From positions 1 through 64,000 of the forward strand of contig JAUXVI010000051.1 in the NCBI GenBank assembly GCA_030680575.1: a stretch of DNA of 64,000 nucleotides. The letters are read 5' to 3'. The position numbers and the translations under genes were made by a program. This document shows, one piece after another, positions 1 to 64,000 of this stretch. The notes under the pieces are model-generated. The model saw nothing but the letters and a program-made list of their open reading frames with translations, was not told the DNA's origin and searched no databases. Each line of letters opens with the position of its first letter. Position 1 is the first letter of the stretch. This stretch comes from Hylemonella sp. (GTDB lineage: Bacteria; Pseudomonadota; Gammaproteobacteria; Burkholderiales; Burkholderiaceae_C).

Positions 1-315
1 ACCGCGCACGTTGAGCACGATCACGACCGTGAAGCCGTTGTATTCCACCTTGTCGCAACCCAGCTTGATGCGAAGGTCCACCACCGGCACGATGACACCG
101 CGCAGGTTGACCACGCCCTTGATGAACGAGGGTGCGTTGGCGATGCGGGTGGGCTCCTCGTACGAGCGGATCTCCTGCACACGCAGGATGTCGATGCCGT
201 ACTCCTCACCGCCCAGGCGGAAGGTGAGGAATTCAGAGCTGGCTTTCTGGGCGGCTGCGGCCGCTCGTGCGCTCTCGTGATTGGCCGTTCGGCTGGCTTC
301 GATCTGCATGTCCAT
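1..315 (-). CDS. cheW: Chemotaxis coupling protein CheW (3' part outside window)
   Basis: The first 105 residues of a CheW-domain protein, truncated by the left window edge (the family is usually about 160 aa). CheW bridges methyl-accepting chemoreceptors to the CheA kinase in the cytoplasm. After a short Ala-rich leader the sequence reads [20 protein letters not shown] and then the typical [23 protein letters not shown] stretch of the first CheW subdomain (residues about 27-85). Two in-frame ATGs lie at 315 and 309; I chose 315, with no strong Shine-Dalgarno before either. A perfect FNR/Anr-type box lies about 100 bp upstream. Confidence 0.93.
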
Positions 316-340
316 CGGGGGTCTTATTTCATGAGGTTTC

Positions 341-1285
341 ATGATCCGTATCGGAAACCCGATTGAAAAGCTGAGCGCAGATTTGCATCCACCGAGCGAT
401 TTCGATCCCCATGTTGATGTGGATCAACTACCCGGCATTCATTCCCGAAAACGGTTGCTTTATGTTCGACGCCGTACACGGATGCCACCACAATGGTTCG
501 AGCGGTTTCGGCTGCCACATGGTGCGGTTCAACGTGACAAATTTCCTGATTCCGGCGGGTTCAGGCTTCCAAAAATGCATTGCTTCCCCCGGGTGAAACC
601 ACTCGATCTGCGAAACGGATTCGCTGCCCACAAATACTTGCTGGTGGCGATCGTTGAGTTCCTGCAGAAGAAACACCCACGTCGCTCCGCCCCTCCTGCG
701 GAGCACCGTTCGGATCCGGCCGTTCACCGGTGGATGCGGGAGCCGTCGGCCGAACGCGAGCACACGCCCTGCATCGTCATGAGAGAACACCACGACCGCG
801 GCGATCTTTCTGTGGCGCAAGTTGCGCTGGAGCACACGGGCCTTGACCTGAAGACGCTGGCCGACTGGATGCGTCAACAACTTCCCGCTTCATGCCAGCC
901 AGACCAGGACACCCTGCACCTGGCACTGGCACCAACCTTGCCCGGCGTACCGCGCCTGGTGCACTCCGTCGCCGCAAGCGGCGACAGTGTGACCCACCTG
1001 TACACCGCGGGCGTGTGGAGCGTCTGCACAGACGAACAATTTCTGCCGAGGGCGATTCGTTACGCACAGCTGGTTGCCAGGGCTGTCCCTTTGAGCGACC
1101 AATCCAGGTTCAGGCAAGACGCCCACACGCCAGCCCCCATGCCAGCAGAAGAACAGGACAGGCCCTGCGACCTTGCCGTGATGGGCAAGGTGTATGACGA
1201 CATTGCCGTACACGCGGCGATTGAGGAGCTGCGCCACTTCAGGTTCACCCGAGCGGGGTACGTGGCCTCTTCCGCCCTGATGTGA
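341..1285 (+). CDS. Hypothetical ORF, strand uncertain
   Basis: A 314-codon open frame with no recognisable family. Third-position GC is about 75% over 660-880, but the exactly mirrored minus-strand frame (428-880 and 890-1384, interrupted by a single TGA at 890) scores the same, so composition does not settle the strand. Other-frame shadow composition favours the plus strand for the 3' half (from an internal ATG at 779). The 5' part (341-660) is less GC-rich, uses many CCA codons and contains the FNR-type box, so it may be non-coding or belong to a minus-strand gene. The product from 779 would be about 168 residues with no visible signal peptide or membrane segment. Confidence 0.3.
414..427. 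promoter_or_regulatory. FNR/Anr-type binding site
   Basis: TTGATGTGGATCAA is a perfect match to the FNR/Anr consensus TTGAT-N4-ATCAA. Its centre is about 105 bp upstream of the cheW start on the minus strand, which suggests oxygen-dependent control of cheW. It falls inside the 5' part of the plus-strand ORF beginning at 341, which weakens that ORF's N-terminus. I do not see a convincing -10 element at the ideal distance. Confidence 0.5.
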
Positions 1286-1303
1286 GAGTGACTCGGAACA
1301 GTC

Positions 1304-1759
1304 TTGAGCGGCCCTGGAAAATTCCGTGCAGAGCTGCGGTCGAAGGCTTCCGGCCGAACCCGTCAGGCAGGTTTGAGCAGCCAACGCAGGCAGCAGAACC
1401 TGCGCTTCATGGAGCGGGGCTCATTCAAAGCCGTTGAAGCGCACAAACTCCTCAACCGTTCTGCGAGGCATGGCGAAGAGATGGACCGCGGCGTCTTGCT
1501 GCGGGTAGCCCGGGGACATGCCGCTCACCGTGAACTCGTGCTCGTCCAACAACTGATCGTCATGCGCAAGGGTCATCTGGCCACGCGCCGAAAACTGGCG
1601 CTGCAGGCCGAAATGTTCGACCGCCATGCGCTGGAGGAAGCCCTGGCGGGCATCGGCGCCACACCTCGCTACCGCACGACCGTGCCGCACCCGCTGGCCA
1701 ATCCCGCCTTGCTGCGCGACTGCGACATGCTGTCCATCAGGACGCCGATCCTGTCCTGA
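1304..1759 (+). CDS. Hypothetical ORF, same frame as the preceding ORF
   Basis: An open frame of 151 codons from a TTG at 1304, or 116 codons from the ATG at 1410. It is in the same reading frame as the ORF ending at 1285, from which it is separated by two TGA codons, so the two could be remnants of one longer gene. The last third (1620-1759) has very strong third-position GC and looks plus-strand coding. The mirrored minus frame 1421-1792 is also open. I recognise no domain. Confidence 0.3.
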   Translation: MSGPGKFRAELRSKASGRTRQAGLSSQRRQQNLRFMERGSFKAVEAHKLLNRSARHGEEMDRGVLLRVARGHAAHRELVLVQQLIVMRKGHLATRRKLALQAEMFDRHALEEALAGIGATPRYRTTVPHPLANPALLRDCDMLSIRTPILS

Positions 1760-1844
1760 CCCTGCTCTGGCCGACCCGCTCCAGCCATCCACCCAGGCAG
1801 TTTCCCTCCCGAGGCTGCCCGAATCGCGCCTGGCGCAGATGGCG

Positions 1845-2666
1845 TTACGGGTTCGCCCTGGCCGGCGCCACAGCCGCGCCCTGAATCCCGTGGCGCTTCA
1901 GCCCGGCGGCCACGAAGCCTGTGGCCTTCATCTCTTCAATGAAGCCGCTGAGCCAGGCCTGCGCGGCGGTGCGGCCCTTGGGCACACCCATGGACTGCTC
2001 GATCACCATGAAGCGACCCGGCAACAGGCGCACGCCGCCCACGCGTTGAGCGTCCATCTCCAGCTGCTGTTTCACGCCGGCGGCCACATCAAGCTTTTCC
2101 GCGAGAAACATGTCGGTGACGGCGGGCGAGGTGGGCGCGCGCACCAGGGTGGCGGCCTTGATCTCGCGTGTGAGGAACAGGTCGTAGGCACTGCCCTTGC
2201 CCACCACCACCCGGGTGCCGGCACGGTCCACGTCTTCGTTGCGGCGCAGCGGCGAATCGTTTCGCACCAGGTACGAGCCTTCAATGACCACGTAGGGCGC
2301 CGTGTACTCCATGTCGGCCGCCCGCACCGGATCGATGGCCACGAACGCAAGGTCGACCTTCCCCGCCTTGATGCCCTCCACCACGTTGCCGGCCGAGTTG
2401 AACAGCACCAGCTCGATCGGCAGCCCCAGGCGTCGTGCGGCCTCGCGCGCGAGGTCGACAGACACGCCCTGCGGTTCACCCGCCGCGTTGCGCGTGGCCA
2501 GGATGGGGTTGCCGAAGTTGATCGCGGCGCGCAGCTTGCCGGTGGGGGACAGCTGGGCGATCGCGGCCGCCGACGGCGGTGTGGGCGGTGCGGTGGCCGC
2601 GCAGCCACCGAGCAGCAGCACACCGGCGGCGCAGAGGGTGCGGCGTGAGCGTTCGAAGGTGTTCAT
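1845..2666 (-). CDS. Periplasmic solute-binding lipoprotein, family 3 (amino-acid type)
   Basis: A 273-residue SBP_bac_3 protein that would deliver a small polar or amino-acid-like solute to an ABC permease, none of which is encoded nearby. The N-terminus has a lipoprotein signal with lipobox LLLGGC (Cys22), so it is probably anchored to a membrane. The body starts with the family-typical GKLRAAINFGNP and continues with GVSVDLAREAARRLG and the GKVDLAFVAI segment. It begins 1 bp after the stop of the upstream Bug-type binding protein, so it is the last gene of the CoA-transferase operon. Confidence 0.85.
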   Translation of the reverse strand: MNTFERSRRTLCAAGVLLLGGCAATAPPTPPSAAAIAQLSPTGKLRAAINFGNPILATRNAAGEPQGVSVDLAREAARRLGLPIELVLFNSAGNVVEGIKAGKVDLAFVAIDPVRAADMEYTAPYVVIEGSYLVRNDSPLRRNEDVDRAGTRVVVGKGSAYDLFLTREIKAATLVRAPTSPAVTDMFLAEKLDVAAGVKQQLEMDAQRVGGVRLLPGRFMVIEQSMGVPKGRTAAQAWLSGFIEEMKATGFVAAGLKRHGIQGAAVAPARANP

Positions 2667-2667
2667 G

Positions 2668-3639
2668 TCAGTCGACCTTCACGTTGGCGGATTTGACCAG
2701 CTTCACCCAGAATTTGCTGTCTTCCACCAGGAAGCTGCCGAACTGCTCCGGGGCCGCCGACAACGACACCTCGGTGCCCTCGCGCTCCAGCGCCGCTTTC
2801 ACAGAGGGCTGCTGCATGGCGGTGCGAACGGCCTCGTGGATGGTCTTCACGATGGCTGGGGGCGTGCCCACCGGCACGAACATGCCGTACCAGAACTCGA
2901 GGTTGTATTCCGGCAGGCCGGCCTCGCGCATGCCGGGCAGGTCGGGCACCAGCGGTGAACGCTCACGCGTGCTCACGGCCAGCGCACGCAGCTTGCCGCC
3001 CTGGGCCTGCGGCAGCACCGAGGGAGAGGTGCCGAAGGTCACCTGCGTTTCGCCGGCCATCACCGAGGTGATGGCGATGGCGCCACCACGGTAGGGCACG
3101 TGCGTCATTTCCGTGCCGGTCAAGAGGTTGAAGAGCGCCATGCCGAGGTGCGGCGCCGAACCGTTGCCCGAGGTGGAGTAGTTGAGCTTGCCGGGGTCCT
3201 TCTTCGCGGCAGCGATCAGGTCGGCCACCGACTTGATGGGACTGGACGGCGTGACGGCCAACACCAGGGGCGAGGTGGTCATCTTGCCCACCGGCAGCAG
3301 GTCGCTGGGCTTGTAGGTCAGCTTGGGGTTGAGCGCCGGATTGACCGAAATGCTGCTCGGGCTGGCGATCAACATCGTGTAGCCGTCGGGCGGGGCCTTG
3401 GCCACGATGTCGGCGGCAATGCTGGAGCCGTTGCCCGGTTTGTTGTCGACGATCACGGTCTGGCCCATGGCCTTGCTGAAGGCCTCGCTCATCGAGCGGG
3501 CCACGTAGTCGGCCGCGCCGCCCGGCGCAAATCCGACCACGATGCGGATCGGCTTGCTCGGGTAGGCCGCGGGCTGTGCCCAGACTGCACCGGCCAGGGT
3601 GCTCAGGGCGAAGGCCAGGATCAGGTTCTTTTTCTTCAT
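2668..3639 (-). CDS. Tripartite tricarboxylate transporter binding protein (Bug/TctC family)
   Basis: A 323-residue periplasmic binding protein of the Bug/TctC family, which usually bind carboxylates. A Sec signal peptide ends at VWAQ (about residue 22), followed by the family signatures YPSKPIRIVVGFAPGGAAD and VDNKPGNGSSIAAD. The start at 3639 has a good Shine-Dalgarno (GAGGAG) eight bases upstream. No TctA/TctB membrane partners lie in the window; Burkholderiales genomes commonly carry such orphan Bug proteins next to catabolic genes, so it probably captures the substrate of the enzymes encoded upstream in the same operon. Confidence 0.93.
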   Translation of the reverse strand: MKKKNLILAFALSTLAGAVWAQPAAYPSKPIRIVVGFAPGGAADYVARSMSEAFSKAMGQTVIVDNKPGNGSSIAADIVAKAPPDGYTMLIASPSSISVNPALNPKLTYKPSDLLPVGKMTTSPLVLAVTPSSPIKSVADLIAAAKKDPGKLNYSTSGNGSAPHLGMALFNLLTGTEMTHVPYRGGAIAITSVMAGETQVTFGTSPSVLPQAQGGKLRALAVSTRERSPLVPDLPGMREAGLPEYNLEFWYGMFVPVGTPPAIVKTIHEAVRTAMQQPSVKAALEREGTEVSLSAAPEQFGSFLVEDSKFWVKLVKSANVKVD

Positions 3640-3668
3640 GGGTTTGTCTCCTCTGTGGGGTTTGAAAT

Positions 3669-4658
3669 TCAGGCCGCGCCTGCCGGCATGCGCAGGACGA
3701 TCTTTCCAATGTGCGCGCCGGCCTCCATGCGCGCCTTGGCTTCCTTCAGCTGGGCGAAGTCCATCACCTGGTCGATGCGTGGCTCGATGCGTCCGGCCGC
3801 GATGTGCGGCAACACCTCGGCCACAAAACGCGGCACGGCGGCGGCGCGCTGCGCCTTGCTGCGCAACTTGTTGGACACGCCGAACAAGGTGAGGCGTTTG
3901 GCATGCAGGGCTTCGAGATCGATGTCGGCGTGCACCACGCCGTCGACGTAGCCCACCGTGGCCAGCCGACCTTCGAAGGCCAACGCGCGCACGTTCTCCG
4001 CGAACACGGTGCCACCGACCGTGTTGACGATCAGGTTGGCGCCGCGCTGATCCGTGGCGGCCAGGACGGCGGGGGCGAAGTCGGCCGCGCGAGTGTGCAG
4101 GGCCAGGTCCAAGCCCAGCGGCTTGAGCGCAGTCAGTTTGTCGGCCGAGCCCGAGGTGCCGATGACATGGGCGCCCAGCGCCTTGCCCAGCTGCAGCGAT
4201 GCCACGCCCACGCCGGACGACACGCCGTTGATGAGCAGCCATTCGCCTGCTTTCAGATGGCCTTGCAGCACCAGCATGTCGAAGGCCACGAGGAACGTGA
4301 GCGGCACACTGGCCGCGGCTTCCCACGAAAGCCCTGGCGGCACCACCATGGCCTCGGCCGATTCCATCACCGCGACTTCCGAGAAGGCGCCCGGGCATCG
4401 ACCCATCACACGATCACCGGGCTTGAAGCCGGTGACCTCGGCACCCACGGCGATCACCTCGCCCGCGCCCTCGCCCCCGATCGCTTTCCAGCTGCCCGCT
4501 TGCCCATGCAGGCCGTGGCCGAGCAGGAATTCACCGCGGTTGAGTGCGGCGGCGCGCATGCGCACCAGCAGCTGCCTCGCATCGGGTGTGGGCACGGGGC
4601 TGTCGCGCAACTCGAGCACCGTGTCGGTGTCGGTCATCTGCATCCAGTAAGACTGCAT
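3669..4658 (-). CDS. Zinc-independent MDR-family NAD(P)H:quinone reductase-like oxidoreductase
   Basis: A 329-residue medium-chain dehydrogenase/reductase. The GroES-like N-terminal half carries LLVRMRAAALNRGE and IGGEGAGEVIAVG; the Rossmann half has the nucleotide motif GVSSGVGVASLQLGKALGA (about residues 150-170). There is no structural-zinc cysteine cluster, which fits the quinone reductase/enoyl reductase subgroup rather than alcohol dehydrogenases. It lies 22 bp downstream of the crotonase gene, and probably reduces an unsaturated intermediate of the same pathway; the substrate is unknown. Confidence 0.85.
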   Translation of the reverse strand: MQSYWMQMTDTDTVLELRDSPVPTPDARQLLVRMRAAALNRGEFLLGHGLHGQAGSWKAIGGEGAGEVIAVGAEVTGFKPGDRVMGRCPGAFSEVAVMESAEAMVVPPGLSWEAAASVPLTFLVAFDMLVLQGHLKAGEWLLINGVSSGVGVASLQLGKALGAHVIGTSGSADKLTALKPLGLDLALHTRAADFAPAVLAATDQRGANLIVNTVGGTVFAENVRALAFEGRLATVGYVDGVVHADIDLEALHAKRLTLFGVSNKLRSKAQRAAAVPRFVAEVLPHIAAGRIEPRIDQVMDFAQLKEAKARMEAGAHIGKIVLRMPAGAA

Positions 4659-4680
4659 GGGTTCGGTTCCTGGTGAAAGT

Positions 4681-5502
4681 TCAGCGGCCGGTGAAGACCG
4701 GCTTGCGTTTCTGCATGAAGGCGCTGCGGCCTTCGGTGTAGTCGGCGCTCTCGAAGCAACCGCGGATGAGCGAGGTGCACAGTGCGCTGTCCAGTTCGGG
4801 CGAGGGCTTCAGGATTTCTCGGGTGATCGCCTTGCCGGCCATCACGGTCAAAGGTGCGTTCTCGGCCATGGCGCTGGCGTACTCGGCCAGCAGCGCAGGC
4901 AGCGCGTCCGCCTCGCAGACGCGCGAGACCAGGCCGAGCAATTTGGCCTCGGCAGCGTCGATGCGGCGCGCGGTGAAGAACAGGTCTTTCGCCGCGCCCG
5001 GGCCGATCAGGTCCACCAGGTTCTTCATGGCGGAGTAGCGGTAACCCAGTCCCAGCCGCGCGGCGGGGATGGAGAACACCGAGTCGGTCGAGGCGATGCG
5101 GATGTCGCAGCTGATGGCCACGTTGACGCCGCCGCCGATGCAGTAACCGCGAATGCACGAGAGCGTGGGCTTGGGAAAGTCGTGGATGGCCATGAGCGTT
5201 CCCTCGGCCATCTTTTCGTAGTGCGCCACGGCCTCGCGCGCGGCGCGCATGTCCTCGAACTGCGTGATGTCGGCGCCCGAAACGAAGGCTTTTTCACCCG
5301 CGCCGGAGAACACGACCAGGCGCACGCGATCGTCGTCCTTCGCCAGGGCCAGCAGCGGCGGCACGGCCTCCCACATGTCGACCGACAACGCGTTGTGCCG
5401 TGCGGGGTTGTTGAAGCGGATGTGCAGCGTGCGTTCGTCAAGCCAGGTCTGCACGCGCTCGGTGGTGCTGGTGTAAGTGCTGGCGTGGGTGGGTGTGCTC
5501 AT
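4681..5502 (-). CDS. Crotonase-fold protein (enoyl-CoA hydratase/isomerase family), atypical active site
   Basis: A 273-residue crotonase. The oxyanion-hole segments are present: AFVSGADITQF (about residues 88-98) and CIGGGVNVAISCDIRIA (about 133-149). However both hydratase glutamates appear replaced: the GGGCELA glutamate of rat enoyl-CoA hydratase is Asn here (GGGVNVA), and the QPEILLG glutamate is Ala (IPAARLG). It is therefore unlikely to be a classical hydratase. The ATG overlaps the TGA of the upstream CoA-transferase by one base, so the two are translationally coupled. A longer open frame extends upstream, but this coupled ATG is the sensible start. Confidence 0.9.
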   Translation of the reverse strand: MSTPTHASTYTSTTERVQTWLDERTLHIRFNNPARHNALSVDMWEAVPPLLALAKDDDRVRLVVFSGAGEKAFVSGADITQFEDMRAAREAVAHYEKMAEGTLMAIHDFPKPTLSCIRGYCIGGGVNVAISCDIRIASTDSVFSIPAARLGLGYRYSAMKNLVDLIGPGAAKDLFFTARRIDAAEAKLLGLVSRVCEADALPALLAEYASAMAENAPLTVMAGKAITREILKPSPELDSALCTSLIRGCFESADYTEGRSAFMQKRKPVFTGR

Positions 5503-6692
5503 CAATAGACTCCAGCGGCTTTCATGCGGGCGAGGTCCTCGGTGTTGAGGCCCAACTCGCCCAGGATTTCTTCGGTGTGTTCGCCCCGGCGCGGCGCGGC
5601 GCGCGCGATGGAGCTGGGCGTGCGCTCCAGCTGCATGGGCTGGCCCACCAGGCGCTGCGGGCCCTGCCACTTCGAGACCACGTCCTTGATCATCCCGAGG
5701 TGCTGCACCTGCGGCTCTTCCAGCGCCTCCTTCATGTTGCTGATCAGGCCGCAGGCCACGCCACCGTCGTTGAACTGCTGCACCCAGTGCGCGCGGTCGT
5801 GCGTGGCGAGCCGTCGGTTGATCTCGGCGTTGAGCGTGTCGCGGTTGACCGAGCGCGAGGGCTTGTCGCGGTAACGCTCGTCGGTGATCCACTCGGGCGC
5901 ACCCAGGATCTGGCAGAAGCGTTCCCAGATCTTGGAGCCGAACACGGCGATGTTCATGTAGCCGTCGCGCGCCTGGTAGACCCCGGTGGGGATGCTGGTG
6001 GGGTGGAAGTTGCCCGCCTGCGTGGCCACCTCGCCATCGATGAGGTAGCGCGAGGTCTGGAAGTCCAGCATGTAGATCATGGACTCCAGCAACGAGGTGT
6101 GGAGGTACTGGCCCTTGCCCGAGGCTTCGCGCTCCAGCAGCGCCACCAGAATGCCCTGCGCCGCGAAGATGCCGGCGCACAGGTCGGCGATCGGAATGCC
6201 CACGCGCATGGGGGCTTCGCCCGGTTGACCGGTGACCGACATCAGCCCGCCCATGCCTTGTGCGATCTGGTCGAAACCGGGGCGCGTGGCCAGCGGGCCG
6301 GTCTGGCCGAAGCCCGAGATGCTGGCGTAGACCAGGCCGGGGTTGGTGGTGGCCAGCGAGGCGTAGTCGATGCCCAGGCGGAACTTCACATCGGGCCGGA
6401 AGTTCTCGACGACCACGTCGGCGCCATCGATCAGGCGCTTCAAGGTCGCGATGCCCTCGTCTTCCTTCAGATTGAGCGTGATCGAACGTTTGTTGCGGTG
6501 CGTGTACTGGTAATCGGAGCCGTCCTGGCCGCCGAGCGTGTCGTCGCCGCGCATGCTCTCGGGCATCTGCACCTGGATGACATCGGCGCCCCAGTCGGCC
6601 AGCTGGCGGCAGGCGGTGGGGCCGGCGCGCACCTGGGTCAGGTCGATGACCCGGAAGCGCTGAAGCGCGGCGGAAGCTGGTTGGTGCGGCAT
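5502..6692 (-). CDS. Family III CoA-transferase (CaiB/BaiF)
   Basis: A 396-residue CaiB/BaiF-type acyl-CoA transferase, which moves CoA between carboxylic acids and would activate the pathway substrate. The start is typical (RVIDLTQVRAGPTACRQLADWGADVIQVQ), followed by NKRSITLNLK and the VVVENFRPDVKFRLG block (about 85-110). At the position of the catalytic Asp of formyl-CoA transferase this protein has Glu (TSLLESMIYML, about residue 195). It is the first gene of a five-gene minus-strand operon, directly behind a promoter that overlaps a palindromic operator, and divergent from a GntR regulator. Confidence 0.92.
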   Translation of the reverse strand: MPHQPASAALQRFRVIDLTQVRAGPTACRQLADWGADVIQVQMPESMRGDDTLGGQDGSDYQYTHRNKRSITLNLKEDEGIATLKRLIDGADVVVENFRPDVKFRLGIDYASLATTNPGLVYASISGFGQTGPLATRPGFDQIAQGMGGLMSVTGQPGEAPMRVGIPIADLCAGIFAAQGILVALLEREASGKGQYLHTSLLESMIYMLDFQTSRYLIDGEVATQAGNFHPTSIPTGVYQARDGYMNIAVFGSKIWERFCQILGAPEWITDERYRDKPSRSVNRDTLNAEINRRLATHDRAHWVQQFNDGGVACGLISNMKEALEEPQVQHLGMIKDVVSKWQGPQRLVGQPMQLERTPSSIARAAPRRGEHTEEILGELGLNTEDLARMKAAGVY

Positions 6693-6715
6693 GTTATGTT
6701 CCCAAAGACAGCCGC

Positions 6716-6744
6716 ATTGTTGTCACTTGAATTCAACGTGTCAA
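6716..6744 (-). promoter_or_regulatory. Sigma-70-type promoter of the CoA-transferase operon
   Basis: On the minus strand TTGACA (6744-6739) is separated by exactly 17 bp from AACAAT (6721-6716), a good sigma-70 promoter pointing at the CoA-transferase start at 6692. The spacer contains the palindrome listed separately, so repressor binding would block it. Confidence 0.6.
6727..6736. promoter_or_regulatory. Palindromic operator candidate for the divergent GntR regulator
   Basis: TTGAATTCAA is a perfect 10-bp palindrome located between the -35 and -10 elements of the CoA-transferase promoter. Nearby are further dyads (GTTAAC at 6760-6765 and TGTCAA/TTGACA arms at 6739-6744 and 6771-6776) in the same divergent intergenic region. 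Which of them the regulator binds cannot be decided from one region. Confidence 0.4.
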
Positions 6745-6814
6745 CACTTCAGAATAATCGTTAACAATGATTGACAAGTCATCCGCAACCACCTGCGGTC
6801 GCTAGCATTCCCCC

Positions 6815-7495
6815 ATGTCCAATTCCCCGTCCCCTTCACGCGCTGCCAACCTGACCGGGTCCATGGTCGACGAGGTCAAGCGGCTCATTTACTCGGGCGA
6901 GGTCAAGCCCGGCGAACGCCTCAACGAAGCCGCCCTGGCCCTGCGCATGGGGACCAGCCGTGGGCCCATCCGCGAGGCCATGAAGGAGCTGGCCGGGTTG
7001 GGACTGGTGACCGCCGTGCCCAACCGGGGCATGTTCGTGCGCCAGCTCTCGCTGCGCGACATGCTGGAGGTGTACGAGTTGCGCGCACTGGTGTTCGGCT
7101 ATGCGGCAGGACGCGCCTGCGAACACCTGACCGAAGAACACCGCCAGACTTTCGAGCGCCTGCTGCGGGCCATGGACGAGTCCTGCGAATCCGACGAAGG
7201 CACGCGCTACTACGAGCTCAATCTCGAGTTCCACGCCTTGATCCTCGAGCTCTCGCACAACCGCCGCGCGCAGCAGGCCTACGACGAGTACGTGAAACAG
7301 TTGCACATCTTCCGTCGCAAGTATTTCAATGTGCCGGGCAACATGCGCCGCTCCAACGTGGAGCACCGCGAGATCTTTGATGCCATCGTCGCCTCCGACG
7401 CACCGCGAGCGCGTCACGCTGCCGAGCAACACGTGCTGTCGGGCCGGTCGCGGCTGCTGTCCAGCTTCGACGACCCAGGCCTCCTGTCCACATGA
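6815..7495 (+). CDS. GntR-family transcriptional regulator, FCD subfamily
   Basis: A 226-residue one-component regulator. Residues about 8-75 form the winged helix of the GntR family (LIYSGEVKPGERLNEAALALRMGTSRGPIREAMKELAGLG), and about 85-215 an all-helical FCD ligand-binding domain. It is divergent from the CoA-transferase operon with 122 bp between them, so it is probably that operon's repressor, released by a pathway carboxylate or acyl-CoA. The effector is unknown. Confidence 0.92.
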   Translation: MSNSPSPSRAANLTGSMVDEVKRLIYSGEVKPGERLNEAALALRMGTSRGPIREAMKELAGLGLVTAVPNRGMFVRQLSLRDMLEVYELRALVFGYAAGRACEHLTEEHRQTFERLLRAMDESCESDEGTRYYELNLEFHALILELSHNRRAQQAYDEYVKQLHIFRRKYFNVPGNMRRSNVEHREIFDAIVASDAPRARHAAEQHVLSGRSRLLSSFDDPGLLST

Positions 7496-7543
7496 CGAAT
7501 GAACGGGGCTGCCCCGCCACACCACCAACGAAACGGCTCAGCG

Positions 7544-7996
7544 ATGTGGAATGAAATTTTGACAACGGTCCAACGGGAGTTTTCCGACATCGGCAACGCG
7601 GAGGACCTGACCAGGATCTGCCTGCGCCTCTTCGTCGCACTGGTGCTGGGCGCCTTGCTGGGCTACGAGCGTGAGTCGGTGGGTGCTGCCGCCGGACTGC
7701 GAACACACATGCTGGTGGCGCTGGGCTCTGCGCTGTTCATGGTGATTCCCCACCAGGCCGGGATGCGCATTGAAGATGTGTCCCGGGTCATGCAAGGCGT
7801 GATCGCCGGCATCGGGTTCCTGGGCGCGGGCGCCATCATCAAGCTGAAAGACGAATCCATCAAAGGACTCACGACGGCGGCGGGCATATGGCTCACGGCG
7901 GCGGTGGGCATGGCGGCGGGCATGGGGCTGGAGGCCACCGCCGTGGTGAGTGCCGCGTTTGGGTGGATCGTGCTCGCCCTGTTGAGAAGGGTATGA
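7544..7996 (+). CDS. MgtC/SapB family inner-membrane protein
   Basis: A 150-residue membrane protein of the MgtC/SapB family. Several hydrophobic segments are visible, with the family motifs LLGYERE, AAGLRTHMLVALGSALFM, GVIAGIGFLGAGAI and LTTAAGIWLTAAVGMAAG. I placed the start at the ATG at 7544 (MWNEIL) because the 15 upstream codons (MNGAAPPHHQRNG...) do not look like this family and contain a GGGGC-TG-CCCC hairpin. Related proteins affect magnesium limitation and intramacrophage survival in other bacteria; the local role is not indicated. Confidence 0.88.
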   Translation: MWNEILTTVQREFSDIGNAEDLTRICLRLFVALVLGALLGYERESVGAAAGLRTHMLVALGSALFMVIPHQAGMRIEDVSRVMQGVIAGIGFLGAGAIIKLKDESIKGLTTAAGIWLTAAVGMAAGMGLEATAVVSAAFGWIVLALLRRV

Positions 7997-8030
7997 ACCG
8001 GGTCGCCGGTGCTGGACGGCAGCAGCCCGA

Positions 8031-8804
8031 TCAGCCCGCCAGCCCGATCACGAGCGCCGCGGGCATCAAGGCCGCCACCGCCCTGTCGCCCACCTGCCCG
8101 GTGAACGGATGCCGCGCAAAGCCCACCCAGTGACCGCCTCCATCAAGGGCCAGCACCACCTCGTCTTGCCGGGCACCGGGTGAGCGGCGCTCGATGCGGC
8201 CGCTGAGTGCGCCCGACGCTGCGTGTGAAGCGGTCAACGACACCTCCACCGCGGTGGCTTTGCACAAGGCCAGCACGGCCAGGCCGGGTGCCAGTCCCAG
8301 CAGATCGGCGCTCTCCTGCGTGATGCTGGAGACCAGCTGTGCGCCGCCCGGCGTGGCCAGCGTCACCACCACCATCGGGTCGCCCGGCGACAGCGGCGCG
8401 CAGCGCAGCACACGGCAGCGCAGCTGGTTGCGCATGCTGGTGCGCAGGCCCAGCCCGGCCTCTCCGATCGCGCCGCCGGCAAAGCGGGCCAGCACCTGCT
8501 GGCGCGCGCGTGCCAGCTCGGCGGCGAGAGCGAGCAGTTGCAGGCCATCCGCCGTGATGCGCGCACCGCCGCCGCCCACGCCGCCCACGGTGCGCTCCAC
8601 CAGCGGCACGCCGCTGAGATTGCTCAGCGTGTCGATGGCCTGCCACGCGGCCTTGTAGCTGATGCCGACCTGGCGCGCCGCCTGCGAGATGGAGCAGCCG
8701 GCGGCCACGTGGCGCAGCACGTCCAGGCGCTTGTCGGCAGTGGCGTCCGTCAGGGCCTGGGGCAGATCGGTGGGCGTGGATGGGAAGTTTTTTCTGGAGG
8801 CCAT
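8031..8804 (-). CDS. modE: Molybdate-responsive transcriptional regulator ModE
   Basis: A 257-residue ModE. Residues about 20-95 are the winged-helix domain (ISQAARQVGISYKAAWQAIDTL); the C-terminal half has two TOBE/Mop-like molybdate-binding domains (SMRNQLRCRVLRCAPLS and a second copy with the swapped motif TGQVGDRAVAALMPAALVIGLAG). ModE with bound molybdate usually represses the divergent modABC operon. A near-perfect ModE box lies between modE and modA, so autoregulation is likely as well. Confidence 0.93.
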   Translation of the reverse strand: MASRKNFPSTPTDLPQALTDATADKRLDVLRHVAAGCSISQAARQVGISYKAAWQAIDTLSNLSGVPLVERTVGGVGGGGARITADGLQLLALAAELARARQQVLARFAGGAIGEAGLGLRTSMRNQLRCRVLRCAPLSPGDPMVVVTLATPGGAQLVSSITQESADLLGLAPGLAVLALCKATAVEVSLTASHAASGALSGRIERRSPGARQDEVVLALDGGGHWVGFARHPFTGQVGDRAVAALMPAALVIGLAG

Positions 8805-8832
8805 GGGGTCTTGGGGTGCCGTCTATACTCAT

Positions 8833-8855
8833 CGCTATTCTGAATTGGAATAGCG
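8833..8855. promoter_or_regulatory. ModE operator
   Basis: CGCTATTC, seven bases, then GAATAGCG: a perfect 8-bp inverted repeat. It resembles the E. coli ModE box, whose half-sites also read CGTTAT/CGCTAT. It is 28 bp upstream of modE and 25 bp upstream of modA, so one site can serve both promoters. A T-run follows directly on the plus strand. Confidence 0.8.
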
Positions 8856-8880
8856 GTTTTTTGCTGAAGGGAGCGCTCCG

Positions 8881-9627
8881 ATGTTCGCACGTTCACTGTG
8901 GCCCGCTGTGCTGTTGTTCATGGCGGGCTCGCTGCACGCCACTGAGGCCCAGGTGGCGGTGGCGGCCAACTTTGCCGAACCGGTCAAGGCCATAGCCGCG
9001 GTGCTGGAAAAGACCACCGGGCACAAGCTCAAGATCACGGTGGGCTCCACCGGCCGGCTCTACGCGCAAATCAGGAACGGCGCGCCGTTTGACGTGCTGC
9101 TCTCGGCCGACACCGCAGCCCCCGACCAGCTGGAGTCCGACGGCCTGGCGCAACCGGGCAGCCGCTTCACCTACGCCACCGGCAAGCTGGTGCTGTGGTC
9201 GGCCGACGCGGCCAGGGTGGATGCCCAGGGCGCCGTGCTCAAGGGCGAGGGGTTCCGCAAGCTGGCAATCGCCAACCCCAAGACGGCACCCTATGGCGCG
9301 GCCGCCGTGGAAGCCATGGACAAGCTCGGTCTGGCGGCCAGGCTGAGCCCGAAGCTGGTGCAGGGCGAGAGCATCGGCCAGACCTACAACTTCGTGCACA
9401 CCGGCAACGCCGAGGTCGGCTTCGTGGCCATGTCGCAGGTGCTTGAAGGCGGCCGGCTCAAGGGCGGTTCGATGTGGGTGGTGCCGCAAACCTTGTACTC
9501 GCCCATCCGGCAGGACGCCGTGCTGCTCAAGCGCGGCGCCAACAACGAAGCCGCCTTGGCCTTGATGAAGTTGCTCAAGAGCCCCAACACCAGGGACCTC
9601 ATCCGTTCGTTTGGCTACGACATCTGA
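8881..9627 (+). CDS. modA: Molybdate ABC transporter periplasmic binding protein
   Basis: A 248-residue ModA that captures molybdate (and usually tungstate) in the periplasm. A Sec signal peptide (FARSLWPAVLLFMAGSLHAT) is followed by the family landmarks VAVAANFAEPVKAI, KITVGSTGRLYAQIRNGAPFDVLLSAD (about 50-78) and NPKTAPYGAAA. It is the first gene of modABC; the permease gene starts 6 bp after its stop. Confidence 0.95.
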   Translation: MFARSLWPAVLLFMAGSLHATEAQVAVAANFAEPVKAIAAVLEKTTGHKLKITVGSTGRLYAQIRNGAPFDVLLSADTAAPDQLESDGLAQPGSRFTYATGKLVLWSADAARVDAQGAVLKGEGFRKLAIANPKTAPYGAAAVEAMDKLGLAARLSPKLVQGESIGQTYNFVHTGNAEVGFVAMSQVLEGGRLKGGSMWVVPQTLYSPIRQDAVLLKRGANNEAALALMKLLKSPNTRDLIRSFGYDI

Positions 9628-9633
9628 CACCCC

Positions 9634-10317
9634 GTGCTGCTCACACCCTCCGACCTCCAGGCCATTGGCCTCACGCTGCAGGTGGCCGCGCTCACCACCG
9701 CCATCCTGCTGGTGCTGGGTGTGCCGCTGGCCTGGTGGCTGGCGCGCAGCCGCTCGGCCTGGAGCCGGCCGGTGGGGGCGCTGGTGTCGGTGCCGCTGGT
9801 GCTGCCGCCTTCGGTGCTGGGTTTCTATCTGCTGGTGCTCATGGGGCCCAACGGCCCGGTGGGCGGGCTCACGCAGGCGCTGGGTCTGGGTGTGCTCACC
9901 TTCAGCTTTGCCGGGCTGGTGATCGCCTCGGTGTTCTATTCGCTGCCCTTCATGGTGCAGCCGGTGCTGAATTCGATGCAGCAGCTGGGTGAACGTCCGC
10001 TGGAAGCCGCGGCCAGCCTGCGCGCCTCGAAGCTCGACACCTTCTTCTCGGTGGTGCTGCCGCTGTGCCGGCCGGGCCTGGTCACCGGCGTCATCATGAG
10101 TTTTGCGCACACGGTGGGCGAGTTCGGCGTGGTGCTCATGGTGGGCGGCAACATCCCGGGCGTCACGCGCGTGGTGTCGGTGCAGATTTACGACCACGTG
10201 GAAGCGCTGGAGTACGGCGACGCGCACCGCCTGGCCGCGATGATGCTGGGTTTCTCGTTCGTGGTGTTGCTGGCGCTGCAGTTCTACAACCACCGTCAGC
10301 GCAGGGCGCGCAGATGA
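9634..10317 (+). CDS. modB: Molybdate ABC transporter permease
   Basis: A 227-residue inner-membrane permease with about five to six hydrophobic segments and the EAA-type cytoplasmic loop LEAAASLRASKLDTFFSVVLPLCRPGLVTG that contacts ModC. The start is a GTG at 9634; no better ATG lies upstream. Its TGA overlaps the ATG of modC, so the two are translationally coupled. Confidence 0.95.
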   Translation: MLLTPSDLQAIGLTLQVAALTTAILLVLGVPLAWWLARSRSAWSRPVGALVSVPLVLPPSVLGFYLLVLMGPNGPVGGLTQALGLGVLTFSFAGLVIASVFYSLPFMVQPVLNSMQQLGERPLEAAASLRASKLDTFFSVVLPLCRPGLVTGVIMSFAHTVGEFGVVLMVGGNIPGVTRVVSVQIYDHVEALEYGDAHRLAAMMLGFSFVVLLALQFYNHRQRRARR

Positions 10318-11414
10318 GTGGCGGTCTGCAACTCACCGCGCGGCTCGAACGCACCGGCTTCACGCTCGATGTGGACCTGCACCTGCCCGCGCGCGGTGTC
10401 TCGGTGCTGTTCGGCCCCTCGGGCTCGGGCAAAACCTCGTGCCTGCGGGTTCTCGCAGGTCTGGAGCCCCAGGCACAAGGCGTGGTGCGCGTGGACGGCG
10501 AGCTGTGGCAAGACTCGGCGCAGCGCGTGATGCGGCCGGTGCACCAGCGTGCGCTGGGCTATGTTTTCCAGGAAGCCAGCCTGTTCGACCACCTGAGCGT
10601 GCGCGACAACCTCATGTACGGCTTCCAGCGCACGCCGCCCGCCGCGCGCCGCCACGCCTGGGACCACGGGCTGGAGCTGCTGGGCATTGCCCACCTGCTG
10701 GAGCGCAGCCCGCTGGACCTCTCGGGCGGTGAACGCCAGCGCGTGGCCATTGCGCGCGCCCTGGCCACCAGCCCGCGCGTGCTCTTGATGGACGAGCCGC
10801 TGGCGTCCATCGACGCGGCGCGCAAGAACGAGATCCTGCCGTGGCTGGAGCAGCTGCATGCGCAACTCGACATCCCGGTGGTGTACGTGACCCACTCCAG
10901 CGACGAACTGGCGCGACTGGCCGACCACGTGGTGCTGCTCGGCGAGGGCCGCGCGCTGTGCAGCGGGCCGGTGATGGAGCTCATGACGCGGCTCGACTTG
11001 CCGCTCGCGCGCGGCGACGCGGCGGCCGCGCTGATCGAAGCGCACGTGGTCGGCCATTCGCCAGAGGACTGTCTGAGCGAGCTGGCTTTCGACGGCGGGC
11101 GCCTGCTGCTTCCCCAGACCAGCAGCGCCGTCCTGCCCCAGGGCACACCCGTGCGCGTGCGCATACAGGCGCGCGACGTGAGCCTGTCGCTGCAAGCGCC
11201 GGAGCACAGCAGCGTGCTCAACGTGCTCAGCGCCACGGTGGTCGAGGTGGTGGACGACGCACCCGGCCAGGTGCTGGTGGGCCTGCGCCTCGGTCACGGC
11301 CCCACGGCCGCACGTCTGCTGTCGCGCATCAGCCAGCTCTCGGCGCGCCGCCTGGGCATCACGCCCGGTCAGGCGGTGTTTGTGCAGATCAAGGGCGTGG
11401 CGATGGTGCGCTGA
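10314..11414 (+). CDS. modC: Molybdate ABC transporter ATP-binding protein
   Basis: A 366-residue ATPase that energises ModAB. Walker A GPSGSGKT is at about 34-41, the signature LSGGERQR at 136-143 and Walker B LLMDEP at 157-162. The C-terminal ~75 residues form a TOBE/Mop domain, which in other ModC proteins binds oxyanion and allows feedback inhibition. The ATG overlaps the modB stop (ATGA). Confidence 0.95.
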   Translation: MSGGLQLTARLERTGFTLDVDLHLPARGVSVLFGPSGSGKTSCLRVLAGLEPQAQGVVRVDGELWQDSAQRVMRPVHQRALGYVFQEASLFDHLSVRDNLMYGFQRTPPAARRHAWDHGLELLGIAHLLERSPLDLSGGERQRVAIARALATSPRVLLMDEPLASIDAARKNEILPWLEQLHAQLDIPVVYVTHSSDELARLADHVVLLGEGRALCSGPVMELMTRLDLPLARGDAAAALIEAHVVGHSPEDCLSELAFDGGRLLLPQTSSAVLPQGTPVRVRIQARDVSLSLQAPEHSSVLNVLSATVVEVVDDAPGQVLVGLRLGHGPTAARLLSRISQLSARRLGITPGQAVFVQIKGVAMVR

Positions 11415-11426
11415 GCCGTCTGCCGG

Positions 11427-11981
11427 CTACCACCCCTGGCTGCCCGGCGCACCTTTGAACGGCCCGGCCAGTTCGGGCGTGATCCAGCCGCCGTAAAAAC
11501 CGCCGGGCTGCGACTTCACCACCTCGCCGTCCACCGTGCAGTGCAGCTGGGCCGGATAGAAGGCCACGCAGTCGGCCAGCGACTCGGCGCCGGCCAGGGG
11601 CGAGGGATAGCTCCAGGCCACACCCACCAGGCTTTCACCACCGTGCACCAGGCTCCAGTAACGCGCCGGGCCTTTCCATTCACAGAACGAGCTGCCTTCG
11701 GCGGGCTGCAGCAGGTGGCGGGCCACGTCGGCCCAGGGCACGTAAAAGCTCGGCGGGTGGCCTGTCTCCAGCACACGAATCGCCCGGCGCGTGCGCGCCA
11801 CCTCCAGATCACCCCAGCGCACCACCACCTCGCGGGTGTCGGGTGCCAGTTGCGGCGGGCGCGGGAAGTCCCAGACCGAGGTCTGGCCCGGCGCGGGTTC
11901 TTCAGCAAAGGGCGGGCGCTGGTGGCCGCGCCAGTGCCATTGTTCGCGCGCGGCGCGAATCCAGTCGGGTGGTCCGGTCAT
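11427..11981 (-). CDS. DUF427 domain-containing protein
   Basis: A 184-residue soluble protein with the DUF427 domain. Visible family features are VVVRWGDLEVARTRRAIRVLETGHPPSFYVP, then FCEWKGPARYWSL and VAWSYPSP with the final GEVVKSQPGGFYGGW. The biochemical role of the family is not established. It sits alone, convergent with modC (12 bp apart), and has no evident link to molybdate. Confidence 0.88.
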   Translation of the reverse strand: MTGPPDWIRAAREQWHWRGHQRPPFAEEPAPGQTSVWDFPRPPQLAPDTREVVVRWGDLEVARTRRAIRVLETGHPPSFYVPWADVARHLLQPAEGSSFCEWKGPARYWSLVHGGESLVGVAWSYPSPLAGAESLADCVAFYPAQLHCTVDGEVVKSQPGGFYGGWITPELAGPFKGAPGSQGW

Positions 11982-11999
11982 CCGGTGGACGACTTGAGA

Positions 12000-12260
12000 T
12001 CAGGCCGGCGCGCCCACGGCGTCCTTGACGCATTTTTTGGTGAAGCTGTTCTTGGCGGCGCCGTAGATCTTTTTCTCCACAGCGGCGGCGTCACAGGTGG
12101 CTGCGGCGTCTTTCTCGCACTTCTTCATGAAGGAGGTCTTGGCCGCACCGGCGAGCTTTTTCTCGGTGGCCGATGCCGTGCAGCTCGGCCCATCGGCTGC
12201 CCAGCTGGCCAGCGGCAGCAGGAAAACCATGACGATTGAACCCAAGCCAATTGCGCGCAT
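12000..12260 (-). CDS. PsiF-repeat-like small periplasmic protein
   Basis: An 86-residue secreted protein. The signal peptide MRAIGLGSIVMVFLLPLASWAA is followed by two copies of a Cys-flanked unit (C-x-ATEKKLAGAAKTSFMKKC and CDAAAVEKKIYGAAKNSFTKKC), the pattern of the PsiF repeat of E. coli. I chose the ATG at 12260, because GGAG lies nine bases upstream and the signal peptide then begins normally; an upstream ATG at 12287 is less likely. PsiF is phosphate-starvation inducible in E. coli, but its function is unknown. Confidence 0.75.
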   Translation of the reverse strand: MRAIGLGSIVMVFLLPLASWAADGPSCTASATEKKLAGAAKTSFMKKCEKDAAATCDAAAVEKKIYGAAKNSFTKKCVKDAVGAPA

Positions 12261-12318
12261 TTGAATCTCCAACAATGAAAAATTCATTGAAGTTCAGCGC
12301 GATGACACTGTCAATGCA

Positions 12319-12346
12319 CCGAGGCGGGAATCGAAGCCCGCCTCGG
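12319..12346. terminator. Strong stem-loop between two minus-strand genes
   Basis: CCGAGGCGGG and CCCGCCTCGG form a perfect 10-bp stem with an 8-base loop. It lies downstream of the DUF3597 gene and upstream of the PsiF-like gene. No T-tract follows in either direction, so it is at best a non-canonical terminator or an mRNA-stabilising hairpin. Confidence 0.45.
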
Positions 12347-12368
12347 GTTCATCCCAGCATCGAAAGTA

Positions 12369-12779
12369 TCAATCGAGCAGTTCCTTGGGGATGTTGCCGC
12401 CGTTGGCTGCGATGTGGGCCAGCACGTTCTTGTGCAGCCACATGTTCATCTTGGCGGAGTCGCCCATGAGTTCGTCAGGGCAGTAGAGCTCCTTGGCCAG
12501 CTGTTTGCGTGCGTCCAGGCTGCTGTCCAGGTCGAGCAACTTGAGCAGGTCGACGATGGAGGTTTTCCAGTTGAGCTTTTGCGAGTTGGCGGCGGCCTTC
12601 TGTTCCATGAGGGCAACCACGTCGACCATGGTGATGGAGGCCACGGGTGCGGGTGCGGCAGCTGCGGCGGGCGCGGGTGCCGGGGCGGCCGAAGGCGTCG
12701 GGGCAGCCGCGGGCGGCTGGGGAACGACCTTGGGGGAGCCCATGCCGAGTTTTTCGAGGATGTTGCTGAAGAGTCCCAT
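12369..12779 (-). CDS. DUF3597 domain-containing protein
   Basis: A 136-residue protein. It begins MGLFSNILEKLG, followed by a Pro/Ala-rich linker (about residues 20-47) and a C-terminal helical domain with VDLLKLLDLDSSLDARKQLAKELY, the hallmark of DUF3597 (YidB-like). The function is not known. It looks monocistronic. Confidence 0.85.
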   Translation of the reverse strand: MGLFSNILEKLGMGSPKVVPQPPAAAPTPSAAPAPAPAAAAAPAPVASITMVDVVALMEQKAAANSQKLNWKTSIVDLLKLLDLDSSLDARKQLAKELYCPDELMGDSAKMNMWLHKNVLAHIAANGGNIPKELLD

Positions 12780-12831
12780 GTGATGTTCCTTGTGGCTGTG
12801 AACGAAAAGAGTGTTCGAAGGAAGTATTGCC

Positions 12832-13653
12832 TCATTCCGCTGGCCGGGGCAAGCGGTTGGCCCACATTGGCCGCCTGCCCCCCATGCCTTCCAGCGAAGC
12901 GCGCCAGAGCCACCAGGCCGCCAGCAGCACCAGCAGCGGCAACACCACGGTCTGCATCACGAACAGCACGATGAGATCGATCACATGGGCAACGACACGG
13001 TCTGCGTCCGCCTTGAGTTCATCGATCTTTGCGGCAAGCTTCTCGCGCAGCTCCCACCAGCGCGTGGTGGACTGGGCGCCGCTGCCTTCGCCGCCCAGCG
13101 CTGCCGTGGACGATTCGATGGCCCGCTGGCTCACCGCAAATTGCTCGGCCATGAAGGCCTGGTAACTGAGTTCGCTGGTGATGGCCGCCACCGGCACCAC
13201 AAATCGCACCAGCAACAAGGCCACCAGCAAACGCCCCAGCCAGGGCGACGGACCCGCTGGCCGAAGACGTTGCCCTATCCAGATCGCGGCCAGCAGGGTG
13301 AGCACGAGGGACACCACCCAGGTGGCACCCATCTTCATCAGCAGCAGCTGCACGCTGAAAACCACGCTCACCACCAGCATGAGCCGGGCGAACTGCTCGA
13401 TGAGATCGTTCACCGGGTCGAGTACCTGACCGAGCGCCAGCGTCACGTTGACGAACGCGCCCCCGGTCACTTCGGTGCCCTGGATCACGGAGATCACCGC
13501 ATTGAGCCCCCGGGCCGCAGCAAACGCGGTGAGCGAGCGTTTCAGGCCCGCTTCGGAATGCGCCTGGGCCAGCAGGTCCAGCGGCTGAAGCCAGGTCAGG
13601 CCGACCAGCAGAACGAGCAGGAGGGGGAGCAGGTGGCGCTTGGACAGATGCAT
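12832..13653 (-). CDS. Uncharacterised multi-pass membrane protein
   Basis: A 273-residue protein I do not recognise. An N-terminal hydrophobic signal-like segment (LLPLLLVLLVGLTWLQPL) is followed by about four further hydrophobic stretches near residues 95-115, 117-130, 140-160 and 235-255; a charged segment (WWELREKLAAKIDELKADADR) precedes the last. The ATG at 13653 is the plausible start, since the open frame upstream reads into the end of the ABC ATPase gene. It lies 34 bp downstream of the seven-gene tungstate/molybdate operon and could be its last gene, but no functional tie is visible. Confidence 0.6.
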   Translation of the reverse strand: MHLSKRHLLPLLLVLLVGLTWLQPLDLLAQAHSEAGLKRSLTAFAAARGLNAVISVIQGTEVTGGAFVNVTLALGQVLDPVNDLIEQFARLMLVVSVVFSVQLLLMKMGATWVVSLVLTLLAAIWIGQRLRPAGPSPWLGRLLVALLLVRFVVPVAAITSELSYQAFMAEQFAVSQRAIESSTAALGGEGSGAQSTTRWWELREKLAAKIDELKADADRVVAHVIDLIVLFVMQTVVLPLLVLLAAWWLWRASLEGMGGRRPMWANRLPRPAE

Positions 13654-13687
13654 GCGATGCAAGGTAGCACAGTGATGTGAGCTCGCT

Positions 13688-14557
13688 TCACTTGTCAGCT
13701 TCTGGTTCGGTTTGACCGAAAGCGGGCAGGAACACCGGTGGCCCACCGGCGGCATCGTCCACCTGCAGAACGCCGGCACTGTACAGCGCACGCAAGCCCT
13801 CGACCTCGATCACCTGCCCCACCGAACCTTCGGCCAGCACACGGCCCTCGCGCATCAGCACAGCGCGGTCGGCGCATCGCAGGGCCTGGTTGGGGTCGTG
13901 CGTGGTGAACAGCACCGCCAGGCCTTCCCCGGCCAGCGTGCGGATGGCCCGCATGACCAGGCCCTGATTGCCGAAGTCGAGGCTGGCGGTGGGCTCGTCG
14001 AGCAGCACCGCGCGCGGCTGCTGCGCCAGCGCGCGGGCAATCAGCACCAGCTGGCGCTCGCCCCCGCTGATGCGGTGCACCGACCGATCGGCCAGGTGCG
14101 CCATGCCCACGCGCTGCAAGGCGGCGTGTGCGATGGCGCGGTCCTGCGCGCTGGGGCGGGCCAACAGCCCCTGGTGTGCGGTGCGGCCCATGAGCACCAT
14201 CTCCAGCGCGGTGAAACCGAAGGTGCTGGCCTGCCCCTGCGGCACATAGGCCAACTCCCGCGCACGCTCGGCCAGTGGCCATTTCGCCAGTGGTTTGCCC
14301 TGCATCTGCACCGTGCCTGCGAGCGCAGGCAGCAAGCCGAGCAGGGTCTTGAGCAGCGTGGTCTTGCCGCAACCGTTGGGGCCGAGCAGCGCCAGCACTT
14401 CACCGGTGTGCAGCGACAGGGAGAGCCTGGAGCCCACCACGTGGCCAGGGTAGCCCACGCTCAGTTCGGTGGCCTGCAGCATGGCATTCAACGGAATACC
14501 TTCGCCCTGCGGGCTGCGGTACGAGCTTGCTGGGAAGCGGCCCGGCGCTGCGCTCAT
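13688..14557 (-). CDS. ABC transporter ATPase, FecE/BtuD type (probable molybdate/tungstate MolC)
   Basis: A 289-residue ATPase of the iron-siderophore/B12 type. Walker A GPNGCGKT is at about 59-66, with TFGFTALEMVLMGR, the signature ISGGERQLVLIARAL and AVLLDEPTASLD. Its ATG overlaps the TGA of the permease gene (ATGA). FecCD-type importers carry siderophores, cobalamin or haem, but H. influenzae MolABC shows that this class also imports molybdate; co-transcription with tup and modA-like genes makes the latter more likely here. An alternative start is the ATG at 14563. Confidence 0.88.
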   Translation of the reverse strand: MSAAPGRFPASSYRSPQGEGIPLNAMLQATELSVGYPGHVVGSRLSLSLHTGEVLALLGPNGCGKTTLLKTLLGLLPALAGTVQMQGKPLAKWPLAERARELAYVPQGQASTFGFTALEMVLMGRTAHQGLLARPSAQDRAIAHAALQRVGMAHLADRSVHRISGGERQLVLIARALAQQPRAVLLDEPTASLDFGNQGLVMRAIRTLAGEGLAVLFTTHDPNQALRCADRAVLMREGRVLAEGSVGQVIEVEGLRALYSAGVLQVDDAAGGPPVFLPAFGQTEPEADK

Positions 14558-15552
14558 GTCCATCCCCGCGAGGCACGGCGCAACAGAAAGATGAAAAACG
14601 GCGAGCCGATGAGCGCGGTGAGGATGCCCAGCGGAATTTCCACCGGCGCCACCGTGCGCGCCAGGGTGTCGATGAACAGCAGCAGCCCGCCACCGAGCAC
14701 GGCCGAGGTGGGCAGCAGGCGCACGAACGACGGCCCCACGAGAAATCGCGCGAGGTGCGGCACGACCAGCCCGACCCAGCCCACGATCCCGGCGGCCGCC
14801 ACGCTGGCGGCGGTGACGAGCGTGGCCGCGGCGACGATCAGCAAACGCAGGGCGGTGGTGCGAGCACCCAGCGAGCGGGCCTCCTCTTCGGGCAGCGACA
14901 TCACGTCCATGCGCCAGCGCAGCAGCAGGAGCACCAGCGTGCCCAGCGCCACCGGCGCGATGAGTGCGGGCAGATCGTCCACATGCGTGGCCGACAGGCT
15001 GCCGAGCAGCCAGAAGGTCATGGCGGGCAGCTGGTTGTAGGGGTCGGCCAGCACCTTCACCATGCCGATGCCCGCGCCCAGCAGCGAACCGATGACGATG
15101 CCCGCGAGCAGCAGCACCAGCACCGGGTCGCTGTTGCGCACGGTGGAGCCCACGCCGTAGACCAGCGCCACCGCGAGCAGGCCACCGGCGAACGCCGCCA
15201 TCTGGATACCGAACACGCCGATGGAAAAGTAGATACCGAGCACCGCGCCCAGCGCCGCGCCGGCCGAAGCGCCCAGGATGTCGGGCGAGACCAGCGGGTT
15301 GCGAAACAGGCCCTGGAACGCGGCCCCGGCCACCGCCAGCGCCGAGCCCACCGCGATGGCGGCCAGCACGCGCGGCCCGCGGATCTGCCACACGATGGTC
15401 TGCGTTTGTTCGTTGGGTGCGGGTGCGCCTTGCAGCACCGACCACACCAGCTGCCAGAGGTCGGTCAGCGCAATCGGTGTGCGGCCCTGGGTGAAAGCCA
15501 CCAGCACACCAGCGAGCAGCACGCCCACCGCCCAGAAGACACCGCCGCGCAT
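14554..15552 (-). CDS. ABC transporter permease, FecCD/BtuC type (probable MolB)
   Basis: A 332-residue permease of the FecCD family, with about ten hydrophobic segments and the conserved RGPRVLAAIAVGSALAVAGAAFQGLFRNPL and PDILGASAGAALGA motifs near the N-terminus, and GWVGLVVPHLARFLVGP (the ATPase-coupling region) near residue 250. It starts 4 bp after the stop of the binding-protein gene and overlaps the ATPase gene. As a homodimer it would form the membrane channel for the linked binding protein. Confidence 0.92.
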   Translation of the reverse strand: MRGGVFWAVGVLLAGVLVAFTQGRTPIALTDLWQLVWSVLQGAPAPNEQTQTIVWQIRGPRVLAAIAVGSALAVAGAAFQGLFRNPLVSPDILGASAGAALGAVLGIYFSIGVFGIQMAAFAGGLLAVALVYGVGSTVRNSDPVLVLLLAGIVIGSLLGAGIGMVKVLADPYNQLPAMTFWLLGSLSATHVDDLPALIAPVALGTLVLLLLRWRMDVMSLPEEEARSLGARTTALRLLIVAAATLVTAASVAAAGIVGWVGLVVPHLARFLVGPSFVRLLPTSAVLGGGLLLFIDTLARTVAPVEIPLGILTALIGSPFFIFLLRRASRGWT

Positions 15553-15556
15553 GGGT

Positions 15557-16597
15557 TCAGTCCCGTCCCGTCAAGACCCGCGCCACCTGCTCGGAACTCA
15601 GGTCAACCTGGTAGAAAAGTTTGTAGAAATCGCGCGTGATCACCGACAGGTCTTCAGGAAACAGCGCCGGGTGCACCTTGCTGCCCAGCCACCACAGGCC
15701 AGGCAAGCGGTTCACGCTGGGGGGAAAGTCGATCCAGCCGAAGGGCAGCTTGGGCGAGAGGTGCACGCGTCCGCTCTTGACCGCGCTCACGCTGCGCCAC
15801 AGCGGGTTGCTGCGCACGGTCTGCGCAAACGTCTGGTCGATGGTGACGATGACCTCCGGATCCCAGGCCAGCACCTGCTCCATGGACACCGTGGCCAGAC
15901 CACCCTGCAGATCGGCGGCCACGTGGCGGATGCCCATGGCCTCGAAAATCTCCACGTTGATCGAACCACCCAGGCCGGTCTCCAGCCCCTCGGGGCCGCG
16001 CGCGTAGTACACACGGGGCTGCGACGTTGCGCGGGCCACGCGTTCACGCACGGTGCGCAAGGTGTCGGCCGAGTAGCGAGCCAGCACGGCCGCGCGCTCT
16101 TGACGGCCGGTGAGTTCACCGAGCAGCGTGTAGCCCTGCGCCACCGAGGCCAGCCGGCCGTCGAGCAGCGCATAGGGAATGCCGGTCTGCGATTGCACCC
16201 GGTCGGCCAGCTCGGCGAAGGTCTGGCGGGTCGAGCCCGCGTCCACGATCAGGTCGGGCTTGCTCAGCAGCAGCTGTTCGAGGTTGGTGGTGTTGCCGCG
16301 CCCGGTGAGTCGCCCCACCTCGGGCCGGTTGCCGATGCCGGGCAACAGGAATTCGAGTTCGGGTCCCCGGTTGGCGCGCGGCCAGCCAATGAGCGCGTCG
16401 GGCGCGAGCGTGTAAAGCCAGATGGCGGCGGGCGGGCCGGCGGGAAAGATGCGCTGCACTTTGGCCGGCACATTCACGCGGCGACCTGCTCCGTCGGTGA
16501 TGCTGCGGGCCTGGCTCCAGGCGGGCAGACACGCCCCCGCTCCGGCGGCGATCAGCAGATCGCGCCGGCGCAGGGCCGAGCCGTCAGGGTTGGCCAA
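15557..16597 (-). CDS. ABC transporter binding protein, BtuF/TroA-like fold (probable MolA)
   Basis: About 346 residues, cluster A-2/helical-backbone type. A twin-arginine-like leader (RRRDLLIAAGAGACLPAWSQA) precedes ITDGAGRRVNVPAKVQRIFPAGPPAAIWLYTL, then LEQLLLSKPDLIVDAG, and VEIFEAMGIRHVA with LAWDPEVIVTIDQ in the C-lobe. The start is uncertain: the open frame extends upstream, but a TTG at 16597 overlaps the end of the preceding gene (stop at 16584) and places the leader correctly. By homology it could bind cobalamin, haem or siderophore; the operon context argues for molybdate or tungstate, as for H. influenzae MolA. Confidence 0.82.
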   Translation of the reverse strand: MANPDGSALRRRDLLIAAGAGACLPAWSQARSITDGAGRRVNVPAKVQRIFPAGPPAAIWLYTLAPDALIGWPRANRGPELEFLLPGIGNRPEVGRLTGRGNTTNLEQLLLSKPDLIVDAGSTRQTFAELADRVQSQTGIPYALLDGRLASVAQGYTLLGELTGRQERAAVLARYSADTLRTVRERVARATSQPRVYYARGPEGLETGLGGSINVEIFEAMGIRHVAADLQGGLATVSMEQVLAWDPEVIVTIDQTFAQTVRSNPLWRSVSAVKSGRVHLSPKLPFGWIDFPPSVNRLPGLWWLGSKVHPALFPEDLSVITRDFYKLFYQVDLSSEQVARVLTGRD

Positions 16598-17387
16598 AGC
16601 CGTAACGCGCAAACGTGGCTTGCGCGGGTGCGGCCAGCAGCGCCAGGGCAAAGGCTTCGGCCGGCGCGGGCGCGCCGCGCCGCACGGTGAGGCCGTACGC
16701 CGCACCCACCTGCAAGGCCGCAGGCACCTGCACCACCTTCAGGCGCGGCACTTCCTGTTGCGAGGCCACGGCGTTGGTGCAGTAGGTCAGGAACACGTCG
16801 GCCTGGCCCTGGTCCATGACCCAGGCGTAGGTGCCCCGGCTGGCCGGCGGTTTGGGCGAGTCGGGGCCACCGGTGAGCTTGAGCGCCTTCGCGTCGAGCG
16901 CGGCGTAAGCCCCGGCGCGCACCGCCTCGGCCTTGCGGAACAGTTCCCACGCGTAGTCGCCCGACGGGTCGGCCTTGGGTGTGGAGGTGCCCAGCTTCAC
17001 AGCCGGGTTGAGCATGGTCTCCAGCAGGTTCTGCGGCGTGGCACTCACACCCGCCTGCGTGAGCGCGCACAGGCTGTTGCGCACGAAGACGGTGGGCGCC
17101 GCCCATGCACCTGCAGCAGCCAGGCGCTGCGGGTGCTGGGTGTCGGCCGAAGCGAACACCTGGGCGCCCTCGCCTTTTTCGATGCGCTCGCGCAGCAGGC
17201 CGGAGGCGCCGAAGGTGAGCGCGATCTTCTGGCCGGTGCGGGCTTCGTGATCGCGTGCGATCTCCGTGAGCGCCTCGCGTAGGCTGCCGGCGGCGTAGAC
17301 CTGCAGGGGTTCTTTCGTCATGGGCGCCTCAGGCGTGGCACAACCAGCCAGCGCAGCGATCGCAATGACCGTCAGACGGGTCTTCAC
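16584..17387 (-). CDS. Orphan ModA-like molybdate/oxyanion-binding lipoprotein
   Basis: A 267-residue ModA-family binding protein (LQVYAAGSLREALTEIA and IALTFGASGLLRERIEKGEGAQVFASAD near the N-terminus). Unlike the ModA encoded at 8881 it has a lipobox (ALAGC, Cys16), so it is probably membrane-anchored. Its ATG overlaps the tupA stop by 4 bp, and no ModB/ModC pair of its own is adjacent. It might feed the Tup permease, the FecCD-type permease or ModBC, or act as a sensor. Confidence 0.87.
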   Translation of the reverse strand: MKTRLTVIAIAALAGCATPEAPMTKEPLQVYAAGSLREALTEIARDHEARTGQKIALTFGASGLLRERIEKGEGAQVFASADTQHPQRLAAAGAWAAPTVFVRNSLCALTQAGVSATPQNLLETMLNPAVKLGTSTPKADPSGDYAWELFRKAEAVRAGAYAALDAKALKLTGGPDSPKPPASRGTYAWVMDQGQADVFLTYCTNAVASQQEVPRLKVVQVPAALQVGAAYGLTVRRGAPAPAEAFALALLAAPAQATFARYGFGQP

Positions 17388-18220
17388 TTCGAGGCATTCG
17401 GGAAAAAGAGCTGTTCGCCACCGATCTTGTAGCCGGCAATCGCGGCCTGGCCGGCTGGGCCGGTGACCCAGTCCACAAACTTCAGGCCGTCAGCGGTCTT
17501 CACCTGCGGGTGCTTGACCGCGCTCTCCAGCATCACGCCGTACTGGTTGAACAGACGCTTGTCACCTTCCACCAGCACCACCAGATCACCACGGTTCTTG
17601 AAGTTGAGCCAGGTGCCGCGGTCGGCCAGCACGTAGCCGCCGGCGCTGGAGCCGATGTTGAGCGCCGGGCCCATGCCGCAGCCGCATTCCTTGTAGCCGG
17701 TGCCCTTGTTGGCGTCGGTATCGGTCATCTTCCAGAAGCGCAGCTCGGCCGCGTGTGTGCCGCTCTTGTCACCGCGCGAGATGAAAGGCGCGTTGGCGGT
17801 GGCAACCTTTTTCATGGCGGCCACGATGTCGTTGCCTTTGGTGCCGGCCGGGTCGGCCTTGGGGCCGATCAGCACGAAGTCGTTGTACATGACGGGCAGG
17901 CGCTTGATGCCAAAACCCTCGGTCACGAACTTCTCTTCGGCCACTTGGTCGTGCACGAACACCACGTCGGCATCGCCGCGGCGCGCCATGTCCAGCGCCT
18001 GACCGGTACCCAGCGCCACCACCTTGATGTCGATGCCGCTGGCGGCCTTGAAAGCCGGCAGCAGGTGCGAGAACAGCCCCGACTGCTCGGTCGAAGTGGT
18101 GGACGACATGACGATGGTCTGCGCCGAAGCCGCCATGGATGCTATCGAAATCGTAGCTGCCAGCGCATATTTGACAAGCGCGGGAGCCCTAAAAGACCAT
18201 GAAGATTTGAAAGCGTTCAT
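17384..18220 (-). CDS. tupA: Tungstate ABC transporter binding protein
   Basis: A 278-residue TupA-type protein, which binds tungstate very tightly. After the signal peptide (cleavage near MAASAQ) it reads IVMSSTTSTEQSGLFSHLLPAF, the TTTS-like oxyanion motif of the family, then GTGQALDMARRGDADVVFVHD and FISRGDKSGTHAAELRFW. The signal-peptide coding sequence (residues about 9-27) coincides with a copy of the interspersed repeat at 18138-18196. The gene overlaps tupC upstream and the ModA-like gene downstream by 4 bp each. Confidence 0.92.
   Translation of the reverse strand: MNAFKSSWSFRAPALVKYALAATISIASMAASAQTIVMSSTTSTEQSGLFSHLLPAFKAASGIDIKVVALGTGQALDMARRGDADVVFVHDQVAEEKFVTEGFGIKRLPVMYNDFVLIGPKADPAGTKGNDIVAAMKKVATANAPFISRGDKSGTHAAELRFWKMTDTDANKGTGYKECGCGMGPALNIGSSAGGYVLADRGTWLNFKNRGDLVVLVEGDKRLFNQYGVMLESAVKHPQVKTADGLKFVDWVTGPAGQAAIAGYKIGGEQLFFPNASK
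18138..18196 (+). repeat. Interspersed Comamonadaceae repeat, copy A (tupA signal peptide)
   Basis: GCTATCGAAATCGTAGCTGC, then CAGCGCATATTTGACAAGCG and CGGGAGCCCTAAAAGACC. It runs antisense to tupA and encodes about residues 9-27 of the TupA precursor, most of the signal peptide's hydrophobic core. Confidence 0.75.
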
Positions 18221-18939
18221 ACCTGTTCTCCTTTGACGAATAAATGGGCGGTGGGCGAGACGGCACGCAGCCGCTCGATGTCGAAAAATTCCTGCACCGG
18301 CAGGTCGGCCTGCACCCGCCCCTGCTCCAGGTAGATGACCCGGGTTGCCAAGCGCTTGACTTGGCCCAGGTTGTGGCTGGCAAAGATCACCGTCACCGGG
18401 CGACCATCCTGGCGCTGGGCACCGCTGGCGAATTCGGCCATCAGCTGCTCCACCTCGCGCTTGGCATGCGGGTCGAGGCTGGCGGTGGGCTCGTCAAGCA
18501 TCAGCACGTCGGGCTGCAAGGCCCAGGCCCGTGCCATGGCCAGGCGCTGCTGCTGGCCGCCGGAGAGGGTGCGCGCCGGCCGGCCGGCCTTGTCGGCCAG
18601 TTCGACACGCTCCAGCGCCACCAGCGCCTGTTGCTTGGCCGCCTGCCAAGGCGTGCCGCGCAGCCACAGGGCCAGCGCCACGTTGTTGCGCGCCGAGGTG
18701 CGCAGCATGAAAGGGCGCTGGAACAGCATGGCCTGCCGCGCCGCGCCATTGCACGCGCACTGGCCGGCCGTGGGCCGCTGCAGGCCGTGCAGCAGGCGCA
18801 ACAGCGTGCTCTTGCCGCTGCCGTTGGCCCCCACCAGCGCCACCGACTCGCCGGCACCGATGCCCAGGTTCACGTCCGCCAGGGCATGCACCGGGCCGAA
18901 CGAGACACCGGCCGACTGCAGGTCAAAAATCAGGCTCAT
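18217..18939 (-). CDS. tupC: Tungstate ABC transporter ATP-binding protein
   Basis: A 240-residue ABC ATPase. Walker A GANGSGKS is at about 37-44, the signature LSGGQQQRLAMARA near 145, and Walker B VLMLDEPTASLD near 165. It lacks the C-terminal Mop domain seen in ModC. The 4-bp overlaps with tupB and tupA and the order permease-ATPase-binding protein identify it as the energy subunit of the Tup importer. Confidence 0.9.
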   Translation of the reverse strand: MSLIFDLQSAGVSFGPVHALADVNLGIGAGESVALVGANGSGKSTLLRLLHGLQRPTAGQCACNGAARQAMLFQRPFMLRTSARNNVALALWLRGTPWQAAKQQALVALERVELADKAGRPARTLSGGQQQRLAMARAWALQPDVLMLDEPTASLDPHAKREVEQLMAEFASGAQRQDGRPVTVIFASHNLGQVKRLATRVIYLEQGRVQADLPVQEFFDIERLRAVSPTAHLFVKGEQV

Positions 18940-19679
18940 GCCGCCGCCCCCACCCCGGTCGCGATGCCGTTGGCGTGCCCCTCAACATGCTCGCGCCAGC
19001 GCCGCACCAGGGCAATCAGGGCATTGAGCACCAGCACCACCCCCAACAGGATGAGGCCCAGCGCCAGCGCCAGCGGCAGGTCGCCCTTGCTGGTCTCCAG
19101 CGCGATGGCGGTGGTCATGACGCGGGTGAAGCCGTCGATGTTGCCGCCGACGATCATGACGGCACCGACCTCCGAGATGGCACGACCGAAGGAAGCCATC
19201 AACATGGTGAGCAAGGCGTAGCGCTCGTCCCAGGCCAGCAGCAGGCCGCGCAGGGCGGTGCCGGCGCCGAGCGAGCGCAACTGTTCACCATGCGTGTGCT
19301 CGGCATCCTCGATGACCTGGCGCGTCAAGGCCGTGGACACCGGCAGCACCAGCAGGGCCTGCGCCAGCACCATGGCCTGGAAATTGAACAGCCAGCCCAG
19401 GTGCCCCAGCGGGCCGGAGCGCGACAGCAGCAGGTAGACCACCAGACCGATGACCACCGAGGGAACAGCCAGCAGCGTATTGAGCAGGGTCAGCACCGCG
19501 TTGCGGCCGGCAAAACGGGCCACGCCAAGCCAGGCACCAAGCACCAAGCCCAGGCCACACGCCAGGGCACAGGCGGTGGCGCTGACGGCGAGCGAACGGC
19601 CGACGATGGCGAGCAGTCCGGGGTCGAAGGAGGTGATGAGTTGCAGCGCTGTAGCCGCGCTTTCGGTGAAGGTTGACAT
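18936..19679 (-). CDS. tupB: Tungstate ABC transporter permease
   Basis: A 247-residue inner-membrane permease, first gene of the seven-gene operon. Five to six hydrophobic stretches are visible; the coupling loop EQLRSLGAGTALRGLLLAWDERYALLTMLMASFGRAISEVGAVMIVGGN matches TupB/WtpB-type permeases. It is divergent from the ModE-PBP regulator with only 49 bp between the starts. Confidence 0.9.
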   Translation of the reverse strand: MSTFTESAATALQLITSFDPGLLAIVGRSLAVSATACALACGLGLVLGAWLGVARFAGRNAVLTLLNTLLAVPSVVIGLVVYLLLSRSGPLGHLGWLFNFQAMVLAQALLVLPVSTALTRQVIEDAEHTHGEQLRSLGAGTALRGLLLAWDERYALLTMLMASFGRAISEVGAVMIVGGNIDGFTRVMTTAIALETSKGDLPLALALGLILLGVVLVLNALIALVRRWREHVEGHANGIATGVGAAA

Positions 19680-19723
19680 GCTTGGGTTATCGTACGGACT
19701 CGATCAAAACCCCACCATATGAA

Positions 19724-19737
19724 CTATCGTGCATAGG
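19724..19737. promoter_or_regulatory. Inverted repeat at the tupB/regulator divergence (ModE-like site candidate)
   Basis: The dyad CTATCGTGCATAG (arms CTAT and ATAG) lies within AACTATCGTGCATAGGTT and covers the GTG start of the divergent regulator. It shares the CTAT/ATAG arms of the ModE box at 8833-8855, which suggests autoregulation of the regulator and control of tupB. The half-sites are short, so chance cannot be excluded. Confidence 0.35.
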
Positions 19738-20913
19738 TTGCAGTTTCACTACACATTCGGCTCACAGCCGCAAGACCAGGCCGGACTGATCCGCAACCCG
19801 CTGTTCGATCTGCTCCACGCGGTGCAGGAATCCGGTTCGATCTCGGGCGCGGCGCGTAGCCTGCAACTGTCTTACCGCCACGTCTGGGGCGAGCTCAAGC
19901 GCTGGGAAGGCGAACTGGGACATGAGCTCATCGTCTGGGAAAAAGGCCAGGCGGCACGCCTGACCGAGTTCGGCAACAAGCTGTTGTGGGCCGAGCGCCA
20001 AGCGCAAGCGCGGCTGTCGTCGCAGATCGAAGCCTTGCGCGCCGACCTGGAGCGCGCCTTTGCCGTCGCCTTCGACGACTCGGTGCACGTGGTGACGCTG
20101 TATGCCAGCCACGACGATGCCCTGAGCACCCTGCGCACGCACGCGGCCAGCCAGCACCAGTTGCACCTGGATGTGCGCTTCACCGGCAGCGTGGATGCGA
20201 TTCGTGCCCTGAACGAGGGGCGCTGCGTGATGGCCGGCTTTCACACGCTGCACCAGCCGGGCCAGGGTTCACTGGCCGAGAAGACCTACAAGCCACTGCT
20301 GAAACCCGGACTGCACAAGATCATTGCTTTCGCGCGGCGCAGTCAGGGCCTGATGGTGGCCAAAGGCAACCCGCTCGGCTTGCAGTCGCTGCACGATCTG
20401 CCACGCACCGGTGCGCGCTTCATCAACCGGGCCCTGGGCACCGGCACGCGTGTGCTGGTGGACGAGCTGCTGGCGCAGGCCGGCATCAGCGCCGGCAAAA
20501 TCAAGGGCTTCGAGCATACCGAGCCCTCGCACACCGCCGTGGCCCAGGCTGTGGCAGCCGGCCAGGCCGATGTCGGGCTCGGGATTGAAGCTGCCGCGCG
20601 TGCGCGCGGGCTGGACTTCGTGCCGCTGGTGGAGGAGGACTACCACCTGGTCTGCCTCAAGTCGGCGCTGGACGAACCGGCGGTGCAGGCCTTGTGCCGC
20701 GTGCTGCAAAGCGAAAACTGGCAAGAGGTGCTGCACCAGCTGCCGGGCTACCGGATGGCCGATGCCGCCGGCCAGGTGCTGTCGCTGCGGCGCACGCTGC
20801 CATGGTGGAACTACAGAACCGAGAAGACGCCGTCCGGCGCCAAGCCCGAGCCGGCCCCTCAGAGGGCGCAGGAGCGGAAGCCGCAGAAGATGTCGTCTCG
20901 CCCCGGCAAATAG
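19729..20913 (+). CDS. ModE-type HTH regulator fused to a periplasmic-binding-like sensor domain
   Basis: A 394-residue one-component regulator. Residues about 20-95 are a ModE/LysR-like winged helix (SGSISGAARSLQLSYRHVWGELKRWEGELG). Residues about 105-340 are a PBP-like domain (PF12727 type) with VRFTGSVDAIRALNEGRCVMAGFH and GQADVGLGIEAAARARGLDFVPL instead of the TOBE/Mop domains of ModE. It is divergent from tupB and so probably senses tungstate or molybdate and controls the tup-mol operon. The start is a GTG at 19729; no upstream ATG is in frame. The last ~18 codons overlap the 3' end of the convergent EgtB-like gene. Confidence 0.85.
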   Translation: MHRLQFHYTFGSQPQDQAGLIRNPLFDLLHAVQESGSISGAARSLQLSYRHVWGELKRWEGELGHELIVWEKGQAARLTEFGNKLLWAERQAQARLSSQIEALRADLERAFAVAFDDSVHVVTLYASHDDALSTLRTHAASQHQLHLDVRFTGSVDAIRALNEGRCVMAGFHTLHQPGQGSLAEKTYKPLLKPGLHKIIAFARRSQGLMVAKGNPLGLQSLHDLPRTGARFINRALGTGTRVLVDELLAQAGISAGKIKGFEHTEPSHTAVAQAVAAGQADVGLGIEAAARARGLDFVPLVEEDYHLVCLKSALDEPAVQALCRVLQSENWQEVLHQLPGYRMADAAGQVLSLRRTLPWWNYRTEKTPSGAKPEPAPQRAQERKPQKMSSRPGK

Positions 20914-22136
20914 TAATTGCGGTACTTCGGCGACTTCAGCCGGGCGCGCGTGGCAAACGAGGCGCCACGCAGCACCTTGTGGGTGCCGAACCAGGGCTCG
21001 GAATAATCGCGGTAGGGATCGGCCGCAAAACCGGGGTAGCCGAAGAAGGTGCTACCAGTCCACTCCCACACCTCGCCCCAGCGAAAACCGCGCCGCGCCG
21101 CCGTGTGCGCGGCCAGCTCCCACTCCACCTCGGTCGGCAGACGCCGACCGGCCCAACGGCACCAGGCGTCGGCCTCCCACCAGCTCAGGTGCATGGCCGG
21201 CTGCTCGCCGGCACGGCGCTGGGTCTGGCCGAACAGGGTCTGCAACACCGCGCCCTGGCCGCCACCCCGCGCCACCCCGATCTGCTCCACATGGCGCGGT
21301 GCGCGCCGGCCTTCGCTGTGCGCCTTGTCCTGCAACCAGTCCCAGCCGGCCGGCTGCCAGAACTCGGGTCGGTCGTAGCCACCGTCGGCCACGAACTCGA
21401 CGTACTGCGACCAGCTGACAGGCTGGGCGTCGATCTCGAATTCCGGCACCGCCACCGCATGCGCCGGCCGCTCGTTGTCGAAGGTGAAGCCATGACCGGC
21501 ATCGAGCCCGAGCTGCCAGCGTGTGGCCGGCACCCACAACGGTTCGCGCGCCACGGTGGGCGCCGGCAGTGCGAGTTTCAGCGGTAAACCCAGCGTCTGC
21601 GCCATGTAGAGGAAAGCCTCACCGTGCATGTCCTCGTGGAACAGGGCCAGGCGATAAAAGTAAAGGGCATCATCCTCGTCCGGCGTCTTGGCCAGCAGGT
21701 CCAGCGTGGACTCCAGCGTGTTCAGCAGATAACCCTTGGTGTCGGCCAGCGAAGGCAGGTCCAGGCTCCAGCGGCTGTCGTGCGGCACCCGGCTCGAATC
21801 CCACCAGTGATCGGCATAGGGCAGGAGCGAGGCCAGTTGCGTGGCCAGCGGGTCGCCGTGCGGGCCCTGGTGGCGTTGCAGATTGCGCCCGATCCAGCGC
21901 TCCTGGAACCAGCCGATGTGGCCGAGCTCCCACAGCGGCGGGTTGAGTTCGGGCAGGCAGGGAAAGTCCATGCCCAGCCCGCCCAGCGCCTGCTGGTACT
22001 GCTCGATCAGGTGCAGCGTCTGATTGCGCGCATCCATCAGGGCCAGCCCCAGCAGGTCGCGCCCGGCCTGCCGCATGGTCGGCGAATCGATCGTGCCGGG
22101 CCTGGCGGACAAAGGAAAGGAGGTCATGCGCCGCAT
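20859..22136 (-). CDS. EgtB/SenA-family sulfoxide or selenoxide synthase-like enzyme
   Basis: A 425-residue non-haem iron enzyme. The N-terminal DinB_2-like domain supplies the iron ligands: His73 in ELGHIGWFQERW and the HX3HXE motif HEDMHGE (His167, His171). The C-terminal FGE-sulfatase domain runs from about 200 to 425 and ends with DPYRDYSEPWFGTHKVLRGASFATR and CGFRSCAL. EgtB joins a thiol to hercynine (ergothioneine pathway), and SenA is its selenium counterpart (selenoneine). No egtD, egtC, senB or senC is adjacent, so I cannot choose. Start at 22136, or the second ATG at 22127. Confidence 0.85.
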   Translation of the reverse strand: MRRMTSFPLSARPGTIDSPTMRQAGRDLLGLALMDARNQTLHLIEQYQQALGGLGMDFPCLPELNPPLWELGHIGWFQERWIGRNLQRHQGPHGDPLATQLASLLPYADHWWDSSRVPHDSRWSLDLPSLADTKGYLLNTLESTLDLLAKTPDEDDALYFYRLALFHEDMHGEAFLYMAQTLGLPLKLALPAPTVAREPLWVPATRWQLGLDAGHGFTFDNERPAHAVAVPEFEIDAQPVSWSQYVEFVADGGYDRPEFWQPAGWDWLQDKAHSEGRRAPRHVEQIGVARGGGQGAVLQTLFGQTQRRAGEQPAMHLSWWEADAWCRWAGRRLPTEVEWELAAHTAARRGFRWGEVWEWTGSTFFGYPGFAADPYRDYSEPWFGTHKVLRGASFATRARLKSPKYRNYYLPGRDDIFCGFRSCAL

Positions 22137-22259
22137 TATTCACCGATGCGCCCGATCCAGGCCATGGCGCCCCCAGAAGACCTACGTATTTACCCGTATT
22201 TCCTGGCCAACGATCCCGCTGGCGCGGCGCCCTACAATTTCGCACCTACAAATAATGTG

Positions 22260-22295
22260 ACACGCAGCACCTGCTTGTGAGCCAGTGCTGCGTGT
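22260..22295 (+). terminator. Intrinsic-terminator-like hairpin in the leader of the TRAP operon
   Basis: ACACGCAGCAC and GTGCTGCGTGT form a perfect 11-bp stem with a 14-base loop, followed by TTCTTT. It lies 65 bp before dctQ and just after a -10-like TACAAT at 22233-22238. There is no upstream plus-strand gene to terminate, so it may be an attenuator or the end of a short RNA. Confidence 0.45.
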
Positions 22296-22359
22296 TTCTT
22301 TATCTGTCGATCGTGTTTTCTGACACCTTCCTACTTTTGCTAGCCCTGGGACTGACTCA

Positions 22360-22989
22360 ATGCGCGCTTTACTGAAGTTCTCCAATGCCGTGGACTGGCT
22401 GAACGCCCAAGTCGGCAAATACGTGATCTGGCTCATCTTTGCAGCCACCACCATCAGCGCCCTCAACGCCATCGTGCGCAAGGTCTTCGACACCAGCTCC
22501 AACGCCTACCTCGAAGCGCAGTGGTACCTGTTTGCCTGGTCCTTCCTGGCTGCGGCCGGCTACACCCTGCTGCACCGCGAGCATGTGCGCATCGACGTGC
22601 TGAACAGCCGCCTGCCCAAACGCGTGCAGGTGTGGATCGACATCATTGGCTTCGCCTTCTTCCTGACGCCGCTTTGCATCGTCGTCCTGTACCTCGGCGT
22701 TCCGCTGATGGTCCAGATGTTCCAGACCGGTGAGACATCCCCCAACCCCGGCGGCCTGATCCGCTGGCCGGTCTGGGCGGCGCTGCCTTTCGGCTTTGTT
22801 CTGCTGATGCTGCAGGGCTGGTCGGAACTGATCAAGCGCATCGCCTTCCTGCGCGGTCAAGGTCCGGACCCGATGGGCCGCATCACCGACAAGACGGCCG
22901 AAGAAGAATTGGCCGAAGCCCTGCGCGCCCAGACGGCCGCCGAAATCCTTGAAGCCAGCCCCTCGACCGGCGCTGCCACCCAACGCTGA
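22360..22989 (+). CDS. dctQ: TRAP transporter small permease subunit
   Basis: A 209-residue DctQ-type protein with four hydrophobic segments (about 20-42, 52-70, 92-114 and 138-160) and the conserved REHVRIDVL near residue 75. With DctM it forms the membrane part of a sodium-driven TRAP importer for organic acids. The C-terminus is a charged cytoplasmic tail. dctM follows after 18 bp. Confidence 0.92.
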   Translation: MRALLKFSNAVDWLNAQVGKYVIWLIFAATTISALNAIVRKVFDTSSNAYLEAQWYLFAWSFLAAAGYTLLHREHVRIDVLNSRLPKRVQVWIDIIGFAFFLTPLCIVVLYLGVPLMVQMFQTGETSPNPGGLIRWPVWAALPFGFVLLMLQGWSELIKRIAFLRGQGPDPMGRITDKTAEEELAEALRAQTAAEILEASPSTGAATQR

Positions 22990-23007
22990 GCGGCCGGAGT
23001 ACATCCT

Positions 23008-24801
23008 ATGGAATTCATCACCACCAATTTCGCCCCGATCATGTTCGTGGGGCTGATCATGTTCTTGCTGCTGGGCTTCCCGGTGGCTTTCAGCCTCGGT
23101 GCCTGCGGCCTGTTTTTTGGTTTTGTCGGCATTGAACTGAACGTCTTTCCCTCTTCCGTGATGGCCTGGCTGCCACAGCGCCTGATCGGCATCATGGCCA
23201 ACGACACCTTACTGGCCGTGCCCTTCTTCACCTTGATGGGGCTGGTACTGGAACGCAGCGGCATGGCCGAGGACCTGCTCGAGACCGTCGGCCAGGTCTT
23301 CGGCCCGATGCGCGGCGGCCTGGCGCTGGCAGTGGTCTTCGTCGGCGCGCTGCTGGCCGCCACCACCGGTGTGGTTGCGGCCTCCGTCATCTCCATGGGT
23401 CTGATCTCCCTGCCCATCATGCTGCGTTACGGCTATGACCGGCGTCTGACCAGCGGCGTGATTGCCGCCTCCGGTACGTTGGCGCAGATCATCCCGCCCT
23501 CGCTGGTGCTGATCATCATGGCCGACCAGCTCGGCCGCAGCGTGGGTGACATGTACAAGGGCGCCTTCCTCCCCGGCTTCATGCTGATGGGCCTGTACGT
23601 CGTCTACGTCCTGTTCCTGGCGATCTTCAAGCCGGAACGCGTGCCGGCACTGCCGCCCGAGGCACGCGCCTTCCGCGAGGCGGATGGCAGCAGCGGCTAC
23701 ACCTCGCTGGCCGTGCTGACCGCCTTGTCGGCCACCGTGTCGATCTTCCTCGCGCACAACATGGAGGCTGTGCACAGCTGGTGGCTGGGCACGGAAGTCA
23801 GCGCCGTTGCCACGGACGAAAAAGTCGTGGTGGCCATGTGCGGCGGCGTGTTCCTGGCGCTGGTCATCGCCCTGGTCAACCGCGCCACCAAACTCGGCCT
23901 GCTATCGCGCCTGGCAGAACGCGTGACGTTCGTGCTGATCCCGCCGCTGCTGCTGATCTTCCTGGTGCTGGGCACCATCTTCCTGGGCGTGGCCACGCCG
24001 ACCGAAGGCGGCGCCATGGGCGCCATGGGCGCGCTGATCATGGGCTGGCTGCGCAAACGTCTGGACCTGAAGCTGCTCAAGCAGGCCCTGGCCTCGACCA
24101 CCAAGCTGGCCAGCTTCGTGATGTTCATCCTGATCGGCGCTACCGTGTTCAGCCTGGTGTTCCAGGCCGCAGACGGCCCGAAATGGGTGGAACACCTGAT
24201 GGCCGACCTGCCGGGTGGCCAGGTCGGCTTCCTGATCCTGGTCAACGTCATGATCTTCTTCCTGGCGTTCTTCCTCGACTACTTCGAGCTGTCGTTCATC
24301 GTGGTGCCGCTGCTGGCACCGGTGGCCGACAAGCTGGGCATCGACCTGATCTGGTTCGGTGTGCTGCTGGCAGTCAACATGCAGACCTCCTTCATGCACC
24401 CGCCCTTCGGCTTCGCGCTTTTCTTCCTGCGCTCGGTGGCCCCGGAAAAGCAGTACGTGGACCGCGTGACCAAGAAGGTCATGGAGCCGGTGACCACCAT
24501 GCAGATCTACAAGGGGGCTATTCCCTTCCTGATCATCCAGCTGACCATGGTCGGCATCCTGATCGCCTTCCCGCAACTGGTGACCGGCAGTCTGGACAAG
24601 AAAGTGGAAGTCAACATGGAAAGCATCAGCGATCAGATGCGCGACAGCCTGTCCACCGAAGACGGCAAAGAGAACGCGGAGCCGGGTTATGGCGCGGATG
24701 AGGAGCCCGACACGGCAGCACCCGCACCGCAAGCCGAGAGCGCCGAAGACGACCCGCTCAAGGCCATGCAGGAAGCACTCAAGGCCGACAAGAAGAAATA
24801 G
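23008..24801 (+). CDS. dctM: TRAP transporter large permease subunit with acidic C-terminal extension
   Basis: A 597-residue DctM protein, longer than the usual ~430-residue form. The family features LLLGFPVAFSLGACGLFFG, ATTGVVAASVISMGLISLP and GTLAQIIPPSLVLIIMADQLG are near the N-terminus; an extra central region (about 215-300) adds membrane segments, and the last ~65 residues form an acidic tail rich in Glu, Asp, Ala and Pro. Long DctMs of this kind are typical of the 2-oxoacid or branched-substrate TRAP subgroup. The terminator at 24869-24898 follows. Confidence 0.92.
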   Translation: MEFITTNFAPIMFVGLIMFLLLGFPVAFSLGACGLFFGFVGIELNVFPSSVMAWLPQRLIGIMANDTLLAVPFFTLMGLVLERSGMAEDLLETVGQVFGPMRGGLALAVVFVGALLAATTGVVAASVISMGLISLPIMLRYGYDRRLTSGVIAASGTLAQIIPPSLVLIIMADQLGRSVGDMYKGAFLPGFMLMGLYVVYVLFLAIFKPERVPALPPEARAFREADGSSGYTSLAVLTALSATVSIFLAHNMEAVHSWWLGTEVSAVATDEKVVVAMCGGVFLALVIALVNRATKLGLLSRLAERVTFVLIPPLLLIFLVLGTIFLGVATPTEGGAMGAMGALIMGWLRKRLDLKLLKQALASTTKLASFVMFILIGATVFSLVFQAADGPKWVEHLMADLPGGQVGFLILVNVMIFFLAFFLDYFELSFIVVPLLAPVADKLGIDLIWFGVLLAVNMQTSFMHPPFGFALFFLRSVAPEKQYVDRVTKKVMEPVTTMQIYKGAIPFLIIQLTMVGILIAFPQLVTGSLDKKVEVNMESISDQMRDSLSTEDGKENAEPGYGADEEPDTAAPAPQAESAEDDPLKAMQEALKADKKK

Positions 24802-24868
24802 CGGGAAAGCTGCTGGCACGGGCCCACACCGTGCCAGCCACTGATGCCAGCCCCACCGCTGACCCATG

Positions 24869-24898
24869 AAAAAAAGCCGCGCGATGCGCGGCTTTTTT
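24869..24898. terminator. Bidirectional rho-independent terminator
   Basis: An A-tract, stem GCCGCGC / GCGCGGC with loop GAT, then a T-tract. It lies between the convergent genes dctM and dctP and can end transcription from both sides. Confidence 0.92.
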
Positions 24899-24931
24899 GT
24901 GCCCGCCCTTTGATAGGGCAGGAGCGGGGAA

Positions 24932-26014
24932 TCAGATCTTCGCCGCGTTGATGTACTGGTTGAACGGGAATTCGGAGAAGCGGTTCCACAGGATCTGGTC
25001 GCGCTGGAAAGCACGCATGTCCTGGTGAATCTTCTTGAACTCGGCCGACTTGGCTTCGTGTTCGGCGAACACTTCCATCGAAGCCTTGAAGCCGGCGTCC
25101 ATCACAGCCTTCGGGAAGGGCTTGAGCTTGGTCTTTTCGGCCACCAGTTGCTTGAGGGCGATCGGGTTCCAGGCATCGTATTTGGCCGTCATGTCGCGGG
25201 CTGCAACCTGGGTCGCTGCATCGAGGATGGCCTTGTTCTCATCCGACAGCTTGGCGTAGGCCTTGTTGTTGATGAAGAACTCAAGCTCGGCGCCACCTTC
25301 CCACCAGCCGGGATAGTAGTAGAACGGAGCCACCTTGTTGAAGCCCAGCTTCTGGTCGTCGTAGGGGCCGACGAACTCGGTTGCATCCAGAGTGCCTTTT
25401 TCCAGCGCCTGGTACACGTCACCGGCGGGCATGTTCTGCGCCACCACACCCAGCTTGGCCATGGCTTCGCCGAACAGGCCGCCACCCAGGCGCATCTTCA
25501 GACCCTTGAGGTCGGCCACGGATTTGATTTCCTTGCGGTACCAGCCGCCCATCTGGGTACCGGTGTTGCCTGCGCTGGCGGTACGGAAGTTGTACTGGGC
25601 AAAGAAGGCGTCCAGCAGCTTGCGGCCATTGCCGTGCAGCTTCCAGGCATCCGTCTGGCGCGCCGTCAGGCCGAAGGGCACGGCACAGCTGAAGGCGAAG
25701 ATCGGGCTCTTGCCGGTGAAGTAATAGGCAGCCGTCTGCGCCATTTCGATCGTGTCGCCCTGCAGCGCATCGACCACACCAAAGGCGGGCATCAACTCGC
25801 CAGCCGGGTGAACCGAAATTTCAAACTTGCCGCCCGACATCGCCTTGACGGTCTTGGACAGCATCTCGGCGCTGCCGAAAATGGTGGCCAGCGACTTGGG
25901 AAAGCTCGAAGCCAGACGCCAGCGTACGGCAGCTTGCGCATGCACGGCGGGGGCGACACCGGCGGCGAGCACGCCAGCGATACCGGCCTGCTTGATGATG
26001 GAACGACGATCCAT
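24932..26014 (-). CDS. dctP: TRAP transporter periplasmic binding protein
   Basis: A 360-residue DctP/TakP-type protein. The twin-arginine-like leader (MDRRSIIKQAGIAGVLAAGV, cleavage after VHAQ) is followed by VRWRLASSFPKSLATIFGSAEMLSKTV and, in the middle, GWYRKEIKSVADLKGLKMR with the conserved Arg that usually clamps a carboxylate, then LEKGTLDATEFVGPYDDQKLGF. The sequence is closest to the TakP subgroup, known for 2-oxoacids. It is convergent with dctQM, an unusual arrangement; GGAG precedes the ATG. Confidence 0.92.
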   Translation of the reverse strand: MDRRSIIKQAGIAGVLAAGVAPAVHAQAAVRWRLASSFPKSLATIFGSAEMLSKTVKAMSGGKFEISVHPAGELMPAFGVVDALQGDTIEMAQTAAYYFTGKSPIFAFSCAVPFGLTARQTDAWKLHGNGRKLLDAFFAQYNFRTASAGNTGTQMGGWYRKEIKSVADLKGLKMRLGGGLFGEAMAKLGVVAQNMPAGDVYQALEKGTLDATEFVGPYDDQKLGFNKVAPFYYYPGWWEGGAELEFFINNKAYAKLSDENKAILDAATQVAARDMTAKYDAWNPIALKQLVAEKTKLKPFPKAVMDAGFKASMEVFAEHEAKSAEFKKIHQDMRAFQRDQILWNRFSEFPFNQYINAAKI

Positions 26015-26136
26015 GGGGCGATCTCCAGATTTTGGGTTGAAAAACTGACCATGCGCCTCATGGACGCATGGAGTACAGGCTGCGAAGTCTAAACCGAAAC
26101 AGGCGTGTTCAGAGGGATTGACGGCAATGGTTATCC

Positions 26137-28035
26137 CTAGGCCACGACCTTGAGCGCAGGCCGCGCCTGGGCCACCAACTCGGGGTAGCGCTTTTCGATG
26201 CTGGCCTGAATCCCGGCGGCATCCAACCCTTGCATGCTCAGCAGTTTGCCCGGGTCGCCATGCTCGATGAACACATCGGGCAATCCCAGTTGCAGCAGTG
26301 GCTTGAGTACCCCGGCCGCTTGCAGCGCCTCACTCACCGCACTGCCGGCACCGCCCATGACGGCGCCCTCTTCCACGGTGACCAGCGCCTCGTGCTCGGC
26401 CGCCACCTGAAGCAACAACTCGGTGTCGAGCGGTTTGACCCAGCGCATGTTGACCACGGTGGCGCCCAGTTTTTCTGCAGCGGCCAGCGCCGGGTAGAGC
26501 AAGGTACCAAAGGCCAGGATGGCAAGCCCCTTGCCCTGGCGACGCACCTCGCCTTTGCCGTAAGGCAGGCCTTGCAGCCCCGCTTCGGTAGCGACGCCAG
26601 CACCCGCACCGCGCGGGTAACGCACGGCCACCGGGTGGTTCTGTTCGAACGCGGTGGAGAGCAGCTGGCGGCACTCGCGCTCATCGGCCGGGCAGGCCAC
26701 GCTGACATTCGGAATGCAGCGCAGGTAGGCAATGTCGTAGGCGCCAGCGTGGGTGGCACCGTCGGCACCGACCAGGCCGGCACGGTCCAGGGCGAACACG
26801 ACCGGCAGGTTCTGCAGTGCCACGTCATGGATCAACTGGTCGTAGGCGCGCTGCAGGAAGGTGGAGTAGATCGCCACCACCGGCTTCAAGCCCTCGCAGG
26901 CCAGACCGGCAGCGAAGGTGACCGCATGCTGCTCGGCAATGCCGACGTCGTAGTAACGATCCGGGAAGCGCTGGTGGAACTCCACCATGCCCGAGCCTTC
27001 GCGCATCGCCGGCGTGATGCCGACCAGGCGCGGGTCCTTCTCGGCCATGTCGCACAGCCAGTGGCCGAACACCTGGGTGAAGGTCTGCTTTGGGGGCGTG
27101 GCGGGCTTCTGCAGGCCCACCGCCGGGTCGAACTTGCCGGGACCGTGGTAGGCCACCGGGTCGGCCTCGGCCAGCTTGTAGCCCTGGCCTTTCTTGGTGA
27201 CCACGTGCAGGAACTGCGGGCCCTTGAGGTGCTTGATGTTCTCCAGCGTCGGGATCAGCGATTCGAGGTCATGGCCGTCGATCGGGCCGATGTAGTTGAA
27301 GCCGAACTTCTCGAACAGCGTCGCCGGCACCACCATGCCCTTGGCATGTTCCTCGATGCGCTTGGCCAGCTCGAACAGCGGCGGCGCGCCCTTGAGCACC
27401 GTCTTGCCCACGTTCTTGGCCGCGGCGTAGAACTGGCCGCTCATGAGTTGCGCCAGATAGCGGTTGAGCGCCCCCACCGGCGGGCTGATGCTCATGTCGT
27501 TGTCGTTCAGGATGACCAGCAAGCGGCAGTCTTCCACGCCACCGTGGTTGAGCGCCTCGAAGGCCATGCCGGCCGTCATCGCACCGTCGCCGATGACGGC
27601 GATGGCATGGCGGTCCTCGCCCTTTTGCCGCGCCGCCAGCGCCATGCCCAGCGCAGCAGAGATCGAGGTGCTGGAGTGCGCGGTGCCGAAGGCATCAAAT
27701 TCGCTCTCGCTGCGCTGCGGGAAACCGGACAGGCCGCCAAGCTGGCGCAGCGTGCTCATACGCTCACGCCGGCCGGTCAGGATCTTGTGCGGGTAGGTCT
27801 GGTGGCCCACGTCCCACACCAGGCGGTCGTGCGGCGTGTTGAAGACGTAGTGCAGCGCCACGGTGAGTTCCACCGTGCCCAGGTTGGAGCTGAGGTGACC
27901 ACCGGTCTTGGCCACACTCTCCAGCAAATAGGCGCGCAGTTCATCGGCCAGCGTGCGCAACTCGTGGCGGGAGAGCTTGCGCAGATCCGCCGGATCGTTG
28001 ACGGTCTGCAGCAAGGGATAGGAGGTGTTCGACAT
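26137..28035 (-). CDS. dxs: 1-deoxy-D-xylulose-5-phosphate synthase
   Basis: A 632-residue thiamine-diphosphate enzyme that condenses pyruvate with glyceraldehyde 3-phosphate, the first step of the MEP isoprenoid pathway. The ThDP/Mg motif is [18 protein letters not shown] (about 153-170) and ends in [31 protein letters not shown] and the [15 protein letters not shown] stretch of the pyrimidine domain are intact. Length matches the family. It is the third gene of xseB-ispA-dxs, separated from ispA by 61 bp that consist almost entirely of one interspersed-repeat copy. Confidence 0.97.
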
Positions 28036-28094
28036 ACGCTATGTTTTTGATAGCTGGTTGCGCAATAATGACGGGGGCTTGATGCCGATTTGAC
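28036..28094 (+). repeat. Interspersed Comamonadaceae repeat, copy C (dxs-ispA spacer)
   Basis: GCTATG, TTTTTGATAGCTGGTTGCGC and a tail GGGGGCTTGATGCCGATTTGA match the family core described for the other copies at 18138, 36525, 45341 and 58535. It fills the space between ispA and dxs, so it is part of the operon mRNA. Confidence 0.75.
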
Positions 28095-28096
28095 TC

Positions 28097-29008
28097 TCAA
28101 TTCGCACGATTGACCACCATGTCGGCCAAGGAACGCAGAGCGCGCGTGTCGGCCAGGCCACTGGCATTGAGCGCCGCCAGCGCCTGCGCCAGCAGCTCCT
28201 GAGCGTAACCGTGCGAGCGCTCAAGCCCGAGGATGGAGACATAGGTCGGCTTGTCCTGCTCGGCATCCTTGCCGGCGGTCTTGCCCAGCGTGGCGGAGTC
28301 GGCCGTCACGTCCAGGATGTCGTCCACCACCTGGAAGGCCAGGCCGATGGCAGCGCCGTAGACCGACAAGGCTTCGCGCTCGGCGGCCGTCAGTTCGCCA
28401 CAGGCGGCGCCCATCAGCACACTGCCCTGCAGCAGCGCACCAGTTTTCAGCCGATGCATCTCACGCAGTTGTTCTTCGTTCAGTTTCACGCCAACGCTGG
28501 CCAGGTCAATGGCCTGGCCGCCGGCCATGCCGGCACTGCCGGCCGCGCGTGCCAGCAGCCGGCACAGCTGGGCCTGCATGGCCTCGGGCACGCTGCCGTC
28601 GTCAGGTGTCAGCAACTCGAACGCCAGCGCCTGCAGCGCGTCGCCGGCCAGCAAGGCACTGGCTTCACCATATTGCACATGCACGGTGGGCTTGCCACGG
28701 CGCAACACGTCGTTGTCCATGCAGGGCATGTCGTCGTGCACCAGCGAATAGGCATGAATCAGCTCCACCGCGCAGGCCGCACGCAGGGCGGCATCCATGT
28801 TGCCGCCCATCGCCTCGGCGGCGGCCAGCACCAGCAAGGGACGCAGGCGCTTGCCGCCATCGAGCACGGCGTAGCGCATCGCTTGCCCCAGGCCGGCCGG
28901 GGCATCAGGTGCGACCCAGGTCGAGAGCGCCTGTTCAACGCGGTCCAGCCGCTCGGCGCTCCAGGCGCGCAGATCCAATTCAGCCAGCTGAGTCACTCGG
29001 GTGTCCAT
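28097..29008 (-). CDS. ispA: Farnesyl diphosphate synthase (geranyltranstransferase)
   Basis: A 303-residue prenyltransferase. The first aspartate-rich motif is DDMPCMDND (about residues 93-101) and the second DDILD (about 233-237); [19 protein letters not shown] and GGQAIDLAS are typical of bacterial IspA. It elongates DMAPP/GPP to farnesyl diphosphate in the cytoplasm. Its start overlaps the end of xseB by 16 bp, and dxs follows. Confidence 0.96.
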
Positions 29009-29235
29009 GTCTTGAGCGTGCCTTCGTCCAGCACCTTGATCTGAGCTTCCACGGCTTCCAGCTTGTCGCGGCAGTACTTCAGCAGTTCGGCACCCCGCTG
29101 GTAACCCGACAGCAGCTGTTCCAGCGGCATGTCGCCGGATTCAAGCCGGCTGACCAGTTGCTCGAGTTCTGCGAGCGCAGCCTCGTAACTGGCGGGCAGG
29201 CTGGGTGCGGACGAGGAAGGAGCGGCCTTGGGCAT
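28993..29235 (-). CDS. xseB: Exodeoxyribonuclease VII small subunit
   Basis: An 80-residue XseB. The core [51 protein letters not shown] is diagnostic. It complexes with XseA (not in the window) to degrade single-stranded DNA. I chose the ATG at 29235 (MPKAAP); upstream frame has no family similarity. It heads the xseB-ispA-dxs operon. Confidence 0.95.
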
Positions 29236-29373
29236 GAAAGCGTGGAAGGTGTAAACCTGCAATTTTAGGCTGTGCCCTGCCACCTCGGGCTGCCGGGCAC
29301 GCAAAAGTCTCGGAAATCCGGCAACGGGTATACGGAACAAGCCCCTTCAGCCGGCCATGCAGCGGCCCCGGGG

Positions 29374-29379
29374 TACAAT
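29374..29379 (+). promoter_or_regulatory. -10 element candidate and structured leader before the Rieske gene
   Basis: TACAAT is a good -10 hexamer 100 bp before the Rieske oxygenase start; no clear -35 lies 16-18 bp upstream. The predicted leader contains two consecutive small hairpins, ACGCCC/GGGCGT (29430-29443) and CTCCC/GGGAG (29446-29459). Confidence 0.4.
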
Positions 29380-29478
29380 CCCAGGTCCTCTCCCGGCCTG
29401 CCACATCGGCAACGCTATTTCCGTTTTCCACGCCCGAGGGCGTACCTCCCTGTGGGGAGTCTTTAGGTCAGGTCACCC

Positions 29479-30600
29479 ATGTCTGATTTAAGTCTTCAAC
29501 TGCAGCAGGCGCACAGCCAACTACCAGTTTCGAGCTACTTTGACGAGGCGCTGTTCCAGCGCGAGATGGCACAGATTTTTCAGCGCGGGCCCCGTTATGT
29601 GGGGCACGCCGCCAGTGTTCCTGAGGTGGGCGACTACTACGCCCTGCCGCAGGAGAACGAGGGCCGCGCCCTGGTGCGCACGCCCGCCGGCGTGGAATTG
29701 ATCTCCAACGTCTGCCGGCATCGCCAGGCGGTGATGCTCAAGGGCCGCGGCTCGCTCAACCACACCCAGCCGGGCAGCGCCGGCGGCAACATCGTGTGCC
29801 CGCTGCACCGCTGGACCTACTCGGCCCAGGGTCAGCTCATTGGCGCGCCCCACTTTGCGCACGACCCCTGCCTGAACCTGAACAACTACAAGTTGCAGGA
29901 GTGGAACGGCCTGCTGTTTGAGGACAACGGCCGCGACATCGCCGCCGACCTGGCCGGCATGGGCCCGCGCGCCGAACTCGACTTTGCCGGCTTCACGCTG
30001 GACCGTGTCGAACTGCACGAATGCAACTACAACTGGAAGACCTTCATCGAGGTCTATCTGGAGGACTACCACGTCGGCCCCTTCCACCCGGGCCTGGGTC
30101 ACTTCGTGACCTGTGACGACCTGAACTGGGAGTTCAAGGACAACTACTCGGTGCAGACCGTGGGCGTGTCCAGTGCCTTCGGCCGCCCCGGCTCCAAGGT
30201 CTACCAGCGCTGGCACGACGCCTTGCTGAAATACCGCGAAGGCAAGCTGCCCGAGCGCGGCGCCATCTGGCTGACCTACTACCCGCACATCATGGTGGAG
30301 TGGTACCCGCATGTGTTGACCGTCTCCACGCTGCACCCCATCAGCACCGGCAAGACGCTCAACATGGTGGAGTTCTACTACCCGGAAGAGATCACCGCCT
30401 TCGAGCGCGAGTTCGTCGAAGCCCAGCAGGCCGCCTACATGGAAACCTGCATCGAAGACGACGAGATCGGCGAGCGCATGGACGCCGGCCGCCGTGCCCT
30501 GTTCGAGCGCGGCGACAACGAAGTCGGCCCCTACCAGAGCCCGATGGAAGATGGCATGCAGCACTTCCACGAGTGGTACCGCAAGCAGATGGCGCTCTGA
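29479..30600 (+). CDS. Rieske non-haem iron oxygenase, alpha subunit
   Basis: A 373-residue ring-hydroxylating-type oxygenase. The Rieske 2Fe-2S ligands are Cys79-x-His81 and Cys107-x2-His110; the 25-residue spacing is longer than the usual 15-17. The mononuclear iron site is visible as NWKTFIEVYLEDYHVGPFH (His198, His203, with Asp196 as the intersubunit bridge). It resembles the choline/glycine-betaine and aromatic monooxygenase branch. No reductase or ferredoxin gene is nearby, so electrons come from elsewhere; the substrate is unknown. Confidence 0.9.
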   Translation: MSDLSLQLQQAHSQLPVSSYFDEALFQREMAQIFQRGPRYVGHAASVPEVGDYYALPQENEGRALVRTPAGVELISNVCRHRQAVMLKGRGSLNHTQPGSAGGNIVCPLHRWTYSAQGQLIGAPHFAHDPCLNLNNYKLQEWNGLLFEDNGRDIAADLAGMGPRAELDFAGFTLDRVELHECNYNWKTFIEVYLEDYHVGPFHPGLGHFVTCDDLNWEFKDNYSVQTVGVSSAFGRPGSKVYQRWHDALLKYREGKLPERGAIWLTYYPHIMVEWYPHVLTVSTLHPISTGKTLNMVEFYYPEEITAFEREFVEAQQAAYMETCIEDDEIGERMDAGRRALFERGDNEVGPYQSPMEDGMQHFHEWYRKQMAL

Positions 30601-30639
30601 AGCCGCCTTCTGCACGCTCACCAAGACAACGATCCGGCC

Positions 30640-31527
30640 ATGCAAGCCCTCTGGATGGTGCTGGGCGCCTTTTTCTTCGCCACCATGGGCGTGGGGGTGA
30701 AGCTGGCCTCGGCCTCCTTCAACACCTTCGAGCTGGTGTTCTACCGCGGCCTCATCAGCATTGCCTTCATGGCGGTGGTGCTGCGCACCGGCGGCGTTTC
30801 TCTGCGCACCCCGGTGCCTTTCATGCATGCCTGGCGCAGCTTGGTCGGCGGCTTCGCGCTGGGCGCCTGGTTCTTCGCCATCGCTCGTCTGCCACTGGCC
30901 ACGGCCATGACGCTGAACTACATGAGCGGCATCTGGGTGGCGGCCTTCATCGTCGGCGGGGCCATTCTCTACGGCAAGACCGAACGCCAGGGCCCGCTGC
31001 TGGCCACCGTGCTGCTGGGTTTTGCCGGTGTGGTGCTGACGCTGCGTCCGGCCATTGACCAGAACCAGCTCTTTGCCGGTCTGATCGGCCTGCTCTCGGG
31101 CATGAGCGCAGCGCTGGCCTACCTGCAGGTCACGGCGCTGGGCCGCGTGGGCGAACCAGTCGCGCGCACGGTGTTCTATTTCGCCATCGGCACCACGGTC
31201 GCCGGCGGTTTGGGAATTCTCTTCACCGGCTTCACACCCTGGCAGCAGATCACCTGGCAGGCAGCCGTCTGGCTGATTCCGATCGGCGTGCTGGCCTCGC
31301 TCGGCCAGTGGTGCATGACACGCGCTTATGCGCACGGCCACACCCTGGTGGTGGCCAGCCTGCAGTATTCGGGCATCGTGTTTGCGGCGCTCTACAGCCT
31401 GCTGCTGTTCGGCGACCAGATTCCGCTCTCGGGCTGGCTGGGCATCGGTCTGATCGTGGCCAGCGGCGTGGCCGCCACCTTCCTGCGTGAACGTGCCATC
31501 CCTGATACGCCGGCGGAAGAACACTAG
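30640..31527 (+). CDS. EamA/DMT-family transporter
   Basis: A 295-residue membrane protein with ten hydrophobic segments in two EamA repeats (about 1-140 and 150-290). MQALWMVLGAFFFATMGVGVKLAS opens the first, and ASLQYSGIVFAALYSLLLFGDQIPLSGWLGIGLIVASGVAA closes the second. Members export amino acids or other metabolites. It follows the Rieske gene by 39 bp and may share its transcript. Confidence 0.9.
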   Translation: MQALWMVLGAFFFATMGVGVKLASASFNTFELVFYRGLISIAFMAVVLRTGGVSLRTPVPFMHAWRSLVGGFALGAWFFAIARLPLATAMTLNYMSGIWVAAFIVGGAILYGKTERQGPLLATVLLGFAGVVLTLRPAIDQNQLFAGLIGLLSGMSAALAYLQVTALGRVGEPVARTVFYFAIGTTVAGGLGILFTGFTPWQQITWQAAVWLIPIGVLASLGQWCMTRAYAHGHTLVVASLQYSGIVFAALYSLLLFGDQIPLSGWLGIGLIVASGVAATFLRERAIPDTPAEEH

Positions 31528-31768
31528 AGAAGCACCCCCGACTCTCGCCCACTGCGTGTGGCTCGCACGGTGACTACGCCAGAGGCTCAGTCTCTTCGAC
31601 CTGTCCAAGCCTGCGCAGGCAGACTTGGAGCCGCAGGTCTCAGCCCCCTCAAGGGGGCGCACCCAGTGGCCCGGCGGAGCCGGTTCCACGGGTGCCCTGA
31701 AGTGGACCTTGGCATATCAACACCATTGGCGATGCGCAGTACCATTTCGTATTGAACAAGGACTCGTC
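31528..31768. repeat. Intergenic region with REP-like palindromes
   Basis: 241 bp without a gene. It contains the palindromes CCTGCGCAGG and GCCCCCTCAAGGGGGC followed by a GC-rich tail, an arrangement I associate with extragenic repeats of Comamonadaceae. No second copy is in the window. Confidence 0.4.
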
Positions 31769-32626
31769 ATGTACACCACCCTGATCACCGCCGAGCAACT
31801 CAAGCAGCTGGTAAACGACCACCAGCCGCTGATGGTGTTCGACTGCAGCTTCGAGCTGATGCAGCCTGCCGAGGGTGAACAGCAGTACCTGCGCGCGCAC
31901 ATCGCCGGCGCGCAGCGTGCCGACCTGGACCGCCACCTCAGCGCTCAGCATCCTGCTGACGCGGTCAACGGCGGCCGCCATCCGCTGCCCACGCGCGAAG
32001 TCTTTGCCGCCTGGCTGGCCAGCCTCGGCTTCACGGCCGACATGCAGGCCGTCGTGTATGACCGCCAGGGCGCCAACTACTGCGGCCGGCTGTGGTGGAT
32101 GCTCAAGTGGGTCGGCCATGAGGCGGTGGCGGTGCTCGACGGCGGCCTGCCAGAGTGGGAAGCCGCCGACGGCGCCGTCGAGACCGGCGCCGCCCTGCCG
32201 CGCGCGGCATCGGCCTTCAGCGCCAGCACGCCCAAGGCCCAACTCGCCACCACCGACACGGTGCTGCAGCAACTCGGCCGGCCGGCCCAGACCCTGATCG
32301 ATGCGCGCGGCGCGCCGCGTTTCCGTGGCGAGGTGGAGCCGCTCGACCCGGTGGCCGGCCATATCCCCGGCGCACTGAACCGTCCGTTCAACCTGAACCT
32401 GGGCCCCGACGGCAAGTTCAAGCCGGCCGATGAGCTGCGCGCCGAATTCACGGCCTTGCTCGCTGGCCGTGACCCGGCCACCGTGGTGCACCACTGCGGC
32501 AGCGGGGTCAGCGCCGTGCCCAACCTGCTGGCGATGGAAATCGCCGGCCTGGGCCGTGGTGCCCTGTATGCCGGCAGCTGGAGCGAGTGGTGCAGCGATC
32601 CGGCCCGGCCGATGGCCCAGGGCTGA
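31769..32626 (+). CDS. Sulfurtransferase (tandem rhodanese, SseA type)
   Basis: A 285-residue two-domain rhodanese. The inactive N-terminal domain has MVFDCSFEL and HIAGAQRADLDRHLS; the C-terminal domain has GHIPGALNRPFN and the active-site loop HHCGSGVSA with catalytic Cys243. The CGSGVSA loop is of the 3-mercaptopyruvate type rather than the CRKGVT of thiosulfate rhodaneses. AAGGA precedes the ATG at 31769; the open frame upstream runs through the REP-like region and is not used. Confidence 0.93.
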   Translation: MYTTLITAEQLKQLVNDHQPLMVFDCSFELMQPAEGEQQYLRAHIAGAQRADLDRHLSAQHPADAVNGGRHPLPTREVFAAWLASLGFTADMQAVVYDRQGANYCGRLWWMLKWVGHEAVAVLDGGLPEWEAADGAVETGAALPRAASAFSASTPKAQLATTDTVLQQLGRPAQTLIDARGAPRFRGEVEPLDPVAGHIPGALNRPFNLNLGPDGKFKPADELRAEFTALLAGRDPATVVHHCGSGVSAVPNLLAMEIAGLGRGALYAGSWSEWCSDPARPMAQG

Positions 32627-32641
32627 TTCGAAAGCCTTGTC

Positions 32642-33064
32642 ATGCAGCCTCGCATCACCGTCATCACCCTCGGCGTCGACGACCTGGCACGCGCACTGTG
32701 TTTCTACCGCGATGGCCTGGGCCTGCCCACCGAAGGCATCATCGGCAGCGAGTTCGAACAGGGTGCCGTGGTCTTCATCGATCTGCAACCCGGCCTGAAG
32801 CTCGCGCTCTGGCCGCGCAAGAGCCTGGCGCAAGATGCCGGTCTGCCTTTGGGTCTGCCAAGCCCGACCGAGTTCAGCCTCGGGCACAACGTTGCCTCCC
32901 AAGCGGACGTCGATGCCGTCATGGCGCAGGCGCAAGTGGCAGGGGCGCTCATCGTCAAGCCGGCGCAGGCCACCTTCTGGGGTGGTTATGCCGGCTACTT
33001 TCAGGACCCCGACGGCCATGTCTGGGAGGTGGTCTTCAATCCCCAGTGGCTTGCACAAGAATGA
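32642..33064 (+). CDS. VOC-family protein (glyoxalase/extradiol fold)
   Basis: A 140-residue single-module VOC protein. ITVITLGVDDLARALCFYRDGLGLPTEG is the typical first beta-alpha-beta unit, and WGGYAGYFQDPDGHVWEVVFNP the second, with the DPDGHVWE motif carrying a possible metal-ligand Glu. These proteins are dioxygenases, isomerases or resistance proteins; the specific role is unknown. It lies 15 bp after the rhodanese gene. Confidence 0.88.
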   Translation: MQPRITVITLGVDDLARALCFYRDGLGLPTEGIIGSEFEQGAVVFIDLQPGLKLALWPRKSLAQDAGLPLGLPSPTEFSLGHNVASQADVDAVMAQAQVAGALIVKPAQATFWGGYAGYFQDPDGHVWEVVFNPQWLAQE

Positions 33065-33146
33065 CCCCAGGTTTTGTCGCCGCTCTCGGCTTGACCGCCC
33101 GCGTGAACACATCACCCATTTGATTTTTTTGATTCCCCACGTCACC

Positions 33147-33899
33147 ATGTTCCGCACCTTTTCCCGCAACCGCCTGCTGGGTACGCTCTTCAGCGCACTG
33201 GCCAGTTGCCTGGTCCTGCCCACCCTGGCCGCCCCGCCGGTGTTTGAAGACACGATCGCCCAACGCACCCTGGCCTGCACGGCTTGTCACGGTGCCCAGG
33301 GCCGTGCCGCACCCGATGGCTACTACCCCCGCATCGCCGGCAAGCCGGCGGGTTATCTGTACAACCAGCTGCTGCATTTCCGCGACGGCCGCCGCAGCTA
33401 CCGCCTGATGACCCACATGGTGGAACCCTTGAGCGACAGCTACCTGCACGAAATGGCCGAGCACTTTGCCGCGCTGGACCTGCCCTACCCCGCACCCAGC
33501 CCGGTCGCTGCCACGGCGCAAGCGCTCCAACGCGGCAAGCAACTGGCATTACAGGGTGATGCCACCCGCCAGGTGCCGGCCTGCGTGCAATGCCACGGCA
33601 GCGCCTTGACCGGCGTGCAGCCCAGCATTCCCGGCTTGCTGGGCCTGCCGCGCGACTACCTGAATTCGCAAATGGGCGCCTGGCGCAGCGGCCAGCGTCG
33701 CGCGCATGCCCCTGACTGCATGGCCAGCATCGCCCAGCGCTTGAGCGACAGCGATGTGTCGGCGGTGAGTGGCTGGCTGGCCAGCCAGCCGCTGCCGGCC
33801 AACCCGAAACCGGCCCGGGCGCTGCCCGCGCCCTTGCCCATGGAATGCGGCAGCGCTGACGCGCCATCGCCCTCCGCGGCAAAAGGGGGCCGGCCATGA
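33147..33899 (+). CDS. Di-haem cytochrome c (c553/c4-like)
   Basis: A 250-residue periplasmic cytochrome. A signal peptide (cleavage near LAAPP, about residue 30) precedes two haem c sites, CTACH (44-48) and CVQCH (146-150); distal Met ligands are plausible in LMTHMVEPL and DCMAS. The structure of two similar halves recalls cytochrome c4/c553. Its stop overlaps the start of the tri-haem cytochrome gene (ATGA), so the proteins are made together. Confidence 0.9.
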   Translation: MFRTFSRNRLLGTLFSALASCLVLPTLAAPPVFEDTIAQRTLACTACHGAQGRAAPDGYYPRIAGKPAGYLYNQLLHFRDGRRSYRLMTHMVEPLSDSYLHEMAEHFAALDLPYPAPSPVAATAQALQRGKQLALQGDATRQVPACVQCHGSALTGVQPSIPGLLGLPRDYLNSQMGAWRSGQRRAHAPDCMASIAQRLSDSDVSAVSGWLASQPLPANPKPARALPAPLPMECGSADAPSPSAAKGGRP

Positions 33900-35227
33900 A
33901 CGCCCGTATGCGCAATGCCTGGCGCCACGCACACCGGGGCCGTCTGCTGCCGGTGCTGGCCTTGCTCCTGCTGTTGGGCGGCGTGCTCGCCTGGCTGGCG
34001 TGGCCGACAGCACCGATGGCCGTGAAGGCTTCGGCCACCACCCCGGCGACCGACACCAGCACGGTTGAGCGCGGGCGCTACCTGGCCACGCTGGGCAACT
34101 GCCAGGTCTGCCACACCGTGCGCGGCGGCGTGCCTTACGCTGGCGGGCGCGGCATCGCCACCCCGTTCGGCACCATCTTCAGCAGCAACCTCACGCCCAG
34201 CCCCGCCGGCCTGGGCGCCTGGAGCGCGGACGATTTCTGGCGCGCGCTGCACCACGGCCAGTCGCGCGACGGGCGCTGGCTGTACCCGGCCTTCCCCTAC
34301 AACAACACCACCCACATCACGCGCCCCGACAGCGACGCGCTGTACGCCTACCTGCGCAGCCTGCCGCCGGATGCCTCGCCCGTGCCCGCGCACCAGCTCG
34401 ACTGGCCCTACAGCACCCAGGCCGCGCTCAAGGTCTGGCGTGCCCTGTATTTCGAGGAAGGTAGCGCCACACCGGCGGCAGAGCGCGACAGCAACCTGGA
34501 GGTGCAGCGCGGCGCCTACCTGGTGCGCGGTCTCGGGCACTGCAGCGCCTGTCACGCACCACGCAATGCCCTGGGCGCCAACAGCAACATGCTGGACCTC
34601 GCGGGCGGTCTGATCCCGGTGCAGAACTGGTATGCGCCCTCGCTGACCAACCCGGCCGAAGCCGGGGTGCAGGACTGGACGCTGGACGACATCGTGGCAC
34701 TGTTCCAGAGCGGCCGTGCCGGCCATGCCCTGGTGACCGGCCCCATGGCCGACGTGGTCCAGCACAGCACGCAGCACTGGACCGCCGCCGACCTGCGTTC
34801 CATGGCGCTGTACCTGAAGCAATTGCCCCGCACCGCAACGCCGGTAGCCAACACCGCAACAGCACCCAGCGCGCGCCTGAAGGGGACGGGCGAACAGCTC
34901 TATGACAAGCGCTGTGCGCAATGCCACGGCGAGCAAGGCGAAGGCCGCCGCGGCACCGATGGCCACTTGGCCTACCCGCCACTGGCGGGCAACCGGGCCG
35001 TCACCATGGCCTCACCCGCCAACCTGGTGCAGATCGTGTTGAACGGCGGCTTTGCGCCGGCCACCCCGGGGCATCCGCGCCCCTTCGGCATGCCGCCCTT
35101 CGTGCTCGACCTCAGCGACGGCGATGTGGCCACCGTGCTGACCTACATCCGAACACAATGGGGCAACCAGGCGACACCGGTGAGTGCATTGGACGTACAG
35201 CAGCTGCGCGGCACGTCGGCACGCTGA
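33896..35227 (+). CDS. Membrane-anchored tri-haem cytochrome c (dehydrogenase electron-acceptor type)
   Basis: A 443-residue protein with an N-terminal anchor (about 18-36) and three haem sites: CQVCH (69-73), CSACH (216-220) and CAQCH (340-344). The arrangement, and the PFGTIFSSNLTPSPAGLGAWSADDFWRALHHGQSRDG segment, match the cytochrome c subunit of alcohol/gluconate/sorbitol dehydrogenases. No dehydrogenase gene is adjacent. Together with the preceding gene it makes a coupled five-haem pair that would pass electrons to the respiratory chain. Confidence 0.92.
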   Translation: MNARMRNAWRHAHRGRLLPVLALLLLLGGVLAWLAWPTAPMAVKASATTPATDTSTVERGRYLATLGNCQVCHTVRGGVPYAGGRGIATPFGTIFSSNLTPSPAGLGAWSADDFWRALHHGQSRDGRWLYPAFPYNNTTHITRPDSDALYAYLRSLPPDASPVPAHQLDWPYSTQAALKVWRALYFEEGSATPAAERDSNLEVQRGAYLVRGLGHCSACHAPRNALGANSNMLDLAGGLIPVQNWYAPSLTNPAEAGVQDWTLDDIVALFQSGRAGHALVTGPMADVVQHSTQHWTAADLRSMALYLKQLPRTATPVANTATAPSARLKGTGEQLYDKRCAQCHGEQGEGRRGTDGHLAYPPLAGNRAVTMASPANLVQIVLNGGFAPATPGHPRPFGMPPFVLDLSDGDVATVLTYIRTQWGNQATPVSALDVQQLRGTSAR

Positions 35228-35272
35228 AGCAATCCCCTACCGCGCTTGACGCTGCGATGCGGCAGGCGCGGC

Positions 35273-35584
35273 TCAGCGATCGAGCCGGTTCGGCGAGTCG
35301 GGCGCGGGAGGCACCTGCCGGGACGGCACATCGATCACATCTGCGTCATCGGCGCGCGCCGCGCCGCCCGGGCGATAAAACCGCGCCCACTGGGCACGAC
35401 GAACGAGCGTGAACGCCAGCGGCTGCACGGGCTGGCCCGTCAAGCGCGCCCACAACGCGCGCACCAGCCACAACGCCCCTACCAGCACGGCCGCCACCAC
35501 CAGACTGGCCAGAAACACCAGCCCCATCAGCAGCAGAACGGCCCGCAGCAACAGCTTGAATAAAGCTTTGATCACATCATCCAC
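35273..35584 (-). CDS. Small membrane protein of unknown function
   Basis: A 103-residue protein. Residues about 7-47 are strongly hydrophobic (LFKLLLRAVLLLMGLVFLASLVVAAVLVGALWLVRALW), enough for one long or two short membrane segments; the C-terminal half is polar and rich in Arg, Pro and Asp. I recognise no family. It lies alone, convergent with the cytochrome gene. Confidence 0.6.
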   Translation of the reverse strand: MDDVIKALFKLLLRAVLLLMGLVFLASLVVAAVLVGALWLVRALWARLTGQPVQPLAFTLVRRAQWARFYRPGGAARADDADVIDVPSRQVPPAPDSPNRLDR

Positions 35585-35740
35585 GCCTGAACTCCTTTAT
35601 GACCGCTACAGGTGCGGCCTACGGCCTTGAATGCAAGACCGGGATCGGGCCCTGCTCCGCGCGATCGCATGGCCCTCTGGACTGGCTGGGTACATTCTTG
35701 CCACTCGTTTTTTTGCGCCGTGGGCGGGCCACGCTAGCGT

Positions 35741-36586
35741 TCAGTGCCCGTGCGTCACGGTGCTGACCAGCGTCACCAGCCCGATGCCCACCAGCAACCA
35801 GGCGATCTGGGCCAGCGTCTCGCGCAAACTCAGGCGCTTTTGCAGTTGCGGAATCAGGTCGGCCAGCGCCACGTAGATGAAGCTGCTGGAGGCCACCACC
35901 AGGAAGTAGGTCAGGTAGTCGTGCAGTTGGTCCACCAGCCAGTAGCCGATCAGCCCGCCCAGCGCCGTGATGGCGCCGGCCAGCGTGACCTTGAGCAGCG
36001 CGGCCTTGCGGTCGCCCGTGCTCTGCCGCAGCACCAGCAGGTCACCCATGTGGTGTGGCACCTCGTGCGCCAGCACGGCCAGTGCCGCAACGACACCCAG
36101 GCGCAGGTCGGCGATGAAGGCGGAGGCGATCAGGATGCCGTCGCCGAAGCAGTGCACGCTGTCGCCGGCCAGCACGGTCCAGCCACCCGATGTGTGCGCC
36201 TGACCGTGAGGGTGGTGATGCGCCTCGTGGTCATGGTCATCGTGCTCATGGGCAGCCGCGTGGTGGTGTTCATGGCCGTGGTGCCAGAGTTCGGCCTTGT
36301 CGAGCAGAAAGAAAAACACCAAGCCGATCAGCAGCGTCATGAACAGACGGTGCGGCTCGATCTCACTTTCGAAGGCTTCGGGCAGCAGGTGCAAAAAGGC
36401 CGTGCCCATCAATGCGCCCGCGGCCAGGCTCAGCATGTGCTGGGTGTAGCGTGACAGCACGCCGAAGCTCAGGGCGGCGGCCAGCCAGACGCTGCCAATG
36501 CCGGCGACCAGGGTGCCGGCCAGAATTGCTATCAAAATCATAGCTACTTGCGCTTTTTCATCAAGGGTAGGGGCCGATTTTCGCAT
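35741..36586 (-). CDS. ZIP-family metal transporter with His-rich loop
   Basis: About 281 residues with eight hydrophobic segments. The cytoplasmic loop between segments 3 and 4 is a dense His/Asp/Glu run (HGHEHHHAAAHEHDDHDHE), and the metal-path motifs HCFGDGILIASAF and HEVPHHMGDLLVL are intact. ZIP proteins move zinc, iron or manganese into the cytosol. The start is uncertain: ATG at 36586 or at 36541 (MILIAILAG). Both lie in or next to an interspersed-repeat copy, so the repeat supplies the N-terminus. Confidence 0.88.
   Translation of the reverse strand: MRKSAPTLDEKAQVAMILIAILAGTLVAGIGSVWLAAALSFGVLSRYTQHMLSLAAGALMGTAFLHLLPEAFESEIEPHRLFMTLLIGLVFFFLLDKAELWHHGHEHHHAAAHEHDDHDHEAHHHPHGQAHTSGGWTVLAGDSVHCFGDGILIASAFIADLRLGVVAALAVLAHEVPHHMGDLLVLRQSTGDRKAALLKVTLAGAITALGGLIGYWLVDQLHDYLTYFLVVASSSFIYVALADLIPQLQKRLSLRETLAQIAWLLVGIGLVTLVSTVTHGH
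36525..36581 (+). repeat. Interspersed Comamonadaceae repeat, copy B (ZIP gene 5' end)
   Basis: GCTATCAAAATCATAGCTAC, then TTGCGC and the tail CATCAAGGGTAGGGGCCGAT. It shares the TAGCTNNTTGCGC core and the G-rich tail with the other four copies. It contains one of the two possible ZIP start codons. Confidence 0.75.
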
Positions 36587-36614
36587 CCAATTCACGCCAA
36601 GGCCCGAACGCGAA

Positions 36615-36640
36615 CAAAAAAGCCGCCCGCAGGCGGCTTT
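36615..36640 (-). terminator. Rho-independent terminator after the dienelactone-hydrolase-like gene
   Basis: Stem AAAGCCGCC / GGCGGCTTT with loop CGCA; on the minus strand the stem is followed by a T-run. It ends the transcript of the gene at 36673-37572 before the ZIP gene. Confidence 0.88.
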
Positions 36641-36672
36641 CTGCCGGTGCATGGTCTGAGACCATGCAAGAC

Positions 36673-37572
36673 TCAGGCCACGCCGTGCTGCTTGAACCAA
36701 GCCAGGCAACGCCGCCATCCATCTTCGGCTGCCTCCTTGCGGTAGCTGGGCCGGTAGTCGGCATGGAAAGCATGCGGCGCATCCGGGTAGACCACGAACT
36801 GCGAGGCCCGGGCGGCGGTATTGCCCGCGGCCAGTGCCACCTTCATCTTCTCCACGCCGTCGAGCGGGATGCCGGTGTCGGCGCCGCCGTACAGACCCAG
36901 CACCGGGCCATGGAGCTGGCCGGCGATGTCGATCGGGTTCTTGGGTGTCAGCTCCGTGCGGTCGCCAACGATGCGGCCATACCAGGCCACACCGGCCTTG
37001 ATGTGTTTGCTGTGTGCGGCATAAAGCCAGGTCTGGCGGCCGCCCCAGCAGAAACCGGTGATACCCACGCGCGCCAGGTCGCCACCGTTGGCGCCAGCCC
37101 AGGCTACGGCGGCATCGAGGTCGCCCGCCACCTGGGCGTCCGGCACCTTGGAGATGACTTCGGCAATCAGCTTGGCCATCTCGCCATAGCTTTGCGCATC
37201 ACCCTGGCGCACGAACAGCTCGGGGGCGATGGCCAGGTAGCCGGCGCGGGCAAAACGGTTGGCCACGTCGGCAATGTGCTCATGCACGCCGAAGATTTCC
37301 GACAGCACCAGCACCACCGGCAGGTTTTTCTTGCCCGCCGGCATGGCGCGGTAGGCCGGCATCTTGAAACCCTTGACGTCAATGCTCACCTCACCCGCGG
37401 TCAGGCCGTCGGTCGGTGTCTTGATCGCCGTCTGCGCCATGATCGGCATGACGGACGCGGCATAACCCACGCCCAGTGCTGTCTTGAGCGCGGTACGGCG
37501 CGTGGCGCCCGCTTCGGTGCTCTGGCCGGGCAGCAGGGCCTTGAATTCGGTCTCGAGATCGCGGTTCATCAT
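36673..37572 (-). CDS. Dienelactone hydrolase-family protein, exported
   Basis: A 299-residue alpha/beta hydrolase with a twin-arginine-like N-terminus (TRRTALKTALGVGYAASVMPIMAQ, about residues 24-47). The catalytic triad is visible: Cys in GFCWGGRQTW (about 172), Asp in GGADTGIPLDG, His in PDAPHAFHADY. Cysteine as nucleophile is characteristic of dienelactone hydrolases. The export signal suggests a periplasmic site, unlike the classical cytoplasmic enzyme of chlorocatechol breakdown; the substrate is unknown. Confidence 0.9.
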   Translation of the reverse strand: MMNRDLETEFKALLPGQSTEAGATRRTALKTALGVGYAASVMPIMAQTAIKTPTDGLTAGEVSIDVKGFKMPAYRAMPAGKKNLPVVLVLSEIFGVHEHIADVANRFARAGYLAIAPELFVRQGDAQSYGEMAKLIAEVISKVPDAQVAGDLDAAVAWAGANGGDLARVGITGFCWGGRQTWLYAAHSKHIKAGVAWYGRIVGDRTELTPKNPIDIAGQLHGPVLGLYGGADTGIPLDGVEKMKVALAAGNTAARASQFVVYPDAPHAFHADYRPSYRKEAAEDGWRRCLAWFKQHGVA

Positions 37573-37695
37573 CGGTCGGTCCTAATCTTGGTTTTGCGGG
37601 AATTGAGAGTCTAGGTGCAAGGCCGACCGGCTGCACAAGCCCGCACAAATCACCCACGGCCGGGGGGCCCAACAGCGAGTCCCGATAATCGGGGC

Positions 37696-39126
37696 ATGAC
37701 CACCCCCACACCAGGCAAGCCGACCAGCACTGCCGCCCCCCACAAAACCAGCTTCAGTACCCTGCCGCTGAGCCCCGCCATGCTCGACAACCTGCAGCAG
37801 CTGGGCTACACCGAGATGACACCGATCCAGGCCGCCAGCCTGCCGATTGCGCTCTTGGGCCGCGACCTGATCGCGCAAGCCAAGACCGGCAGCGGCAAGA
37901 CCGCCGCCTTTGCACTGGCCGTGCTGGCCAACCTGAACCCGCGTCGTTTTGCCGTGCAGGCGCTGGTGCTGTGCCCGACGCGCGAGCTGGCCGACCAGGT
38001 GACGCAGGAGCTGCGCCGCCTGGCCCGCGCCCAGGACAACATCAAGATCGTCACGCTGTGCGGCGGCATGCCGATGCGCATGCAAAACGCCTCGCTGGAG
38101 CACGGCGCGCACATTGCCGTGGGCACGCCGGGCCGCATCATGGACCACCTGCAACGCGGCACGCTCGACCTGCAGGCGCTCAACACGCTGGTGCTTGACG
38201 AAGCCGACCGCATGCTCGACATGGGCTTTTTCGACGACATCGCCACCGTGGCGCGCCAGTGCCCGCCCGCGCGGCAGACGCTGCTGTTCTCGGCCACCTA
38301 CCCCGAAGGCATTGACAAGATCGCCAAGCAGTTCCTGCGCGACCCGCAGCAGGTCAAGGTCGAGGCGCAACACAACGCCTCACTGATCGAGCAGCGCTTC
38401 TACGAAGTCACGCGCGCCAACCGGCTGCAAGCCGTGGCGCAGATCCTGCAGCACTTCCGCCCGGTCAGCACCCTGGCTTTTTGCAACACCAAACAGCGCT
38501 GCAAGGAACTGGTGGAGCTGCTGCAAGCGCAGGGTTTCAGCGCGCTGGCGCTGTACGGCGAGCTGGAGCAGCGCGAGCGCGACCAGGTGCTGGCGCAGTT
38601 TGCCAACCGCAGCTGCTCGATCTTGGTGGCCACCGACGTCGCCTCGCGCGGGCTCGACATCACACAACTGGAAGCGGTGATCAACGTCGACATCTCGCCC
38701 GATCCGGAAGTACACGTGCACCGCATCGGCCGCACCGGCCGCGCCGGTGAAACCGGTCTGGCCCTGAGCCTGGCCAGCATGGACGAGATGGGCCATGTCG
38801 GCAAGATCGACCAGTACCAGAAGCAGGAATCGGTCTGGCACAAGCTCGACGAGCTCACCCCGACCAGTCAGGAGCCGTTACTGCCGCCCATGATGACGCT
38901 GCAGATCCTGGGCGGGCGCAAGGAGAAGATCCGCGCCGGCGACGTGCTGGGCGCCCTGACGGGCGAGGCCGGTTACACGCGCGAACAGATCGGCAAGATC
39001 AACGTCACCGAGTTCTGCACCTTTGTTGCGGTAGATCGCCACGTCGCCCGCGAAGCCGCAGCCCGGCTCAATGCCGGCAAGGTCAAGGGCAAGAGCGTGA
39101 AGGTCCGCCTGCTGGACGAGGTCTGA
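37696..39126 (+). CDS. dbpA: DEAD-box RNA helicase DbpA
   Basis: A 476-residue helicase. The motifs are complete: Q motif GYTEMTPIQAASLP, Walker A AKTGSGKT (about 62-69), PTRELA, TPGRI, DEAD (VLDEADRMLD), SAT, VATDVASRGLDI and HRIGRTGRAG. Residues about 400-476 form the DbpA RNA-binding domain (MMTLQILGGRKEKIRAGDVLGALTGEAGY), which targets 23S rRNA hairpin 92 during 50S assembly. The ATG at 37696 gives the normal family length; upstream open frame is not used. Confidence 0.95.
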   Translation: MTTPTPGKPTSTAAPHKTSFSTLPLSPAMLDNLQQLGYTEMTPIQAASLPIALLGRDLIAQAKTGSGKTAAFALAVLANLNPRRFAVQALVLCPTRELADQVTQELRRLARAQDNIKIVTLCGGMPMRMQNASLEHGAHIAVGTPGRIMDHLQRGTLDLQALNTLVLDEADRMLDMGFFDDIATVARQCPPARQTLLFSATYPEGIDKIAKQFLRDPQQVKVEAQHNASLIEQRFYEVTRANRLQAVAQILQHFRPVSTLAFCNTKQRCKELVELLQAQGFSALALYGELEQRERDQVLAQFANRSCSILVATDVASRGLDITQLEAVINVDISPDPEVHVHRIGRTGRAGETGLALSLASMDEMGHVGKIDQYQKQESVWHKLDELTPTSQEPLLPPMMTLQILGGRKEKIRAGDVLGALTGEAGYTREQIGKINVTEFCTFVAVDRHVAREAAARLNAGKVKGKSVKVRLLDEV

Positions 39127-39137
39127 TGCGATGTCAG

Positions 39138-39158
39138 CGCGGCACCGCAGGTGCCGCG
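39138..39158. terminator. Stem-loop between convergent dbpA and acid phosphatase genes
   Basis: CGCGGCACC and GGTGCCGCG form a perfect 9-bp stem with a 3-base loop, 11 bp after the dbpA stop. No T-tract follows, so termination efficiency is doubtful. Confidence 0.4.
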
Positions 39159-39187
39159 TCCTGATCAGATGCCGAGAGAGCCGATGT

Positions 39188-40036
39188 CTATTGAGCCAGT
39201 GACGGTTGCATGGCCAGCGCGGCCGCTTCCGCCGCGCAATCGCGATCCGGCTTCAAACCTTTGCTGCGTACGGCGGCCAGCTCAGCGCCGGCAGCATCGA
39301 GATCGGCGCGAAATTCACGCTCGGCATGCAGCCGGGCGACCGTGACGGCCGCAACGTGACGCGCTTGAACCACGTCGCTGTACCAATGGACGTTGCAAAC
39401 ATTGCGGCTCTCGCCGAAGCTGCGTCCACGCATCATGATGGCGTCGCTCTGTGCCGGCGACACCTCCGTCAAGATCAGCGCCCAGCCCCAACCGGCAGCG
39501 GTATGTCCGGAAGGGTAAGACCCATCCTTTTCCAAACCTTCCCTGTCTTCAGGGGTGCAGATCGGCTCATTGTTCCAGACGAACGGTCGCGTCCGGTTGT
39601 AGCGTATCTTGGCGGCATAGGTGGAAACACCGAGGTCTGTCAGCGTGCGGCGCAGCAGTGTGTACAGACGAGGCGTTACCGTCTCGCTGATCGGGGCGTT
39701 CAAGGCACAAGAGAATGTACCGGCCGCATGGGGGAAGCGAAGGTCAGCATCCGAGTTTGCCAATGCCCAGCGTGCTGTGTCACGCAAGAGGAAACTCCGG
39801 CGGCTGATCTCTTGATCCAGCATCAAGGCGGATGAATCTGCAGCGGGTGCCGGCGGAACCAGGGCGAGACTGTTCGGCAGGGCTTGCGGCCCAAGGTAGC
39901 CGGCGAGAAGTCCGGTGAAGCCTGCCGGCACAGACGCGCTCTCATTCTGGGCATACAGACTGGCTGAGCCAGCGCTTAATGCCGCGACAGCGATGCCCAG
40001 ACAGAGATTCTTACCAAAAGATTTCAGGGTACGCAT
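39188..40036 (-). CDS. Class A non-specific acid phosphatase (PAP2 superfamily)
   Basis: A 282-residue secreted phosphatase. The signal peptide (cleavage near SLYAQ, about residue 30) is followed by the three PAP2 motifs: KIRYNRTRP (KX6RP), GSYPSGHTA (PSGH) and GESRNVCNVHWYSD (SRX5HX3D), all intact. Enzymes of this class (PhoN/PhoC) release phosphate from many organic esters in the periplasm. TGGAGC precedes the ATG at 40036. Expression is probably monocistronic. Confidence 0.92.
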   Translation of the reverse strand: MRTLKSFGKNLCLGIAVAALSAGSASLYAQNESASVPAGFTGLLAGYLGPQALPNSLALVPPAPAADSSALMLDQEISRRSFLLRDTARWALANSDADLRFPHAAGTFSCALNAPISETVTPRLYTLLRRTLTDLGVSTYAAKIRYNRTRPFVWNNEPICTPEDREGLEKDGSYPSGHTAAGWGWALILTEVSPAQSDAIMMRGRSFGESRNVCNVHWYSDVVQARHVAAVTVARLHAEREFRADLDAAGAELAAVRSKGLKPDRDCAAEAAALAMQPSLAQ

Positions 40037-40124
40037 GGGATGCTCCAGTTGTGATGCGGATTCCACCGGCGTGGCGCTCAGCCAGTCTCAAACCTGGCTC
40101 AGTGCGGCTTGTCCCACGCGCATG

Positions 40125-42920
40125 TCAATGCGCCTTATCCCAATTGGGCCCCACGCCCACTTCGGCCAGCAGCGGCACCTTGAGGTGTGCCACGCCGGCC
40201 ATCAGGCGCGGGATCTCATGGCGCACCCAGTCCACCTCGCTCTCGGGCACCTCGAACACCAGCTCGTCGTGCACCTGCATGATGATCTTGGTACCGCGCT
40301 GCTCGGCATCCAGCACCTGCTGCACCTTGACCATGCTGAGCTTGATCAGGTCGGCCGCCGTGCCCTGCATGGGCGCGTTGATGGCCGCACGCTCGGCACC
40401 GCTGCGGCGCGGGCCGTTCGGTGAGTTGATCTCCGGCAGGTAAAGGCGGCGGCCGAACACGGTTTCCACATAACCACGGGCCTTGGCACTGGCGCGCGTC
40501 TCGTCCATGTACTGCTTGACACCGGAGAAGCGCTGGAAATAACGCTCGATGTAGTTCTTGGCGGCGGTGTTGTCGATGCCCAGGCTTTTGGCCAGACCAT
40601 AGGCGCTCATGCCATAGATCAGGCCGAAGTTGATGACCTTGGCGTAACGACGCTGCTCACTGGAGACGGCGCTGGTCGGTATGCCGAACACCTCGGCCGC
40701 GGTGGCGCGGTGCACGTCCATGCCGTCGTGGAAGGCCAGCAGCAGCGCGGCATCGCCGCTGATGTGGGCCATGATGCGCAGCTCGATCTGCGAGTAGTCG
40801 GCGCTGGCAATCACGCAGCCGGGCGGCGCGACGAAGGCCTCGCGCACGCGCCGGCCCTCGGGGGTACGGATCGGGATGTTCTGCAGGTTCGGGTCGTTGC
40901 TGGAGAGACGGCCAGTGACCGCCACCGCCTGCGCGTAGTGCGTGTGCACGCGGCCGGTGCGCGGGTTGGCCATCTGCGCCAGCTTGTCGGTGTAGGTGCC
41001 CTTGAGCTTGGACAAGCCGCGGTGCTCCAGGATCTTGGCCGGCAGCGGGAAATCTTCTGCCAGTTTCTCCAGCACCTCCTCGTCGGTGCTCGGGGCACCG
41101 GTGGCGGTTTTTTTCACCACCGGCAGGCCGAGCTTGGTGAAGAAGATCTCACCGATCTGTTTTGGCGAACTCAGGTTGAACGGTTGCCCGGCCAACTCGT
41201 GCGCCTCTTTCTCCAGCTGCAGAATGCGCTGGCCCAGCTCATGGCTTTGCGCCGCCAGCGTGGGGCCGTCGATCAGCACGCCGTTGCGCTCGATGCGGTA
41301 CAGCGCCTCGGAGCTGGCGATCTCCAGTTCGTAGATGAAGCGCAACTTGTCGTCGGCCTGCAACTGCGGCCACAGCACCCCGTGCACGTCCAGCGTCTGG
41401 TCCGAGTCTTCACACGAGTATTCAGCCGCCTTGGTGATGTCCACCTGGCTGAACGGAATCTGGTGCGCACCCTTGCCGCACAGGTCTTCGTAGTTGATGC
41501 CGCTGCGCCCGAGGTGACGCTCGGCCAGGCTGGCCAGACCGTGCGGCTTGTGCACTTCCAGCACATAACTCTGCAGCATGGTGTCGTGGGCGTAACCCTG
41601 CACTTCAATGCCGTGGTTGGCAAACACATGGCGGTCGTACTTGATGTGCTGACCCAACTTCTTGGCGGCCGGGTTTTCCAGCCAGGGCTTGAGCCGGGCC
41701 AGCACCTCATCACGCGGCAATTGCACCGGCACATCGGCATAGTTGTGCGCCAGCGGAATGTAGATCGCCTCCCCCGGCTGGACGCTGAAGGACAGGCCGA
41801 CGATCTCCGCCACCATCTCGTCCAGCGAGGTGGTTTCGGTGTCCAGCGCCACCAGTTCAGCCGCCTCAAGGCGTGCCAGCCAGCGCTTGAACGTCTCCCA
41901 ATCCAGAATGGTTTCGTAGGTCACGGTGCTGACCTTGGACGCCGTCGCGGTCACCGGTTCTTCCGGTTCGTCGAACAGGCCCGGCTCGGCGTTCTTCGCC
42001 TTGCGCGGTGCCGGTGCTGGCGCATCGCCGCCCAGCGTGCGCGCCAGGCCCTTGAAGCCGTATTTCTCGTAAAAAGCCCTCAGTGCCGCGGCATCTTGCT
42101 CAGCCGGCGCAATGGACTCGAGCGCCGGCAGCCCCGGCACCCAGCCATTGAGGTCGCAGTCGGTCTTGATGGTGAGCAACTGACGACCGGTGGGCAGCCA
42201 GTCGAGCGCCTTTTTCAGGTTCTCGCCCGCCACGCCCTTGATGGCGTCGGCGTTGGCCACCACACCTTCGAGCGAGCCGTATTCCTGCAGCCACTTGGCG
42301 GCGGTCTTGGGGCCGACCTTGGCCACGCCCGGCACGTTGTCGATGACATCGCCCACCAGGGTCTGGAAGTCGATCATCAGGTGCGGCGGCACGCCAAATT
42401 CGGCTTCCACGCCGGCGACATCGCGCCGCTTGCCGTTCATGGTATCGATGATGGTGATGTGCGAGTTGACCAGCTGGGCCAGGTCCTTGTCGCCGCTGCT
42501 CACCACCACCTCGATGCCCTGATGGGCTGCCGTTACCGCCAGCGTGCCGATCACGTCGTCGGCCTCCACGCCCGGCACGTCCAGCACCTTCCAGCCCATC
42601 AGGCGCACCACCTCGTGAATCGGTTCGATCTGGGCGCGCAGGTCGTCCGGCATGGGTGAGCGGTGCGCCTTGTACTCGGGGTAGAGTTCGTCGCGGAAGG
42701 TCGGACCCTTGGCGTCGAACACGCAGGCGGCGTAGTCGGCGTGCACCTCCTTGCGCAGGCTTTGCAGCATGTTGATCATGCCGCGGATGGCACCGGTGGG
42801 GCTGCTGGTGGGGTCGCCCGGCACGGCACGCAGGTCCGGCATGGCGTGGAAGGCACGGTACAGGTAGCTGGAACCGTCGACCAGCAGCAGGGTTTTCTTG
42901 TCGCTCGGAATCTCGTTCAT
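40125..42920 (-). CDS. polA: DNA polymerase I
   Basis: A 931-residue full-length enzyme. The 5'-3' exonuclease covers about 1-290 (LLLVDGSSYLYRAFHA, VPGVEADDVIGTLA, DKDLAQLV); the 3'-5' proofreading domain about 330-525 has intact acidic residues (VALDTETTSLDEMV); the polymerase domain has YSQIELRIMAH, the O helix RRYAKVINFGLIYGMSAYGL and VHDELVFEVPE. It fills gaps in repair and removes Okazaki primers. The gene precedes, on the opposite strand, the DUF2782-like gene and thrB, a synteny also seen in Pseudomonas. Confidence 0.97.
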   Translation of the reverse strand: MNEIPSDKKTLLLVDGSSYLYRAFHAMPDLRAVPGDPTSSPTGAIRGMINMLQSLRKEVHADYAACVFDAKGPTFRDELYPEYKAHRSPMPDDLRAQIEPIHEVVRLMGWKVLDVPGVEADDVIGTLAVTAAHQGIEVVVSSGDKDLAQLVNSHITIIDTMNGKRRDVAGVEAEFGVPPHLMIDFQTLVGDVIDNVPGVAKVGPKTAAKWLQEYGSLEGVVANADAIKGVAGENLKKALDWLPTGRQLLTIKTDCDLNGWVPGLPALESIAPAEQDAAALRAFYEKYGFKGLARTLGGDAPAPAPRKAKNAEPGLFDEPEEPVTATASKVSTVTYETILDWETFKRWLARLEAAELVALDTETTSLDEMVAEIVGLSFSVQPGEAIYIPLAHNYADVPVQLPRDEVLARLKPWLENPAAKKLGQHIKYDRHVFANHGIEVQGYAHDTMLQSYVLEVHKPHGLASLAERHLGRSGINYEDLCGKGAHQIPFSQVDITKAAEYSCEDSDQTLDVHGVLWPQLQADDKLRFIYELEIASSEALYRIERNGVLIDGPTLAAQSHELGQRILQLEKEAHELAGQPFNLSSPKQIGEIFFTKLGLPVVKKTATGAPSTDEEVLEKLAEDFPLPAKILEHRGLSKLKGTYTDKLAQMANPRTGRVHTHYAQAVAVTGRLSSNDPNLQNIPIRTPEGRRVREAFVAPPGCVIASADYSQIELRIMAHISGDAALLLAFHDGMDVHRATAAEVFGIPTSAVSSEQRRYAKVINFGLIYGMSAYGLAKSLGIDNTAAKNYIERYFQRFSGVKQYMDETRASAKARGYVETVFGRRLYLPEINSPNGPRRSGAERAAINAPMQGTAADLIKLSMVKVQQVLDAEQRGTKIIMQVHDELVFEVPESEVDWVRHEIPRLMAGVAHLKVPLLAEVGVGPNWDKAH

Positions 42921-42972
42921 GTAGCAATTGTGCCCGTGATGGCCAGGGCGCCGGAGGTTCTACAATGGCCGG

Positions 42973-43299
42973 ATGCGTGCCGCTCACCTCATTCCCCTCC
43001 TCCTGGTCTGCCTGGCCACCGGTCTGGTTCAGGCTCAAACTGCCACCCCGGCCCCTGCCGAACAGGCCGACAAGGCCGACCGGACCGACCCGCGCATCGA
43101 GAACATCCGCCACGAGGATGCCGGCTCGCGCATTGACGAGCTACGCGTGGGCGGTGAAACCAAGAGCATCACCGTCAAGCCCAAGGGCGATGCCCCAGCC
43201 TATGAAGTGGGCCCGGAAAGCAACAACCGCAACCCGGCCGCAGCCGACCGCGAACGCGGTGCAGGCGGCTCGGGTGGCTGGAAAATCAAGAGTTTCTGA
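42973..43299 (+). CDS. DUF2782-like small periplasmic protein
   Basis: A 108-residue protein with a Sec signal peptide (cleavage near LVQAQ, about 22) and a charged mature part ending WKIKSF. The core IENIRHEDAGSRIDELRVGGETKSITVKP resembles DUF2782 proteins, and the position between polA and thrB is the same as for the DUF2782 gene of Pseudomonas aeruginosa (PA5494). The function is unknown. thrB starts 4 bp after the stop. Confidence 0.75.
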   Translation: MRAAHLIPLLLVCLATGLVQAQTATPAPAEQADKADRTDPRIENIRHEDAGSRIDELRVGGETKSITVKPKGDAPAYEVGPESNNRNPAAADRERGAGGSGGWKIKSF

Positions 43300-43302
43300 T
43301 CC

Positions 43303-44307
43303 ATGGCGGTTTTCACGGAAGTCTCATTCGATGAGGCCGGTGCCCTGCTGCAAACCCTGAGCCTGGGCCAGCTGCAGGCCATGGAAGGCTGCAAGGGCGG
43401 CATCGAGAACACCAATTACTTCGTCACCACCGACCAGGGTGCCTATGTGCTGACCCTGTTCGAACGCCTGAGTTTCGAACAACTGCCCTTTTACCTGCGC
43501 CTGATGAAGCACCTGGCGCTCAAGGGCATCCCGGTGCCCGACCCGGCAGCCGACCGCGACGGCGATATCCTGCACAAACTCAAGGACAAGCCGGCGGCGG
43601 TGGTCAACCGCCTGCGCGGCAAAAGCGAACTTAAGCCCACCCCGGCGCACTGCGCAGCCGTGGGCGACATGCTGGCGAAGATGCACCTGGCCGGGCGTGA
43701 CTACGACCGCCAGCAACCCAATCTGCGCGGCCTGGCCTGGTGGAACGAGACCGTGCCGGTGGTGCTGCCGCATCTGACACCCGAGCAGGCCACCCTGATC
43801 CGCAGCGAGCTGGCCTACCAGAACCATGTGGCGGCACAGCCGATCTACAGTGCCCTGCCGCGCGGCCCCATCCATGCCGACCTGTTCCGCGACAACGTGA
43901 TGTTCGACCGCGCGCCCGGCTCCGACCAGCCCGAGCTGACCGGTTTCTTCGACTTCTACTTTGCCGGTGTCGACAGCTGGCTGTTCGACGTGGCGGTCTG
44001 CCTGAACGACTGGTGCATCGACCTGGCCAACGGCGAGACAGATGCCGAACGCACCGCGGCCTTCCTGCAGGCCTATGCCGCCGTGCGGCCGTTCAGCGCC
44101 GCCGAGCGCGAGCTGATGCCAGCCATGCTGCGCGCCGGTGCCCTGCGTTTCTGGACCTCGCGCCTGTGGGACTTCCACCTGCCGCGCGAAGCCTCGATGC
44201 TGCAGGCACACGACCCGGCGCATTTCGAGCGTGTGCTGCGCCAGCGCATCCAGCAGCCGGTGCACGCGTCCGACTTTCTCGCCAGCCCGGCACGGCAAGC
44301 GGCATGA
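43303..44307 (+). CDS. thrB: Homoserine kinase (APH-fold, ThrB type II)
   Basis: A 334-residue kinase of the aminoglycoside-phosphotransferase fold, the form of homoserine kinase used by Pseudomonas and Burkholderiales. GIENTNYFVTTDQGAYVLTLFE is the nucleotide-binding beginning; the catalytic loop GPIHADLFRDNVMF (about 188-201) and the metal site GFFDFYFAGVDSWLFDVAV are intact. It phosphorylates homoserine for threonine synthesis. Its stop overlaps the start of the next membrane-protein gene. Confidence 0.94.
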   Translation: MAVFTEVSFDEAGALLQTLSLGQLQAMEGCKGGIENTNYFVTTDQGAYVLTLFERLSFEQLPFYLRLMKHLALKGIPVPDPAADRDGDILHKLKDKPAAVVNRLRGKSELKPTPAHCAAVGDMLAKMHLAGRDYDRQQPNLRGLAWWNETVPVVLPHLTPEQATLIRSELAYQNHVAAQPIYSALPRGPIHADLFRDNVMFDRAPGSDQPELTGFFDFYFAGVDSWLFDVAVCLNDWCIDLANGETDAERTAAFLQAYAAVRPFSAAERELMPAMLRAGALRFWTSRLWDFHLPREASMLQAHDPAHFERVLRQRIQQPVHASDFLASPARQAA

Positions 44308-45104
44308 AACTCAACATCGTCCCCGCGCGTACCGGCTGGCTCTGGGTCAGGGCGGGCCTGCGCACCTTCTGGCAGCAGCCGCTGGCGCTCTCGGGCCTGT
44401 TTTTCCTGTTCATCACCGTCATGTCGGTGGCCAGCCTGGTTCCCTATCTCGGCAACGCGCTGGCCTTGGGCCTGCTGCCGGCGGCCACCCTGGGTCTGAT
44501 GGCCGCCACGCGCGAGGCCAGCCAGGGCAAGTTCCCCATGCCATCGATCCTGATCAGCGCCTTCCGGGCCGGCCGCCAACAGGCGCGCGCCATGGCGGTG
44601 CTGGGCGTGATCTATGCGCTGGGTTTCCTGGCGGTGCTTGGCATCTCGGCCTTGTTCGACGGTGGCGACTTCGCGCGCCTCTATCTGGTGGGCGGCTCGC
44701 TCACGCGCGAGATGGTGGAGAGCCCGGCCTTCCAGAACGCCATGTGGGTGGCCATGGCGCTGTACCTGCCGCTGTCGCTGCTGTTCTGGCACGCCCCGGC
44801 GCTGGTGCACTGGCATGGTGTGTCGCCGGCCAAAAGCCTGTTCTTCAGCGGGGTGGCCTGTCTGCGCAACTTCGGCGCCATGACACTCTTCCTGCTCGGC
44901 TGGCTGGGCGTCTTCTCGCTCGTTGGCGCAGGGCTGCTGATGCTGAGCATGGCCCTGGGCCAGCCCGAACTGATGGGCATGCTGATGTTCCCGGCTTCCC
45001 TGTTGCTGGCGGCCATGTTCTTCTGCTCGATCTATTTCAGCTTCCGTGACAGCTTCGTCACCGACGACGCTGAAACCAGCCCCCCTAACCCTTCCAGCCC
45101 CTGA
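44304..45104 (+). CDS. BPSS1780-like multi-pass membrane protein
   Basis: A 266-residue inner-membrane protein with about six hydrophobic segments (near 20-45, 50-70, 95-118, 150-170, 190-215 and 220-245), matching the BPSS1780 family found after thrB in Burkholderiales. The ATG overlaps the thrB TGA. Function unknown. The last ~12 residues are polar and Pro-rich. It is convergent with uvrD, 20 bp apart. Confidence 0.8.
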   Translation: MKLNIVPARTGWLWVRAGLRTFWQQPLALSGLFFLFITVMSVASLVPYLGNALALGLLPAATLGLMAATREASQGKFPMPSILISAFRAGRQQARAMAVLGVIYALGFLAVLGISALFDGGDFARLYLVGGSLTREMVESPAFQNAMWVAMALYLPLSLLFWHAPALVHWHGVSPAKSLFFSGVACLRNFGAMTLFLLGWLGVFSLVGAGLLMLSMALGQPELMGMLMFPASLLLAAMFFCSIYFSFRDSFVTDDAETSPPNPSSP

Positions 45105-45124
45105 GAACGCGAGCCGGGGGCACT

Positions 45125-47503
45125 TCAGGGCACCGGCGTCAGCTTGGCCACCGACAGCGCCAGCCACTTGACGCCGTGGCGCGGGAAGTTGACCTGCGCC
45201 CGCGCATCGTCACCCGCCCCTTCGAGCGTGAGCACCGTGCCTTCGCCGAACTTGGTGTGGAACACCTTCATGCCGACCTTCAGGCCGGTGCTCTCGCTGG
45301 CTTTTGACACCGGCTCGGGCGCATGTCGGCTGCTCGAAAAATCAGAGCCAAATTGGCCCTTGGACCCCGACCAACCTGCGCGTCCAGCTCCTGAATTGAT
45401 AGCAACTTCAAAGCCGGAGCCAAAGCCCTGGTGCTTCGGCGTGATCCACTTGAGCGTTTCCTCCGGCAACTCATCGAAGAAGCGGCTGCGGATGTTGTAA
45501 CGCGTCTGGCCGTGCAGCATGCGTGTCTGCGAGTGGCTGAGGTACAGGCGCTGGCGTGCGCGTGTGATGGCCACATACATCAGGCGCCGCTCCTCCTCCA
45601 ACCCGTCGAAGTCACTCATCGAGTTCTCGTGCGGGAACAGGCCTTCTTCCAGCCCGGTGATGAAAACGCAGTTGAACTCCAGCCCCTTGCTGGCATGCAC
45701 CGTCATCAGCTGCACTGCGTCCTGCCCGTCCTGCGCCTGGTTGTCGCCGGCCTCCAGCGCGGCGTGGGTGAGGAAGGCAGCCAGCGGTGACATCACTTCG
45801 CCAGTGTCGTCGGGCGCCCCGGGCTCGGCGGCCGCTGGTACGCTCGTTTCCTGCGGCAGCGCCTCGGCATCACGGCCGAAGCCTTCCAGCGAAACAAAGC
45901 TCTCGGCCGCGTTCACCAGTTCTTCCAAGTTCTCGATGCGGTCGGCGCCTTCGCGCTCGGTCTGGTAGTGCTCGATCAGGCCGCTGTGTGCCAGCACCAG
46001 TTCGATGATCTCGCGCAGCGTCAGACCTTGCGTCTGCTCGCGCAGCACGTCGATCTTGGCAACGAAAGCACCGAGGTTGGCACCGGCCTTGCCGCTGACC
46101 GTGCTCACCGCGTCATGCAGCGAGCAGCCGGCCGCGCGCGCCGCGTCCTGCAGCTGCTCCAGGCTGCGCGCCCCGATGCCGCGCGGCGGGAAATTGACCA
46201 CGCGCAGGAAACTGGTGTCGTCCAGCGGATTCTCCAGCAGACGCAAGTAGGCCAGCGCGTGCTTGATCTCGGCGCGCTCGAAGAAGCGCAGGCCGCCATA
46301 CACCTTGTAGGGGATGGCGGCATTGAACAAGGCGGTCTCGATCACCCGGCTCTGCGCGTTGGAGCGGTACAGCACGGCAATCTCTTTTCTCTCCATGCCT
46401 TCGCGCACCAGCTGTTTCATCTCGTCCACCATCCACTGCGCCTCGGCAAAGTCGCTGGTGGACTCGTACACCCGCACCGGCTCGCCCGGTCCCTGATCGG
46501 TGCGCAGGTTCTTGCCCAGGCGGTGCTTGTTGTGGCTGATCAGCTCGTTGGCGGCGTCCAGGATGTTGCTGTAGCTGCGGTAGTTCTGCTCCAGCTTGAT
46601 CTGGTGCTGCACCTTGAATTCGCGCACGAAGTCGGCCATGTTGCCCACGCGCGCACCGCGGAAGGCGTAGATGCTCTGGTCGTCGTCGCCTACGGCCAGC
46701 ACCGCGCCGCCGTCCGGGCGCAGCGTGCCGCTGTCATCCTGCCCCGCCAATTGCTTAATCCAGGCGTACTGCAGCTTGTTGGTGTCCTGGAACTCGTCGA
46801 TCAGGATGTGGCGGAAGCGCCGCTGGTAGTGCTCGCGCACCGGATCGTTATCGCGCAGCAGCTCGTAGGAACGCAGCAGCAGCTCGCCGAAATCGACCAC
46901 GCCCTCGCGCTGGCACTGCTCTTCGTACAGCTGGTACAACTCCACCTTCTTGCGCGTGTCCTCGTCGCGCGCCTCCACCATGTGGGGGCGCAGCCCCTCT
47001 TCCTTGCAGCCGGCAATGAACCACTGCAACTGCTTGGGCGGAAAACGTTCGTCGTCCACATTGAACTGCTTGCACAGACGCTTGACGGCGCTGAGCTGGT
47101 CCTGCGTGTCCAGGATCTGGAAGGTCTGCGGCAGGTTGGCTGCCTTGTAGTGGGCACGCAGCAGCCGGTTGCACAGGCCATGGAAGGTGCCGATCCACAT
47201 GCCGCGCACATTGACCGGCAGCATGCTGGAGAGGCGCGTCATCATCTCGCGCGCCGCCTTGTTGGTGAAGGTCACCGCCAGCACACCGCCGGGCGACACC
47301 TGCCCCGTCTGCAGCAGCCAGGCGATGCGCGTGGTCAGCACCCGCGTCTTGCCCGAACCGGCGCCGGCCAGGATCAGCGCATGCTCGGGCGGCAGCGTGA
47401 CGGCGGCACGCTGCTCCTCATTCAGACTCGCAATCAAGGGGGAGTCGGTGGCGGTGGAAAACAGGGAGGGGGAGAAACCGGACGGCGGCAGAACAGAGGA
47501 CAT
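45125..47503 (-). CDS. uvrD: DNA helicase II (UvrD/PcrA)
   Basis: A 792-residue superfamily 1A helicase that unwinds DNA in excision and mismatch repair. Motifs: Q-type LNEEQRAAVT, Walker A LAGAGSGKTRVL (about 45-56), TFTNKAAREM, DEFQDTN, GDDDQSIYAFRGA, YRSNAQSRVIE, VQLMTVHASKGLEF and YVAITRARQRL. The linker between the helicase core and the C-terminal Tudor-like segment (VGMKVFHTKFGEGTVL) is encoded by a copy of the interspersed repeat (45341-45405), which gives a Gly/Ser-rich stretch. Confidence 0.96.
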   Translation of the reverse strand: MSSVLPPSGFSPSLFSTATDSPLIASLNEEQRAAVTLPPEHALILAGAGSGKTRVLTTRIAWLLQTGQVSPGGVLAVTFTNKAAREMMTRLSSMLPVNVRGMWIGTFHGLCNRLLRAHYKAANLPQTFQILDTQDQLSAVKRLCKQFNVDDERFPPKQLQWFIAGCKEEGLRPHMVEARDEDTRKKVELYQLYEEQCQREGVVDFGELLLRSYELLRDNDPVREHYQRRFRHILIDEFQDTNKLQYAWIKQLAGQDDSGTLRPDGGAVLAVGDDDQSIYAFRGARVGNMADFVREFKVQHQIKLEQNYRSYSNILDAANELISHNKHRLGKNLRTDQGPGEPVRVYESTSDFAEAQWMVDEMKQLVREGMERKEIAVLYRSNAQSRVIETALFNAAIPYKVYGGLRFFERAEIKHALAYLRLLENPLDDTSFLRVVNFPPRGIGARSLEQLQDAARAAGCSLHDAVSTVSGKAGANLGAFVAKIDVLREQTQGLTLREIIELVLAHSGLIEHYQTEREGADRIENLEELVNAAESFVSLEGFGRDAEALPQETSVPAAAEPGAPDDTGEVMSPLAAFLTHAALEAGDNQAQDGQDAVQLMTVHASKGLEFNCVFITGLEEGLFPHENSMSDFDGLEEERRLMYVAITRARQRLYLSHSQTRMLHGQTRYNIRSRFFDELPEETLKWITPKHQGFGSGFEVAINSGAGRAGWSGSKGQFGSDFSSSRHAPEPVSKASESTGLKVGMKVFHTKFGEGTVLTLEGAGDDARAQVNFPRHGVKWLALSVAKLTPVP
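45341..45405 (-). repeat. Interspersed Comamonadaceae repeat, copy E (inside uvrD)
   Basis: On the minus strand: GTTGCTATCAATTCAGGAGC, then TGGACGCGCAGG, then a tail with GGGGTCCAAGGGCCAATTTG. It is in the same orientation as uvrD and translated in frame as part of the C-terminal linker. Confidence 0.7.
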
Positions 47504-47536
47504 GCCGCCATTGTAGGAAGTCCGCTCCCCAACGCC

Positions 47537-49411
47537 TCAGATCTGCACCCGTGTCCCCAATTCGATCACGCAGTTGTTCGGCAGGCGGAAAAAGTCCGCC
47601 ACGTTACCGGCATTGCGCGACATGAGGGAAAACAAGGCCTCGCGCCAGCGCGCCATGCCGGCGCCGCGGGTGGGCACCACGATTTCCCGGCTGAGGAAAT
47701 AGGAGGTCTCGAACAGGTTGATCGCCAAGCCCTGGGCCTGGCAGCGTTCAAGCGCCTGCGGGATGTCGGGGGTGTTCATGAAACCGTAGTTCACCTGCAC
47801 CTTCCAGAAACCCGGCACCAGGGGCGTCACCTGCACGCGCTCCTCGTCCGCAATCCAGGGCACATCATGGAACACCACCGTCAGGATCAGATTACGCTCG
47901 TGCAGCACCTGGTTGTGCTTGAGGTTGTGCATCAGTGCCTGCGGCACGGTGTCCGGATTGGCCACCGCATAAACAGCGGTACGCGGCACACGGTGCACCG
48001 ACTCGGCGGCCATGGTCGTGATGAAGGGCAACAGTTCCGGATCGCCCTGCCGGATGTTCTCGATCAGCAGCTCGCGACCACGCCGCCAGGTCGCCATGAC
48101 GGCGAAGATGGCGATGCCGGCAACCAGCGGAAACCAGCCGCCCTCCAGGAACTTGATGGCACAGGAGACGACCAGCGCCGCATCCAGCAGCAGAAAGGCG
48201 CCGGTGGCAGCCAGCGCCAGCGGCAAAGGGTAGCCCCAGCCATGGCGGATGACGAAAAAGGTCAACACCGTCGTGATGAGCATGGTCAGCGTGACCGCAA
48301 TGCCATAGGCCGAGGCCAGCGCCGACGAACTGCCGAAGCCGACCACCGCCAGCAGCACGGCCACCAGCAGCAGCCAGTTGACCTCCGGCATGTAGATCTG
48401 GCCGACCTCCTTGGCCGAGGTGTACAGCACGCGCATGCGCGGCAGCAGGCCCAGCTGGATCGCCTGTTTGGTGACGGAATAGGCGCCTGAGATCACCGCC
48501 TGTGAGGCGATGATGGTGGCCAGCGTGGCCAGCACCACCGCCGGCACCAGCCAGGCCGTGGGGAACATGCGGTAGAAGGGGTTGTCCACGGCGGAGGGGT
48601 CGCGCATGAGCAACGCACCCTGGCCCATGTAGTTGATCGCCAGCGCCGGCAGCACGTAGCCGATCCAGGCCAGCTGGACCGGGCGCTTGCCGAAGTGCCC
48701 CATGTCGGCATACAGCGCCTCAGCCCCCGTGAAGGCCAGCACGATGGCGCCCACCGCCACAAACACATGCCAGCCCTGGGCACGCAAAAAGGCCAGTGCA
48801 TGCAACGGGTTCAAAGCCGCCAGGATGGCAGGCTCACGCACGATCTCCAGCAAGCCGGTGAAGGCCAGCACCGCAAACCACAGCATGATGATGGGGCCGA
48901 ACAGCCGGCCGACCAGGCCGGTGCCGAAACGCTGCACCATGAACAGGCCGACCAGCACCGTGGCCGACACCGGCAGCACATAGGGCTTGAGCGCCGGCGT
49001 CACCACCTCCAGGCCCTCGACCGCGCTCAGCACGGAGATCGCCGGCGTGATGACGCTGTCGCCATAAAACAGCGCTGCCCCTGCCACACCGGTCAGCAGC
49101 AGCGCAACACGCCGTCCGGGTGTCTTGCCCGCCGCTTGGGCGGCCAGCGCGGTCAGCGCCAGGATGCCGCCTTCGCCGCGGTTGTTGGCACGCAGGATCA
49201 GCAGCACGTACTTGAGGGTGACGATGGTCAGCAGACCCCAGACGATCACCGAGACGGCGCCGATGATGTGGGCCATGTCCAGCGGCACGCCCGCGGCGCC
49301 AAAGATCTCTTTCATCGTGTACAGCGGACTGGTGCCAATGTCGCCGTACACCACGCCCAGAGCGCCCAGTGTCAATACGGCGAGTTTTTCCTTGTCGTGA
49401 TTCGTGTCCAT
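47537..49411 (-). CDS. kup: Low-affinity potassium transporter Kup
   Basis: A 624-residue K+/H+ symporter with about twelve hydrophobic segments. The N-terminal signature [24 protein letters not shown] is complete, as are [13 protein letters not shown] and the [21 protein letters not shown] block. The C-terminal ~130 residues are cytoplasmic. I chose the ATG at 49411 (MDTNHDKEK), which gives the normal family length; the open frame continues upstream. It lies downstream of kdpE and kdpD-like genes on the same strand, which suggests control by them. Confidence 0.95.
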
Positions 49412-49484
49412 CGCAAAGCATTCAAAGTGACGATGCCGCCACTGTCGCGCGCCCGGCATCAGGAACGCATAAGGACGCGATGGG

Positions 49485-50171
49485 TCAGTCGCTGGCGAGC
49501 CGGTAACCGACGCCGGTCTCGGTCAGCAGATGGCGCGGCTCGGCCGGGTCGCGCTCGATCTTGGCGCGCAGCTGACCCATGTACAGCCGCAGGTAGTGCG
49601 TGTGCTCGGTGAACTCGGGGCCCCACACATCCGTCAGCAGCTGCCGGTGCGTCACCACCTTGCCGGCGCTGCGCACCAGGCGCGCCAGCAGCTTGAACTC
49701 GGTGGGTGTGAGATGCACCGGCGCCCCGGCGCGCTGCACTGTGTGCGCGGCGAGATCGATGCGCAGATCGTCCAGTTCATGCACCGTCACGGCGGCGGCC
49801 AGGGCCGTGCCACGGTGGCGTAGTGCCACGCGGATGCGTGCCAGCAGCTCGCCCACGTTGAAGGGTTTGGTCAGGTAGTCGTCGGCGCCGGCATCGAGCA
49901 GCTCGATCTTCTGCACTTCCTGATGGCGTGCCGACACCACGATGATGGGCACGCTCTGCTGCCGGCGCACCTCGTGCACCAGTTGCAGGCCGTCGCCGTC
50001 GGGCAACCCCAGATCGAGCACGATGACGTCGGGCGGGCTGTGGCGCAGCAGCGCCATGGCCTCGCTCAACGTCACCGCGGTCTGCACCTCGAAGCCTTCG
50101 ACCGAAAGCGAAGACTGCATCAGCGAGCGGATCTCGCGGTCATCCTCCACCACCAGCACGCGCAAGGTCAT
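49485..50171 (-). CDS. kdpE: KdpE-type OmpR-family response regulator
   Basis: A 228-residue two-domain regulator. The receiver ([12 protein letters not shown], phospho-acceptor Asp53 in [12 protein letters not shown], Lys in LTKPF) is followed by a winged helix (about 130-228, [54 protein letters not shown]). Sequence is closest to KdpE. CGGAGG lies seven bases before the ATG at 50171, in the proximal copy of a 62-bp tandem duplication that separates it from the kinase gene. An upstream TTG (50189) is less likely. Confidence 0.92.
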
Positions 50172-50178
50172 GGCAACA

Positions 50179-50294
50179 CCTCCGTGCAACGCACTGCGGT
50201 ACGAGCCCCTTCGGGCGGCCGGGCGGGGTTCACGAAAAAACCTCCGTGCAGCGCACTGCGGTGCGAGCCCCTTCGGGCGGCCGGGCGGGGCTCA
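50179..50294. repeat. Tandem duplication between the kinase and regulator genes
   Basis: Two 54-bp copies (50179-50232 and 50241-50294) differ at three positions and repeat with a period of 62 bp. Each copy, read on the minus strand, carries a GC hairpin (GAGCCCC/GGGGCTC in the kinase-proximal copy, GAACCCC in the other) and a CGGAGG Shine-Dalgarno sequence. Only the copy next to kdpE is followed by its ATG. Confidence 0.9.
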
Positions 50295-51785
50295 TGGCAA
50301 CTCCGGCGCCGGTGGCGGCAGATCCAGCGGCAACACCAGGCAGAAGACGCTGCCTTCGCCAACGCGGGACTGCAGCGTCAGCCGGCCGCCATGCGCCTGC
50401 GCAATGGCGCGGCAGACCGCCAGCCCCAGACCGGCACCGCGCCGGCCCGAGCGGTCGCCACGCGCATAAGGTTTGAAGATGTCTTCCTGTTCGGCCAGCG
50501 CAATGCCGGGCCCGTGGTCCGCGACGCAGAGCTGGATCTCCTGCGGCTGTGCGCTGACCGTCAGCTCAATCGTTCCCTCGCCATACTTGAGCGCGTTGTC
50601 CAGCAGATTGCCGACCAGTTGCGCCAGCAGCACCGGATCAACCTTCACCAGCGGCAAGCCATCCGGCACGCTGGCGCGGATGCGATGGTCCGGGTCATGC
50701 GGACGCATGCGCGCCAGCACCGCGCCGACGATCTCCTCCATCGACTCCCAGTCGCGCCGCAGCACCAGCCCGGGGCTGGCCAGCCGCACCAGTTGCAAGG
50801 TGTTCTCGGTGATGGCGCTGAGGTAGGACGCTTCACTCGCAATGCTGTCCAGCAGGCGCGCCTGTTCCGTCGGGGCCAGCTTGTCGTGCTGGGTCTGCAG
50901 GGCGGATGCCGCGCCCACGATGGCGGCCAGCGGCGTGCGCAGATCGTGCGAGATCGCCGCCAGAAAGGTGCTTTGCAACTGCTGGCGCTCGGCCTCGCCC
51001 TGCGCCGCCAGCATGGAGGTGGTGAGCTTCAGACGCCACAGCGCCTGCGCCAGCAGGGCACACAGCGCCTGCGCATGTTCCCGTCCTTCCTCGTCGGCGG
51101 CCACGGCCGGGCGGACACAGGCGGCCCCCGAGACCTTTGCCCGTTCACCCAAGGGCAGGTACCAGGCGTCCAGACCGGGCCAGCGCCCCGTGCCTGGTCC
51201 CAGCACGGCGCCTTCGTTCATGCAACAGTGCATGCCGTCAAGTACGGCGGGCGTCAGCTCCTCGACCTGCGCCAAGGCCGCGACGCCTTCCGCCAGCACC
51301 AGCGTGTTAGGCCCCGCAAAAGCGGCATCCAGCGCGCTACGGCCCAAGGTCTGCACCTGTTGCGGCGTGGTGACGCCGGACAGCTCGGTCGCCAGCGCCT
51401 GCAACTGCCGCGCACGCTGCTCATTCAGCCGGGCGATCTCGGTCTCGCGCCGCAGCCCGCTGGCCAACCTGCTGATCACCAGGGCGACCACCAGCATGGT
51501 GGTGAGCGCAATGAAGTGCTCCTGGCTCTCGACCTCGAAGGTCCAGCGCGGTGGCACGAAAAAGAAGTTCAGGGCGGTGACGGCACCGACGGCGCAGACG
51601 GCCGATTTCACCCAGTCCAGCCGGTAGGCGGCGATCACGACCGTCAGCACGTAGATCATGGCCTGGCTGGTCAGCGATACATGCGGCTCCAGCAACAAGC
51701 CCGCGACGGTGGCCAGCGCCAGCAACCCGATGACGATGCCCCAAGGTCTGCTGGAGGAGATGGCCGGAGTCTTGGATCGATCCAT
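50292..51785 (-). CDS. Short KdpD-like sensor histidine kinase
   Basis: A 497-residue kinase equivalent to the C-terminal half of KdpD. Four hydrophobic segments (about 17-110) form the DUF4118 domain typical of KdpD; then a GAF-like linker, the H-box FLAAISHDLRTPLAAIVGAAS (phospho-His about 288) and the ATPase boxes NLLDNALKYG, DHGPGI and GAGLGLAVC. The N-terminal KdpD/USP cytoplasmic domains of full KdpD (~900 residues) are absent. It lies beside kup rather than a kdpFABC pump. Confidence 0.9.
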   Translation of the reverse strand: MDRSKTPAISSSRPWGIVIGLLALATVAGLLLEPHVSLTSQAMIYVLTVVIAAYRLDWVKSAVCAVGAVTALNFFFVPPRWTFEVESQEHFIALTTMLVVALVISRLASGLRRETEIARLNEQRARQLQALATELSGVTTPQQVQTLGRSALDAAFAGPNTLVLAEGVAALAQVEELTPAVLDGMHCCMNEGAVLGPGTGRWPGLDAWYLPLGERAKVSGAACVRPAVAADEEGREHAQALCALLAQALWRLKLTTSMLAAQGEAERQQLQSTFLAAISHDLRTPLAAIVGAASALQTQHDKLAPTEQARLLDSIASEASYLSAITENTLQLVRLASPGLVLRRDWESMEEIVGAVLARMRPHDPDHRIRASVPDGLPLVKVDPVLLAQLVGNLLDNALKYGEGTIELTVSAQPQEIQLCVADHGPGIALAEQEDIFKPYARGDRSGRRGAGLGLAVCRAIAQAHGGRLTLQSRVGEGSVFCLVLPLDLPPPAPELP

Positions 51786-52128
51786 GATGCCGACAGCGTA
51801 GCACTGCCCGCATCAGGATCGCATTAGGAAAGGCTGTCGAATGCCAATACGGAACAACCCCGGTGGCACACAACCCATCGTTCAGACGGGCCAGCAGCGG
51901 AGGTGGCAAAACAGAGGCCATGCCGACCTTGTTGAAAAGCCCACACGATAACGGTGAGCCTATCGCATCGCTTGCCAGAAGAGCGTGCCGGCTACTATGC
52001 CGACTCAAATCAGCGCTCAAACCACCGTTGCGGCTGAGATGCGCCGTAGCAAAGACACCCATCCAGCGTCAAAAAAATGAAAGATTGCTCTCGCATAATG
52101 AAAAAAATGAACTGAAAGCCTTGCCGTT
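51786..52128. other. Divergent intergenic region without a recognised gene
   Basis: 343 bp between the kinase gene (minus) and the GGDEF-EAL gene (plus). It becomes AT-richer towards 52128 (short A-runs) and must hold both promoters. I find no convincing -35/-10 pair, no repeat copy and no RNA gene; the overlapping open frames do not look coding. Confidence 0.5.
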
Positions 52129-54483
52129 GTGCACATATCCCTTCCGCAGAAGTATCGGGCGTGGCTGGCGCTCCTGAGCGAACATTACTGGCAAATCCTT
52201 GAGATCGGTACCGCAGGACTGTCGCTGATGCTCCTGCTCATGGCGTGGGGCGGAACATGGCAGAGATTGGAAGCGGAGAAAGATCTCATCAGTGCCAATG
52301 CACGTGCGCAGCAGCAGAACATGGCCACGGTCATTGCCGAAAACCTCGGGCAGGTCCTTGACCGTGGCAGGCTGATGACCATCGCGGCCGAAGGATGGTT
52401 CGAGGGACAGCAGGCGGCAGCGAGCAGCCGCTTGTCATGGATGAGTTCTGCGGATCGCATTTTTTTACGAACGGCGCTCTATGACCGCACTCATCGCCGG
52501 GTGTACAGCTCCTCGCCAGCCCAGGACAGCCCGGAAATGCAGGAGGCCTTACGCAAAGTACTGGCGTCAGCGGACGGCCATGCCAGCCCTCACAGCCTCG
52601 TACCTCGGTTGCAGTCGAACGAACAGGCTTGGCACATCCCATTGCTCATGCCCGTCTTGGGCCAAGACGCCACACCTCGCGGCGTGTTGATGGTCGAGTT
52701 CGACCTGGGCTATTTTCTCCAGCTGTACCGGCACATTGATTTCGGACGCACTGGGGTGATCCAGATCGTGAGCCTCGACGGTGCAATCATCGCGGAAGCT
52801 CGCCAGGAAGGTTTGGTCCTGCAAGACAAGAACCGCCAGGCAGACTTCCTGAGTCTCGCCTCGGACCAGGTGAGTTCGGTTCAAAGTGATCTTTTCAAAG
52901 ACGGACAGGTCTATCTCTCCAGCGTTCGTCGCCCCGAGGGGCAGCCATTTCTCGTGGTCGTCAGCCGTGAGATGCAAGACATTCTGGCTGACTATTCAAC
53001 AACACGATCCCGTTTCCTCATTGTGCTGTCGATTTTTTCCATCGTCTTGCTGGCAGCGACTTACTGGGTTGTCAGAGGCCTGCGCCGACAAGGTCGCTTC
53101 ATTGAAGCCCTCGCTCAGTCCGCACAGCAGAACCGCGAGCTGATCGGGCAACTGGAAGAAGAAAAACGCCGTGCGTTTGTACTCGCTGCCCACGATCACC
53201 TCACCGGCCTGCCCAACCGCCGGATGTTCAATGAGCTCTTGGCCAGCCACCTCCAGCAAGCCAAGCGGAACCGGAAACACTATGCCCTGATGTACCTGGA
53301 TCTTGACCGATTCAAGAGCGTCAATGACAACATGGGACACCACATCGGCGATCTGCTGCTGCAGGCGGTCTCAAGCCGGCTGCGTGCAACGCTCAGAGAG
53401 TCCGACCTGATCGCCCGGCTCGGGGGGGACGAGTTTGCGGTACTGCTCACGGCACTCGACAACGTAGACGACGCGGCCAGCATTGCAGCCAAACTGGTCG
53501 AGCAGATCAGCCTGCCCTACAACGATCTGGACGGTCTCGACATCCAGGTGAGCCCGAGCATCGGGATCGCGATTTTCCCGCGCGACGGCACCGACGCCGA
53601 AACGCTTTACCGCCATGCCGATGCTGCCATGTACCAGTCCAAGCGCTGGGGCCGGGGGAAATACACCTTTTATGACACGGCACTCAATCCCGCCGGCTCA
53701 CGGTTCTTCAATCTGGAGCAACGCTTTCCGAAAGCCATTGCAGAGCAGGAACTGGTGCTGCACTTCCAGCCCAAAGTCAGGCTCTCGGACTACCAGATTG
53801 TGGGGTTCGAGGCCCTCGTCCGCTGGGAGCACCCTGAGCTGGGCCTGATCTTCCCCAACGACTTCATCCCGCTGGCAGAGCAGACCGGCCACATCGTTGA
53901 CATCGGCAACTGGGTTGTGGAGGCCTGCTGCCAACAGCTGTGCAACTGGAAAACAGAGGGGCTCCCCCTGGTACCGATTGCCTTCAACGTGTCCGCCAAG
54001 CAATTGCAGGATGAGCAACTGCACCAACAGATCAGCAGCCTGCTGGCAACGTATGACCTGGCGGCTGAATCACTGGAAATGGAAATCACGGAGACCTGCC
54101 TGGTCGAATCGATGGATGTGGCCATCGCGGTCCTAGGAAAGCTGGAGCAGCTCGGGATCCGAATTGCACTGGATGACTTCGGGAGCGGCTTTTCCGGCCT
54201 CGACTACATCCGCAACTTCCCTATCCACACCCTCAAGATCGACCGTTCCTTCATCAATGACATCCGCAACAGAACGGATGATGCCGTCATCGTGACCTCC
54301 ATCATCACACTGGCACACAATTTGAAGATGAACGTCATCGCCGAAGGCGTCGAGTTGGTCGATCAACTGATTCACCTCAAGACCGCCGGCTGTGACATGG
54401 TGCAAGGCTACTTCTTCAGTCGCCCCGTTCCTGCCAAAGCCGCCAGCGAGCTTCTCAAACAGTCATTCCTGAGCCCCTCATGA
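52129..54483 (+). CDS. Membrane sensor with GGDEF and EAL domains
   Basis: A 784-residue c-di-GMP enzyme. Two membrane segments (about 25-45 and 298-318) bracket a ~250-residue periplasmic Cache-like sensor. The diguanylate cyclase domain has an intact active site (RLGGDEFAVLL, about 425), and the phosphodiesterase domain has an intact EAL signature (FEALVRWEHPELG) plus DDFGSGFSGLDY and EGVE, so both activities are possible. The start is a GTG at 52129. It overlaps the PhnD-like gene by 4 bp. Confidence 0.9.
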   Translation: MHISLPQKYRAWLALLSEHYWQILEIGTAGLSLMLLLMAWGGTWQRLEAEKDLISANARAQQQNMATVIAENLGQVLDRGRLMTIAAEGWFEGQQAAASSRLSWMSSADRIFLRTALYDRTHRRVYSSSPAQDSPEMQEALRKVLASADGHASPHSLVPRLQSNEQAWHIPLLMPVLGQDATPRGVLMVEFDLGYFLQLYRHIDFGRTGVIQIVSLDGAIIAEARQEGLVLQDKNRQADFLSLASDQVSSVQSDLFKDGQVYLSSVRRPEGQPFLVVVSREMQDILADYSTTRSRFLIVLSIFSIVLLAATYWVVRGLRRQGRFIEALAQSAQQNRELIGQLEEEKRRAFVLAAHDHLTGLPNRRMFNELLASHLQQAKRNRKHYALMYLDLDRFKSVNDNMGHHIGDLLLQAVSSRLRATLRESDLIARLGGDEFAVLLTALDNVDDAASIAAKLVEQISLPYNDLDGLDIQVSPSIGIAIFPRDGTDAETLYRHADAAMYQSKRWGRGKYTFYDTALNPAGSRFFNLEQRFPKAIAEQELVLHFQPKVRLSDYQIVGFEALVRWEHPELGLIFPNDFIPLAEQTGHIVDIGNWVVEACCQQLCNWKTEGLPLVPIAFNVSAKQLQDEQLHQQISSLLATYDLAAESLEMEITETCLVESMDVAIAVLGKLEQLGIRIALDDFGSGFSGLDYIRNFPIHTLKIDRSFINDIRNRTDDAVIVTSIITLAHNLKMNVIAEGVELVDQLIHLKTAGCDMVQGYFFSRPVPAKAASELLKQSFLSPS

Positions 54484-55358
54484 AAAAATCTGTTGCCACC
54501 CTTCTTGCCTTCGGCCTGGCGCTGATGATGACGCCTCTTGCCCGTGCAGGGACCTGCGAGGATCCCCGCCCGCTTCGACTGGCACTGGTTCCGATCAAGG
54601 ACCCCACGCTCCAACTCACCCAGTACCGCCCCCTGATCAAACGACTGGAAACTGCCCTGGGCAGACGCGTCGAGGTGGTTCCCTCCACCTCCTATGGCTC
54701 GGTCGTCGAAGGACTTCTTGCCGAGGGCATTGACCTGGCCGAACTCGGCCCGGCCTCCTACGCGATTGCCATGGGGCGCGGCGCCAAGATCGCTCCCATC
54801 GCATCCTTCCGGCTGCGCGAAGGAGCGACCACGGAGTCTGGGGCCTCATACAAGTCGCTTCTGATCACCCGCCGTGCAAACGGCATCAAGAGCATCGACC
54901 ACTTGCGTGGCGGCACGCTCAGCCTGACAGATCCGGCCAGCACGTCGGGGGCTATCCTGCCACGCCACGCAATGGAAAAGCAGCTCGGCGTACCCCTCAA
55001 CGCCTATTTCAGGCGCGTCACATTCGCAGGTTCGCATGATCGCTCGATCGACATCGTGCAAAAGGGCCAGGTCGACGCCGCCTTTGTTTCCAGCACCGCA
55101 TTGGACGAAGCCGTTCGCCGCGGCAAGCTTCGCCTGGAAGACCTCCAGATCCTCTGGAAATCGCAGCCCATCCCATATGACCCATTTGTCCACCGCACGC
55201 GGCTCTGCCCGGCACTCGTCGACAAAATCCGCCAAGTCTTCCTGGGCGATACCAGCTCACTGCAAGACATGTTCAAGGAACTGGGCATGACCGGCTTCGC
55301 ACCGGTAGCCGATGAACACTACCGCGACATTCGGATGCTGTATCCCTCACCCCAGTGA
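54480..55358 (+). CDS. PhnD-like periplasmic phosphate/phosphonate-type binding protein
   Basis: A 292-residue protein with a Sec signal peptide (cleavage near ARAGT, about 23) and the PhnD/phosphite-binding fold: LRLALVPIKDPTLQLTQYRPLIKRLE, then LAELGPASYAIAMGRG and the SLTDPASTSGAILPRHAMEKQLG block of family 12727-like PhnD. There is no ABC permease or ATPase beside it. The ATGA overlap with the GGDEF-EAL gene suggests that it presents a ligand to that protein's periplasmic domain. Confidence 0.88.
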   Translation: MKKSVATLLAFGLALMMTPLARAGTCEDPRPLRLALVPIKDPTLQLTQYRPLIKRLETALGRRVEVVPSTSYGSVVEGLLAEGIDLAELGPASYAIAMGRGAKIAPIASFRLREGATTESGASYKSLLITRRANGIKSIDHLRGGTLSLTDPASTSGAILPRHAMEKQLGVPLNAYFRRVTFAGSHDRSIDIVQKGQVDAAFVSSTALDEAVRRGKLRLEDLQILWKSQPIPYDPFVHRTRLCPALVDKIRQVFLGDTSSLQDMFKELGMTGFAPVADEHYRDIRMLYPSPQ

Positions 55359-55401
55359 GGGTGGGCCACAGCGTCCGCGTCCAACGCGGCATGCACCGCC
55401 C

Positions 55402-57219
55402 TCAAAGAAGGCCCGGCGAGCCGGCAGATGTCTGCAGCAACTTGAGAAAAGCCTTGAGCTCCCTCGGTTTGACAGGCTTGAACAGGATCGGCCAGCCGCT
55501 GGCGGCCACCCGTTCAATGAACTGGCTCGACGTGTCGCCGGTCAGTAGCACGGCCTGGATTTCATCCGGCGCCTGCGCCTGCAAGGATTGCAGGAAATCC
55601 AGTCCGTTCATCCTGCCCGGCAAGCGGTAGTCACTGAGGTAGAAGTCGGCCGTCTCAATACCGGGTGCGGCCAGTGCCTCTTCTGCCGTCAGGTAATGGG
55701 AGACCCGGGCGCCCTGAGACTGTAACCATTGGCTCAGCGCCTGCGCCACCTCCGTCGTGTCCTCGACCACCACCACCCGGGTTCCGCTCAGGTCGAGCCT
55801 GACAAGCGGTACGTCATCGGCCGCCGCGGCACTCGGCTGCGTGGCCGCCGGCAAAGTGATCTCCATGACCGTTCCTTTCCCGGGCCGGGAGCGACAAGCC
55901 AGGTTCAAATCCAGCAGCGCCGAAATCCGGCGCACGATGGCCAGTCCGAGTCCCAGGCCCTTGCTGCGGTCACGCTGCGGATTGTCGATCTGGTAATACT
56001 CTTCAAACACCTGCTCCAGGTGTTCTTCAGGGATGCCGATGCCGGTGTCCCACACCTGTACCTTGAAGCCCTGGGTCACCCGGCGCACGGCGACAAGAAC
56101 GCCGCCCTGCTGCGTGTACTTGATGGCGTTGCCCAGCAGATTGCGCAGCATCGACGACAACAGCCGTTCGTCCGTCAACACCGTCACCTCGTCCCGGGGC
56201 AGCCTCAGCTTGAGACGCAAGCCCTTGGCGCTGGCCTGGGGCATGAACTCCTGCACCAGTTGGGCCAGGACGATGTCCAGATCGACCGGCTTCAGATACG
56301 GTTTGATCGCACCGGCATCCAGCTTGGAAATGTCCAGCAGGGAATCGAGCAGATCCGTGAGCGCATTGACGGATGACTCCATCATGCTGGCTGTTTTTTT
56401 CTGTTTGGGATCGAGGCCGGAATCCATCAATCCGGCCAACTGGAAATGAATCGCCTGCAAGGGCTGGCGGATGTCGTGCCCGGCATAAGCCAGGAATTTG
56501 GACTTGACCTCGTTCTGCTGGCGCAGTTCCTGCGTCGTGCGCTCCAGGCTGTGCGCCAGCTTCTCCAGCTCGGTGCGCGTGCGCTCATTGATCATCAGGA
56601 TGAAACCCACCCCCGCTGACAAGACCCCAGCCCCCAGGCTCGCCACGTACAAGGACTGCACGGTGGACGACTGGAACAGCTGGGACTGGCTGCCGACCTC
56701 ACCGACCGTCAGCAGACGCAGCAGGATGCCCACGACCGGCAGCACCAAGGCGAACTGGGTCACCCGCTCGCCAAACGTTCCCGTGGCATGGCGGGACAGG
56801 TGCCACAGGGCGAGAACAAAGGCACACAGCAGCGAGGCCGTGACCAGGGCCAGGCGCAGCGGATAGCTGTGCATGACAAAGGTGACGAAGCTCACGCATG
56901 TGAAAAAGGCCGCCCCGCTCAGCGCCAACGGCCGCAGGGCAGGCTGCTCACCGTAGAAGCGTCTCAGGCCGTGGCCAAACAGCAGCACGGCCACGACGAT
57001 GAGCGTATTGGCCACCGCCACACCCAAAAAGGGATGCACGGTGCCGCGCAGGTTCAGCAGCACCACGGCAAAGAGGAACCCCGCATCCGCCGTGATCCAT
57101 TCGCCCACACCCTTGATCTGCGTCGAGACGCTGCGGCGCAGCGAGACCAGGATCAGCATCGTGACCAGCGCCAGAAAGGCGCTCATCACGATCACCGAGC
57201 GGGGGTCGAGCAAACTCAT
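55402..57219 (-). CDS. Hybrid sensor histidine kinase with C-terminal receiver
   Basis: A 605-residue protein. Six to seven hydrophobic segments cover about 8-225, followed by a short coiled coil, the H-box SKFLAYAGHDIRQPLQAIHF (phospho-His about 253), ATPase boxes (NLLGNAIKYT, DTGIGIPEEHLEQVFEEYYQ, GLGLGLAIVRR) and a receiver (about 478-598) with acceptor Asp in FYLSDYRLPG and Lys in LFKPVKP. The HDIRQPL H-box is typical of hybrid kinases with a 7TM-like input. It is convergent with the PhnD-like gene and probably belongs to the same signalling locus. Confidence 0.9.
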   Translation of the reverse strand: MSLLDPRSVIVMSAFLALVTMLILVSLRRSVSTQIKGVGEWITADAGFLFAVVLLNLRGTVHPFLGVAVANTLIVVAVLLFGHGLRRFYGEQPALRPLALSGAAFFTCVSFVTFVMHSYPLRLALVTASLLCAFVLALWHLSRHATGTFGERVTQFALVLPVVGILLRLLTVGEVGSQSQLFQSSTVQSLYVASLGAGVLSAGVGFILMINERTRTELEKLAHSLERTTQELRQQNEVKSKFLAYAGHDIRQPLQAIHFQLAGLMDSGLDPKQKKTASMMESSVNALTDLLDSLLDISKLDAGAIKPYLKPVDLDIVLAQLVQEFMPQASAKGLRLKLRLPRDEVTVLTDERLLSSMLRNLLGNAIKYTQQGGVLVAVRRVTQGFKVQVWDTGIGIPEEHLEQVFEEYYQIDNPQRDRSKGLGLGLAIVRRISALLDLNLACRSRPGKGTVMEITLPAATQPSAAAADDVPLVRLDLSGTRVVVVEDTTEVAQALSQWLQSQGARVSHYLTAEEALAAPGIETADFYLSDYRLPGRMNGLDFLQSLQAQAPDEIQAVLLTGDTSSQFIERVAASGWPILFKPVKPRELKAFLKLLQTSAGSPGLL

Positions 57220-57337
57220 GGACGATCAGCGCCCTGAAATGAATGACACGTCATCATGGTCATGCAGCGTCCGCAGCACATGGGCTCAGCGGCAGCCTCC
57301 CGTTGCGAGAACAAGCGAGGCAGCCAGACGGCTCACG

Positions 57338-58219
57338 TCAACCCCGCCCCAACACCAGCCGGCTCGCCAGCTGATGCAGGTGCGTCCACGGTGCCGTCAG
57401 GTCCTCGAGCACACTGAAGTGGTTCTTGCCGGGAATGGTTTCGCACACCGGCACGACCTTTTTGCCCCAGGCCTGCTGGATCAGCTGGTTATGGCGAATG
57501 AACTCGGCACTTTCGTCACCACCGGCCACCGCGTAGAGCACTCCCCGCCTGGGTGCGGGCAGCAGCGCCGGGCTGGCCAGGCGCACCTGTTCAGGCGTGA
57601 GCTTGAGCGAGTCCTTGAGAAAAGGGGTGTGCATGATCGGCTCCAGGTCGTACAGGCCTGAGATGGACATGGCGCCCTTCACCAGATCAGCCGGCAAGTC
57701 CTTGGCATAGGCCGGCCAGAGGCAGTCCAGCAGCATGGCCGCCAAGTGGCCGCCCGCTGAGTGGCCCACCACATGGATGCGATTCGGGTCCCCGCCGTAC
57801 TTGCGGGCATTACGGTAGACCCAGGCCAGTGCCTTGACCATCTGCAGTGTGATCTGCGGAATGGTCACCGCCGGGCACAGCGCGTAGTTGGGGATCATGA
57901 CGCAAGCGCCCTGGTTGGTGAAAGCCGGCGCGATGAAGGAATGATCCGCCTTGTCAAGCGAGCGCCACCAGCCGCCATGAATGAACACCACCACCGGCGC
58001 GCCGGCGGCGGGGGCCGGCTGCGGCGCCAAGTGCGAGCGAGGGAAGACGTCGAGCGTTTCCATCGGTTCATCACCATAGGCCACATCGAGCTTGTGCACA
58101 TGGACTTCACGCGCATCATCCGAGGCATCCGCCCACTGGGCGAAGTGGGCCGCATGTTCAGGCACCAACGCCCGGTTGTTGTACATGCGGTCCAGCCATT
58201 GCTTATCCCAAGAAGCCAT
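57338..58219 (-). CDS. Alpha/beta hydrolase (esterase/kynurenine-formamidase-like)
   Basis: A 293-residue serine hydrolase of the HSL/kynurenine-formamidase type. The oxyanion motif HGGWWRSLDK (about 86-95), nucleophile elbow VGHSAGGHLAAM (Ser about 164), an acid candidate Asp in AGGDESAEF and His in PGKNHFSVLEDL make a complete triad. The gene is divergent from the SAF-domain oxidoreductase with 128 bp between them, which holds an 8-bp inverted repeat. Confidence 0.88.
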   Translation of the reverse strand: MASWDKQWLDRMYNNRALVPEHAAHFAQWADASDDAREVHVHKLDVAYGDEPMETLDVFPRSHLAPQPAPAAGAPVVVFIHGGWWRSLDKADHSFIAPAFTNQGACVMIPNYALCPAVTIPQITLQMVKALAWVYRNARKYGGDPNRIHVVGHSAGGHLAAMLLDCLWPAYAKDLPADLVKGAMSISGLYDLEPIMHTPFLKDSLKLTPEQVRLASPALLPAPRRGVLYAVAGGDESAEFIRHNQLIQQAWGKKVVPVCETIPGKNHFSVLEDLTAPWTHLHQLASRLVLGRG

Positions 58220-58263
58220 TCACGATCTCCAATTTTTGTTCTGTCATTTTCGCAGGGCTTGAT

Positions 58264-58307
58264 CTTGTCACACTCCTGCCGCCAGACGGCCGCCGACCCG
58301 TGACAAG
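58264..58307. promoter_or_regulatory. Inverted repeat in the hydrolase/oxidoreductase divergent promoter region
   Basis: CTTGTCAC (58264-58271) and GTGACAAG (58300-58307) are perfect 8-bp arms, centre to centre 36 bp, in a divergent intergenic region. This could be a pair of operator half-sites for an unlinked regulator; it is too widely spaced for a terminator. Confidence 0.35.
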
Positions 58308-58347
58308 GGGAAACCCTGAGAAAGACAAGTCGCGGTATTCTTGTTTC

Positions 58348-59700
58348 ATGAACCTCCATGCCAAACTCCAGCAACGCGCCGCCGAGCAGCGGCCGGTCCG
58401 TGTCGGCCTGATCGGGGCCGGCAAATTCGGCTCCATGTACCTGGCCCAGATTCCGCGCACGCCCGGCGTGCAACTGGTCGCCATTGCCGACCTGTCACCC
58501 GACGCGGCCCGCGCCAACCTCGCACGTGTGGGATGGAATTCGGCCTCTAGCGCCGCCACATCTGCGCAAGACGCTATCAAAACAGGAGCAACCTGGATCA
58601 CCGACGACTGGCGCGCCGTGGTCACCCACCCGCAGATCGACATCATCGTCGAGTGCACCGGCAACCCCATCGCCGCGGTGGACCACATCCTGGAGGCCTT
58701 CGCCCACGGTAAGCACGTGGTCAACGTCACGGTGGAGGCCGATGCCTTCTGTGGCCCGCTGCTGGCGCGCCGCGCGGCGCAGGCCGGCGTGGTCTATTCG
58801 CTGGCCTTCGGTGACCAGCCGGCGCTGATCTGCGACTTGGTGGACTGGGCCCGCACCTGCGGCTTCCCGGTGGTGGCGGCAGGGCGCGGCCACAAGTGGC
58901 TGCCGCACTTCAGCGAATCGACGCCGGAGACGGTGTGGGGCAACTACGGCCTGACGCCCGAGCAGGCCGCACGCGGCGGCCTCAACCCCAAGATGTTCAA
59001 CAGCTTTCTCGATGGCTCCAAGCCCTCCATTGAAAGCACGGCGGTGGCCAACGCCACCGGCCTCACGGTACCGAGCAACGGCCTGCTCTACCCACCGGCC
59101 AGCGTGGAAGACATTCCCTTCGTCACGCGGCCCAAAAGCGAAGGCGGCGTGCTGGAGCGCAAGGGCATGGTGGAGGTGATCTCCTCGCTGGAGGCCGATG
59201 GCCGCAAGATTCCGTATGACATCCGCATGGGGGTCTGGGTCACGGTGGAGGCCGAAACCGAGTACATCAAGAACTGCTTCGAGGAGTACAACGCCCACAC
59301 CGACCCCAGCGGACGCTACTTCACGCTCTACAAGCGCTGGCACCTGATCGGGCTGGAAGTCGGCGTCTCGGTGGCCAGTGTGGCCGTGCGCGGCGAGCCC
59401 ACCGGCGTGGCCACCTGCTGGAATGCCGACGTGGTGGCGACTGCCAAGCGCGACCTGCAACCCGGCGAGATGCTCGACGGCGAAGGCGGTTACACCGTCT
59501 GGGGCAAGCTGCTGCCGGCCAGCACCTCGCTGCAGCTGGGCGGCTTGCCGCTGGGCTTGGCGCACAATGTCAAACTGGTACGCCCGGTGAAAAAAGGCCA
59601 AAGCCTGCGCTGGGACGATGTCGCCATGGATACCAGCACCCATGCCTACCAGGTTCGACGCGAGATGGAACAGATGTTTGAGGGAGTGAAGAAACCATGA
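58348..59700 (+). CDS. NAD(P)-dependent oxidoreductase with homoserine-dehydrogenase-like and SAF domains
   Basis: A 450-residue protein. The Rossmann N-terminus is clear (RVGLIGAGKFGSMYLAQIPR, about 19-38), with VECTGNPIAAVDHILEAFAHGKHVVNVTVEADAF; the C-terminal SAF-type domain covers about 370-445 (AKRDLQPGEMLDGEGGYTVWGKLLP). Related genes sit in catabolic operons for sugar acids, but the reaction is not established. A copy of the interspersed repeat (58535-58591) is translated within residues about 64-82. The ATG at 58348 gives a normal N-terminus. It overlaps the next gene by 4 bp. Confidence 0.88.
   Translation: MNLHAKLQQRAAEQRPVRVGLIGAGKFGSMYLAQIPRTPGVQLVAIADLSPDAARANLARVGWNSASSAATSAQDAIKTGATWITDDWRAVVTHPQIDIIVECTGNPIAAVDHILEAFAHGKHVVNVTVEADAFCGPLLARRAAQAGVVYSLAFGDQPALICDLVDWARTCGFPVVAAGRGHKWLPHFSESTPETVWGNYGLTPEQAARGGLNPKMFNSFLDGSKPSIESTAVANATGLTVPSNGLLYPPASVEDIPFVTRPKSEGGVLERKGMVEVISSLEADGRKIPYDIRMGVWVTVEAETEYIKNCFEEYNAHTDPSGRYFTLYKRWHLIGLEVGVSVASVAVRGEPTGVATCWNADVVATAKRDLQPGEMLDGEGGYTVWGKLLPASTSLQLGGLPLGLAHNVKLVRPVKKGQSLRWDDVAMDTSTHAYQVRREMEQMFEGVKKP
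58535..58591 (-). repeat. Interspersed Comamonadaceae repeat, copy D (inside the SAF oxidoreductase gene)
   Basis: Minus strand: TTGCTCCTGTTTTGATAGCG, then TCTTGCGCAGATG, then GGCGCTAGAGGCCGAATTCC. Its orientation is opposite to the gene, and it is translated in frame as an Ala/Ser-rich segment. Confidence 0.7.
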
Positions 59701-60563
59701 AATTGGCCTTTCTGGGCATCGGCCTCATGGGCTTTCCCATGGCACGCCGCCTGTGCGAAGCCGGGCACGACGTGCATGTATGGAACCGCAGCCGCGACAA
59801 GGCCGAGCGTCTGGCAAGCATGGCCACGGTGCACGACTCAGCGGCGTCTGCCGCCCGTGAGGCGGAGATCGTCATCACCATGCTGGAGAACGGCGCGGTG
59901 GTGGAGCAGGTGCTGTTTGGTGCCGGCGTTGCCAACGCCATGAAGCCGGGCACGGTGGTGATCGACATGTCGTCCATCAAGCCGGCCGAGGCCCGCGCCC
60001 ACGCCGAGCGCCTGGGCGACTACGCCATCACCCACGTTGACGCCCCCGTTTCCGGCGGCACCATCGGCGCCGAGCAAGGTACGCTGGCCATCATGGCCGG
60101 CGGCAAACCCAGTACCTTCGCGCGCGCCCAACCGGTGTTCGCGGCACTGGGCCGCGCCACCCTGGTCGGCCCCGCAGGGGCGGGCCAGTTGGCCAAACTG
60201 GCCAACCAGATGATCGTGGGCATCACCATCGGCGCCGTGGCCGAAGCCCTGCTGCTGTGCCAGAAGGGCGGCGCCATTCCAGCCAAGGTGAAGGAAGCCA
60301 TCACCGGCGGCTTTGCCGACAGCCGCATCCTGCAAGTGCACGGCCAACGCATGGTGGAACGTGACTTCGAGCCGCGTGGTCGCATGACGGTGCAACTGAA
60401 GGACATGCGCAATGCACTCGAGACCGCCAGCAGCCTGGGTTTCGAAGCCCCCATCACCGGTCTGCTGGAGCAGCTCTACGCCGACGGCGTCGAGCACGGC
60501 CTGAGCAACCTGGACCAGGCCGGCCTGTTCGTCGAGCTGGCGCGACGCAACGGAATGCAATAG
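59697..60563 (+). CDS. Beta-hydroxyacid dehydrogenase (3-hydroxyisobutyrate/tartronate-semialdehyde type)
   Basis: A 288-residue enzyme with the NAD-binding motif FLGIGLMGFPMARRL (about 4-18), substrate loop VDAPVSGGTIGAEQGTLAIMAGG (about 119-141) and catalytic Lys in GAGQLAKLANQM (about 168). The family reduces 2- or 3-oxoacids or oxidises the matching hydroxyacids. It is translationally coupled (ATGA) to the SAF oxidoreductase, so the two likely act in one short catabolic route. Confidence 0.92.
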   Translation: MKLAFLGIGLMGFPMARRLCEAGHDVHVWNRSRDKAERLASMATVHDSAASAAREAEIVITMLENGAVVEQVLFGAGVANAMKPGTVVIDMSSIKPAEARAHAERLGDYAITHVDAPVSGGTIGAEQGTLAIMAGGKPSTFARAQPVFAALGRATLVGPAGAGQLAKLANQMIVGITIGAVAEALLLCQKGGAIPAKVKEAITGGFADSRILQVHGQRMVERDFEPRGRMTVQLKDMRNALETASSLGFEAPITGLLEQLYADGVEHGLSNLDQAGLFVELARRNGMQ

Positions 60564-60603
60564 GGCCCAGGCGCAGCCAGACTGCCCACACGAGGACCGC
60601 CTT

Positions 60604-60622
60604 GGCTCACGCGCGTTGAGCC
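60604..60622. terminator. Weak stem-loop between convergent genes
   Basis: GGCTCA and TGAGCC form a 6-bp stem with a 7-base loop between the convergent dehydrogenase and PII-like genes. There is no T-tract, so I am unsure it terminates transcription. Confidence 0.3.
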
Positions 60623-60640
60623 GGCGCAAGCCGATCCCGG

Positions 60641-60988
60641 CTACTTTTCTGCCAGCATGTCGGAGCCATTGCGGATACGGTGCATGGTGGCAATGGGCAC
60701 GGTCCAGACAATGCCGTCACCAATCTGGCCGGTACTGCAGATCATGATGATGGTGTTGCGGATCTCTTCCACCATGTCGTCGTCCACCAGCACCGTCACC
60801 ATGACCTTGGGCGTGTAGTCGGTCAGTTCTTCCCTGACCGTACGTTTGCCCACGGAAGCGGGGGCGGTGAAACCCTCCGCCTTCATCATCGTCAGCCCCG
60901 GAAAGTTGGGAATACCCCGCAAAGCCTCACGCAGCAGCGGCAGGCGGTTGGGGCGGACGATGGCGCGAATTTCCTTCATTTCTTTCAT
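60641..60988 (-). CDS. PII-family signalling protein linked to metal efflux
   Basis: A 115-residue PII-like trimeric protein. The start MKEIRAIVRPNRLPLLREALRGIPNFPGLTMMKAEGF and the C-terminal signature TGQIGDGIVWTVPI are typical of GlnB/GlnK. The T-loop differs: the YRGAEY segment with the uridylylated Tyr51 is replaced by VREELTDY, so it is probably not a GlnD substrate. It lies 11 bp downstream of the RND pump gene and is likely co-transcribed. Confidence 0.92.
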   Translation of the reverse strand: MKEMKEIRAIVRPNRLPLLREALRGIPNFPGLTMMKAEGFTAPASVGKRTVREELTDYTPKVMVTVLVDDDMVEEIRNTIIMICSTGQIGDGIVWTVPIATMHRIRNGSDMLAEK

Positions 60989-60999
60989 GTCTGTCGTCC

Positions 61000-63900
61000 T
61001 CAGGCTTCAAGGTTGTGGTCGTCAAACCAGCGGTACAGCGCCGGCAGCACCACCAGCGTCAGCAAGGTCGATGAAATCAGGCCACCGATCACCACCACCG
61101 CCAGCGGCTTCTGCACTTCGGAGCCCGGCCCGGTGGCAAACAGGAAGGGTACCAGCCCCAGCAAGGCCACGGTGGCGGTCATCATGACCGGACGGAAGCG
61201 TTGCACACACCCTTCGCGGACGGCCTTGAGCACGTCCAGGCCATCATCACGCAGGCGACGGATGGAGGTCACCAACACCACGCCGTTGAGCACGGCAATG
61301 CCCCACAGGGCGATGAAACCCACCGAGGCCGGCACGCTCAGGTACTCGCCTGTCACCGCCAAACCGATGACGCCACCGATGGACGCAAAGGGCAGCACCA
61401 GGATGATCAAGGTCGCCAGCTTGATCGACTTGAACAGCATGAACAGCAGGAAGAAGATGGCAGCAATCGTGATCGGCACAATCACGGACAGCGTGCTCAT
61501 GGCGCGCTCCATGTTTTCAAACTGGCCACCGAAGACAAAGTAAAAACCTTCGGGCAGCTGAACTTCGGCTGCGATACGACGTTCCACCTCCTCCACAAAA
61601 CCGCCTAGGTCGCGCCCTTCGACGTTGGCGCCCACCACCACCCGGCGCTTGGCGCTCTCGCGGCTGATCTGGGCCGGGCCGTCTCGCAGTTCGATGGTGG
61701 CCACCGAGTACAGGGGTACCAGGGCACCATCGGGGGCACGCAGCAAGGTGTTGCGGATGTTCTCCACCGAGTTGCGCGCCCCTTCGGGGAAACGCACCGC
61801 GATGCCGAAACGGCGCTCGCCCTCGTACAACTTGCTGACTTCCTTGCCGCCGATGGCGGTCTCGATCAGGTTGTGCACTTCGGCCACGTTGATGCCATGA
61901 CGCGCAATGGCCTTGCGGTCAATGTCGATGGTCAGTGCCTGCTGGCCCGACAGGCGCTCGATGCGGATGTCGCGCGCGCCCTCCACACTGCGCAGCAGCC
62001 GGGCCACCTGTTCCGAGACACGGCGCAAATCGGCCAGGTCGTCACCGAAGATCTTGACCGCCAGCTGCGACCGCACACCGGTCACCATCTCGTCCACACG
62101 TTCGGAAATGGGCTGCGACAGCACGATCTGGACACCGGGAATGGTGGACAGGCGCTTGCGGATGTCCTCGTCGATTTCATCCTGCGAGCGGTCCGACTTC
62201 GGATCGAGCAGCACGATGGGGTCGGACTCGTTGGGCCCGGCCGGATCGGCCGGCGATTCGCCGCGGCCCAGCTTGGACACCACCATGCGCACACCGGGCA
62301 CTTCGGCAATCGCCTTCATCGCGCCCATCTCCAGGCGGATCGACTCGTCCAGCGAAATGCTGGGCACCCGGTTGATCTGCGGCGTGAGCGCGCCCTCCTT
62401 CATGGTCGGCATGAAGGACTTGCCGAGGAACGGGAACAACGCCAGCGAACCCAGCAGAAGGCCCACGGCCACGGCCAGCGTGGCACGCTGACGCGACAAG
62501 GCACGGTCCAGCAGCTTGAGATAGGCCGTCTTCAGAACGGCAATGAAACGCGTGTCGTGGTCGGCCCCCCCCTTGAGGATGTAGGAACACAGCACCGGTG
62601 ACAGGAACAGCGAGACCAGCAGCGATGCGCCCAGCGCAATGACGATGGTCAGGGCCAACGGTGCGAACATCTTGCCTTCGATGCCCTGCAGCGTCATGAG
62701 CGGCAGGAACACCAGCATGATGATGACAATGCCGAAAACGGTGGGGGTGGCGACTTCCTGCGTGGCGTCCAGGATCACGCGCACACGCGAAGCGCCGGCC
62801 GGGGCCAGCCCCAGCCGATGAAACACGTTTTCCACCACCACCACCGTGGCATCGACCATCAGACCGATGGCAATCGCCAGACCGCCAAGCGACATCAGAT
62901 TGGCCGAAATGCCGTAGCGGTTCATCATGATGAAGGTGGTGAGCGGCGCGATGATCAGCGTGGCCACCACGATCAGGCTGGAACGCACGTCCCCCAGGAA
63001 CAGGAACAGGATCACGACCACCAGAAAAATACCTTCGATCAGCACCTTGCCGACCGTCCACAAGGCGGAATCCACCAGCTCGGTACGGTCGTAATAAGGC
63101 ACGATCTGCAGACCGCCCGGCAGCATGCCCTTGCTGTTGATTTCGTCGACACGCTGTTTGACACGCGAGACGATCTGCTTGGCGTTGCCGCCGCGCATCA
63201 TGAGCACGATGCCCGACACCGACTCGGTGTAGCCACCCTTGATGATGGCGCCCTGGCGCACCTCGTGGCCCAGCGTCACCTCCGCCAGGTCGCGCACATA
63301 CAGCGGCACGCCGTTCTGCTCTCGCACCACGATGTTGGCAATGTCGTCCAGCGTCCGGATCAGACCGACACCACGAATCAGATACTGCTCGGCGCGCTGC
63401 GGCAGGATGCCGCCGCTGGCATTGGCATTGTTGTTGGCAATCGCCTCGTAGACCTGGCCGATGGTGACGTTGTGGTGCAGCAGCCGGTCGGGTTTGGCCA
63501 GCACCTGGTACTGGCGCACATAACCGCCCTGGGAATTGATTTCGGCCACTCCGGGAATCGAGCGCAGCAGCGGCCGCACCACCCAGTCCTGCACAATGCG
63601 GCGCTCGGCCAGTTCGGCCGGCGTCAGCGCACGCTGGCCGTCATCGGGGTGATCCAGCGTGTACTGGTAGACCTCGCCCAGACCGGTGGACACCGGCCCC
63701 AGCACTGGCGTGATACCCGGCGGCATGTTGGGGCCGATCTCCATCAGGCGTTCCATCACCAGCTGGCGGGCAAAGTAGACGTCAGTCTTGTCGGTGAACA
63801 CCAGCGTGATGATGGACAGGCCGCTCTTGTTGAGCGAGCGCATCTCCACGATGCCGGGCAGGCCGGTCATGGCGATTTCCAGCGGCACAGTGACGAAACG

Positions 63901-64000
63901 CTCGATTTCTTCCGGCGAGCGGCCGGTGGCTTCGGTCGCGATCTGGACCTGGACATTGGTGACGTCGGGGAAGGCATCCACCGACAGGCGTGTCGCTTCG
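61000..64000 (-). CDS. Heavy-metal efflux RND transporter, CzcA/CusA family (5' end outside window)
   Basis: At least 1000 residues of an inner-membrane proton-driven efflux pump; the first few dozen residues lie beyond the right edge. VDAFPDVTNVQVQIATEATGRSPEEIERFVTVPLE is the typical beginning of the first porter domain. The conserved motif GLMVDATVVVVENVFHRL (TM4 region, about residues 365-382) carries the Asp of the proton relay, and later membrane segments run to the C-terminus. The sequence belongs to the CzcA/CusA branch (zinc/cobalt/cadmium or copper/silver); the metal is not certain. Confidence 0.94.
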   Translation of the reverse strand, partial: EATRLSVDAFPDVTNVQVQIATEATGRSPEEIERFVTVPLEIAMTGLPGIVEMRSLNKSGLSIITLVFTDKTDVYFARQLVMERLMEIGPNMPPGITPVLGPVSTGLGEVYQYTLDHPDDGQRALTPAELAERRIVQDWVVRPLLRSIPGVAEINSQGGYVRQYQVLAKPDRLLHHNVTIGQVYEAIANNNANASGGILPQRAEQYLIRGVGLIRTLDDIANIVVREQNGVPLYVRDLAEVTLGHEVRQGAIIKGGYTESVSGIVLMMRGGNAKQIVSRVKQRVDEINSKGMLPGGLQIVPYYDRTELVDSALWTVGKVLIEGIFLVVVILFLFLGDVRSSLIVVATLIIAPLTTFIMMNRYGISANLMSLGGLAIAIGLMVDATVVVVENVFHRLGLAPAGASRVRVILDATQEVATPTVFGIVIIMLVFLPLMTLQGIEGKMFAPLALTIVIALGASLLVSLFLSPVLCSYILKGGADHDTRFIAVLKTAYLKLLDRALSRQRATLAVAVGLLLGSLALFPFLGKSFMPTMKEGALTPQINRVPSISLDESIRLEMGAMKAIAEVPGVRMVVSKLGRGESPADPAGPNESDPIVLLDPKSDRSQDEIDEDIRKRLSTIPGVQIVLSQPISERVDEMVTGVRSQLAVKIFGDDLADLRRVSEQVARLLRSVEGARDIRIERLSGQQALTIDIDRKAIARHGINVAEVHNLIETAIGGKEVSKLYEGERRFGIAVRFPEGARNSVENIRNTLLRAPDGALVPLYSVATIELRDGPAQISRESAKRRVVVGANVEGRDLGGFVEEVERRIAAEVQLPEGFYFVFGGQFENMERAMSTLSVIVPITIAAIFFLLFMLFKSIKLATLIILVLPFASIGGVIGLAVTGEYLSVPASVGFIALWGIAVLNGVVLVTSIRRLRDDGLDVLKAVREGCVQRFRPVMMTATVALLGLVPFLFATGPGSEVQKPLAVVVIGGLISSTLLTLVVLPALYRWFDDHNLEA

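Follow-up and report, generated by a model that had tools for sequence, protein, structure and literature searches.

A 62-bp interspersed repeat in genes of Hylemonella sp. as a probable DNA recognition site formed in place

Introduction

How does a short interspersed repeat come to lie within protein-coding genes and to be translated there, by insertion or by change of sequence that was already present? The question is raised by the window, the whole 64,000-nt stretch of Hylemonella sp. DNA analysed here (assembly GCA_030680575.1, contig JAUXVI010000051.1, positions 1 to 64,000, forward strand), in which a first-pass annotation described five copies of one repeat family, three within genes, one at a start codon and one in an operon spacer, in both orientations, and took them to be insertions, spread by a transposase or some other mechanism. 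The comparisons described below suggest that the copies are probably DNA recognition sites, formed in place and kept by selection.

A discrete repeat family

An iterated profile search (E<=0.01) of five contigs of the same genome (C15, C19, C38, C41 and C53; 796,910 b, or 23% of the genome) returned 79 copies; the reversed-sequence control reached a best E of 0.9 in the last round, after 0.47 and 0.55 in the two before it. The search places exactly five copies in the window (Table 1), in the contexts and orientations first described and within 4 bases of the original coordinates, and they belong to a single family. The family is gapless, with a profile of about 62 bp and 48.7 bits, the unit spanning ~62-65 bp rather than the 57 given at first; its consensus is about TGCTATnAATTTnATAGCTnCTnGCGCAnnnTnGACAAGGGCTnnnGnCCnATTTGnC, and its GC content is 48.6%, versus 63.5% for the genome. 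Copies occur at a density of ~1 per 10,000 bases, and a core pattern allowing up to 2 mismatches finds 117 matches in the 3.42-Mb genome versus 0 for a backward control. With cross-validated scores the density is 101.7 sites per Mb for a cut-off of >=10 bits and 92.9 for one of >=30 bits, and repeat-free congeners have 0 sites at >=8 bits, showing that the repeat is a discrete class.

Table 1. Copies of the repeat in the window and the genes that hold or adjoin them
Feature	Position	Strand	Profile E	Remarks
Copy 1	18140-18202	+	7.8e-11	Antisense in signal-peptide codons of a substrate-binding protein gene
Host of copy 1, PBP_like_2 substrate-binding protein	17384-18220	-		Start codon at 18220; N-terminus MNAFKSSWSFRAPALVKYALAATISIAS
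Copy 2	28037-28100	+	6.8e-12	Fills spacer between dxs and a polyprenyl synthetase gene
dxs, neighbour of copy 2	26137-28035	-
Polyprenyl synthetase gene, neighbour of copy 2	28097-29008	-
Copy 3	36527-36590	+	1.8e-11	Spans start codon (36541) of a ZIP transporter gene
Host of copy 3, ZIP transporter	35741-36541	-		Domain scan run on 35741-36718; N-terminus MILIAILAG
Copy 4	45342-45405	-	2.2e-10	Within uvrD, aa ~700-721
Host of copy 4, uvrD, UvrD helicase	45125-47503	-		Pfam UvrD
Copy 5	58531-58590	-	9.3e-8	Antisense within a DRL/SAF oxidoreductase gene
Host of copy 5, DRL catalytic and SAF domain oxidoreductase	58300-59700	+

Copies lie in both orientations without bias: at E<=1e-4, the coding copies are 15 sense and 19 antisense, and assignment by GC skew, counted by hand, puts 35 copies on the leading and 44 on the lagging strand. 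Polarity with respect to the replication strand was considered and dropped, as the full list of sites in G585, a complete genome, is mixed and GC skew in the Hylemonella sp. genome is without bias. The copies within genes are read in frame, as first proposed: a TAG at motif positions 16-18 is found in 0 of 5 copies where it would create a stop and in 39 of 40 elsewhere (one sense frame, E<=1e-4, the comparison set being intergenic or gene-end copies). Throughout, genes were called with a simple in-house caller and sites were ascertained in the Hylemonella sp. genome itself; the caller cut the start of the gene holding copy 1, which is tallied as intergenic in the coding and non-coding counts.

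Probable origin of most gene copies in existing sequence

For the uptake signal sequences (USS), Redfield 2006 (PMC1626085) used a gap test, applied here in the same way, and showed that USS are not insertions. Of the coding copies that could be tested, 13 of 16 have a homologous counterpart in one or more repeat-free congeners that leaves at most 3 copy bases unmatched. The same holds for 52 of 74 individual comparisons, and in the other 22/74 more than 3 bases are unmatched. The exceptions, C15:53325, C15:96738 and C53:131827, become 4 of 17 if window copy 1 is taken as coding. Length differences at 3 of the 16 coding copies run from 5 to 38 nt, and an entire copy is never missing, the largest difference being 38 of 64. 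Against proteins of solved structure (PDB), PurK, LpxB and FolP align gap-free through the copy, and MutS and NIF3 each with one single-residue gap, such that none of the five comparisons has a gap larger than one residue. The Pfam models LpxB, ATP-grasp and HerA_C likewise span copies at near-equal lengths; where copy C38:88773 lies, the DUF3418 stretch exceeds its model by 41 residues, and insertion is possible there.

The alignments thus indicate that most gene copies arose in pre-existing sequence and not by insertion, and the proposal of spread by insertion does not hold for them, since 13/16 coding copies have a counterpart of equal length in at least one repeat-free congener. Orthologues with the same protein segments, named at first as evidence that would refute the proposal, are thus seen in the sense that the segment under the copy is matched by homologous, equal-length sequence in repeat-free congeners for these 13/16 and in the distant solved orthologues of the five genes compared. 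In favour of origin in place, amino acid identity to G592 is 0.46 in the copies (227 codons) versus 0.76 in the flanks; against it, G592 and G598 are likewise more divergent in the copy segments than in the flanks (0.69 versus 0.82).

Among the window copies, alignment with repeat-free orthologues gave a divided answer, with equal-length segments at copies 4 and 5 speaking against insertion and shorter ones at copies 1 and 2. Copy 4 has 0-4 bases unmatched and 0-4 extra in 8 repeat-free congeners, except for 38 extra in G519. Copy 5 is of equal length in G606, the sole repeat-free congener aligned there, where by eye the codons for AIKTGATW stand opposite ALKTGATW. At copy 3, congener DNA is gap-free through the N-terminal codons and the gap then falls upstream of the start, and all 8 congeners leave 7-28 bases of the copy unmatched.

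The mean pair identity among copies is 0.520 versus 0.512 expected for independent draws. No close pairs were seen among 69 copies: the most similar pair stands at 0.742, a value that 31 of 200 column shuffles attain as well. The spread in pair identity is slightly above independence (0 of 200 column shuffles reach the observed value), indicating weak sub-structure among the copies.

Conservation and distribution

Between the Hylemonella sp. genome and G596, G593 and G410, identity at motif positions of at least 1 bit is 0.944 in coding and 0.951 in other copies, flanks stand at 0.899 and 0.891, and positions below 0.5 bit at 0.810 and 0.821. Positions of 0.5-1 bit are also below the flanks (0.777 coding, 0.786 other, and 0.684 at third codon positions), and conservation is therefore limited to the strongest positions. 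There it extends to third codon positions, where identity at strongly informative sites is 0.903 versus 0.792 in the flanks (Fisher p 8e-5, pooling the cells of 13 sites in as many as 3 species). In repeat-free congeners, the motif score that remains at the orthologous place exceeds that at shifted places in 46 of 47 coding comparisons, and is set aside as evidence because common descent with the Hylemonella sp. sequence gives the same result.

In the sampled order, dense copies occur only in the bacterium's own family, and patchily. A pattern search of genome contigs found 31 stretches, with Rhodoferax and Polaromonas among the named carriers, and the family is of Comamonadaceae type, as first stated; 22 of 26 members of the genus have only 0-8 core matches. 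Shared positions bear on the age of the copies: all 27 with an aligned G596 orthologue (27 of 31 being alignable) are also present in G596, and for 4 of 8 mappable copies in named Comamonadaceae loci and G585 a Hylemonella sp. copy stands at the matching place and in the matching orientation. The consensus itself varies by clade, that of G585 differing at 9 of 62 positions (p<0.001), most strongly by a G to C change (p 8e-16). An exact-word search for another dialect in the repeat-free congeners was dominated by codon-usage words. An unrooted tree with two outgroup loci, weakly supported and used for its identities only, placed them inconsistently by region, next to the Hylemonella sp. genome (0.62) or to G519, G602 and G603 (0.65).

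A candidate recognition site and its putative use

Taken together, the lack of an insertion footprint in most gene copies, the absence of close pairs, the conserved strong positions and the sites shared at a distance point to selected recognition sites, and we consider it probable that the copies are such sites, formed in place. On this reading a ~62-bp site would be created in existing sequence, within genes mainly by nucleotide substitution and in spacers with changes of length, would then be held by selection acting on the DNA, and would be recognised by a sequence-specific DNA-binding reader. We lean towards a previously undescribed genome-wide recognition system of the Comamonadaceae, with one 62-bp site per ~10 kb and such a reader, serving either as a long-motif class of uptake sequence or as a chromosome mark. 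If so, the pressure has been strong enough to alter codons and amino acids of the conserved folP, lpxB, purK, mutS and uvrD, and a signal at the level of DNA is able to rewrite conserved protein segments.

Our best guess as to use, offered tentatively, is an uptake or self-recognition signal of natural transformation, of the type described for Pasteurellaceae (USS; PMC1626085) and Neisseriaceae (DUS; PMC2397512). Copies would then be made and mended by mutation together with a bias in recombination. Mode of origin and conservation match those of USS and DUS: sites arise in existing sequence without gaps in gene alignments (13/16 coding copies, 52/74 comparisons), they lie in both orientations and in permissive segments, the motif is more conserved than its surroundings (here at positions of at least 1 bit), the consensus is clade-specific and absence is patchy. 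Treangen 2008 (PMC2397512) reports DUS to be more conserved than their surroundings and placed in permissive regions, and new DUS are argued there to arise by recombination rather than by point mutation. Length and density differ, USS and DUS having a core of 9-10 bp, or 9-12 bp taken broadly (with two AT segments in USS), and occurring at ~1 per kb, versus 62 bp, 48.7 bits and ~0.1 per kb (~100 sites per Mb) for the repeat. USS and DUS are also enriched in genome-maintenance genes; here, of the copy-bearing genes that were scanned, 4 of 29 are of this kind (UvrD, AddA-like, DnaX, MutS) versus 3 of 53 random ones (TopA, MutS, AddA-like), the random genes being length-weighted (60 drawn, 53 scanned) and the E cut-offs differing between the sets. 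No reader protein was found, and ComEC occurs in 195 of the 200 family genomes irrespective of copies; as a correlate ComEC was rejected because it is near-universal, the 5 genomes that lack it also lacking copies but being too few to be informative. If true, the repeat would form a third, long-motif class of uptake or self-recognition sequence, or else a new chromosome mark, and if it is uptake-like, its presence in a third family, with repeat-rich and repeat-free species within one genus, would make the origin and loss of the signal testable.

The main rival, possible though the less likely use, is a binding site spaced at ~10 kb for a chromosome-organising or nucleoid protein, of which the SlmA, Noc and gyrase-type sites are examples. 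Selection at the level of DNA and the occurrence of both orientations fit this, as do AATTT tracts at about motif positions 9-13 and 53-56 and the genome-wide spread of core matches in G585, with 7-21 in each bin of 500 kb, the final one being incomplete. In the Hylemonella sp. contigs, moreover, the copies are spaced a little more evenly than at random (CV 0.78 over 74 intervals; 0.93 for 100 sites in G585). For a site of chromosome maintenance, however, near-absence from close congeners would be odd, and GC skew shows no strand bias. Were the reader a chromosome protein, the repeat would be an overlooked, new kind of chromosome mark.

Insertion and RNA alternatives

An element of RPE or MITE type, inserted in frame by a transposase acting in trans as first supposed, is improbable. 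High copy number, a discrete family and copies of both orientations in genes and spacers would all suit it, and the repeat shares with RPEs (~150-bp in-frame insertions according to the review PMC10969869) the property of being translated within proteins. At two window copies a change of length is possible. The segment of copy 1, which is present in G593, G596 and G410, is 16-21 nt shorter in all 8 repeat-free congeners aligned, which lack the copy, and copy 2, which all 3 repeat-clade species hold, has 40-53 of its 64 bases without a counterpart in each of the 9 repeat-free congeners aligned. Insertion adds length, however, and most tested gene copies add none, an entire copy is never absent from the coding comparisons, close pairs are missing and every aligned copy is common to G596. 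A search limited to Y1-type transposases found a single gene in the genome, ~4.6 kb from the nearest copy and with relatives in 195 of the 200 family genomes, among them repeat-free ones, and a RAYT/Y1 transposase was rejected as the spreader. REP and REPIN elements, which are similar in their many short interspersed copies and palindromic half, differ in that the repeat is common within genes, with no RAYT association found and no recent copies seen.

Equally slim is the chance that the copies are ancient insertions that predate the genus and have since decayed in repeat-free congeners. Copy 1 stands at the matching place and orientation in the distant loci L072 and L077 and is absent from repeat-free congeners, so that loss has probably happened there. 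Yet the distant solved PurK, LpxB, FolP, MutS and NIF3 hold the segment with at most a single-residue gap, so that in these genes no insertion took place at any depth, and the Pfam comparisons, DUF3418 apart, agree.

A structured leader, terminator or small RNA is the least probable reading: the inverted-repeat half GCTAY...RTAGC is paired in 77% of cells, but no pairs are predicted by RNAalifold from 57 copies, covariation does not exceed that of shuffles (of which 408 of 500 score as high or higher) and compensatory base-pair changes of the kind expected of structured RNA were not found, coding copies lie on both strands, and the window has no Rfam match at gathering scores.

Among described repeats, the beta-proteobacterial repeat element (BRE) shares with the present family the genera Rhodoferax and Polaromonas and the occurrence of some copies within genes, PMC3110155 reporting it in Rhodoferax, Polaromonas, Acidovorax and Bordetella. 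At 75-91 bp, 69% GC in Bordetella and often in tandem, the BRE of that account is set apart by description from a repeat of ~62 bp and lower GC.

Distribution of the repeat

A motif profile was seeded with copies found by pattern and iterated with nhmmer on 796,910 b of the Hylemonella sp. genome (contigs C15, C19, C38, C41 and C53), giving 79 copies at E<=0.01, while the best hits in reversed sequence had E values of 0.47 and 0.55 in the two earlier rounds and 0.9 in the last. Within the window, the search returned exactly the five copies located by the first-pass annotation. The unit runs without gaps across ~62 bp in an alignment of 57 copies, apart from one occurrence of a single-base gap, and carries 48.7 bits of information relative to base composition (69 copies, E<=1e-5). 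Mean GC of the copies is 48.6%, compared with 63.5% for the genome. Extrapolation from the sampled density gives ~340 copies for the whole 3.42-Mb genome. Cross-validated scores are bimodal: the density is 101.7 per Mb for sites of >=10 bits and 92.9 for those of >=30, and the repeat-free congeners have no site at >=8 bits and 1.5 per Mb at >=6 bits, against 109.2 in this genome.

Motif copies and other features (window positions unless a contig is named)
Feature	Position	Strand	Context	Bases without counterpart
Copy 1	18140-18202	+	signal-peptide codons, substrate-binding protein gene	16-21 of 63 (8/8 congeners)
Copy 2	28037-28100	+	spacer, dxs/polyprenyl synthetase	40-53 of 64 (9/9 congeners)
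Copy 3	36527-36590	+	ZIP transporter start	7-28 of 64 (8/8 congeners)
Copy 4	45342-45405	-	uvrD	
Copy 5	58531-58590	-	DRL/SAF oxidoreductase gene	
UvrD-like helicase gene with PD-(D/E)XK domain	C15:83529-86783 (L067:3529-6783)		three motif copies, both orientations	
Single Y1 transposase-like gene	C41:33547-34245 (L070 1462-2160)		match in 195/200 family genomes	
GC-rich tandem repeat	50168-50291		two 62-nt copies, 89% alike	
Related partial copy	14488-14526			
Stretch with scattered matches	50239-50296		matches at many scattered congener sites	
~150-bp stretch	~31530-31690		matches at many scattered sites in congener genomes	

Across 399 genomes of the order, more than one match to the core pattern (<=1 mismatch) was found only in the genome's own family, 7 of whose 12 members in this sample had matches; five of the 387 genomes outside the family had one match each, the same level as in a backward control. 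A core match was present in 58 of 200 family genomes, with counts from 1 to 188. Among the 26 species of the genus (<=2 mismatches), this genome has 117 matches and the congeners G410, G593 and G596 have 131, 122 and 110, with 0-8 in the other 22 species. Profile matches numbered 33 in 269,803 b of G596, and none in 254,905, 247,505 and 185,404 b of the repeat-free congeners G592, G598 and G519. A stricter pattern recovered 31 stretches, assigned to Rhodoferax (16), Polaromonas (6), Curvibacter (1), Giesbergeria (1), Burkholderiales MAGs (3) and unnamed beta-proteobacteria (4). The motif is also present in some phage or prophage contigs; 12 of 15 IMG/VR viral stretches with the core pattern (L228-L242) match the profile at E<=0.01.

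Age of the copies

The copies are discrete and old, without recent duplicates. Pairs among 69 copies have a mean identity of 0.520, where independent draws would give 0.512, and the identity of the closest pair (0.742) was reached in 31 of 200 column shuffles. The spread of pair identities slightly exceeds that of all 200 shuffles, and thus weak sub-structure persists. All 27 copies with an aligned orthologue in G596 (of 31 copies, 27 alignable) have a profile match there. Of 91 copies in 61 loci (31 named, 30 from G585, a repeat-rich genome of another genus), eight could be placed on our contigs and four coincide with a copy in place and orientation, all of them in named loci whose flanks share 76-79% identity, at three sites: copy 1, C41:28912 and C41:99658. 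The two loci sharing copy 1 (L072 and L077) show 72-80% identity to congeners whether or not these carry the repeat. This is below the congener-congener identities among the pairs listed for that region, and in unrooted trees the placement of the two loci is weakly supported and inconsistent. Its presence in both would most simply make copy 1 ancestral and subsequently lost from the repeat-free clade.

The motif also has dialects. In G585, a genome selected by the first motif half alone, 35 copies deviate from our profile (p<0.001) at nine of the 62 positions, among them position 40, with C instead of G (p 8e-16), and positions 37-38, with G instead of A; all numbers are one less than in the information profile. 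Position 23, also among the nine, lies within the selecting pattern and so is no evidence. No position differs in G596, and 11 differ in the named loci, but these were selected by a pattern over both halves.

Probable origin in place rather than by insertion

Copies on C15 and C53 were aligned with orthologous congener stretches, and one or more repeat-free orthologues were available for 16 coding copies. In 13 of the 16, no more than three bases of the copy are unmatched in at least one repeat-free congener, and the same limit holds in 52 of all 74 comparisons; this equal-length homologous sequence speaks, for most gene copies, against the earlier proposal of spread by insertion. The exceptions are C15:53325 (18-22 unmatched bases), C15:96738 (5-24) and C53:131827 (38); in none of the coding comparisons was a whole copy absent from the congener. 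Protein identity with G592 falls from 0.76 in the flanks to 0.46 within copies (227 codons), and with G598 from 0.72 to 0.43 (244 codons); the encoded segments are homologous but changed. Copy 5, for instance, encodes AIKTGATW where G606 has ALKTGATW, and the N-terminus at copy 3 is MILIAIL where the G592 codons give MTLIAIL. Copy-encoded residues align with solved orthologues gap-free in PurK, LpxB and FolP, and with a single-residue gap in MutS and NIF3, which speaks against an older insertion in these five conserved genes; the DUF3418 stretch with copy C38:88773, 41 residues longer than its model, is a less clear case. Outside conserved protein, the unmatched bases at copies 1, 2 and 3 suggest that length changes may have been involved.

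Placement and conservation

With genes called by a simple codon-model caller of our own, 33 of the 79 copies lie within a CDS that shows coding signal to either side of the copy, 5 within a CDS but at its edge, 21 across a gene end and 20 between genes, compared with 71, 13, 9 and 7 percent of random 64-bp placements; copies therefore favour spacers, yet are common in genes. Of the 34 coding copies at E<=1e-4, 15 are in sense orientation and 19 in antisense; one reading frame accounts for 17 of the antisense copies. Of 40 copies between genes or at gene ends, 39 have TAG at motif positions 16-18, whereas the five copies in which this TAG would stop translation in frame (sense frame 0) all lack it (Fisher p 5e-6), the coding alternatives being stem-half variants, for example AGAGC and GGAGC. 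Copies in genes are therefore translated, as the first-pass annotation had it.

Conservation was measured as identity with the three repeat-carrying congeners. Positions of >=1 bit are 94.4% identical in coding and 95.1% in other copies, those of 0.5-1 bit 77.7% and 78.6%, those below 0.5 bit 81.0% and 82.1%, and flanks 89.9% and 89.1%; thus only the strongest positions are held, unlike those of the middle class. In 13 coding sites, identity at third codon positions is 90.3% (strong, n=196), 68.4% (middle, 136), 76.2% (weak, 189) and 79.2% (flanks, 2418); strong against flank gives p 8e-5, from cells that pool sites and species and are only partly independent. Within coding copies the weak positions diverge more quickly than the flanks do (0.83 against 0.95 at first and second codon positions), and the repeat-free G592 and G598 are 0.69 identical at copy segments and 0.82 in flanks; the faster weak positions would fit siting in permissive segments.

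Possible function

The motif is probably a DNA recognition site that arose in place and is kept by selection. Because it is discrete and asymmetric, favours neither strand nor gene direction and is held by selection on DNA, a sequence-specific DNA reader would be expected. We lean, by a modest degree, towards a previously undescribed genome-wide recognition system in Comamonadaceae, either a long-motif uptake class or a chromosome mark. Uptake sequences of Pasteurellaceae (USS) are described as not being insertions, by the same gap test, and as having AT segments spaced by helical turns (Redfield 2006, PMC1626085), and those of Neisseriaceae (DUS) as conserved above their surroundings and sited in permissive core regions, with recombination argued as a source of new DUS (Treangen 2008, PMC2397512). 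Since, among known kinds, uptake sequences evolve likewise, we tentatively propose an uptake-type use, although core length and density differ from USS and DUS and the motif is not assigned to either. The main rival, a chromosome-organising site, seems only somewhat less likely. That a mobile element moved the copies is very improbable, given the equal-length orthologues of most gene copies, even if length changes may mark copies 1 and 2. Confidence in the recognition-site reading, and in an undescribed system, is held down by the unconserved middle-information positions and the length difference at copy 1.

Nearly all family genomes have Y1 transposase and ComEC genes, and neither gene separates the genomes with copies from those without; the Y1 transposase-like gene of L070 is apparently kept vertically. 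No paper in the literature collection searched matched three sequence words of the motif, and among the papers listed for Comamonadaceae repeats or uptake sequences nothing was recognised as this motif; the Polaromonas JS666 genome paper may contain an earlier mention. The search surfaced the beta-proteobacterial repeat element BRE, which by its description (PMC3110155) differs from the motif.

Other repeats

The tandem repeat at 50168-50291 resembles BRE, by description alone, in being likewise GC-rich and tandem. The ~150-bp stretch appears, from its scattered matches, to be another interspersed repeat family. The 12-mers GTGGAACCGGCT and CCGGTTCCACGG, with 15-16 occurrences against 0.3 expected on the five sampled contigs, perhaps represent a further one.
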